This document shows, in pieces, positions 1-40,656 of a stretch of 40,656 bases of DNA (the first letter of the stretch is position 1; every line of letters starts with the position of its first letter). Source of the stretch: Chrysochromulina tobinii. Lineage: Eukaryota > Haptophyta > Prymnesiales > Chrysochromulinaceae. The notes under the pieces are model-generated. The model was not told where the DNA came from and ran no database searches. It saw only the letters and a list, made by a program, of their open reading frames with translations. The DNA is taken from contig JWZX01003128.1 in NCBI GenBank assembly GCA_001275005.1, positions 1 through 40,656 of the forward strand, in the 5' to 3' direction. The translations under genes and the position numbers were made by a program.

Positions 1-185
1 CCATACATTAACGAAACACATAATTGCATGTGAGTTCAGTACACACACAATTCCTCCCAGCTGTACGTCCCTCCCAGCTGTCCGTCATTGGGGATGAGGG
101 GGTAGGTCTGACCTACCCCCTTATTGGGGAGCCCCTCCCTTGAGGATTCTGTCGAGGAATCTGTTTTGCGTGCGCTGCCGTCGGC

Positions 186-818
186 ATGACGCTCATGCTC
201 GCCGTTCTGACGAGCTTGTCGTGGAGCCCATCTGCCCACTCTCACTTGATCGTCAGCAGCGCACGCAGCCCACAGACGGCGGCGCCCACGATGCGGTTGC
301 CCTTCTTCAAGGGCGATGAGGAGGCCGTGAAGCCTAGGAAGCAGCCAACAGCGCAGCGAGGCATGGTTATGCCAGTCGCACGCTTTGGGTTCGGCAAGGC
401 GGCTAAGGAGGAGATCGCGGAGGCGAAGGAGGAGAAGGAGGAGATGAGCATCAAAGCCTTGCTCAGCGAGTACGGCCTCATCGCACTCGTCTTCCACTTT
501 AGCGTCTGGTGTACCTCGCTCGCTACTGTGTACGCGCTCCTGACGCTCGGCCTGGCGGACTCACTCGCGGGCGTGCTCGGTCGACTCGGTCTCGACGGGG
601 GGGCGCTGAACGGTGCGGCGGGCCTGGCAGGCCGTGCGACCGCCACCTTCGGCATCGTCGAGGCGATCGGACCTGCGCGCCTCGCCCTCACCGTCGCTGC
701 GACTCCCAAGGTGAGCGAGCGCGCGCGCCAGTACGCAGCGGTGCGTGACGCGGAGGCGTGGGTTCAGTCCCAAATCGAGACGATCACCGCCAAGCTCGGG
801 GGCGGCAGCAAACAGTGA
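186..818 (+). CDS. FAM210/DUF1279-like membrane protein, probably organelle-targeted
   Basis: A 210-residue protein in a single exon. Residues about 94-178 resemble the DUF1279 (FAM210A/B) domain: a Tyr-Gly start (EYGLIALVFHFSVWCTSL), a hydrophobic segment at about 97-120, a Gly/Ala-rich middle, and an end with the conserved Pro-Ala-Arg pattern (GPARLALTVAATPKVSERAR). DUF1279 proteins are membrane proteins of mitochondria or plastids in other eukaryotes. The first 40 or so residues have a hydrophobic start, then Ser/Ala/Arg and a Met-Arg-Leu-Pro-Phe stretch, which could be a targeting peptide; plastid or mitochondrion cannot be decided. Residues 70-88 are a charged Glu/Lys helix. The first ATG is taken as start; later Met residues (36, 47) are alternatives. 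The domain call rests on pattern memory, not a search. Confidence 0.6.
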   Translation: MTLMLAVLTSLSWSPSAHSHLIVSSARSPQTAAPTMRLPFFKGDEEAVKPRKQPTAQRGMVMPVARFGFGKAAKEEIAEAKEEKEEMSIKALLSEYGLIALVFHFSVWCTSLATVYALLTLGLADSLAGVLGRLGLDGGALNGAAGLAGRATATFGIVEAIGPARLALTVAATPKVSERARQYAAVRDAEAWVQSQIETITAKLGGGSKQ

Positions 819-1371
819 AGCGGGGCGGGGTCCTACGTTTCTCCTTTGGCCGTACCGCCTTTCCAGCATCCGCCCTTCGAGACGTTGCTTCGCCGTCCTC
901 CCTGCTCGCGTCCTCTGAGATTTTCGTTGAGTTGTTTGACTCGTTTCGCATGTGTCATATACACACCGCGGCACCTTCCACGTTCCACCTCCTAGAGCGC
1001 CGGGGGATCGGGGTCATGACTTAGTCATGACTCACCAGACCCCGCTCTTCTAAAGCTTCGAACCCCATCCTTTTCTGTCACGCTGTGGCTGTCGAGGCGC
1101 GCCATGAGGCGCGCAGGCGCACGACCGGCCCCGTGTTCGCGCGCGGTGGAAGCTGCAGGTTATTGGGGGAGCCTTGCGTGTCGCGGGTTCTCACGGCCCG
1201 CCCCGTGAGTGGGGCGTCGTATCAAAGGATGCAGAGTCATGTCCTTTGGGGCTTTTGGGACCTTGTTTCCAAAATTAGGCAACTTTGAGAACCGTTTTTG
1301 GTTCGACAACAAAATCTGCGGAAAACCTGTAACCCTGCTGCAGGACGGAACGAAGCGCTTCTTCAACCGAC
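819..1371. other. Intergenic region and 5' leader of the DUF1538 gene
   Basis: No convincing gene is seen. A 49-codon open frame (1239-1385) starts MSFGAFGTLFPKLGNF and overlaps the ATG at 1372 in another frame. It could be an upstream ORF in the DUF1538 leader. Its base composition is less GC-rich than the neighbouring genes. Confidence 0.4.
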
Positions 1372-3906
1372 ATGCCCTGGGTTGACTCGTTGGAGGTGGC
1401 CCTCCTCAAGCGGGGCTCCCCGACCGGGGTTGCCGCCTACGTCCGCCTCTTAGCCCTGAACCTGCAGGAGCAGACGCTGGCCGTCGTGCCCATCACCCTC
1501 CAGCTCGTCCTCACAATCGCCATCTTCTTCCGGCGCGCGCCCAACGCCCCGGGGGAGCTGGTCGGGGGAATGCTGTGCGCCATCGTGGGGCTCACGCTCT
1601 TCACCGACTCCTTGCGCATCTGCGTCATGCCCCTGGCGGAGCTCATCGGCCGCGAGATGCCCCGCAAGCTGCCCCAGGCTGCGACGCTCTTCATCGCCCT
1701 GTGCCTCGGCATCCTCTGCACCTACGCTGAGCCCGCCCTGGCCTCCCTGCGGCCCCTGGCGCGCCTCGTCGAACGAAGCAAGACGCCCTACCTGTACATC
1801 GTGCTCAACGACTTCCTCGAGCCCCTCATCTTCTCCATCGGCCTTGGCGTGGGCGCTGCAGCCATCATTGGGATCCTGCGCTTCCAGAACGAGTGGAACA
1901 TGAAGAAGGTCATCTTAGCCGCCATCACCCCCTGCCTCATCTGCAGCTGCTACATGCAGTGGGGAAACCCGGAGCTCAAGCCCATCCTTGGGCTTGCGTG
2001 GGATTGCGGCGCCGTGACGACGGGCCCCGTGTCCGTGCCCGTCCTCCTTGCCCTCGGAATCGGCGCGATGAAGACGTCCAAGGAGAAGAAGCTCGCCCGC
2101 CGTATGCTCCAGCAGGCCGTCCTGGGGGGCGGGCAGAAGCCCGCGCTCGACGGCTTCGGTATCGTCACGCTCGCCTCCCTCCTCCCCGTCCTCGCGGTGC
2201 AGCTCCTGGGCATCGTCCTCTCCTTCATCTACACCCACGACGACATCGTCAACCGGCCCGAGGCGGCAGTCGTAGAGGATTCGCCAGACGAGATCAGCCC
2301 CCTGCGCGAGGTCGTCTTCGCCGTCCGCGCCATCCTGCCCCTCAACGTCGCCATGGTTTTCCTCGTGCTCTTCATCATCCGGGAGCCCATCCCTCTCCTG
2401 TCCATATGTCCGGCCATCGACATTGTACCGGCCAAACGGGCGGTTGGAGGAGGAGGACGAGGCACGTCCTCCAGCGCCGCGGCCACCCCCGTCGTGACAG
2501 CGGAGGACGCTGACCAACCAGCCCTCAACAAGGAGGGGGAGCTGCACCTCAGCCGCCACTCTAGCCGCCACTCTATCACCATCTGCGATGAGAAGCCCAG
2601 CACCTCGGAGGAAGGCACCTTGGAGGAAGGAGGCGAGATTGCCATCTCCCGACGCGAGATTTCGTCGAGAGCTGCGACCTCGGAGGAAGGAGGCGAGGTG
2701 GAACCTCCGGAGAAGCGCGGCCCCTCCGCCAGATCGATCGGCGGGGAGGAGAGTTCGGTGGGGGCAACAGCTGCTGCGTCCTCTACTGCCGCACCCCGCT
2801 CCCCTGACGGCTCGCTAGCCCACCCCAACGGCGGACAGCCCGCCCAGTCCTCATGGGCGAACGCCAGGCCCCTCCTCTTCGGCATCTTCATGGGGCAGAT
2901 CGGCATGGTGCTCTTCAACCTCGGCCTCACGTACGGGTTCACGGCTATCGGGTGAGTCTTATCAAGGGGATCGGCGGCGTTGTGATTCCAGCCCAACCCA
3001 ATCAGCATTTGGACCTCCCCCCACTCGCGCCGACAGCGACACATCCTTCGTCCCAAAGCGCATGGCCCCTCTCCGCCCCGCATTTTCATCACACTCGCCA
3101 ACCTCCGCCTGCGCCATGAAATCGCCTTGCCCCCCTCGCCTTGCCCCCTCGCCTTGCCCCCATCGCCCTTCGCCCCCCTCGCCCTTGCCCCCCTCGCCCT
3201 TCGCCTCCCCTCCGCCTTCGCCCCCTCGCCTTGCCCCCCTCGCCTCGCCCCCGTGCACACCCCACATCCCCTCTCTAAATCTGTAGATTGCGGGCGTTGC
3301 AGTGACCAGGTGGGCCTCCTTCTCCCCGCGGCCTTCATGTCGGTGTCCGGCGAGCCGTCCTCACCCTTCTACCCCTACGGCGGGGGGGTCGCGCTCACCA
3401 TCATCACCGTCTTCATCCTCGGCTTCCTCGCCACCCGCGCCGAACCGGCCCTCAACGTGCTGGGCAAGACCGTGGAGAAGCTGTCCGAGGGGGCCTTTTC
3501 CCGCAAGCTCCTGGTCTACTCCGTGTGCGTGGGCGTCGCTGTCGGCATGTCGGCCGGGGCGACAAAGATTCTCTTCGGGGCGAGCCTCATCGGGTTCATC
3601 TTGGGCAAGTATGGTAGCGCGCTCGCCCTCACCTACTTCTCCAGCGAAGACATGGCGACCATCGCCTGGGACTCGGCCGGAGTGACCACGGGCCCCGTGA
3701 CGGTGCCATTTGTGCTCTCCACCGGCATCGGCTTCTCCAAGGCGGTCGGCGCCGAGGAGGGCTTCGGCATGCTCACCTGCGCGTCGGTGTCTCCCATTAT
3801 CACCGTGCTCATCGTCGACATCCTGCGGAGATGGAGGATGGCCCTGGCCCCGAGGGCCCCGGGCTCTGCGCCGATCGTGGCCGTTTCGGCAGAACTGAGT
3901 GGGTGA
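1372..3906 (+). CDS. DUF1538 double-domain membrane protein
   Basis: Two exons, 1372-2951 and 3303-3906 (727 residues). Two copies of the DUF1538 domain are present. Each has several hydrophobic helices and the family signature: WDCGAVTTGPVSVPVLLALG near residue 205 and WDSAGVTTGPVTVPFVLSTG in exon 2. Other family marks are the AEPAL motif in both halves (CTYAEPALASL; ATRAEPALNVL). A low-complexity acidic/Ser-rich insert of about 140 residues (roughly 355-500) splits the start of the second domain. Joining exon 1 (ends in codon phase 2) to exon 2 gives GFTAIGDQVGLLLPAAF, a smooth family-like sequence. DUF1538 is known mainly from bacteria as a multi-pass inner-membrane protein of unknown, possibly transport, function. 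The N-terminus shows no clear targeting peptide, so membrane location is unknown. Confidence 0.75.
2952..3302 (+). repeat. Intron of the DUF1538 gene with C-rich minisatellite
   Basis: GTGAGT donor at 2952 and TTGCAG acceptor ending at 3302. Bases about 3120-3255 are a pyrimidine-rich minisatellite of imperfect CGCCTTGCCCCCCT-like units. Unlike most introns here, it lacks a 10-bp CTGAT array. Confidence 0.75.
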
Positions 3907-4841
3907 AGGCAATAATTCGGCACCCAGGCACTTAGGAGGTGATCCCAGGGACCGGAGGTGATTCCCAGGAAGGTGAATCCCAGGAATACCAGAGCTGCGA
4001 GCGTGGATAGAGGTCCTGGGGAGATTTCCCCGGGGACGCGTCGGTCCCGTGCATGCTTTTAAGAGGAGGGACGGCGGGACGAAACCCGTGATGAACTCAG
4101 TACACCGGTACCTAAGTCTTCGTCTGCCGTCGGCGCTTACATGTAGCGAGATTCCCGTCGGCTGTCTTACGTGTTACGAGTCTGGATGTGGATCGAAAGT
4201 GTGCGTGACCGAGTGAAAGTCGTAAGCATCGATATTCGATTACGGTCCGGTCAGTCCCGAAGGAGTTCGTCTCGGTGGTCGGGTCGGTCCGTCTGCGTCC
4301 GTGACGTGAAGCTTGAGCCTACAGCCTTGACGACTCGCGAGGGTCGCGTGATCTCTCCGAAGTCCGCGTGATAATGGTAATTTGTGTGTACGGTTCTCGG
4401 TACCTAGTACATCCGAGTCGTACTACGTGTACACCCTACACCGCAGGAAATATAATAAAGGTGCGGCTCCGCGGCTGCGGGCACGAAGCCGGAAGGTAGA
4501 ACGGCACGGATAAGCGAAGGTTGCTGGTGGCGGCGTGCGCCATGCGATGTCTATTTATGGCCATCTCTATGGTTCCGGGTCCTGTGTGCATATGCCGGTA
4601 TGCGTATGGGGTCATGTTCGACAGTCCTTTGAGAATGTGCACTCCTCCTATGTGTATGCTCCGTGCTCAGTGCACATGCCGCGTGTGCCTTGGCCGCATC
4701 TTAGCATGTGCTTCCACATCCTTGTGGTTCCACACCATCCTCTCATCATCGAGCCATCAGCGTTGCCGCATGCCTGTGGTTCCATACCCTTGCGGTTCCA
4801 CTCCATCCTCTCCTCTCATCATGAGCCATCAGCGTTCCATA
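3907..4841. other. Gene-free region with a tandem duplication
   Basis: No protein with recognisable features is seen. Two diverged copies of a roughly 48-bp sequence lie at 4721-4766 and 4789-4838 (CTTGYGGTTCCA start, GAGCCATCAGCGTT near the end). The stretch 3930-4010 has short repeats of AGGTGAT/CCCAGGA type. Confidence 0.5.
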
Positions 4842-7380
4842 TCAGGCAACAAGAGGACGCGCGGAGCCTCTCTTCTCGACCCTCTTCTCGACCGTTCCGA
4901 CGAGGGCACCGGCGAGGGTAGCGAGCACGAGGAGCGCCGCCCAAGCCAGCTCCCCGAGGCTTGCATGCACGAGCAGGGCTCGAGCGGCTCGGACTGACGA
5001 AACCAGCTCCCCGAGGCTTGCATGCATAAGCAGGGCTCGAGCGGCTCGGACTGACGAGAGGGCGCTTCCAAAAAAGGCTCGAGCTGCAGGGAACACCGTT
5101 TTCGAGCTCGGCTCCGGCGAGGGCGCGGCGGCCGACAGCCGCAGCGACACGTTCGAGAGGTCGATCTGACGAAGCTTGGAGCTCTCGATCTGGTGGTCGA
5201 TCTGACGAAGCTTGGAGCTCTCGATCTGGTGGTCGATCTGACGAAGCTTGGAGCTCTCGATCTGGTGGCGCGCCGGCGTGCGCGGCTCAAAGATGGATTC
5301 GGGAGATGTCTCCGAGATCGGAGACACGTCCGAAGCAGACGAAGCCGGCGTGAGCACGATAGGCGTGGGCGCGGCCGGTGGGCGCACCTTGTCTCCCTTA
5401 GGCGGAGGCGAGCACACGGGCACGCCCACCGGTACGCCCATATTAGGCACACCACCTACCATATTAGGCACATCACCTCGCTCGGCCGATCGGTGGCCCA
5501 ATCTCGCATCGGGAGATGACAATCTCGCGTCGGGAGATGACAATCTCGCGTCGGCCTCGGCCCGGAGCGCGTCGGCCATCTGCGCCGCCACGTCAGCAGC
5601 CAGGGCACCATGGAGCCGTTGGGACGGTTGGGCACCATCGATCCAAAACGGCTCGGCGCGGCAGTTGCCTTCCTGCGCGTCCGGCCGAAGGGCATCGACC
5701 ATTGTCCAAGGGGCGGCGCCGCCGCTGGCGACGGCGGCGGCGGCGGCGGCGGCGGCCGTCGCTTGACGAACCGCCGCGTCGAGGGCAGATTCCTCGGCGG
5801 CGACGGACGCGCTGTCGAGGATGCGCTCGATCGCGGCGGCTTCGTCAATCACGAGCCCGAGGCGCAATCTGCCCGGCATCTCGAGCTCCACCCGCCGCAG
5901 AGCCCGTCGCATGGCCGTTAGCACCGCCTCGTTCGAGAGGCGCATGAAGGCCGTGCAGACGCTCAGCTCGGCGCGAGGGCCTACCAGCTTTGCCGGTAGG
6001 CCGAGCTGCGCGACCGCTCGGGGGATGAGGGGCATGCGCGCGGTGAGAGGGACGCCTGCCAAGACGACGCGACGCACGCCGAGCTGGAGCAGCCCGAGCA
6101 GCAGGGCGTGCAGATGCGCTGAGAGCGCGCGGAGCGGCGCCGAGATTGCAATCTCGATCTCGAGATCGCTCAGCGCATGCGTGAGGTCATCAACGGAGCC
6201 GCCCGGAGCTCGTGCGGAGATCGGATCCAGATCGGAGCTCGTGCGGAGATCGGAGCTCGTCAGCAGCGCGGCGAGACGCCGCACTCCGACGCGGCTGGCG
6301 AGCTCCGATCTGGCGAGACGGAGGGCGGCGTGGCCGGCGGCGCTCGCGACGGCGCTCGCACCGCCTGCGGCGGCGCTCGCGACGGCGCTCGCACCGCCTG
6401 CGGCGGTGACCGACAGCTGATGGAGCAACGAGGAGACGTAGAGGTCATTGCCGCCTGTGCGGATGGGGGCCGTCACATATGAGAGAGAGGCACTCGGAGG
6501 CACTCGGAGGCACTCTGAAGGCACTCGGCGCTCCGACTAGCACTCATTAGCACTCATTAGCACTCATTAGCACTCAGTAGCACTCAGTAGCACTCATTAG
6601 CACTCATTAGGACTCATTAGCACTCATTGGCACTCATTAGCACTCATTAGCACTCATTGGTACTCATTGGCACTCAATGGCTCTCCGCACGGACCGGTAT
6701 GGATGATCGCAGTCGCGTCGTCGTGCAACCCCCCCGGGGCCCGCCTTGATCGCAGCGATCGCTTGCTCGAGCTGCTCGAGCAGCGAGGCGGAGGTGGAGC
6801 TTCCGATGGCGACGTTGACCGTCTGGCCGCCCTCGGCCCACGCCAAAGTCTCAGGCCACGTGTTCAGCATCTCGCAGTACGCCCACGAGTCGCCAAAGAT
6901 GAGCCACTTGACGCCCTCGGAGCTGCGCGAGAGCTGCGGGCGCTGCGTGTCTTCGGCTGCGCTTCCTGCCAGCTCGGAGGCACTCGCGGCGGTGCCACAC
7001 TTCGAGGTAGGCCGAGAGAGGCGGAGGCGCCACAAGATGACGAAGGTGAGAGCGACGAAGACGCCTGCGGCAGCCGGCGCGATCCACCAAGGCAGCTCCT
7101 CGACGATCACAGCCTCCGGAAGGAGGGAGTGCAGATTCCGGAGCGCAGCCTCTGGAACGACGGACACAGCTTCCGGTTCCTGGGTGGGTTCAAGTTCCTT
7201 CAAACCCCGGAGGGCGCTCTTGCGCCGTCCGCTGTCGACGAGCTTTCGCAGCCCGGGCGCAACGACCCTGAGCACGCCGAACTGAGCCAGCGTCAAGTCA
7301 ACGACACCCTGCTTAACCGCGTCAATGGCTCCCATCGTGTCGAAGAGGTGCAAGGAAGCTGCAGAATTACTAGAGTGCAT
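4842..7380 (-). CDS. SGNH/GDSL hydrolase-like membrane protein (apparent 1-nt frameshift)
   Basis: Exon 1 is 7380-6695 and exon 2 is 6454-4842, read on the minus strand. Exon 1 has a transmembrane segment (IAPAAAGVFVALTFVILW, about residues 100-117) and SGNH block I (WLIFGDSWAY). The frame breaks at a run of seven C (6729-6735, G on the coding strand). With six bases the frame gives AGPGGLHDDATAIIHTG, which joins across the intron to GNDLY and makes the block III motif HTGGND. Exon 2 later has WIDGAQPSQRLH, a plausible block V (Asp...His). The C-terminal third is low-complexity: three tandem copies of HQIESSKLRQID, two copies of a VRAARALL(M/V)HASLGEL unit, and a final hydrophobic segment (AALLVLATLAGALVG) that may be a tail anchor. 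About 765 residues if the frame is corrected. Substrate is unknown; the family includes lipases, esterases and acyl hydrolases. The run of seven may be an assembly error or a real inactivating change. Confidence 0.62.
4946..5056 (-). repeat. 57-bp tandem duplication in the SGNH gene C-terminus
   Basis: Two copies with period 57 (19 codons) start at 4946 and 5003 (CCAGCTCCCCGAGGCTTGCA). They encode two near-identical Ala/Leu/Arg-rich peptides just before the C-terminal hydrophobic segment. Confidence 0.8.
5161..5268 (-). repeat. 36-bp coding tandem repeat, three copies
   Basis: Three essentially identical 36-bp units (start TCGATCTGACGAAGCTTGGA). They encode HQIESSKLRQID three times in frame, so the array is coding and its copy number may vary between alleles. 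Confidence 0.85.
6455..6694 (-). repeat. Intron of the SGNH gene filled with a 10-bp array
   Basis: Donor GTCCGT at 6694 and acceptor CGCACAG ending at 6455, on the minus strand. From about 6535 to 6676 it is a tandem array of CACTCATTAG (sense strand CTAATGAGTG) with few variants. A second small array of GGCACTCGGA lies at 6488-6530. Splicing restores the GGND motif, which supports these boundaries. Confidence 0.75.
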
Positions 7381-7675
7381 CTTCGACTTGTGGGAAACCG
7401 ATTAATCGAAGGAAATTTATACTGAACCAATTGTTCCGACTACAACACTTCGCATACGGGTCCTCACCCAACCCGAGGACCAGGATTCCAATCTGGCAAA
7501 CATTTGACAGTTGTCCTTTGCGTACCCGTAGGAGCGCCTCACGCGAAACCCACGCCGACACGCAAGCAACACGCGCGACGCGGGCTGGCGAAGAGCAGGG
7601 GCTCTGAGGGTCAGCTGAGGGCGTCCAGTGCAGCGGCGGCGCAGACGCACGAGGCTACAGACGTAGGTACAGTCG
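7381..7675. promoter_or_regulatory. Divergent intergenic region between SGNH and methyltransferase genes
   Basis: About 295 bases separate the 5' ends of two divergent genes, so it probably holds both promoters. The left part (7380-7440) is locally AT-richer. No specific promoter motif can be assigned. Confidence 0.35.
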
Positions 7676-7887
7676 ATGCTGCATGTTGCATCTGCGACGG
7701 CGACGATCGCAGTTGCTCCGTTTCAAAACATGCTGTGCGCCCTAGTTTGCGGCTCTCCGATACAAAGCAAGCTCCGCTTTCTGGCCCAGCATAACATCAG
7801 CACCGACTTGGAGGTTCGCGTGAAATCCAACTGGAACCTAAACCACCAGAGGCTCGAGCACTTGATCGCTGCCATGAATCACGTGCC

Positions 7888-8544
7888 ATGAATTCCATGA
7901 ATCACATGGAATACGGCACGCGTGAAGGCCTCATGCTTCGCTTCTTGGCCCAGTATGAACTTCGGTCACCACTGCGTGGGCTCCCCTGGCATGCCTTTGA
8001 CTCCTTTGAAGGCCTGCCTGACGACCTTGCTGGAGGCGACCTCCGCAAAACTCGGAATGTGCGCTGGAGAACCGGCGCATATTCCACTAACGGCCAGCTA
8101 CCGAACATGACGTGCTGCCCAAATGTGCAGCTGCACAAGGGTTGGTTCAACGACACCGTGGGGCCCTTTCTCGACGCACACGTTGGCACGCCGGTCGGGT
8201 TCGCACACATGGATGCTGATATTTACTCGTCGACCATGACCGTGCTCGAGGCGATCTTCTCGCGTTGTGCACAGCGCATAGGCACCGTCTTCGCCTTCGA
8301 CGAGTTGTTCGGGTCGCTCGAGCAGGAGCAGCACGAGCTTCGCGCGCTCGAAGATAGCGCAACCAAGTGGGGCATTAAGTGGCGGTTCATTACGTACGCG
8401 CTAACGCGGGGGTCGACAGTTGCACGTGCCGCGGTCCAGGTGGTGGAGCCTGACGTGCGCGGGCGATGTAGGACGAGCTCAAGGTCCGTGGCGCCCAGCA
8501 CATCGGGGGAGGCAAAGCGATTTAAGTTCAATCTGTTCCAGTAA
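7888..8544 (+). CDS. TylF/MycF-type SAM-dependent methyltransferase-like protein
   Basis: The 218-residue frame carries class I methyltransferase features of the TylF family. These are a diverged motif I region (MEYGTREGLMLRFLAQ), the diagnostic FDSFEGLPDDL, GWFNDTVGPFL, and the Asp-rich AHMDADIYSSTMTVLEAI followed by FDELFG. TylF relatives methylate hydroxyls of sugars or small molecules and bind a metal through these Asp residues. The true N-terminus probably lies upstream. The sequence ATGAATCAC occurs at 7874 and again 23 bases later at 7897. Removing 23 bases would join an upstream frame (from 7676 or 7727, ending LEHLIAAMNH) to MEYGTREG without a break. So this is either a 23-bp duplication that frameshifts the gene, an assembly error, or a gene that really starts at 7888. 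The C-terminal 30 residues are Arg/Ser-rich. Confidence 0.65.
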   Translation: MNSMNHMEYGTREGLMLRFLAQYELRSPLRGLPWHAFDSFEGLPDDLAGGDLRKTRNVRWRTGAYSTNGQLPNMTCCPNVQLHKGWFNDTVGPFLDAHVGTPVGFAHMDADIYSSTMTVLEAIFSRCAQRIGTVFAFDELFGSLEQEQHELRALEDSATKWGIKWRFITYALTRGSTVARAAVQVVEPDVRGRCRTSSRSVAPSTSGEAKRFKFNLFQ

Positions 8545-9271
8545 TTAGGGCAGATATACGGCAAGTGGTGGTGGAGTCGGGGTTCGCCGGTTGGGACGAC
8601 CGCTCCGCTCACCGGGTTGCGTACTTGCGTTGCCGTTGGCGGCCGCACCCTCCGGCCGAACGTAGAGTGAAGCTGAGATCAGGTCGCGCACCTGGCAGAA
8701 GTGGACTTTTTTTCGGAGCGCGCCGCAGGCGAGGAAAATTTACATGTTATGCGGCAACCTATGTTAAATAGGATCTACACTACTTACACGAGAAAATAGT
8801 CAAGTGCGTCAGTCTGTGCAATAATGAGATACGAGTAGACATAAGTCATAACGTACAAATTTTATCGCCTCCGGGTCGCGTCGGGGGGGCTCAGCAGCAC
8901 ATTCCCGTCCGCGCCTAACTCGCGCGCCGCATGGACGCACCACGCCATGGCAACGATAAAACAGCTCACACACGCGCGCCTAGCCAATTCTGAACCGCCC
9001 CGCTTTCGAGTCGCTCGTGGTCACTTGCGCATGAACCATCATTCCATGGTGCATCATTCGGTATCAGCGTCTGATTACTGATTTCATTCGGATTCGGATC
9101 GAACATGGCGCGACGCGCGCGCAACCATAGAACGGCCGCCGTTCTCCCGTCTCCGCTCCCTCTCAAAAGCCGAGCAGAACGGGAGATGGAGTTGCTGCGT
9201 CACAGTAGGTGGCACGGCATCTCCGACAATCTCGTCCTGGCGCTCGACATGGCGCCCGGTACCCTGCCTAA
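8545..9271. other. Gene-free region between convergent genes
   Basis: About 730 bases lie between the 3' ends of the methyltransferase (+) and SGNH (-) genes. The part 8730-8870 is AT-richer than the surroundings. No gene, structured RNA or repeat was recognised. Confidence 0.5.
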
Positions 9272-10384
9272 TTAGGCCGCGCTCACCGCAGCGCTCACCG
9301 GAGAGGTGAGCAGCGCCTGGCGCACGATTCCCTGCGCAATGTGCTCGCCCCACACTGTATACCCCTTGTCGTTCGGGTGGATGCCGTCGCGCGCCCAGTA
9401 CTGCACCTCGTGCCAAAACGCAGCGTCCTCGGCCGGCTGATTGCGGACAAACGAGATGCGACCTCCCATATTAGGCAGCTTGCAAAGGGCTTCTTTCTGC
9501 TCATCCCACAGCGCAGCAATGTTGGCGAGCAGCATGCGCATCGTCACGGTCACTGGCCAGTCGCCACCGAAGACGGGCGCGTAGGTAATTGGCAGCGCCG
9601 GTAGTACCACAGGGCAGGCCGTGCCAGTCTCTTGATGGATACTGTCCACTAGGGATGACAAGGTCGCACGGAATCCGCTCGCGGTGCGCCCGAGGCCCTG
9701 GTACGCGTACTTGAAGTCGTTCAGACCGCAGATGACCACGACCAGGTCGATCCGGTCGCCCACCGCCTGCGCCTGCCTGACCGCCGACCCCACCGCTGGA
9801 AGCAGCTGCGCCAGCCCTGCCACGTCCTCACCGGTCTTGCCGATGGCGGTCCACTGGACGTCGACGTGGAGCGTGCGCGCGAGGAACTCGGCGCACGCGC
9901 GCGGCATCGCCGGCCCGGTCTCGCGATCGCACCCCACGCCCGTCACCAGTGAGTCACCTATGAAGAGGATGTTCTTGCGCGGGCGAGGAGCGGCCGGCGA
10001 TGCTGACGGTTCGTGCGGCTGCGGCTGCTGCTGCTGTTGCCGCGACGGCGGCGGCTCGATTAGTGCGGTGCCGTGCGATATGAACGGACGACGGAGGCCC
10101 GTTATCGCTGCCGCACCCTGCTGCCGGCGCTCTCGCCAGTATGCGGCCACCCCCTGCATCGGCCCTGAAGGCTCCTGCAGCGGCTCGTACTGGCTATGTA
10201 GGTACTTGAGCTGCGCGAGCGTACCGGCAAGCGTCGCGCACGACCCGCCCACGGCTATTCGCGCCAGGCGATGGCGGCTCGGGATGAAGCCCCAAAGAGT
10301 GCGCATTTCTCCGATGGCGAAGGCTGTCGTTCGTTTGGAGAACGCGATCGACGAGCGACGTGCGGATTCTGTTTTCATCTCCAT
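9272..10384 (-). CDS. SGNH/GDSL-type esterase or lipase
   Basis: One exon of 370 residues from the ATG at 10384; the frame stays open a little further upstream without an ATG. It has all canonical SGNH blocks: block I ILFIGDSLVTGVG (Ser nucleophile), a block II-like Gly in WTAIGKTGEDV, block III VVICGLNDFKY (Gly and Asn of the oxyanion hole), and block V ARDGIHPNDKGY (catalytic Asp and His). The N-terminal 50 or so residues include a hydrophobic stretch (RIAVGGSCATLAGTLAQL) that could anchor the protein or act as a signal. Residues about 100-130 are a Gln/Pro linker. This is the most intact of three SGNH-fold proteins within 9 kb. It should be an active hydrolase; acyl substrate and location are unknown. 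It is divergent from the MAPEG gene, with a 316-bp shared upstream region. Confidence 0.85.
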   Translation of the reverse strand: MEMKTESARRSSIAFSKRTTAFAIGEMRTLWGFIPSRHRLARIAVGGSCATLAGTLAQLKYLHSQYEPLQEPSGPMQGVAAYWRERRQQGAAAITGLRRPFISHGTALIEPPPSRQQQQQPQPHEPSASPAAPRPRKNILFIGDSLVTGVGCDRETGPAMPRACAEFLARTLHVDVQWTAIGKTGEDVAGLAQLLPAVGSAVRQAQAVGDRIDLVVVICGLNDFKYAYQGLGRTASGFRATLSSLVDSIHQETGTACPVVLPALPITYAPVFGGDWPVTVTMRMLLANIAALWDEQKEALCKLPNMGGRISFVRNQPAEDAAFWHEVQYWARDGIHPNDKGYTVWGEHIAQGIVRQALLTSPVSAAVSAA

Positions 10385-10700
10385 ACGGGTCGACTCGACT
10401 ACATGTACCGGGTACTCACTCACGACATTGTACAGTACGTCAGTACCGGTACAATTGAACCAAACCAGCTCGTGCGTGCGCGCCTCCGCTTGGGCGCGTT
10501 TACTGTAATGACTACATTGTATTGGTAAGACGCCCCGTAAACATCTTTACTGAAGTTGAGAGGGTATGCAATCGCCGGGGTCGCGCGTGCATGGTGGTCG
10601 CGAGCGGTCGACTCTGGTGTGCGGTCCACAACATGCCGACACTGTCTGCCGACTCGGCCGTTGCACACTGAGGCTGCCCCTCTTTCCCGCCAACTGGACA
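10385..10700. promoter_or_regulatory. Divergent upstream region of the SGNH and MAPEG genes
   Basis: 316 bases between two divergent starts. The stretch 10425-10530 is relatively AT-rich (TACAGTACGT, ACATTGTATTGG). The promoter role is inferred from position only. Confidence 0.35.
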
Positions 10701-11174
10701 ATGTCAACCTTCTCGATGAACTCGGCGCTGCCCAACCTTCTCGTGACGTATGCCGTGTGCACGGTTGTGTTGTTCTTCGTCGTGAAGGTGTGTAACTTCT
10801 ATGGCGCTAACATGGACGACCACCCCCCCGAGGACGCGCTCCTCGGAACGCAGCCCCCCGTCCCTGACGACATCAAGCGTCGCATGCGTCTCATCATGAA
10901 TAACTTGGAGAATGCGCCGATGGACCTCGCGCTTTTTTGGGCGGCGTTCATCTCCGTGCTCGTGCAGTCGTCCAGTGGCGGAAAGGAGGAGGCGCTTGCG
11001 CTGAACGTGCTTCTGCCCATCTACACGGCCGGGCGCCTCGTCTATGCTGTTGCGTACGCGCGCGGACTCCAGCCCCTCCGCACCATCTGCTTCGCGACGT
11101 CCACCAGCTGCACCGTCGCAGCGGCGGGCGTTTTGCTCTCGTCGGCGTCAAAGGCCTACATGATGACTACATGA
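10701..11174 (+). CDS. MAPEG-family membrane protein (microsomal GST-like)
   Basis: A 157-residue protein from the ATG at 10701, an upstream in-frame extension being unlikely. The MAPEG pattern is clear: an N-terminal transmembrane helix (LVTYAVCTVVLFFVVKV), a loop, the conserved RRMRLIMNNLENAPMDLALF (Arg/Asn/Glu that bind glutathione in the family), and a later PIYTAGRLVYAVAYARGLQ motif followed by a last helix. MAPEG enzymes are four-helix ER or envelope proteins that conjugate glutathione or make eicosanoid-type lipid mediators. A soluble GST gene follows 241 bases downstream on the same strand. That pairing is suggestive, but eukaryotic neighbours need not be co-regulated. Confidence 0.85.
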   Translation: MSTFSMNSALPNLLVTYAVCTVVLFFVVKVCNFYGANMDDHPPEDALLGTQPPVPDDIKRRMRLIMNNLENAPMDLALFWAAFISVLVQSSSGGKEEALALNVLLPIYTAGRLVYAVAYARGLQPLRTICFATSTSCTVAAAGVLLSSASKAYMMTT

Positions 11175-11415
11175 TGTACATGTAGTAGGGAGGCAAAGGG
11201 CAAGACAATGCTACCGGTAATGCTAAGCGGGGCTTGTTGAGGGCATTGTGAAGTATTGCGGGGGAAATATGGTCCTTGACATTCACACACCGTTCCTCAC
11301 ACCTCGCCCCTTCGTGTGAGCCGATGCGTGCGTGCGTGCGTGTGAGCCTGCACGGACCTCGTGCACGTGTTCGCCCACATTGGAAATTGAGAACTCGGGC
11401 GCCACGTGGCCCCAC

Positions 11416-12066
11416 ATGGTCTTGGCCTCTGCGGCCCTATCGGCACGCTCTCAAACCGGCCGCAGAGACGTGCAGCCGAAGATCACGCTGTACACGCACA
11501 CAGCGTGCCCTTTTGCGCAGCGTGTGTGGATAGCGCTCGAGGCTTCAAGAATTCCGTTTGAGAAAGTGGATGTGAACTTATATGGTTCGGGTGGCTTCGA
11601 TAAAGCTCGGCTGAAGGAGGTCGAAGAGGCGGGTGGCCTCTCACCCAAGGGTTACATCCCGGTCATGCGAATTGACGATGAGGTCATCCGCGAGTCCAGC
11701 GTGCTCGTTGAGCGCATCGCCGACCTGAGCGAGGAGCTTTCTGGTGCAATCTCCCTGACTCCGGAAAACGCTGAGGCAGCCCAGGCGCTGGTGCAGCTCT
11801 GCAACACGCTGCCCAAGTGTGAACGCTCGCGTGAACTCGATGTGCTCCTGCACAAGGCGAATGAGGCCATTGCCGCCTCAGGCGGAGAAGGGTTTCTTGC
11901 CGGCATGACCTTTTCAACCGCGGATGCGTGCCTCCTGCCCTTCTTGCAGCGCGTGGAGGACAGTATTCCGGGCGATGCTACACATTTGCGAGCTTACATG
12001 GAGCGCGCTCACAAGCAGACCGCATTCGCGAAAACGGTCGTCGCCAACACCTGGTGGTGGTGGTGA
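11416..12066 (+). CDS. Glutathione S-transferase (omega/DHAR-like, Cys-type)
   Basis: A 216-residue protein in one exon. The N-terminal thioredoxin-like domain begins KITLYTHTACPFAQRVWIAL; CPFAQR is the omega/DHAR-type active site with Cys as the catalytic residue. It continues to the conserved cis-Pro region (GYIPVMRID) and the Glu-Ser pair (VIRESSVLVERI), which binds the glutathione gamma-glutamyl group. The C-terminal helical domain has FLAGMTFSTADACLLPFL, matching the family Asp-capping motif. Such enzymes catalyse thiol transfer, dehydroascorbate reduction or deglutathionylation. ATG 11416 is chosen; an in-frame ATG at 11332 would add 28 residues. The stop comes 16 bases before the stop of the convergent PC-esterase gene. 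Confidence 0.88.
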   Translation: MVLASAALSARSQTGRRDVQPKITLYTHTACPFAQRVWIALEASRIPFEKVDVNLYGSGGFDKARLKEVEEAGGLSPKGYIPVMRIDDEVIRESSVLVERIADLSEELSGAISLTPENAEAAQALVQLCNTLPKCERSRELDVLLHKANEAIAASGGEGFLAGMTFSTADACLLPFLQRVEDSIPGDATHLRAYMERAHKQTAFAKTVVANTWWWW

Positions 12067-12082
12067 CCTCGAAACTGGTGAC

Positions 12083-13431
12083 CTACGTGAGCGAATATGT
12101 GAATCCGTGTCCCGGCTCCCTGCCGCGCGAAGCCCGCAGTCGCCGTTCGCAAGCCGCGCAGGCCTGCTGCAGCATCCGCGGCACAAAGGCGCTCGCTGGC
12201 ACGCCGTGGTAAGGGTCGCCCTCGCTCCCTCCGTGGCCGTCGGCATCGGCTTGACGAAAGCCTCGGGCCTGGATCCCCATGAGGAGGGGCGTCGTCTCGA
12301 GCACTCCGATGCCGTGCTGGCGGGCGAGCGCACCCGAGATCAGGTTGATCCAGTCGTGGAAGCCTCCAACGATGGACGGGTGGTGGGGTCCCGTCCCGTT
12401 ATGCTGAGCGGTGATCTGCATTGGACGCCAGAGCACGCACACTTTAGAGGGCATCGATGCCGGCGCAAAGAAGCGAAACAGCGCGGCTGTCTGGTTCACA
12501 TAGTCGTCGATCCAGTGCTGTGGGAAGACAGTCCCTTTGGGTACCTTGTTCGAGAGTCCTCGTGGGTAGTCTGCGTGTGATGAGCGCGTGATGAGCGTGG
12601 AATGAGCGTGACGTTAAGTGACGAGCGTGTGCAGATGCGGCTGTGATGCGGGCTTATAGATGCGGGCGCTCACAGACACTCAGCGTGAGGCACTTCGCAC
12701 AGAGGCACTCACGGAGAGGCTCAAATCAGGCTCGAATCAGCCAGCAACCAGCAAGCAACCAGCCCACAACAAATCAGCATCACTCTGATCTCTGTGTGTG
12801 TGCATGTACCTGCAAAGCGTGTAAAGTGGGCGACACCGCCGCCGAGGATGAGGATCGTGGGCCGAGCGGCCGAACGCCGCTCGACCAGGGCGCGCAAGCT
12901 GGAGTCGTGCCGCTGACTGAACATATCCGTCTTCCATCGAAAATCGAGTGTGCTCGTCGCAAAGTACGTCGCGTTGAGCTCTCGGTTGACTGCCGACGCA
13001 TCGGGCCCAATCAAGCCCTCACATTCGGCGTGGTACGGCTGCTCGGTGTATAGATCCTGCTTGCACGTGGCCGTGAATCGAAAATTGCTCGACTTGCGCG
13101 AGCAGTGCTTGAAGCGCGAGACGAGCCGCAGCCCCCGGTGACAGCAGCGCAACGCCGACATGAGCCACTCGAGGAGTTCGATCGTCTCCGAGTTGCCCAC
13201 AAAGATGGCGCTCGTGCCGTTGAGGCACCGTGCATGCTCAGTGATTGTTGCGGTCCGAGCCGCCGACTTTGGGTGGCAGGATGTGCGATTCTCGCTCACC
13301 ATCCATGGATTCAAAACTTTGAAAAGGAAACGAGCCAAGGAGCGAGCCCGACAACGGGAGGAGCCGCAAGTGATCGGCTCACACAATCCCCGAGGGTTGC
13401 GTGAGAACACCCGAGAGTTGCTTGCATGCAT
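12083..13431 (-). CDS. PC-esterase/NXPE-like SGNH-fold protein
   Basis: Two minus-strand exons, 13431-12810 and 12570-12083 (369 residues). Exon 1 has a Cys-rich N-terminal region and then TSAIFVGNSETIELLEWL, which looks like block I of the PC-esterase family with Asn in place of the usual Asp next to the Ser. Later comes TILILGGGVAHFTRFAG. Splicing in phase 1 gives TRFAGDYPRGLSNKVP and then conserved-looking VCVLWRPMQITAQHN and GDPYHGVPAS, the Asp-x-x-His block V. Family members are sugar or polysaccharide O-acetyltransferases/esterases, usually in the Golgi. The first in-frame ATG at 13431 gives no obvious signal anchor, so an upstream exon is possible. It is tail-to-tail with the GST gene with a 16-bp gap, so the two 3' UTRs must overlap. 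Confidence 0.6.
12571..12809 (-). repeat. Intron of the PC-esterase-like gene with TGAGCG-type repeats
   Basis: Donor GTACAT at 12809 and acceptor ACACGCAG ending at 12571, minus strand. It holds short imperfect repeats (ATGAGCGTGG type at 12580-12630; AATCAG/CAACCAG type at 12722-12775) in place of a clean array. Unlike most introns here, the downstream exon does not begin with GT. Confidence 0.7.
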
Positions 13432-13609
13432 TTGCGTCTGAGTTTCTTGCAGCACACTGTGTGCATATCCTCATAACATAACGCCTCGGCTGAGGTCATG
13501 TGTGAACTGCACGTGTGAACTAAAGTTCATCAGCCCGGAGGAACGTGCCGCGAACCTTTTTTGCCGCGATTGCGCGCATCGACGGCGCGCCCACTTCGCC
13601 CCACGGAAC

Positions 13610-15223
13610 ATGTCACTCCCACCTGCGGCACCTGTGCCTCCATCGCCGCTGCCCGACAACCTCGCCACACGCAACTTCCCCTCCGCGGGCGCGGATGCCG
13701 AAGAGAGCTTTGACGCTGCCCTCGACGAGTACGTCAAGTTGAAGCCGCACTTGCAGCACGGATACGATCTCCTGACCGACAGGCTCGCCGCACTTTCGAC
13801 TGATGAGAAGAGGGCCGTGTACGACACATTTGCCGAGCTCAAAGCGCACAACTCACAGCATCCGCTCGGGGGTCCACAGCACCTCGAACAGAAGTTCTGC
13901 ACGTTGCTCTTCGGCGCGAGTCCATCGACCCAGGAGGCGGAGGCACTCGCCTTTGCGAAGGGTGCTTGCAAGGAGAGCACGCTCGCCCAGAGCGAAGAGG
14001 CGGCAAAGGAGCGAGTTCTCGACGCAGCCGCAAAGGAGGAGGCGCATGAGGAGGCGCTGTGCACCATCTGTTTCGACGTGCCGCGGAACGTGCGCTTCCG
14101 ACCATGCCATCACTCGACCATGTGCGACGGCTGCGTGCTGAAGTTGATCGCCCGGTCGGAAAACCGCAAGCTCATCTGCCTGACGTGCCGCACGCCGGTC
14201 GAGCGCCTGTGCCGCGAAGGTAGCGCTGACGTGGACGGCGCTGGGTCAGCAGTTACAGATTCAGCCGATGGCGCGCCGTTGAAGCCCGTACGCAAGCCAA
14301 CCTTCGAGCCGCCGCGTGAACTGCCGTTGAAGCCCATTCGCAGGCCAACGTTCGAGCCGCCGCAAGAATTGCCGTTGAAGCCAGTTCGCATGGCAACGTT
14401 TGATCAATCGTCAACCGTAGACGGCCTGCCCGTCGACGCGTTCATCACGTCGCTCAAGAGCATCCCGACCCTGCGCGAAGATGCAGAAAAGGCTGATGAG
14501 GCGTGGAATGTGGAAGTCGACCTCACCGAAGCGGTATGCGAAGACGACCTCTGATGACCTCTGATGACCTCTGATGACCACTGATGACCTCTGATGAGGC
14601 GTGGAACGTGGAAGTCGACCTCACCGAAGCGGTGTGCGAAGACGATCTCGAGGAGGCGAGATTTGGAGTGCCTGTGGAGTGCGACTGATGAGCCGTGATT
14701 GCCTCCCGATATGGCAGGTTGCGCGATGACGATCTTGAGGAGGCGAGAGCGCTGCGTGCCCGTGGCGCGTCCGTCACAAGCCCTAATGAGGAAGGCGAGC
14801 TGCCGTTGGTGCTCGCGTGCATAAATGGGAATCTCGAGATGGCGAGATGGCTCCGCTCCGAAGGCGCAGATGTGAGTGCCACTGACGAACCTCTGAGTGC
14901 CACTGACGAACCTCTGAGATGGCTCCGCACCGAAGACGCAGCTGTGAGCGCCACTGACGCCGAAGGCAACTGCCCCGCGCATGCTGCATGCATGTGCTCA
15001 CCACGGCGCTCGCTCTTCCCCACAGGTGAACGCCACCGATGCTGAAGGAAACTGCCCCGCGCATGCTGCATGCATGGCGGTTTCGTTGCCGTTATGCGAG
15101 TGGCTCAAGGCGGAAGGCGCGCGCTTTGACACAGTCGACTCATTCGGAGTCGGCTCGCTGCTCATGGCCATCGAGGGGCAATACGCTGATGAGGATGATG
15201 ATGATGACGACGAGGACGAGGAC

Positions 15224-15255
<32 letters not shown>

Positions 15256-18200
15256 GGACGAGGACGACGATGACGAGGACGACGACGAGGAGGACGTGGA
15301 CGAGAATGCACAGAATGGTGAAGGTATTCGGAACGAGGTAGCAGAGGACGATGAGGAGTTGCCTAATATGGACGATGATGCGATTGAGGCGAGGCGATTG
15401 AGGCGCGAGGCGCTGGCCGAGGCGACGGAGGCGAGGCGGGCTGCCCATGCGCGCCGTCTCGAGCGGCGCACCGCTCTCGAGGAATCCAAGCTTGCGCTCT
15501 GCCGCTGGCTCCTCGCCGAGGGAGTGCGTGTGAATGGTCGGGAGGGGGGTGTGAATGGTCAGGATGGGGGTGTGAATGATCAGGATGGGCAGTCTGCCAG
15601 ACAGCAGGAGAGCAACGGGAGCGTGGAGGGGCCTCGAGCGGTCAGCCGCTCGGGCCCTGACGACGGTTTGACGCCGTTGCACATGGCATGCGGGATGGGC
15701 TTTGTGCGCATGGCACAGGTGAGATGCGCACATGGCATCTGGGGGCATCTGATGGCATCTGAAGCACGTCGATGGCACGTGATGACATCTGATTGCGTCT
15801 GATTGCGTCTGAGTGCCTGCTCCTCGTGATGGCATCTGATTGCATATGATGGCATCTGATTGCATATGATTGCGTCTGAGTGCCTGCTCCTCGATCCAAC
15901 CCTGCCCCCAGCTGCTGCATGCAAGTGCTCACCACGGCGCCCGCTCTTCCCACAGCTGCTGCATGAGCATGGCGCTCCTCTCGATGCGATCGCGGAGGGC
16001 GATGGAGGCGCGACGCCCTTCCTAACAGCGTGTTCCAACGGCAAGCTCGAGATTCTGATCTGGCTCAAGCAGGCCGGCGCGAATCTCAAGGCGACGGGCG
16101 ACGAAGGGCAGGATGGTCTCTCGATTGCCGCGCGCGAAGGCTACCTCAAGGTGGTCAAGTGGCTGCATGAGGTGAGTGCCAATGAGTGCATACGAGTGCG
16201 GCTGATGGCGCTCTGATTACGCTCCGGTTGCGTCTCCGATTGCATGCAGGGGCTGATTGCGCTCTGATTACGCTCCGGTTGCGTCACCGATTGCATGCAG
16301 GAGGGAGGCCTCGATCTTGAGCTCACTGATTGCCGCTGATTGCATGCTGGAGGGAGGCCTCGATCTCGAGCTCACTGATTGCCGCTGATTGCATGCAGGA
16401 GGGAGGCCTCGATCTCGAGCTCACTGATTGCCGCTGATTGCATGCAGGAGGGAGGCCTCGATCTCGAGCACAAGGATGAGGACGGCCAGACTGCCGTGCA
16501 TGCGGCCGCTAGCGAGGGTGAAGTGAAGGTCCTCGAGTACTTGCATGCTCATGGCGCTTCCCTCACCCGCCCTGACGAGGACGGCGACACCCCCGTCCAC
16601 TTTGCATGCTCCAACGGTCAGCTGGAGGCGGCGAAGTGGCTGGTGGCGCACGGCGCGAGCCTGGTGGCGAGGAATGCGGCGGGGTACGCGCCACTGACTG
16701 CCTCTGATTGCCTCAGATTGCCACTGACTGCAATCAGAGGAATGCGGCGGGGTACGCGCCGGTCCATCTGATGCTCCTTGATGAGCACAGATGGCCTCGC
16801 TGATGACCTCTGATTGCCTCCCTCCTCAGGTACGCGCCGGTCCATCTGGTGCTCCTCGCGGATAGCGTCGAGAATGCCGCCTTGGATGGGATCGGCGACG
16901 ACGACGAGAGCGACGACGAAGACAGTGATGAGGATGATGACGACGATGAGGAGGAGGGGAGTGGCTCGGAGCAGCGCGCGCATCGTGCGCGCATGCGGCG
17001 CCTGACAGAGCTGATGCCTATGCTCGCATGGCTCTGTGAGCAGCCCGGTGTGAACGAGCTCACGTGCCGCCGCCAGCCCCCTCCTCCTCCTGGAGGCTGG
17101 CGGCTGATCCGCCGCCTGGCCGCTCTGGGCGAAGAGGCGCAGGCGGCTCGTTCACACCGGGGAGGCGATTCGTTCACACCGCGGGAGGCGCACGCGGCTC
17201 GTGATGCGGATGCGATGATGGCGGAGGTCACTCGCCTGGTCAGCTCCGCCATTGCCACCGCGGTAGCAGAGGGGGGAGAGGGGGAGGGGCTAGCCGACGC
17301 GATGGCCACGCTCAACATGAACAAGGGTACGCTCGAGGCGAGATTCGATGACGAGACTCTCGATGACGAAACTCTCAATACGCTCGAGGCGCAATTCGAT
17401 TAGCACTTGGAGCGCGCCGTGGCGCAAGGCAGGCTGAGTGAGGCCGAGGCCGATGCGATGACGGATCAGATCGCCTCCAAGCCTAACAACGCCGCGCGGT
17501 GCGAGGCGATGCGCCGAATCATAAAGGGGGAGATTGGGGAGATTGGGTTGAAGGGCGGGCAGGGGGGGGGCGAGGACGAGCCGAACCGGAGCGAGGGCGA
17601 CGCCCGGGATGACGACGGTGCCCGGCACGGCGCGCCCGAGCTTACGCTGCTCCAGTTTATGGAGGAGATTGACCGGGATCGTGCAGAGCATGCCAGCAAA
17701 GCGCCCGAGACGGCGCCCAATTGGTTCGGCCTCAACCGCCGCCGACCGCCGCCGCCGCCGCAGCAGCAGCAGCAGCAGCAGCAGCAGCCGCCGCAGCAGC
17801 CGCCGCCGCAGCCGCCGCAGCAGGCTGTGCTCGCCAAAGGCCCTTCGCCATTTGCGCGCCTTTTGCGTCTGGAGCCATCGGAGCGCGGGAAAGTCGTCGA
17901 CGCGCTCTCGTCACTGCCCACATGGGGTGGTGGCAACATAGAAGGTTTGACACTCGTCGCCGGCCGTTGGGAGCCGAGCTCGTTTAGCGGTGAGACGCTC
18001 GACGTGGCACTCTTCAACTCCGAGGTGCAATCGAAGACCTTGGTCGACTGATGACCTCTGATGATCCTTAATGACCCTTGATTGCGTCCCCCATCAGGTG
18101 CAATCGAAGACCTCGGTCGCGATGCTTCGCGTGCTCGATGATGACCTCCGATGATCCTTAATGACCCTTGATTGCATCCCCCATCAGGTGCAATCGAAGA

Positions 18201-19306
18201 CCTCGGTCGCGATGCTTCGCGTGCTCGATGATGACCTCTGATGATCCTTAATGACCCTTGATTGCGTCCCCCATCAGGTGCAATCGAAGACCTCGGTCGC
18301 GATGCTTCGCGTGCTCGAGGGCCACGCCGACGGCGTGTGCGCCGTGTCGAGCTGCACCGTCGGCGGGCGCGTGCTCGTGCTGAGCGGCTCGTATGACCAC
18401 ACGGTCAAGATGTGGGACGCGGCGGATGGAACGGAGCTCCGCGAGCTCGAGGGGCACACGGACGCTGTGCTTACCGTGGCGAGCTGCACCGTCGACGGGC
18501 GCGTGGTCGTGCTGAGCGGCTCGGTTGACCAGAAGGTGAAGATGTGGGACGCGGCGGACGGTACGGAGCTCCGCGTGTTCGAGGGGCACACGGACATCGT
18601 GTACGCCGTGACGAGCTGCACCGTCGACGGGCGCGTGGTCGTGCTCAGCGGCTCGGCCGACAAAACGGTGCGCATGTGGGACGCGGCGGACGGCAGGCAG
18701 CTTCGGGTGCTCGAGGGGCACACGGACGACGTCTTCGCCGTGACGAGCTGCACCGTAGAAGGGCGCGTGGTCGTGCTGAGCGGCTCGGAGGACCGCACGG
18801 TGCGAATGTGGGATGCGACGGACGGGACGGAGCTCAGAGTGTTCGAGGGGCACACGGACGCCGTATACTCCGTGGCGAGCTGCAACGTCGACGGGCGCGT
18901 GGTCGTGCTGAGCGGCTCGGTTGACAAGACGGTGCGTCTGTGGGACGCGGCGGACGGCAGGCAGCTTCGGGTGCTCGAGGGGCACACGGATGATGTGTGC
19001 GCCGTGACGAGCTGCTCTCTCGACGGGCGCGTGCTCGTGCTCAGTGCCTCGGACGACCGCACAGTACGCATGTGGGATGCGACGGAGGGGAGGTGTGAAG
19101 AGGGAGGTGTGAAGAGGGATGCGACGGATGGGACGGAGCTCAGCGTGCTCTGGGGACACCTACGCGACGTGAACGCCGTGGCGAGCTGCACCGTCGACGG
19201 GCGCACGCTCGTGCTAAGTGGTTCGTGGGACCACACGGTACGCATGTGGGACGTGGGACGCGCCGTCAACGTGGCGGCGGCGGCCGCCGTTGCCGCCGCC
19301 GAGTAG
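13610..19306 (+). CDS. RING-ankyrin-WD40 protein, putative E3 ubiquitin ligase
   Basis: Eight exons are inferred: 13610-14502, 14718-14871, 15026-15718, 15956-16171, 16448-16683, 16830-17337, 17404-18024, 18278-19306. All phases agree and give 1449 residues. A RING-HC finger lies at about 149-202 (CTICFDVP, PCHHSTMCDGC, ICLTCRTP). Three tandem PLKPxRxxTFEPP-type repeats follow. Ankyrin repeats run from about 300 to 740 (for example GELPLVLACINGNLEMARWL and VHAAASEGEVKVLEYLHAHG), interrupted by an Asp/Glu run at about 404-441. Residues 760-1110 are acidic and then Gln/Pro-rich. Seven WD40 units of about 42 residues (GHTDxVxxVxSC, LSGSxDxTVRMWD) at 1117-1440 make a full propeller. RING proteins recruit E2 enzymes; ankyrin and WD40 domains would select substrates. 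The weakest link is exon 1 to exon 2 (donor GTGGAA, giving ADEALRDDDLEEAR). If wrong, RING (stop at 14554) and ANK-WD40 are separate genes. Confidence 0.68.
14503..14717 (+). repeat. Intron with TGATGACCTC array and duplicated exon copy
   Basis: The intron holds five TGATGACCTC-type 10-mers (14550-14600), then a second copy of the preceding sequence (CTGATGAGGCGTGGAAYGTG at 14492 and again near 14590). That copy continues into GAAGACGATCTCGAGGAGGC, which mimics the next exon (GATGACGATCTTGAGGAGGC). Boundaries are the least certain of this gene. Confidence 0.55.
14872..15025 (+). repeat. Intron containing a copy of its own exon-exon junction
   Basis: Donor GTGAGT at 14872 and acceptor CCCCACAG ending at 15025. 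Intron bases about 14918-14993 read GAGATGGCTCCGCACCGAAG... then ...GTGAGCGCCACTGACGCCGA.... That is the end of the upstream exon joined directly to the start of the downstream exon. The intron ends with the dispersed module starting TGCATGCATGTGCTCACCAC. Confidence 0.8.
15187..15300 (+). repeat. Coding acidic repeat (Asp/Glu codons)
   Basis: A run of GAT/GAC/GAG codons encodes about 38 acidic residues inside the ankyrin region. It is probably a flexible linker that grew by slippage. A smaller acidic run lies at about 16892-16960. Confidence 0.9.
15719..15955 (+). repeat. Intron with GATGGCATCT/GATTGCATAT 10-bp array
   Basis: Donor GTGAGA at 15719 and acceptor TTCCCACAG at 15955. Bases 15745-15890 are 10-mers of the type GATGGCATCT and GATTGCGTCT. 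The 3' part is the dispersed module (TGCATGCAAGTGCTCACCAC at about 15917). CAGCTGCTGCATG precedes this module and is repeated at the exon start (15953). Confidence 0.8.
16172..16447 (+). repeat. Intron with four tandem 3' splice sites (49-bp units)
   Basis: Donor GTGAGT at 16172. A 49-bp unit holding CTGATTGC, TGCATGC(A/T)G and the exon start GAGGGAGGCCTCGATCTYGA occurs four times, with TGCATG near 16292, 16341, 16390 and 16439. Only the last copy keeps an open frame, so the acceptor is placed at 16447. One copy (about 16349) has lost the AG. Confidence 0.8.
16684..16829 (+). repeat. Intron with internal copy of the spliced junction
   Basis: Donor and downstream exon both begin GTACGCGCC. 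Inside, near 16738-16788, lies AATGCGGCGGGGTACGCGCC followed by GGTCCATCTG. This is the upstream exon end fused to the downstream exon start. Ten-base CTGATTGCCT-like repeats fill the rest. Confidence 0.8.
17338..17403 (+). other. 66-bp GC-AG intron (inferred)
   Basis: An in-frame TAG at 17401 would stop the protein, yet the same reading frame continues with sensible sequence. Removing 17338-17403 (GAG|GCGAGA ... GATTAG|CAC) keeps frame and gives GTLEHLERAVAQGRLSEAEA, a good helix. The alternatives are a true stop or a nonsense mutation. Confidence 0.55.
18025..18277 (+). repeat. Intron with three 90-bp units, each with a 3' splice site
   Basis: Donor GTGCAA at 18025. A 90-bp unit ends CCCCCATCAG followed by GTGCAATCGAAGACCTCGGT and TTCGCGTGCTCGA. 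Its copies place GTGCAATCG at 18098, 18188 and 18278. Only the last copy continues into the WD40 frame. Each unit contains GATGACCTCT/GATGATCCTT 10-mers. Confidence 0.85.
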
Positions 19307-19800
19307 GGCGCGTGCTCGGCACAGCGCCGAAGGCGGCCGCCGAGTAGGGCGCGTGCTCGGCACAGCGCCTGGACACGGAGCCATGGCCGAGTGCGGCGGC
19401 GCAGACGATGGCCGAGCGTCAAGCCGAGCGTCAGCCGAGCGGGGGCTTGAGCTCGAGAGATTCCGCCCAGTGCTAAAAGACGCATATTCGCAGATGCAGA
19501 GACGAGAGAGCGGGCGTGCAGAGAGACTCATGGTTGACAGTTCGATGGTACCTACGGGCGTGTAGAATCGACATGTGGAAATCGAGCGTGGGGTTTGAGG
19601 CTGTCCGAGCGGAGACAATTGCGATATTGCGTTGCGTCCAATATCGGCGGTCGATTCCGCTCGGCGGTCACGATGCATTACGTTATATGGTATATCATTC
19701 GGACATCGGAGTGTATATCCGTACCGGAAGAGTGAAGTTGTAGACGGACGGTATACAAACGGAACCCGTGTCAAACGGAAATGACCTCACACACTCTCGT
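19297..19800. other. Gene-poor region after the RING-ANK-WD40 gene
   Basis: The gene's last codons and stop (GCCGAGTAGGGCGCGTGCTC, about 31 bp) are repeated once downstream at about 19338-19369. A 61-codon open frame (19383-19565) is Glu/Arg-rich and unsupported. The rest, to the convergent glycosyltransferase stop, shows nothing recognisable. Confidence 0.5.
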
Positions 19801-22397
19801 CTAGCTGCACAAGCGGCCGCAGCGTGGCTTGTACGCGTCGTACGCCTCCAAGGCCGCGGGGCGTACGTACTCGCTCACCACGGCGCTCTGGTCATCCGAA
19901 TCCGAGGCACGAGCGCCGTTTTGAGCAGCGGCTTGAGCGCCGTCACGAGCACCGCCCGCCTCGGGCGCTGTCACGGGCATGCCGACGAGGCAGTAGCGCC
20001 GCTCGTTGGCATGCAGGTGGACTTGGCAGTCCAACGGCCCGAGCAACGAGGTATAGTTGAGGATAGACGGGCCGAGGGCTCCCTTAATCACGCCCGCTCG
20101 GTGCCCCACAACGGTCGAGAGCAGCTGACGTGGCGTTGGTGCGTGCTCGTTGAAGACGGCGCACAGCGATCGCTCCCTGGCAATCAGTGGCAATCAGTGG
20201 CAATCAGTGGCAATCAGTGGCAATCAGTGGCAATCAGGCTCGTTGAAGACGGCGCACAGCGATCGCTCCCTGGCATGGGAGCACGAGCTCATGCCCCTTT
20301 CAAGACTGGCAATCAAGGGCAATCAAGGGAGATCAAGAGCAATCAAGGGCCTTCAAGGGCAATCAAGGGCAATCAAGGGAGATCGCACCTGGCATGGAGC
20401 ACGTGTGCACGTCCCTTCAAGACTGGGGTGATACGCGGCTTGCGACCGCCATCGCCGCTGCTTTTACTGCCGCCGCCGCCGCCGCCGTCGCCGCTGCTGC
20501 TGCTCACTATGTTTTGGAACGCGGCGCCATACGATGGATGGATCTTTCCAACTCGGAGGGAGCCATCGAGGCCCCTCGAGATGCGATCTCCCACCGAGAT
20601 GCGATCTCCCTTCGGCAGCTCGTCCAGCGCGAGCTTCTCGGCGAGATGGGCGCGCAGCTCGGCGAGGTGAAGTGTCTTCTGATCGTCGGCACCCACACCC
20701 TGCGGCCAGCAGAGGCATACAGCGGCCTTCAGCGGTCAGCTGTCGTCAGCAGTCAACTGTGGCAACCAGCGATCCTCCGAGCTCCTCCGAGCTCCTCCGA
20801 GCTCCTCCGAGCTCCTCCGAGCTCCTCCGAGCTCCTCCGAGCTCCTCCGAGCTCCTCCGAGACCCTTCTCCGAGCTCCTCCGAGCTCCTTCTCCGAGCTC
20901 CTTCTCCGAGCTCCTCCGAGCTCCTCCGAGACCCTTCTCCGAGCTCCTCCGAGCTCCTCCGAGCTCCTCCGAGCTCCTCCGAGCTCCTTCTCCGAGCTCC
21001 TCCGAGATCCTTCTCCGAGCTTCTCCGAGCTCCTCCTTCTCCAAGGCAATCACAGGGCACACCTGGCGCATCGAGAGCAGCAGCCAGTCGCGCATGAGCG
21101 CTGCGCTGGGCGCGGACCATCGCACAACCAAGTTGAAGTTGTGAGGGTACATCGTCTCCGTCAACACGTTCTGGGAGGCATGCGCGATATGCAAGCCCCA
21201 CAGCTGGCTACGAAGGGCGGCGTCGAGGAACTTCGACGCAGCACCCGGCGTGCAGCTCACCTGCCATCAGACGCAAGCAGAAGCCATCAGCAGCTGGATT
21301 GCGCTTGATTGCGATGGATTACTCTTGATCGCAGAGGCCATCAGCAGCTCGCCACGTTCGAGTCGAGCGCCCAGGTGAGTGCAATCAAGAGCAATCAAAC
21401 GCACTCCACTGCAATCAAGAGCAATCCATTGCAATCCATTGCAATCAAGCGCACTCCAGTGCAATCAAGAGCAATCCATGCAGCTCACCACGTTCGAGTC
21501 GAGCGCCCACGTGATATGATATGGAGATTGGGCGAGATAGTAGAGGCGCGTGAGCCACTGCCGAGGGACCTTGTCGCTCCGGTTCTGATCGTTCTCGCCC
21601 GCAAAGAGAAGGTCGGCGCGTGGCATGATGTGCGTCGTGAAGATGCGCCGATCGACCGTCTCATTGTTCGTGACGATAGCGATGGGCAAGGTGGGGTTGT
21701 GCTCGCGGAATGAGGCGGCAGCGTACTGCGCCTCGCGCACGAAGTGCTGCAGCGTCTTGCGCCCGCCGTACGCGAAGAGCAGCAGCCCGGCGCCCGACTT
21801 GGCCGACTCGCCCTCGACCGCCCACGACAGCGGTGTGACACGGCGAGGTCGGTGCACCGGGAGCGCCGTGTCGGGGTCTGTCACCTCGGCGCTGCTGCTG
21901 CGGAGGCTCTTGCGCATGGTTGTAATGATGGTACGCTGCGCGTCGATGATTTTTTGCTGCATCTCCACCACGGCCAAGCTGTGCCCCAGTGTCCGACGCT
22001 GTGCGTCCGCGGTCTCCAGCTGCTTCTGACGCGCAGTGATGCTCGAGGACAAGTTGCTCTCCATCGTGGGAAGCTCCTTTTGCAACTCCTCATCATCTGA
22101 GTCGAGATTGCGCAGCCAGCTCCGCAGCGCCGTTCTCGCACGCAAGACCTCCTCTCGCACAGCACCGCGCAATAGCACCATCGACGGCGTGTCTGCGGCC
22201 TCCACGGCGCCATCTCGCACATCGCCTCGTCGGCGGGCCGACGCCACAGCTGCCGCAATCGATTCACCGCTGTACGGGACGGCTGCGATGCGGGGCGGCA
22301 GACCACTCGAGTCCTGCAGCTGCGCGTTCATGAGCACGACGAACATCACGGCGACGCACAGCAGCGCGATGAAGGCTTTTCGCATCGTGTCCGTCAT
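19801..22397 (-). CDS. Type II membrane glycosyltransferase-like protein
   Basis: Four minus-strand exons, 22397-21489, 21260-21063, 20699-20389 and 20176-19801, all in phase (597 residues). A short cytoplasmic tail is followed by one transmembrane anchor (KAFIALLCVAVMFVVLMNA, about residues 7-25). A helical stem with Gln/Leu/Arg comes next (about 70-165). The lumenal part then has GLLLFAYGGRKTLQHFVREA, PIAIVTNNETVD and ITWALDSNVVSCTPGA. The last resembles the Asp-x-Asp region of nucleotide-diphospho-sugar transferases, although the second Asp is absent here (Asp-Ser-Asn). Later come HASQNVLTETMYPHNFNLVV and, in exon 4, a final domain with LNYTSLLGPLDCQVHLHANE. This architecture fits a Golgi glycosyltransferase; donor and acceptor are unknown. 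The family was not securely identified, so treat the function as a fold-level guess. Confidence 0.62.
20177..20388 (-). repeat. Intron 3 of the glycosyltransferase gene: CAATCAGTGG and CAATCAAGGG arrays
   Basis: Two 10-bp arrays, AATCAGTGGC at 20181-20236 and AATCAAGGGC at 20310-20380. Between them lies a second copy of both flanking exon ends (CTTGAAAGG...CATGCCAG|GGAGCGATCGCTGTGCGCC on the sense strand). Exon phase 2 is conserved across it. Confidence 0.8.
20700..21062 (-). repeat. Intron 2 of the glycosyltransferase gene: GAGCTCCTCC array
   Basis: Donor GTGTGC at 21062 and acceptor GGCCGCAG at 20700, minus strand. From 20772 to 21040 it is a dense 10-bp array of GAGCTCCTCC with GAGACCCTTCTCC-type variants. 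It is open in several frames by chance, because 10-bp repeats without stops read through. Splicing gives LLLSMRQGVGADDQ. Confidence 0.75.
21261..21488 (-). repeat. Intron 1 of the glycosyltransferase gene: CAATCAAGAG array
   Basis: Intron start and downstream exon start share GTGAGCTGCA. The array of CAATCAAGAG/CAATCCATTG 10-mers spans 21378-21480. A copy of the upstream exon end (GGGCGCTCGACTCGAACGTG on the sense strand) sits inside the intron near 21352-21373. Confidence 0.85.
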
Positions 22398-22728
22398 CAA
22401 AACTCTTCGAGTTCACACACCGAAGTGTGCATGAACTCATCGTTTTCATGTACCAAAATTACATCTCAAGGTGGGGCCAGAAGGCCGTCTTGACTCTTGA
22501 GCGCGACTCAACTTTCACTCCATGTACTCCATGTATTTGGTGGTGAGGTGGTTGCCCCGCCCCCACCTTCTGCCGATTTACGGCCAGTATATAGATAGCT
22601 GGTTGTGTCGGCCACACCTCCGCCCGTACATGTACCCTTGTGTTTGTCTTTGAATTGCGCAGGTGTTTCACAGCTCTTCGATCGTCGCGACGAAGACGGC
22701 CGAGGTGTTCTTTCTGACCCCGCACCTC
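22398..22728. promoter_or_regulatory. Divergent upstream region of glycosyltransferase and coiled-coil genes
   Basis: About 330 bases separate two divergent starts. It includes an AT-rich patch (AGTATATAGATAGCTGG near 22590) that could be a TATA-like element for the plus-strand gene. Function is inferred from position only. Confidence 0.35.
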
Positions 22729-24631
22729 ATGTCGTTCGGCGCGTCTTCGAAGGACAAGCAATTGCAGGCAAACTTCGAAGCGGTGGTCGAGTTACTACGC
22801 GAAAGCGAGACCGAGCGTGAGAAGCTCAAGGCGGAGCTCAAGGCGATTCGCAAGGAGCAGGCGGAGGCCGAGAAGCGGTGGGCATCGGCGACCGATGCCT
22901 TCGAGGAGCAGCTGGCGGAGAGCGAGCAACGCGAGAGCGAGCGGCACGCCGCGCTCACAGTGGCGCTAAAGGAGGCGCAGCAGGCCGCGGCAGATTTCCA
23001 GGATCGTGCCGAAGGAGCCGAGGAGCAGCTCGTGGCCGAGGCGGCGCGCGCGTCAAACGCGGAGGATGAGTGCGCTCGCCTGTCGGCGGCCGTCGAGGCG
23101 CTCCAGCAGCAGCAGCAGAGCGCGATGGCGGCGGCCGTGGCGGACAAGGAGCGAGAGCGCGCGGCGCTCGAAACGGCGCTCAAAGAGCTTCGGGCGGAGC
23201 TGGCGACGGTGGCCGCCGCTGCGAAGGATGAGGCGGAGGCAGCAGCCGCACGTGAGCGTACACTGAGCGAGGAGCTTGAGACGGCGCGTCAGCAGGCGAA
23301 TGAGCTCGAGGCGAAGGCGACGCTGGCCAAGGCCTCGGTCGCCGACCGGGTCGCCGCGGCCGAGAAGGCCGAGAACAGCCTGCGCGACGAGATGCGAAAG
23401 ACTGTCGGGGTCGAGCGGCAGCGCGTAGCGGGCATGCTGTACAAGGAGGCGCTCCAGACCCACACTCTCGAGGAGCAGGCACGTTGATTGCCACTGATGA
23501 CCTGCCTTGCATGCAAGTGCTCACCACAGCGCGTTCGGCTCTCGAGGAGCAGGCGCGCCAGCTCGAGGAGCTCAACGCCGAGCTCGCCGACACGCGCGAG
23601 TCGTTGCGCGAGAGCCAGGAAGAGGTGGCCGAGGCCAAATCGCTCGCCGCCGAGCTGCTCACTGCGCTGCATGCAAGTGCTCACCACGACGCCCTCTCCT
23701 CTCCCCACAGGTGGCCGAGGCCAAATCGCTCGCCGCCGAGCTGCTCACTGCGCTGCATGCAAGTGCTCACCACGACGCCCTCTCCTCTCCCCACAGGTGG
23801 CCGAGGCCAAATCGCTCGCCGATCGACGAACGTCCGAGCTTGCACGCGTCCAGGTGATTGCATGCTGGCACGTGAATACATGCTGGCGCGTGAATGCATG
23901 CTGACCGAACGTCCGTGCTTGCACGCGTCCAGGTGCAGCTGACCGCGCTGCAAGACTCGCAGCATAAGAGCTTGCGTTCGGTCGAGCACCTCGACGACCA
24001 GGTGCGCATGCATGCATGCTGATTGCCCACCCCATTTGCATGCTGACTACCCCTCTGCGCGCCTCGACGACCAGCTCGCCGATGAGCAGCAGAGGCGCGA
24101 GCAGGCGGAGGAGCAGCTCAAGACGGTGCAGGTGACGGCGGAGGCTGACGAACCTGAAAGCCTCCCTCTTGGTGCCTCTGACGAACCTCTGAGTGCCTCT
24201 TGACGAACCTCCTGGTGCCTCTTGACGAACCTCGGAGTGCCTCTTGACGAACCTCCTGGTGCCTCTTGACGAACCTCGGAGTGCCGCGGGTGGCTTCTCT
24301 CTGATCTGAGAGCCTCCCTCATTGACGAACCTCTGAGTGCCTCCCTCATCAGGCGACGCTGAGCACGATCGAGAAGAAGCATGCAAGGGAGTTACGCATT
24401 GCCTCAGGCGCGAGCCGCCTCAAGACCACGGCGGCAGCGTGCCAGACGGAGAGGGGCCATCTGAACCCGGAGAAGGCGCTTCAGACCGACTGGTGCGCCG
24501 TGCACATGCCGCTGCCCTCTCCGAGCATGCATGTGCTCACTACGGCGCCCTCGCCTCCCCACAGGTGCGCCGTGCACATGCCGCTGCCCACGCTGCCGCA
24601 CGGTGGGTGCATCCTTCCCAAGATACCCTAG
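22729..24631 (+). CDS. Long coiled-coil protein
   Basis: Seven exons are inferred: 22729-23482, 23530-23624, 23797-23853, 23933-24001, 24075-24131, 24353-24492, 24565-24631 (412 residues). From about residue 15 to 340 it is almost continuous heptad-like Glu/Ala/Leu/Arg coil (for example ERAALETALKELRAELATVA and DEQQRREQAEEQL). The C-terminal 45 residues are different, with Cys and Pro (TDWCAVHMPLPTLPHGG, ending CILPKIP). No enzymatic domain is seen; a cytoskeletal or Golgi tether role would be a guess. The start is the ATG giving MSFGASSKDKQLQ. The exon 1-2 junction is the least certain (donor GTTGAT, 47-bp intron). The 86-bp duplicated block at 23625-23796 could instead encode extra 16-residue exons if a GC donor inside the block (GCAAGT) is used. 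Confidence 0.62.
23625..23796 (+). repeat. Two identical 86-bp units, each exon copy plus intron module
   Basis: Units at 23625-23710 and 23711-23796 appear identical. Each starts GTGGCCGAGGCCAAATCGCT, which is also the start of the next exon at 23797. Each ends with the module TGCATGCAAGTGCTCACCAC...CCCCACAG. The identity suggests a very recent duplication. Confidence 0.9.
24132..24352 (+). repeat. Intron with CCTCTTGACGAACCTC repeats
   Basis: Donor GTGACG at 24132 and acceptor CTCATCAG at 24352. It holds about seven copies of a roughly 21-bp unit with TTGACGAACCTCNGAGTGCC. The same sequence (TGACGAACCTCTGAGTGCC) also occurs in the ankyrin-gene intron near 14882. Confidence 0.75.
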
Positions 24632-26016
24632 GGGGATCAGCATGCAATCAGCATGCATGCACGGTGGGTGCATCCTTCCCAAGATACCCTAGGGGATGCG
24701 AGCGCCGTAATGACCGCTACCCCATTCATGGGACTCGACGAGCGCCGCGCCGAGCGCGATACAGTTATGGACGGCCTTTATGACCGACGAGCGCCGTGAC
24801 GAGCGCGATACAATTATGGACGGCCTTTATGATATGCCCGGATGAGCGCCGTGACGAGCGCGCGTGCTATGGGTTGAGCGATGCGTTTGCCGAGCGACAC
24901 GCCAGACCGAATCACGGGGCAAGCAGTCACTCGCTGCGGCGCGCTTCCCCGCTTCGCTCCGGATCTGCCGTGCGGAGTACAGCTGTCTCTTCCCCCCGCC
25001 ACAATAAATCTCATTCGGGTGATTCACAGCTGTCTCTTCTCGCCCCCGCCACAATGAATCTCGTTCGGGAGATTCGTTCAGTAGGCCGCCGCAGGCGCAG
25101 GCGGCCAGGCGCGGCAGACGGCAACGAGCCCGGCATACCTTTATCTACTTCTATCACCGTGGGGTCGCGAGAAAACGCGACAGTGGCCTAACACGCGGTG
25201 CTGATTATGCATCGCACGGATATTCGCACCCACCGCGACGGATGGGTCGTCGTTGAGCGGCACAAGGACACCGCACACACGACGCCGCTCTTGACACTTC
25301 ACACGTTGACTTCACACCGGTCGTCTGTCACCGCATACTGGTATTCGCCACGATGCGGGCGGCTCCGAGGCGGTAACAATTGCATACCGACGATATTACG
25401 TTACGTCGTTACTAAGAACGTTACTGAACGTGTTGAGCCGCGGCTCTCGCCCCCGTTCGCGGCTCGGCCGCCCGCCCTGTCGGCTGGAAAGTCTTCACGA
25501 CGAGACTGCCGCCGCCTGACGCTCAGGCCCCACACGCACTCCCAACCACGCACGCCCTTCACCCACCCACAGCACCTTGATGGCCACTGATGAAACCCCG
25601 CCGACTTGAGCGCCGTACTGAGCGCCGCTCTGCGCAAACCACGGCGCAGACCACGCGCTCGTGGCATGCTGCTAAGTGGGCGGGATTGCGAGCGCCGTAC
25701 TGGGCGACTCCAGAATTCAGACGCTCCTCATTTGGAAGCTCAGCTGGGCGAAGCTCAGCTGGGCGACCCCCCGGGCGACTTCTTCTTGGGTGAGCCGCTG
25801 CCCATGCGTGGCGGCGACACAGACGATTCCGTATTGCTCCACTGGCCCACCCCATCACGACCCCACCCGTGATACGTGGGGCGGCAGTGGATGCCAGTGG
25901 CGTTGTCCCACTGGCGGCCCGTCCACGCTTGCCCTACAAACGAGCGGGTGGAGTGGTCATCAGCGCAGTGCGGGCGCGGAGCAATCATCGAGGAGAGGGC
26001 TCTCAGCACACGGCTC
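24632..26016. other. Gene-poor region with decayed duplications
   Basis: Just after the coiled-coil stop, the final coding bases (GCACGGTGGGTGCATCCTTC, through the TAG) recur at about 24659-24694. A 45-bp unit (ATTATGGACGGCCTTTATGA with GACGAGCGCGATACA) is repeated at about 24738-24860. A second diverged pair (ACAGCTGTCTCTTC...GCCACAAT) lies at about 24980 and 25028. No protein is supported between 25100 and 26016. Confidence 0.5.
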
Positions 26017-26520
26017 TCAGCACACGGAGCTGCGCGCGGGCTGGTGACGCGCGGGCTGGTGTGCGCGCGTACAGGTGTTCGAGTTCTTGCTCGACCAGGG
26101 CGGAGCCGCGCCCTCGAGTTGCATGCATTTGTGCTGCCGGTCGTCGTGCCACGTGGTGTACTGGGCGACCACCCAGCCGTCATTTCCGTCGATCTTGGCG
26201 CACGCGATGCAAAGGTCCGCATCGACGTGCTTCCACATCGGGTAGCCGTTGGTTTCGCGGTTGGGCACCTTGGCGTACACGCCAAGGCACTGCACCTGCG
26301 ACTTGAGTGTCGCGCAGTTCGATTCCGGGTTCTCACCCACCAGGCAGATCTTCATGGGGATGTGCTTGGACGAGGTCGCCACCATCTCTGTCGGAAGGTA
26401 ATCGTACATGGCCTTCAGCTTGGATGGCGGCGAGCGCTCGTAGCGGCCATCAGTCTTGTAGTGGTGGTCATCGTACACCAGACCGAGCTTCTGCTGTTCC
26501 TTACCCACGATGCTCGACAT
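26017..26520 (-). CDS. Hypothetical protein, about 130-167 residues
   Basis: Not recognised with confidence. The frame starts MSSIVGKEQQKLGLVYDDHH at a good ATG and reads as a compact soluble domain with aromatic and charged residues (YPMWKHVDADLCIACAKIDG, NDGWVVAQYTTWHDD). The pattern Asn-Gly-Tyr-Pro-Met-Trp followed by Asp-Gly-x-Trp recalls small beta-rich modules repeated in some algal proteins, but I cannot name the family. The last 30 residues (after about 135) turn Ala/Pro/Arg/His-rich with duplicated ARHQPAR-like sequence. They may be intron or UTR read-through, so the 3' end is uncertain. It is divergent from the next gene by 327 bases. Confidence 0.5.
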   Translation of the reverse strand: MSSIVGKEQQKLGLVYDDHHYKTDGRYERSPPSKLKAMYDYLPTEMVATSSKHIPMKICLVGENPESNCATLKSQVQCLGVYAKVPNRETNGYPMWKHVDADLCIACAKIDGNDGWVVAQYTTWHDDRQHKCMQLEGAAPPWSSKNSNTCTRAHQPARHQPARSSVC

Positions 26521-26847
26521 GGTCGACCGTCACCTCCAGGGAGACAGGCACGAGAGTCCGGCGCAAGCAAAAGTTGCAAAAAAAGTTTTCGAAATGGTTT
26601 CCAAACTTGCTTAAAATATCCTCTTCACACTTACAGTTCACAACTCTTCACAACCAGCACTCGACGTGCGATGATGCGTCAACGATCGATCCCATTGCGC
26701 GCTTAGTGAAACTCGTGCGTGGTCGTGAGATTTGCGCGAGAAATGAAACCGTCACCACTCTCCACTCAGAACTCGAGAACCCTCTGCTCGTGAGTTTGTT
26801 GCGTGCGGACGGTCCCGCACCACGCACGCGAGCACTCTCCGCACGCA

Positions 26848-28116
26848 ATGGCCGACACCTGGCGCGTGCCAGGCAACTGGATGAAACATGTTGAGATGGT
26901 CAACGGGCGTGGCGAGTTCATTTCCAAGTGGCTCGGCCGAAATGGCTTGGACGAGGCCCCGCCTTCGCAAGTGTCTCGGCACTGGTTTGGCAAGGACCTC
27001 GGACTCGAACGGCAAATGGCGCTGCAGTATGGACGCCGCGAAACCGATCTCAAAGATTGCACGCCTGGGGCTACTCGGCACGCCCCTGACGCGGGCCAGG
27101 TCGCCCATTCCGGCGTGGTCGGGGCGCACCGTCACATCCATGGTGACCCACAGCAGGTGCGCCTTCCTGCCGACCGCGTCCTGTACGGTGACTACGTGGC
27201 CCACCCGGTGCCGAGCGAGTGCGGCCGCTTGCCCGCCCAGCTGCCATGTGTAAACGACAGCTTCTACCTTGGGGGTGGCGCTCAAGGGTCGCACGCCCTA
27301 CCACGCAACCCGTCGAATTCGGACTGGCGAAAAGGTGCCGACGCCGACACAGGTTGGATGTTTGGGCCTCGCGGCGGGGCCAAGGCACCCACGTCGCCTC
27401 CGCGTCGTGTCGAAGAGCGGCCGGCCGAGTGGGGGTCGATTAGGAAGCAGCCCGTGCCGGGTGAACTTGGCCTGCGGCTCACGGACATCCACGAGGGCAC
27501 ACTGGCGAGGGCACGAGCAGACCCGCCCGACCCTGCGCCGGGCAAATTCCGACGCGTGGCCTCGGACGTCACCTTGGATCGGACGCCCTATGCCCAGAGG
27601 ATCGCTGAGTTCTCTCGCGCTGAAGCCGCAGCGGCTGCCCTGGGCAGTGGCGCACGAGGCGGCAAGTGGCTGCGGCACATGAACTCGAGCGTCGATAGTA
27701 TTGTCTTCGGCCGTGATCTTGACGGATCGGACGATCCGATCGAGCTCGTGCGGCGCGGTGAGAGCAGTGGGCCCCCAGCGCCGTCTATGAGCGGCCCGAT
27801 AGATCGCTCGACAGCTGGCAAGTCGAGTGAAAACTTTGGCCGCGAAAACTTGAAACAGATCGCCCTCGCCGACTATGAGCTCGCACAACGCGACCGCGAC
27901 CGCGGCCACTGGATCCACAGTCGCTTCAGCGCCGACTACCGGCACACGCCCACGGACATCCACACGACGTCGTACGATGAGACCAAATTTCGGCAGCAGG
28001 ATGCCATCGAAAAGTACGGCGAAGACGTCATCATGATCGATGGGCGGCCAAAGTATGGTCGCAGGAGGTCAGCGGCGCTCTTGCCGGCGGACCGCGACTT
28101 GCTTCCGCTGTACTGA
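26848..28116 (+). CDS. Hypothetical protein with internal short motifs
   Basis: A 422-residue protein in one exon, starting at ATG 26848 (MADTWRVPGNWMKH). No domain is recognised. It is hydrophilic, rich in Arg/Asp/Gly/Pro, with no signal or membrane segment and little predicted long helix. Noticeable segments are SSVDSIVFGRDLDGS and SSENFGRENLKQIALADYEL, two Phe-Gly-Arg motifs about 130 nt apart. There are also several His/Tyr-rich stretches (SRFSADYRHTPTDIHTTSYD). Such extended, aromatic-anchor sequences occur in microtubule or flagellar associated proteins, but that is speculation. Continuous codon structure across 1.27 kb and a clean ATG support a real gene. It is tail-to-tail with the cyclic-nucleotide-binding gene, 94 bases apart. 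Confidence 0.65.
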   Translation: MADTWRVPGNWMKHVEMVNGRGEFISKWLGRNGLDEAPPSQVSRHWFGKDLGLERQMALQYGRRETDLKDCTPGATRHAPDAGQVAHSGVVGAHRHIHGDPQQVRLPADRVLYGDYVAHPVPSECGRLPAQLPCVNDSFYLGGGAQGSHALPRNPSNSDWRKGADADTGWMFGPRGGAKAPTSPPRRVEERPAEWGSIRKQPVPGELGLRLTDIHEGTLARARADPPDPAPGKFRRVASDVTLDRTPYAQRIAEFSRAEAAAAALGSGARGGKWLRHMNSSVDSIVFGRDLDGSDDPIELVRRGESSGPPAPSMSGPIDRSTAGKSSENFGRENLKQIALADYELAQRDRDRGHWIHSRFSADYRHTPTDIHTTSYDETKFRQQDAIEKYGEDVIMIDGRPKYGRRRSAALLPADRDLLPLY

Positions 28117-28210
28117 CGCGGTCATGTTGGTAGCTATAAAAAGTTAAAGGGAGACTAGTATTTAGTAACAGAATAGACACGCTTCAACAGAAACTTCGGG
28201 CGCGTGTCCC

Positions 28211-30900
28211 TCACGTCAACGGCGGCTCTGCGACAATGGTAGCCGCGCCTCGGACGACATCCGCATCAGCCACCTCCTTGCCCGAGCTCGAGCTCACGGT
28301 CATGCCGAGCTCAGCGCGGGTCGAGCAGTCGCCGCCGAGCCGGCCCATTTCGAGCTGGGCCTTGCTGCAATCGTACAGCCGGTGCGCTACCCGCATCTTT
28401 GGGCTCAGATCGGGCGGCTCGAGCAGCACCGTCTGCGGTGCGGGCGGTTCGAAGCGCTTCGCGGCGGAGGGGGGCAGCTCGGCAGGCGGCGCGGGCGGCT
28501 TGAGGCGCCGAGGGCGCCCAGTTCGGGGATCCAAGGTGGCGGCTTGCTCAAGGATGGCCGAGAGCATCAGAGCCCCTGCAGCACGCCGATGAGGGGTGTC
28601 ATCAAACGGTAATCAGAGGCAATCAGAGGGCGCGATCCCCTCACCTGGCACATGAACCACCACGGACGGGAGAGTCGACGTCGCTGCTTCGAGTCGCTCT
28701 ACGGGCCTGATGCCGAGCGCCGTCTCGCCAAGGGCCGCGAGGCTCTCCAGCCCGAAGACGCACGGCGGCTTGAGGTCACGCCCGGTTTCGTCACCCCCCG
28801 CCTGCAGCCGCACCGCGCCCGAGAGCAGCACGAACAAGCCGTCGGGGCGCGCACCCTCGTGATAGAAGGCATGGTACCGGTCGCGCCGCTGTAGCCGGCC
28901 GAGTCGAGAGAGGCGCACCTGAGGAGGGAGGCAATCAGCATGCACTCAGCACGCAATCAGCATGCACTCATCACGCAATCGTCATGCACTCAGCATGCAC
29001 TCAGCATGCACTCAGCATGCAGTCATCATGCCACCCCGATGCATTAGCATGCCGCGTACCAAGGTCTCGTCGGGCAGAAGGTCGAGCGCCTTACAGCCGC
29101 GCAGTGCCCGGGACGCCGCGTCAGCAAGTGGACAAATCCCCATATCGACGCCACGGCTCCCACCTGATGAGGGATGCAATCAACATGCACTCAGCACGCA
29201 ATCAGCATGCAATCCCCATATCGACGCCACGGCTCCCACCAGAGACGAAAGCGTCCGCAATGCGCCGCCCGAGCGAAGAAGGTGCACCGAGCTTGCGCGC
29301 CAGCAGAACTGCCTGTAGAGTCGCCTCCTCCTCTCGCTCACTCTCGCTGAGTACCTGATGAGGGAGGCAATGACGGGTGTCCTCAGCGGCAATCAGCGGC
29401 AATCAGCGGCAATCAGCGGCAATCAGAGGCAATCAGATGCAATCAGATGCAATCAGATGCAATCAGATGCAATCAGCTAAGTACCCGCTCCGTCGGGCGG
29501 CCGTAGAGCCGCCTACTGGCCATCACGCCGTGCAGAGGAGTGTCAGATCTCGCGAGATTTAGAGCTGCCTGGACCTCTCGCCGAGATCGGATCTGCGCCA
29601 GCCGCGCCTCTGCCACCTCGACCAGATTCGTCCGATTCGTCAGATTCGTCAGATTCGTACCCGGCGACACGTGCCCAAGCACCTCCGCCAGCATCGTCTC
29701 GGCCGCATCGAGCTCCGCCCTGCTCAGCCGCCCCTCTGCAAACGCGACAGCCGCCGCCGCCGCACGCCCCGAGGCCGCCCTCAAAGTGGCTTCGTCGGTT
29801 TCGTCAGTTTCGTCCACCGATCGCCCCGAGGCCGCCCTCAAACTGCTGTTCACAGGCACGCTGTTCACAGGCATGCTGTCCACAGTCCCACGCGGCTCCA
29901 CCGCCAGTGAACGGTGGTTCACAGCCAGTGAACGGTGGTTCACAGCCACACGCGGCTCGACTGCGGGCGAGCGCTCCGCCAGTCGCCAATCGGCGAGTGC
30001 TCGCCAATCGACGTCGGTGGCCACTGCATCCACGTCGGCATCTGCCTCTGCGTCCGCCTCCGCGTCTGCGTCTGCGTCCGCGTCTGCGTCTGCGTCTGCA
30101 TCCGCGTCCGTGTCGGTCAACACCTTGCTCGTGGCCGACGATCTCCTCTCGATCTCGATCTCCTCTGATCTCCTCTCTCGCGGAGCCCCACCCGTATTGC
30201 GTGCCACTGCCGCAGTGGCCGAAGCGGGCCGCCGCGACCCTGAGCCCTCCGCTCGCCGCTGGGCGCCCAACGAGGCCGACCACGGCCGCGCCGCCCCCCC
30301 CGAAGCGCGAGCAGGTCGCGCGGCGGCAGACTTGACTTGACTTGACTTGACTTGACTTGACTTGACTTGAACTGCGGCGGCGGACGGGGCTGCCGCTGCT
30401 GGCGCAGCACGATGCGGTGGCGGCGGAGGAACCACCCACGGTGCGGATGCGTTTGCGCCAGGGAACAAGACGGATTGCAAGAGGGTGGTCGGACGAATGG
30501 CCGGTGCTGACGCGACTCGACTAAGCGCCGCCACATCCATTGGCCCAGGTCCGGCATGCACAGCGTAGAGGGGGCTCTGGCCGGCCGCTTTGCCCCGTGA
30601 CACGTGTTGCGAGTGCACAAAGAGCCGACGAGCTGCGATGAGTGCGGCGGCGGACGGATGTGCACCAGGATCTGGCTTCCACAGGACTCTACCTTCAAAG
30701 TGCTCGAAGGTTCTGGTCGCGCGCAGCTTCTCCGTGTTCATGCTTTGTTGCCGATTTGCCGACCGCTCCGGTGGTGGCGTTGTCGCAGACTTGTGCGGCC
30801 TGCTGTCGAATGGAGCGATCGACAACAGAGAGCTGGCCGATTGGGCTGCGCGCGGATTCCCAGGCAATCTTGCGAGTCGTGGCTGCACGTGGGCATCCAT
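28211..30900 (-). CDS. Protein with C-terminal cyclic nucleotide-binding-like domain
   Basis: Five minus-strand exons, 30900-29485, 29354-29240, 29163-29060, 28918-28645, 28575-28211. All phases agree (about 757 residues; the frame is open upstream of 30900 without ATG). The N-terminal 470 residues are low-complexity: Ala/Pro/Arg, QVKSS repeats, a run of Asp-Ala dipeptides, and Asn-Leu-Thr repeats (NLTNLTNRTNLVEVAEARLA). Across exons 2-4 the spliced protein gives LLPDETLVRLSRLGRLQRRD, then YHAFYHEGARPDGLFVLLSG and AVRLQAGGDE. This matches the start of a cNMP-binding beta-roll (Leu pattern, Gly-x-x-x-Asp-Gly-Leu-Phe-Val, Ser-Gly-Ala-Val). The later phosphate-binding cassette is degenerate (FGLESLAALGE, without the usual Arg-Ala), so ligand binding is doubtful. 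No kinase or channel domain is attached. Confidence 0.68.
28576..28644 (-). other. Intron 4 of the cNMP-domain gene
   Basis: 69 bp, donor GTGAGG at 28644 and acceptor GTGCTGCAG at 28576. It has two CTGATTGCCT/CTGATTACCG 10-mers in the sense orientation. Splicing gives VVVHVPGALMLSAIL. Confidence 0.75.
28919..29059 (-). repeat. Intron 3 of the cNMP-domain gene with 11-bp array
   Basis: Donor GTACGC and downstream exon start GTGCGC match at five of six bases. The array is 11-bp units of the type AATCAGCATGC/ACTCAGCATGC (28930-29030). On the sense strand each reads GCATGCTGAGT or GCATGCTGATT. Confidence 0.85.
29164..29239 (-). repeat. Intron 2 of the cNMP-domain gene with 28-bp exon duplication
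   Basis: A 76-bp intron whose first 28 bases (GTGGGAGCCGTGGCGTCGAT and 8 more) are identical to the first 28 bases of the next exon. The remainder is GCATGCTGATTGCGTGCTGA-type repeats and CCCTCATCAG. A perfect repeat this long implies recent origin. Confidence 0.9.
29355..29484 (-). repeat. Intron 1 of the cNMP-domain gene with CAATCAGAGG/CAATCAGATG array
   Basis: Ten 10-bp units span 29390-29475. The intron begins GTACTTAGC and the next exon begins GTACTCAGC. Splicing in phase 0 gives RPTERVLSESEREEEA. Confidence 0.9.
30039..30112 (-). repeat. Coding hexanucleotide repeat (Asp-Ala)n
   Basis: TCTGCG/TCCGCC hexamers encode alternating Asp-Ala and Glu-Ala dipeptides in the low-complexity part of the cNMP-domain protein. 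Confidence 0.85.
30331..30370 (-). repeat. Coding pentanucleotide repeat CTTGA x8
   Basis: Eight perfect CTTGA units. Since 5 and 3 share no factor, the array encodes a 5-residue period (VKSSQ) on the minus strand. Shorter runs of the same pentamer occur at about 31000 and 33080-33100. Confidence 0.9.
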
Positions 30901-31742
30901 CCTTGGCGCCGTAAAAAATCTGCCGCCTTCACGAACCGCTTCATGGGGCCAGAGCGTGAGCGTGCGTTGTGTTGAACCAGCATCGAACAGCCCACAAGCC
31001 AAGTCAAGTCTAGTCTACGCTTTTATCGCCGATTCTCAGAGTCGGCGCGACCGCGTAAACGCAGGAATCGATGAACCGTAATGCGCTCCCGCCAGCCGCC
31101 ACGCCCCCCGCGCGCGCCGCGCGGCGCTTTACATGCATGTTTACATGTAAACGTTACGCCGTGCTCGCCGCGGGTCGGACCTCGCTTCTACCTTCTTTGG
31201 GTTATCGTTTCATATTTGTGCACCCGGGCTACAGTTTCACACACACATGTCTAGAAGAGACTAGAGAGCGGAGAGGTAGACAATACCTCTCTCGTCGAGT
31301 CTGCACGGCGGGAGGTCCCTAAGTTCGTTCCTTCCAACGTAGCTCCAGTTGCGAGTTGCGCCATTCATGTACCGCTCAGGCCTCAGCTCGTCGCGTGTAC
31401 TCTTTACAGTTCGTCAGTGTCCGTTTGTATCTCGCTCCTTAATTTCGTAAGGAGGTCGTGCTCATTCGTCATTGCCCGCCATTTCTGAGACGTCACGCAG
31501 ATTGCGCACCTATTGACCTCGTGTCGTAACTCACCTGCCATGTCCTGTCATGCTGATGTCATGAAGGGGCTTCATCGGTCTCGTTAATGAAGGGGCTTCA
31601 TCGGTCTCGTTAATGAAGGGGCTTCATCGGTCTCGTTGCAGACGGCCGCCACAGCCACATGCAGTGGCAGCCACATGCAGTGGCAGCCACATGCAGTGGC
31701 AGCCACATGCTGTGGCAGCCACATGCAGTGGCAGCCGCATGC
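30901..31742. repeat. Intergenic region with two minisatellites
   Basis: No gene is seen in 31080-31560. A 26-bp unit (ATGAAGGGGCTTCATCGGTC...) occurs three times at 31561-31637. A 16-bp unit (CAGCCACATGCAGTGG) follows, about five to six times at 31652-31740. The second array abuts the stop of the helix-turn-helix gene, so it lies in its 3' UTR. Confidence 0.8.
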
Positions 31743-32450
31743 CTACTCAGGAATCCCATGAGGTGCGCCCAGGAACAGAAGCTCATGGGCAGCCATCCGC
31801 GTGTCCCAGTCGAACGGCTTCTGGTCGGCGGGGGCGTGGGCGGTGGGCAGCGGCACGTGGGGGGATTGCGCTCGGTACGACGCGTCGCGTGGTGAGCTGG
31901 CGGTCCCGAGCGGCGTGTTGCTGTGGCTGGACGCGTTCGTGGTCTCACTGGTCGCGGTGCGTGAGAGGGGACGCTCGACTGAGCACGACGCGAGCACCAC
32001 CTCGGCGTCCTCGTCCCCATCCAGAGATGAGGTGTCGACCTGCCAAATCAGGGAGATGTCGTCCTCATCGCGGCGCCCGAGACGGCGCTGCTGCGGCGGT
32101 CGCGGCGGCGGCTGCCGATCCCGCGGTTTCCTGGCAGACGCCCTTGCGCATGCAATCAGCGCCGTATCGGGCGCCTCATCCGTCGCGATCATCTCAAGGC
32201 TGCTGGTGGACTCACACTCTTCGCGTTCACACTCGCTCACGTCGTAGTCGGCGAAAGTCTCGATACGCGAGCCCATGTTCAACCCCATGGCTTCCGCGTG
32301 CTTACGCAGCCACTTGCGAACCTGCACCGGCTCGACGCCCGGATGCGCACGCGCAGTCGGCTTGATTCGATTCGACTCGGGCAGACGGAGGGCGAACTGG
32401 ACGACCCGCATTTTGAACTGGGCCGTGTACACCTTGCGGGAGCGCGGGAT
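31743..32450 (-). CDS. Helix-turn-helix protein (psq/CENP-B/transposase-type N-terminus), 5' partial
   Basis: A 236-codon exon. Residues 1-50 read SRKVYTAQFKMRVVQFALRL ... TARAHPGVEPVQVRKWLRKH. This resembles the helix-turn-helix of pipsqueak/Brinker/CENP-B and many transposases (Tyr-Thr-x-x-Phe-Lys-x-x-Val-Val; Gly-Val...Val-x-x-Trp). The rest is acidic and Ser/Thr/Arg-rich without a catalytic DDE core, ending PHGIPE. Position 32451 is preceded by a good acceptor (CTGTTGTGCAG on the sense strand) and the frame has no ATG near it. A 5' exon upstream (beyond 32450) is therefore likely but not located. It could be a host transcription factor or a domesticated transposase DNA-binding domain. Confidence 0.55.
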   Translation of the reverse strand: MPRSRKVYTAQFKMRVVQFALRLPESNRIKPTARAHPGVEPVQVRKWLRKHAEAMGLNMGSRIETFADYDVSECEREECESTSSLEMIATDEAPDTALIACARASARKPRDRQPPPRPPQQRRLGRRDEDDISLIWQVDTSSLDGDEDAEVVLASCSVERPLSRTATSETTNASSHSNTPLGTASSPRDASYRAQSPHVPLPTAHAPADQKPFDWDTRMAAHELLFLGAPHGIPE

Positions 32451-33172
32451 CTGCACAACAGGGCGGCGTGCGAGCGGTCAGTGTCGTACGACGCCACGTG
32501 CGGGGCGGCGTTCCCATATGCTTGCTGGAGGTGGCTCGGGACGCTCAAGGGGGATACTGTTCCGCAGTCCATGGCGGGTCGGGACGCGCAGGGCTTTGCG
32601 CACCGACTCCGCACGCGCGCTCGAAGCAGTCTGTCGGACGGCCCGTTGGCCCTTGGTCACAGCGCCTGACGCCCGCGAGGTGGTTGCAGGCATGACGCCG
32701 ACGGCCGATTGAACCGGGAGATCCGAGACCCGGCCAATGGTCACGAAGCCGCGGCCCCTCCCTGTTGCCGTCGGCCGACGGCGTTTCCGAGTGTAACTTT
32801 CGACATCCGCCCCTCTAGAAAATCTCCGTGTGAGGTGCGACCTCCGCGATCCCAACCCGAAAGTGAAGACGAAGGGTGCCCACGTTTCCTCGTGACCTCG
32901 AGCGCGCGCCATACGCTCGTGCCAGACGTAGGTGAGCTGGGACTCCAGAGACCCGTGTGCTGTGCCCATCCGAATTATAACCCGCACCCTCGTCAACACG
33001 TCACACCACGGACGAGAAACAAAAGACAACCTACATGTATGCATACAAGAACTTGACTAGACTTTTTGTCTCGACGCGTCTAACTTGACTTGACTGGACT
33101 TGACCTCGTGACGAAGCGCTCGGTGACGCCGAACGAATCAATGCCAAAGATCATCACGACGACCGCCCTACC
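32451..33172. other. Region between divergent genes, probably holding a missing 5' exon
   Basis: No exon is convincing. It should contain the 5' part of the helix-turn-helix gene and the promoter of the phosphatase-like gene. A TTGAC pentamer run lies at about 33050-33105. Confidence 0.4.
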
Positions 33173-33970
33173 ATGGTACCCTCTCCCATGAAGGTATTGC
33201 TGTTGCTCCTCGCCAGACCCTCGTTGGCGGTCAGTCCTGGGAAGGTGCATCTGATCGATACGTACCCGCGCAATCAGCCGCACAATTACCTCTTCCGAGG
33301 AAACAACCCCGTGGTCGATGGCACCTTCAACTTGACCGCCCTCGTCGATGTGATGCGGCAAAAGGCTGCAGCAGAGTGCGGCGTGACGTTGCCTGCAGCG
33401 TTTCGCTTCGTTGACCTCAGCTTGGAGAACCCAACCGACCCTGGCTACTTCCAGGAGAAGGCCTTCTGGGACGCCAATCCTCGTGCTGGCGAGCTCGACT
33501 CCTACCCGACGCTCGGCTCGCTCCAAGACGTCAAGCACCCCGTAGGCGATGCGGATGAGCTCGTGAAGAGCGGCGACTGGGCGATCCAAGGGCACGCCGA
33601 CTACCTGCCAGAGCGCCTCGCGGCGGTACACGCCAGCCTCACCAACACATCAGGGCCTCCGACCATTTTCTACGCGCACTGCAACGCCGGCTGCGACCGC
33701 ACCGGAGAGTTTTTCGGCGCGTACGCGATGTCGTACCTAGGTTACAATGTGACGACCGCGATGGGCGAGGCCTGCAAGCAGTGCGGCCGCTGCCCCAACT
33801 ATTACGCCACGAACTCGATCGGGTGGTGGTGCCTCACGCTCGAGGCTCAAGGGCGTACCGACGTCGGTCCGTGCATGGACTTTGCGAGCTGTAAGCCTTT
33901 GGGCGACTGCACAGCTCACAACGCGACGCCGCTCGAGGACGACTGCCCGCGACTGGGGCTCGGTGTGTAG
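33173..33970 (+). CDS. Secreted Cys-based phosphatase-like protein
   Basis: 265 residues in one exon. A signal peptide is clear whether translation starts at 33173 or 33188 (MKVLLLLLARPSLAVSPG). The core has IFYAHCNAGCDRTGEFFGAY, a Cys-x5-Arg-Thr P-loop (HCNAGCDRTG), the signature of protein tyrosine/dual-specificity and related inositide phosphatases. A possible general-acid Asp lies in the upstream segment (GDWAIQGHADYLPERL). The region after the P-loop is Cys-rich (CKQCGRCPNYY, CMDFASCKPLGDC). That fits an extracytoplasmic protein with disulfides. Several Asn-x-Ser/Thr sites (FNLTAL, LTNTSG, YNVTTA, HNATPL) agree with passage through the secretory pathway. A lumenal enzyme of this class is unusual, since Cys-phosphatases normally work in reducing compartments. 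Substrate is unknown. Confidence 0.75.
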   Translation: MVPSPMKVLLLLLARPSLAVSPGKVHLIDTYPRNQPHNYLFRGNNPVVDGTFNLTALVDVMRQKAAAECGVTLPAAFRFVDLSLENPTDPGYFQEKAFWDANPRAGELDSYPTLGSLQDVKHPVGDADELVKSGDWAIQGHADYLPERLAAVHASLTNTSGPPTIFYAHCNAGCDRTGEFFGAYAMSYLGYNVTTAMGEACKQCGRCPNYYATNSIGWWCLTLEAQGRTDVGPCMDFASCKPLGDCTAHNATPLEDDCPRLGLGV

Positions 33971-34364
33971 GTTCTAGTTTGGTGTAGATCGATGTGCGCC
34001 GCAGGGGGCAGGGCGCGCTGCAGTGCCGGCCGGTACACAGGGGTAGATTTAAGGATCCTGAGCGGGCGCGGCGCCCCGCGCTGAGTCTGTGGGCACGCTT
34101 CGTACAGGTGTAGCTCTATCACACGCCTCACACAACTTTCAATATATGTCGTTCCAAATTTTGTGCACAGCTTCCACAGCACATATCCGCAAGAGACTTG
34201 CCACAAGGCTGTCATGAAATTTCGTCGAAATGGTAGGTTGCATGATGGTGCATACGTGTATCAACGGGTGGGGGACGGGGCACCGGCGGCTCGAAAAAAG
34301 GGCCTTCACACAGTCGCCTTCACACAGCGTCTCGAGCCTTCCTGCACGACCACAAAATCGGGCC
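33971..34364. other. Intergenic region upstream of the p97-cofactor-like gene
   Basis: About 390 bases with no gene. Locally AT-richer near 34130-34240. Presumably the phosphatase-like gene's 3' end and the promoter of the next gene. Confidence 0.4.
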
Positions 34365-36382
34365 ATGGTCGTGCACGACAAACTCTCGAGCGCGCTGCGC
34401 ACCTTTGCGACTGCCAACCCGTTCTCCACGCTCGAGGAGAGCGGCCGCGTGCTCTCCACGCTGCTCAGCAACCTGGCGCGTGAGGACACGCCCAAGTTTC
34501 GCCGCGTCAACCTGACGAATGCCAAGATCAAGGCCGCCGTGCTCGGCGCGGCGGGCGCCCGCGAGGTGCTCATCGCCGCGGGCTTTTCGGCTGTCGAGGA
34601 CGGTTCGGCGCTCGAGATGACCGGCGACGGCGCCTCGGCGCGCGCCGCCGCCGCCTCCGCTGCGCTCGACGAGGCGCTCGTCGCCGCCGGTGGCCCGTTC
34701 GCGCTTCGGCAGCGCCTGGCGCACGAGGCGCGCTGCTGCTGTGGCGGCGCCCCCGGCGAGGCTGGCACGGTGCTCACCGGCGGCATGGACAACCTGGTCA
34801 AGGTCTGGTCAACCGCGCTGCCGCTGCAGGGCGCCGCAGAGCCCTTGCGAGTCTTCGTCGCGCATGAGAATGCGCGCGGCGCGGCGGGCGTGCTGGCGCT
34901 GTGCTCGCTGCCAGGCGGCGCGGTCGCCTCGGCGGGCCGCGACGGCAAGGTCGTGGTGTGGGATGCCTCCGACGTGGCGGGAGGCGGCGGCGCGGGCGGC
35001 GCAGTGCCGCTCGCAATCCTGATCACTCACGGAGAGCCGCCAGGAAAGGAAGTCTCGAACAAGCAGGTGGTGACTTGCCTGGCGGGAGAAGGCGGAGATG
35101 CGGGCGGCGCGCTGTGCTCCGGCGGCTGGGATCAGACCGTCCGGGTCTGGCATCCGCTCCCCGGAGGAGCAACCCCGACCCCGCGGCGCTGCTCCATGAG
35201 CAAGCCGTGCTCGCCATTTGCGTGCTGCCGGACGGTCGACTGCTCAGCGGCGCGGGCGATGGCACCGTTGGCGTGTGGCGCCGGCCCGTCTCGAGCGCCG
35301 TCTCGAGCGCCGGTTTCGTCAAGGAGGCGGAGTGCAGGGTGCAGACGGTCGTCAGAGGCCTTGCGCCGTACGCCGGCGGCTTCGCGCAGGCACGCTGATG
35401 ACCTCTGATGACCACTGATTACCACTGATGACCTCTGATGACCACTGATGACCTCTGATTACCGCCGTACGCCGACGGCTTCGCGCAGGTCGGCAACGAC
35501 GGCGTCCTCCGTCTCTGGGCGCTCGACACGGCGCTCGTAGCTGGCGCGCCGCGTCTCGCGTGCAGGTGCGCTGATGACCTCTGATGACCACTGATGACCT
35601 ATGATGACCTATGATGACCTCTAATGACCACTGATGACCATTGATGACCACTGATGACCACTGATGACCTCTAATGTGCAGCACGCCCTCGGTCGGCTGC
35701 TACCTCTTCGCCGTCGTCAACTGCACGCCCGACGGCGCCGCCCGATACGGCGCGCCCGAGCAGCTCGCCGTCGGCGGTGATGATGGCTGCGTGCGCATCT
35801 GGCGCGCTGCCGGCCAGGGCGCGGCGATGCCCAATACGGCGCCGGGCGCGATGCCGACGGCCCTCGAGTGCATGCAGACCGTGCGCGTCCCGGGCGAGGT
35901 CTTCGGGCTATGCCTCCTATCCGACGGCGACCTGATCGCGGCGTGCGATGCCGCCGGAGCCGTCGTCTTCACGCGGGCTCCCGGCCGCGCCGCACCACCG
36001 GCCGCCCAAAAATCACTCGCCACCGAGGCGGACGCCTTCGCGACGCCCGCGACGAGCGCCGCCAGCGCCGCTGGCGCCGCTGGCGCCGCTGGTGCCGCTG
36101 GCGGCGGCAACTTGGCGCGTCCGAAACAGATGGCCGCGGATGGCAAGCAATATGACTTCGTCTTTCCGGTCGAGATGGGTGGCGGCAAGGCACAGATCTT
36201 TTGGAACGTCGGCGACGACATACGGACCGTCGCCGCACAGGTACGCTGATTACCACTGATCACCTCTGATACCACACTGATTACCCTCCGGACCGGCCCC
36301 GCACAGTTTGCTCTGCGGAACGGCGTCGGTCTCGATGAGCTCTCCTCCATTGAAGAGTTCATGCGCATGGCGGCTGGCGGCA

Positions 36383-36421
<39 letters not shown>

Positions 36422-36591
36422 TGCCCATGGAGCAGGCTCCGCCGCCGCCCGCGCCCCCGCTCGGCGCGGCTGAGATGCAATCTCGCGTGCAGCAGCTGGT
36501 GACCATGGGGTTCGATGCACAGCGGTCACTGGCGGCCCTGCAGAAGGCGGGTGGGGACGTGGAGGTGGCACTCGGCGTGCTGCTCGGCTGA
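34365..36591 (+). CDS. PUB-WD40-PFU-UBA protein, putative p97/Cdc48 cofactor (PLAA/Doa1-like)
   Basis: Four exons: 34365-35389 (one apparent frame slip), 35489-35565, 35682-36240, 36307-36591; about 648 residues. Residues about 5-85 look like a PUB domain (LSSALRTFATANPFSTLEES, KFRRVNLTNAKIKAAVLGAA, GAREVLIAAGFSAVED). WD40 units follow (TVLTGGMDNLVKVWSTALPL, AVASAGRDGKVVVWDAS, GGALCSGGWDQTVRVWHP, LLSGAGDGTVGVWRRP, FAQVGNDGVLRLWALD, LAVGGDDGCVRIW). A PFU-like domain comes next (YDFVFPVEMGGGKAQIFWNV, then FALRNGVGLDELSSIEEFM across the last intron). A UBA ends the protein (VQQLVTMGFDAQRSLAALQK). PLAA/Doa1 is WD40-PFU-PUL; here PUL is absent and PUB, which also binds the p97 tail, sits at the front. 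Near 35150-35175 the frame changes by one base (missing base, indel or error). The second intron donor is GC (CAG|GCACGC). Likely role: ubiquitin-chain recognition with p97. Confidence 0.78.
35390..35488 (+). repeat. GC-AG intron with CTGATGACCT array and duplicated exon end
   Basis: Starts GCACGCTGATGACC and ends TTCGCGCAG. The last 25 or so intron bases (GCCGTACGCCGACGGCTTCG + CGCAG) repeat the last bases of the upstream exon with one change. Six 10-mers of CTGATGACCT/CTGATTACCA type lie between. Confidence 0.75.
35566..35681 (+). repeat. Intron with CTGATGACCT/CTAATGACCA array
   Basis: 116 bp, donor GTGCGC and acceptor AATGTGCAG. Ten tandem 10-mers fill almost the whole intron. Splicing in phase 2 gives PRLACSTPSVGCYLFAVVN, a WD40-like continuation. 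Confidence 0.85.
36241..36306 (+). other. 66-bp intron with short CTGATTACCA repeats
   Basis: Donor GTACGC and acceptor CCCCGCACAG. The intron end (CCGGACCGGCCCCGCACAG) repeats the upstream exon end (ACGGACCGTCGCCGCACAG). Phase 0 splicing continues the PFU-like domain. Confidence 0.85.
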
Positions 36592-36700
36592 GCGCGTGAC
36601 CGCGCAACGTGGAAGGCGATGGTTCAGTGTTGGGAGTCAATTGCGGATTCGTAGTGCACAGTACGGAGAGTTCGCTCATGACGACGCGGGAAATAAATAA

Positions 36701-37201
36701 ATGAGATTCAGCTTGTGGGCGCTGCTCGCGCTCGACGTCCACGCGTTCGGTTCGAGCTGCCAACTGTCGACAGCGAGCTCCCGAAGCAGGCGAGCCGCGA
36801 CGAGGCTCTCGGATTCAGCAGCTCCACCTGGGTCGTATGTAGGCTTCGTGCAATCTAAGCTCAGGGCGGGTATTCCAGGGGTCGTGCATTGCCACGTGCG
36901 CGATTGCAGCGACGGCCACACGGTCACGGGCTTTTCGGATGGCAGCAAGCGGGCGCTGGCCAAGGATGGCATACAGCTCGAGGTGCTCATCGTCGCGAGC
37001 GCCTTTGAAGGTGTGAGCACGATGAAGAGGCACCGGACCGTCCACGCGTGCCTCGACGAGGAGTTCAAGCGCAACGCCATACACTCAATCGAGCTCAAGA
37101 CGCTTACCGCCGAGCAGTGGGAGGACATGGGGGGACCTCCCACCTACGCGGCGATGGCGGCCAGCCAAAGGCAAGCGGCCTTCAAGATTGAGACATCTTG
37201 A
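36701..37201 (+). CDS. BolA-family protein, probably plastid-targeted
   Basis: 166 residues. Residues about 50-140 form a BolA domain: VQSKLRAGIPGVVHCHVRDC, then SDGHTV, QLEVLIVASAFEGVSTMKRH and RTVHACLDEEF, ending SIELKTLTAEQW. BolA proteins pair with monothiol glutaredoxins and help handle iron-sulfur clusters. The N-terminus starts MRFSLWALLALDVHA, a signal peptide, with Phe right after the likely cleavage site (VHA-FGSS). A Ser/Arg/Ala-rich stretch (STASSRSRRAATRLSDSAA) follows. Signal peptide plus Phe-starting transit peptide is the typical import signal of red-type complex plastids, so a plastid location is inferred. It follows the p97-cofactor-like gene by 109 bases on the same strand. 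Confidence 0.8.
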   Translation: MRFSLWALLALDVHAFGSSCQLSTASSRSRRAATRLSDSAAPPGSYVGFVQSKLRAGIPGVVHCHVRDCSDGHTVTGFSDGSKRALAKDGIQLEVLIVASAFEGVSTMKRHRTVHACLDEEFKRNAIHSIELKTLTAEQWEDMGGPPTYAAMAASQRQAAFKIETS

Positions 37202-38000
37202 CGTCTAGATGCCCCTGTGGGCGCCACAGAGCCCTGCTGTATCTCTTTGGCCGCGTGTGCTGGGGCGCAGGGACCGCGCGCGAGTCGCGCGCATTCATGG
37301 TAGCGGAGGTTTATAGTTTTGTCGTGTTGCGCGCGGCTAGGTTACGTTACTCGACTCAGGGTGCCGGGAGACGGCCGGGCAAACTTCCGGGCACGGGTTC
37401 GACGATTAAAAAGTTGAGAACCCCGCTCCCCGGGGGACGGTAGCGCCCGTGAACGGTCGTGAGCGAGCCGGACCGGACGGTACGCCGGCTCTACGCAACG
37501 CGAACACGGCGTGTCGCTATCGGCTTCTGTATTGAGTATTCGTTTTGATTATTTCTTGAATTGACTCCTGTGTCACGCGGGGGCGTCTACGGGTCTTACG
37601 GTCCGCGGGCGCTCGGGACGGGATTTACGGGAAGCGCTCCCGGCAATTGGGTATTGGCTCCCGCCCTCCCGGGCGCCCGGACCACAGGGCGCCCCCCTCG
37701 ACCCGGGCAGGAGGTAGAATTGCAATACCATCATGCCCCATGGTAGCTGATCCTGATCGGTTTGCCCCAATCTATGCCACGCGTCACAAATGAATGCATG
37801 AGATCCCCGATGCCGGCTGCTGCATGCTGCGCCAGAGCTTTTCCCGTGGTGCGCAATCCAGTTCCGCCAAGAGTTCGCCCATCACAGCGCCCGCCCATCA
37901 CAGCTCCCACCCATCACAGCGCCAGCCCACCACAGCGCCTGCCCACCACGGCGCTCGTCCATCACACGCCCTAGTGGCGTTTAGGTAGGGGGCTCCCTAA
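37202..38000. other. Gene-free region between convergent genes
   Basis: About 800 bases. Short GC-rich inverted or repeated pieces occur at 37610-37700 (CCGGGCGC, GGGCGCC). A loose repeat of CCCATCACAGCGCC/CCCACCACGGCGCT lies at 37875-37972. TTAGGTAGGGGGCT is repeated at 37980 and 38001, overlapping the kinase stop. No gene is seen. Confidence 0.5.
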
Positions 38001-40391
38001 TTAGGTAGGGGGCTTCCACTCAGTGTCGGCGAAGGGCGCCGTCCCGGCAGGGATGCGCATCTGCGCGTCAAAGAGTCGCAGAGCGGCCCTCCACTTGCCC
38101 TCGCGGTTGGTCGTACCCTGCGGCGTCGCGAGATCGACCGTCTCCACCTTAATCATCCGAGATCATACGAGATCATACGAGATCATACGAGATCATCCGA
38201 GGCAATCAGGGCACACCTTCGGCGTCGCGAGATCGACCGTCTCCACCTTGATCATCGTCTCGTTGTTGTCGGCGGCCAGCTTGTTGAGAGTGATGTACCT
38301 GAAGAAGGAGGCAGCGTCAGATGCGATCAGCCGCCGTCATCAGCAGTCGTCACTAGCAGAATGTGTGGTCATCAGATGTACCCGTCGGTGCCATAGCCCT
38401 CCATCGGAGCGAGGTGTAGCGTGCCGCCAAAGTACTTTGCGTATAGTCGCGCGAGCGGCAGCCCCAGCCCCACCTGAGATGATGAGATGCGATGAGATGC
38501 AATTAGATACGATGAGATGCGATGAGATGCGATGAGATGCGGCAGCCCCAGCCCTACCTTCCAATTCGCACCGCCGACCTTAATCATCCGAGAACATCCG
38601 AGATAATCCGAGATCATCCGAGGCAATCAGGGCACACCTTCCAATTCGCATCGCCCACCGAGACCGGAAGGACTTTTCGGTCAGTCGCCACCTTCCAATT
38701 ACGGTCCGTGTGCATGCTGCGATAGGACCAGATGTCCGCAAGACCCGAGCGCGGCATTCCGCCAGCCTGGTCCGCCACTTTGATGGTCACATTCGCGTCG
38801 CTCACCTGAGGATGGAGGCCAACCGATCCCAAATTAGGTCATCATCGGGCGAGATCAGGCGAGATCCACCGCTCACCGCCACGATGACGCGGATGGGGAC
38901 CGATTCCAAATCGACAGTGCGCCCAGAGCCAGATTGTGACGAAACGTGACGAAGCGTCGCTTTGGAGGCGTTCGAGAGCAGCTCGCCCACTACGAAGCGC
39001 AGGTGGCTCGGCACGTACCTGATGGCGGACGCAATCAGATGCCATCAGAGCTCATCAGAGCTCATCAGAGCTCATCGGAGCTCATCGGAGCTCATCAGAG
39101 CTCATCAAGCGCAGGCGAATCGGTGCTTACGTGAAGCTATGCGAAGGGTCGCCGTGGACGTGAATGGGAGGCAATCAAGGAGTTTCGTCAAGATGCGTAC
39201 GTGAAGCTATGCGAAGGGTCGCCGTGAACATGAATGGGAGGCGCGGCCCCAAACTGGGCACGAGTCCATTCACTCATCTCGTCGGCGAGCTCCTTGCACA
39301 CGGCCACAGGCGAGCACGCGAGCTCGATGATACCAGCGTACCTGATGAAGGAGGCCATCAGGGAGGCCATCAGAGGGCATCAAAGGCCATCCATGGCCAT
39401 CAGAGCTCATCAGAGCTCATCAGAGCTCATCAGAGGCCATCAGAGCTCATCAGAGGCCATCGGCGCACCCCTCCCTTGGCTGCCGCGCGCCCAAATTAGG
39501 GAGGCAATCAGAGCTCATCAGAGGCCATCGGCGCACCCCTCCCGCGGCTGCCGCGCGCCCAAAAAATGCTCCGTCAGAAACCGGAGACCCAATCTGGCCG
39601 AGAAGATCGCGTCCAGATGCCGGTCGATCGCGAGCTTCAGGGCCGCGTCGAGCCCCGACGAGCCGTTGGCCTCTGATGAGCTTTGATTAAGTGACTCCTC
39701 CACACGGAGGTGTGAAGGAGACTCCTCGGTGTGAAGCGACGTGAGCGCCTCGGCGAACGTGCGTCGCGTCTCGCCCTCCTACTCCGCAACACCGCAGGAG
39801 CTCCACCAATCAGTGTGGCCATCGGACGCAATCAGGCGCAATCAAGGGGAAGACCTCCACCTGCTCCTCAAAGCGCAGGCGCAAGCGGCCCGCGAACTCC
39901 AGCTCGTCGCCCGCGTTGGTCATGCGCGGCTGCTCAAGGAGAAAGAGGAGGCGCTGCCAGTAGGCCGTCGTGAGCAGCTGCACCGCGGGCTGGCGTGCCA
40001 GCTCCGAGGGCACCGCCAGGAGCAGAGAGAGGATGTGCGCTCTGCGTGCCAGGAGCTCACGCCGCACAAACTTTGCGTTGAGCAGCGCTTGCTCCGCCGA
40101 GCGAGCCTGCATCTCGGCCGCACGTTGCAGTGTGCGGATGGACACCGGTGTGGGCGGCAGGAGCTCTGTGAGCCTCGCGATGGTCTCGCGACACGGCGGT
40201 GCATGGCGCATCGCAAGCAGCTGGCTCGTGAGCTCGGGCAGCGCCAAAGTGCTGCTGCTGCCGCCGCTGCTGCTGCCGAGCTGCCGCACGGCGGCACGGG
40301 CCGAGCGATGGCAGTCGAGACTGCTGCTGCCGAGCTGTGCTACACGGGCCGTACGATGGGGAGCCAAGAGCAAGGTGCGCACGGTAGCCAT
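38001..40391 (-). CDS. Mitochondrial pyruvate/branched-chain 2-oxoacid dehydrogenase kinase
   Basis: Eight minus-strand exons: 40391-39861, 39778-39537, 39341-39201, 39018-38877, 38805-38638, 38473-38382, 38298-38217, 38117-38001; all in phase, 504 residues. The N-terminal helical domain is PDK/BCKDK-like ([40 protein letters not shown]). The GHKL ATP-binding part has [20 protein letters not shown] (N-box, Glu and Asn), [20 protein letters not shown] (G1 box), [17 protein letters not shown] (G2 box) and [10 protein letters not shown]. The end EWKPPT is family-like. The enzyme phosphorylates and so inactivates the E1 subunit of a mitochondrial 2-oxoacid dehydrogenase; PDK and BCKDK cannot be told apart here. 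The first 50 residues ([20 protein letters not shown]) are Arg/Ser/Leu-rich, fitting a mitochondrial presequence. Exon 5 may end at 38692 instead of 38638, and the exon 1-2 junction is less certain. Confidence 0.85.
38118..38216 (-). repeat. Kinase intron 7: GAGATCATAC array and duplicated exon end
   Basis: Four GAGATCATAC 10-mers. The intron's 3' end repeats the upstream exon end on the sense strand (AAGGTGGAGACGGTCGATCT...ACGCCG(A/C)AG), so about 36 bp are duplicated. Confidence 0.85.
38299..38381 (-). other. Kinase intron 6
   Basis: 83 bp. The intron and the downstream exon both begin GTACATC. CTGATGAC and CTGATCGC motifs lie on the sense strand. Splicing in phase 2 gives [16 protein letters not shown]. 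Confidence 0.88.
38474..38637 (-). repeat. Kinase intron 5: two 10-bp arrays and alternative donors
   Basis: GATGAGATGC units at 38480-38538 and CATCCGAGA-type units at 38585-38625. GAATTGGAAGGT occurs three times in and before this intron (ends near 38692, 38638 and 38562). Two of these are in-phase donors (GTGGCG, GTGTGC). Confidence 0.75.
38806..38876 (-). other. Kinase intron 4
   Basis: 71 bp. The intron and the downstream exon both begin GTGAGCG. Sense-strand 10-mers of GATCTCGCCT type. Phase 0 splicing gives [18 protein letters not shown]. Confidence 0.88.
39019..39200 (-). repeat. Kinase intron 3: CATCAGAGCT array and duplicated exon end
   Basis: About seven CATCAGAGCT/CATCGGAGCT units (39045-39110). 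A second copy of the upstream exon end (CCTCCCATTCAYGTYCACGG ... AGCTTCACGTA) lies at about 39120-39175 with its own GTAAGC donor. Confidence 0.85.
39342..39536 (-). repeat. Kinase intron 2: CATCAGAGCT/CATCAGAGGC array
   Basis: 10-bp units at 39355-39465 and again at 39505-39530. A copy of the exon 2 end (TTTGGGCGCGCGGCAGCC, then AGGGGTGCGCC) lies inside at about 39470-39496. Donor GTGCGC, downstream exon GTACGC. Confidence 0.85.
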
Positions 40392-40579
40392 CCTCCTCAG
40401 GCCCTCTCGTCTTACTCATTGTTTTTGTTCTCGATTCCGGAGAATTACGAAAAATTATAAAAAAGTTGAATCAGCGACCCGCCACCCTTACACCGCTGGG
40501 AAAGCACCGACACTTTTGTGACTCAATACGAAGCGCACTTGCGCATCGTTTTCGAGACACGAGTGAGGGGGGAGCACGC
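40392..40579. promoter_or_regulatory. Spacer between kinase start and tubulin stop
   Basis: 188 bases hold the 3' UTR of alpha-tubulin and the kinase promoter, both on the minus strand. The stretch 40434-40468 is AT-rich (AATTACGAAAAATTATAAAA). Confidence 0.4.
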
Positions 40580-40656
40580 TTAGTACTCCTCGCCCTCCTC
40601 CTCGCCCTCGCCCTCGGCCGACTCGGCGCCGACCTCCTCGTAGTCCTTCTCGAGGG
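40580..40656 (-). CDS. Alpha-tubulin C-terminus (partial)
   Basis: The last 24 codons and TAA stop of a minus-strand gene that runs off the window. The peptide LEKDYEEVGAESAEGEGEEE, ending GEEY, is the acidic C-terminal tail of alpha-tubulin with its terminal tyrosine, the residue removed and re-added in the detyrosination cycle. The tail is the site of glutamylation on microtubules. Codon use is strongly G/C at third positions, as in highly expressed genes of GC-rich algae. Confidence 0.95.
   Translation of the reverse strand, partial: LEKDYEEVGAESAEGEGEEEGEEY

Follow-up and report, generated by a model that had tools for sequence, protein, structure and literature searches.

Dispersed Half-Signal Repeats and Copied Exon Stretches Appear to Have Made Many New Introns in Chrysochromulina tobinii

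Predicted Introns of the Window

The stretch of DNA analysed here (the window; contig C1969, 40,656 nucleotides, GC content 62.9%) belongs to an assembly of 53.15 Mb in 2,253 contigs. It includes an ankyrin gene and a PLAA-like gene, and the predicted introns considered here combine a copy of adjacent exon sequence at one end with sequence from short elements dispersed over the genome (families X, Y, and Z, described below). In class A introns the acceptor would come from the element and the start of the downstream exon is repeated at the intron 5' end; in class B introns the donor would come from the element and the end of the upstream exon is repeated at the intron 3' end. The introns of the window are as follows.

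14872..15025, + strand: class A intron of the ankyrin gene; Y acceptor; the exon start is copied at the 5' end, with a nested copy inside from 14944
14986..15005, + strand: Y core word inside the preceding intron
15719..15955, + strand: intron apparently lengthened by a Y insertion beside an older acceptor near 15911; the duplicate, CTGCTGCATG, is short and was identified by eye
16172..16447, + strand: intron in which X-type units occur and the exon start is copied repeatedly; missing from the paralogue
16684..16829, + strand: class A intron, X acceptor; duplicate GTACGCGCC, 9 bp aligned; one further copy of the exon segment inside
18025..18277, + strand: class A intron, X; 22-bp duplicate; tandem reiteration of 73 + 90 + 90 bp
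21261..21488, - strand: class A intron; 10-bp duplicate
23479..23552, + strand: class B intron formed with element Z; GC donor, roughly 14-16 bp of exon end duplicated
23625..23796, + strand: class A intron, Y; tandemly duplicated, 86 + 86 bp
23854..23932, + strand: class B intron; 27-bp exon-end duplicate
24002..24074, + strand: class B intron; 13-bp exon-end duplicate
24493..24564, + strand: class A intron, Y; 25-bp duplicate, with TG, not AG, before the first copy
29164..29239, - strand: class A intron, X; 29-bp duplicate
35390..35488, + strand: class B intron, X, GC donor, in the PLAA-like gene; 26-bp exon-end duplicate
36241..36306, + strand: class B intron, X; 18-bp duplicate
38118..38216, - strand: class B or ambiguous intron; 40-bp duplicate
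38299..38381, - strand: class A intron; 7-bp duplicate
38806..38876, - strand: class A intron; 7-bp duplicate

Insertion at a pre-existing acceptor is likely at 15911/15955 and possible at two loci outside the window (L103 and L066). The protein predicted after removal of intron 36241..36306 matches the Pfam domain PFU continuously across the junction. The intron at 38118..38216 is ambiguous because its 41-bp repeat also includes AAG|GT, so that a second splicing is possible. In the introns at 18025-18277 and 23625-23796 the whole intron and its exon copy are tandemly reiterated, which puts alternative splice choices on offer. GC donors recur in donor-carrying elements (GCACGTTGAT, GCACGCTGAT), both in the window (35390, 23479) and at loci L123, L124, and L135. 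The first exon of the PLAA-like gene changes frame at about 35,160-35,180, either by sequencing error or in a broken copy; its translation was made from the uncorrected sequence.

A sequence-only reading of this region had proposed exon copies at the ends of 12 introns, and all 12 coordinate pairs hold, each intron having an in-register copy of adjacent exon. These introns were scored by in-register matches between the bases around the donor and those around the acceptor; the lowest score is 7, and the top score is 6 among 132 mismatched pairs, in which the donor of one intron is paired with the acceptor of another. The downstream exon start is repeated at the intron 5' end in seven introns (9, 22, 10, 25, 29, 7, and 7 bp aligned), and the upstream exon end at the intron 3' end in the other five (26, 18, 27, 13, and 40 bp); the range, given earlier as 6-28 bp, is 7-40 bp as measured. 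A cruder count of all short direct repeats on either strand gives no excess of GT..AG (45 of 162, with other dinucleotide pairs commoner), many of the 162 being coding repeats or minisatellites. AG|GT lies at the edges of 25 of 395 repeats, some of them plainly ordinary ones, versus 8 of 395 in the reversed sequence.

Families of Dispersed Elements

Family Y, of about 40 bp, consists of GCATGCANGTGCTCACNACG, then a variable stretch, and usually CCCCACAG; the Y 20-mer has 979 exact copies in the genome (487 + 492). The bodies of family X are built of units of about 10 bp, such as CTGATTGCC or CTGATGACC, and frequently end in ATTGCCTCCCTCATCAG, a word with 1,054 exact copies (516 + 538). Family Z starts at the donor, with GTACGTTGATTGCCACTGATGACCTGCCTTGCATGCAAGTGCTCACCACAG as its typical form, and its 34-mer has 40 exact copies (19 + 21). 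For each of these three words the reversed word has no copy. The core TGCATGCAAGTGCTCACCACRGCGC is common to Y and Z, and the CTCAC within it is what we take to be a branch-site-like sequence. Many similar introns thus occur at unrelated positions, the property by which introners are recognised, and their flanks differ among the fetched loci save for three repeated loci. Both Y and Z have inner ends that recur among loci. Element size is only about 40-65 bp, and inspection by eye noticed no inverted repeats in Y or Z.

Loci with the Acceptor in the Element

Exon copies extend beyond the window, in that dispersed X, Y, and Z loci across the genome carry them too. For Y, 50 loci were fetched and 45 retained after removal of 4 without an acceptor in range and 1 repeat; exon-start copies score above the 99% level set by 900 mismatched pairs at 27 of the 45 loci and above the 95% level at 33. 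The corresponding figures for X are 15 and 16 of 30 loci (600 mismatched pairs). Duplicates are 14-47 bp long for Y (median 26) and 12-33 bp for X (median 22), with a median identity of the two copies of 95-96%. The copies are fully identical in 7 Y and 6 X duplicates, which span 17-34 bp; duplicate length, from which introns of different ages had been suggested, is therefore not supported as an age signal, and identity between the two copies is the better clock.

When the left edge of the duplicate is not fixed, 33 of 45 Y loci score above the 98% control; 19 of these 33 duplicates begin 0-3 bases upstream of the AG end, 3 begin further upstream, and 11 begin 2-10 bases downstream, some of the last resembling early mismatches. 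Among X loci, 12 of 30 exceed their control, a control inflated by repeats. Among the 42 duplicate-bearing X/Y loci, AG stands before the first copy in 18 and G in 33, compared with 23 and 92 of 347 GT sites in coding controls; this enrichment indicates that donor-like contexts are favoured, by targeting or selection. No AG precedes the first copy in 24 of the 42 loci, and the acceptor AG there is therefore attributed to the element, not the target.

Filler of up to 28 nt, measured with superseded acceptor positions at L077, L080, and L098, lies between the duplicate and the Y core; it bears no clear relation to the continuation of the exon (mean score 6.0 vs. 5.3 in controls). At the far edge of the duplicate the only enrichment is of G and C in the last two bases, an excess that overlap with the initial GC of the Y core may explain. 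One X-Y chimera was found.

Loci with the Donor in the Element

Donor-type X elements, recognised by CAGGTRCGCTGATKACC, occur at 13 loci in the genome (11 fetched and 2 in the window), of which 12 are distinct, L113 and L114 having the same sequence. Eight of the 12 have an exon-end copy of 15-27 bp scoring above the highest of 156 controls. For Z, 20 loci less 4 without the donor motif and 1 repeat leave 15, and 13 of these have an exon-end copy scoring at least 10; in the 210 controls, some of whose loci are related, the 95% level is 7.5 and the three highest scores are 9.5, 10.5, and 32. The Z copies are 10-33 bp long, with L123 set aside because its match continues into element sequence. 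Some Z loci are free of filler, for example L126 with a 30-bp copy. Three of the four loci without the donor motif (L129, L130, and L139) read by eye as class A. The 5' end of the donor-carrying copies is constant and the 3' end variable.

Reading Frame, Paralogue, and Direction

The reading frame is kept across 42 of 52 predicted junctions; with shifted acceptors as controls, 173 of 511 cases at class B loci and 293 of 922 at X/Y loci are in frame. Four of the window introns are missing from a paralogue, whose reading frame is open over 1172 aa and whose corresponding sites are single-copy. Beyond C1376 and the window itself, no other close paralogue of the ankyrin gene came up in a search.

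The exon after the element codes in the direction of the element at 40 of 45 Y and 21 of 30 X loci, and at 38 of 45 and 23 of 30 when both flanks are used, according to a coding classifier that is correct for 58 of the 65 coding pieces used to train it. All Y words (6) and X ends (11) found in the window lie within gene regions and on the gene strand, as assigned by eye; among the shorter X units of the window there is one exception, at 25963, off the gene region or strand. Intron polymorphism was sought between the near-identical contigs C101 and C235, and the larger difference in their shared part proved to be a 72-bp minisatellite and no intron.

Comparison with Known Systems

Splice-site co-option from a target duplication is already in print for introners in both polarities (Gozashti et al., 2022; PMC9860276), with one Chrysochromulina example, an introner family in a Chrysochromulina sp. 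metagenome assembly that carries the 5' splice site and has a 4-bp duplication. The introns described here resemble introners in being made by dispersed elements, with the missing site co-opted from a target duplication, a combination known from a subset of introner families; unlike the previously characterised families, with duplications of 3-9 bp, they have variable duplicates of 7-47 bp, and both polarities occur with a common core in one genome (PMC9860276).

New introns in Daphnia pulex have been attributed to staggered double-strand breaks and have repeats of 4-12 bp (PMC4202315). Repeated bouts of duplication inside introns and the repeat of an exon end at the opposite end of the intron are found here too, whereas the repeats are longer here and what is inserted belongs to a recurrent family. 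The introner elements of Amoebophrya, with direct repeats of 3-5 nt, inverted repeats of 8-20 nt, and mostly non-canonical sites (PMC7789003), are likewise repeated introns with direct repeats over their boundaries, but the predicted sites here are GT/GC-AG and the repeats long. Introns from tandem genomic duplication also take a splice site from an exon copy (PMC4974935); they arise locally, however, and here one site would come from a dispersed element, the intron is not wholly local sequence, and AGGT in the duplicated segment is not the rule. Rogers and Bendich (2025; PMC11782384) describe direct repeats at or close to the borders of 213 introns, 4-30 bp in length (mean 11.4), from comparisons spanning at most 80 bp around the borders, whereas the repeats considered here are in splice-site register and flank a dispersed element.

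In the literature searched, a partial survey, no introner with duplications this long was met. As far as these searches show, what is new is the length and variability of the duplicate and the presence of complementary half-elements with a common core in one genome.

Origin of the Introns

The origin of new introns is an old open question. Here, repeats carrying half of the splice signals and a copied stretch of exon appear to have made many new introns, in a mode known in outline, with copies that are unusually long and variable. At the level of DNA sequence and predicted splicing, the element families, the duplicates, their splice-site register, the frame agreement, and the single-copy paralogue sites are demonstrated. 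The suggestion of introner insertion with target duplication, made in the sequence-only reading, is supported, as the non-duplicated part of the introns consists of dispersed families and the sites are single-copy in the paralogue.

The reading that we regard as probable is the insertion, introner-fashion, of half-signal elements, the missing site being taken from an exon duplicate of 7-47 bp made by fill-in of a staggered break. Class A elements (X, Y) would supply the branch-site-like core and a CAG acceptor, and class B elements (Z, donor-bearing X) a GT or GC donor and the core; the duplicate of 7-47 bp would provide the missing donor (class A) or acceptor (class B), so that splicing would give back the original mRNA. 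The length-variable duplicate would then be the filled-in product of a staggered double-strand break and not of a fixed-stagger transposase, and repair of the break would have captured or copied the element from existing introns, donor-end pieces leading to class B and acceptor-end pieces to class A. The branch site would lie within the core, and selection would have retained the cleanly spliced insertions.

Staggered breaks with fill-in are favoured because the duplicates range from 7 to 47 bp, and the 13 pairs with identical copies alone cover 17-34 bp. A cut-and-paste transposase leaves a fixed short duplication; the duplicates described here (12-47 bp at X/Y loci, 7-40 bp in the 12 introns) take no fixed value and are not the 3-9 bp of cut-and-paste introners, and the findings question cut-and-paste transposition as the general engine of introners. 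Filler, the X-Y chimera, and nested or tandem repeats are compatible with break repair, and the recurrent inner ends of Y and Z, as in a mobile element, count against it. That half-introns multiply by break repair, a donor- or acceptor-end piece of an intron being copied into a staggered exon break and the fill-in of the overhang supplying the other site, is offered as a tentative proposal; were it true, repair and splicing would suffice to spread introns by the thousand and a transposase would be unneeded. With donor- and acceptor-bearing half-elements, and some exon copies still identical, insertion, co-option, and break repair become separable and testable in one organism.

Among the rival explanations, the one that survives best, itself rather doubtful, is a non-autonomous transposable element (a classic introner) moved by a variable-stagger enzyme, for example by target-primed reverse transcription, the target-site duplication providing one of the two splice sites. 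The sense orientation, the many copies, and the recurrence of the element ends fit such an element, as do the variable duplicates, which non-LTR retroposition also gives; the donor-carrying copies vary at the 3' and not the 5' end, the opposite of 5' truncation, and the small size of the elements weighs against it, as does the result that inspection by eye noticed no inverted repeats.

Half reverse splicing, in which one end of an excised intron is joined to exonic DNA and copying at a staggered nick leaves both a junction at one splice site and the duplicate, is unlikely. It would account for sense orientation and for the 19 of 33 Y duplicates whose junction lies at or no more than 3 bases upstream of AG|, and the class B junction also lies at the donor, by choice of loci; selection for intact mRNA would leave exact junctions equally well, however, 11 of the 33 begin downstream of AG, and class B fits reverse transcription poorly.

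Plain tandem duplication of exon segments with AG|GT (the Rogers model), which the sequence-only reading had offered beside introner insertion, is very improbable as the general source. The tandem reiterations at 18025-18277 and 23625-23796 and the excess of AG before the first copy over coding GT sites speak for it, but the introns hold dispersed, non-local elements, of which it therefore cannot be the source, and AG precedes the first copy in only 18 of the 42 loci, with the CAG brought by the element; it is contradicted for most introns and is at best a secondary process. Chance, a compositional artefact of a GC-rich and repeat-rich genome, or wrong boundaries, for which only the crude dinucleotide count speaks, can be dismissed with near certainty, since the mismatched-pair, reversed-sequence, and frame controls contradict it for the group as a whole.

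Other Repeats and Reading Frames

Tandem units of CCCAYCACRGCGCC at 37866-37970 of the window, apparently intergenic, resemble by eye the inner part of the Y core. The window also holds long minisatellites built of 10-bp units (CTCCGAGCTC, TAGCACTCAT), at 20781-21040 and from 6538, with about the period of the units in X introns. The contigs C101 and C235 (loci L109 and L110) differ by 4 substitutions in 6,667 positions and by the 72-bp minisatellite, equal to six 12-bp units, and are either uncollapsed alleles or assembly duplicates; C888 and C1294 (L113 and L114) likewise appear identical over the stretch compared. A gene with an open frame of 422 codons at 26848-28116 of the window has a best relative, in the protein collection searched, that is 95% identical and lies in a nameless cluster of 82 member sequences.
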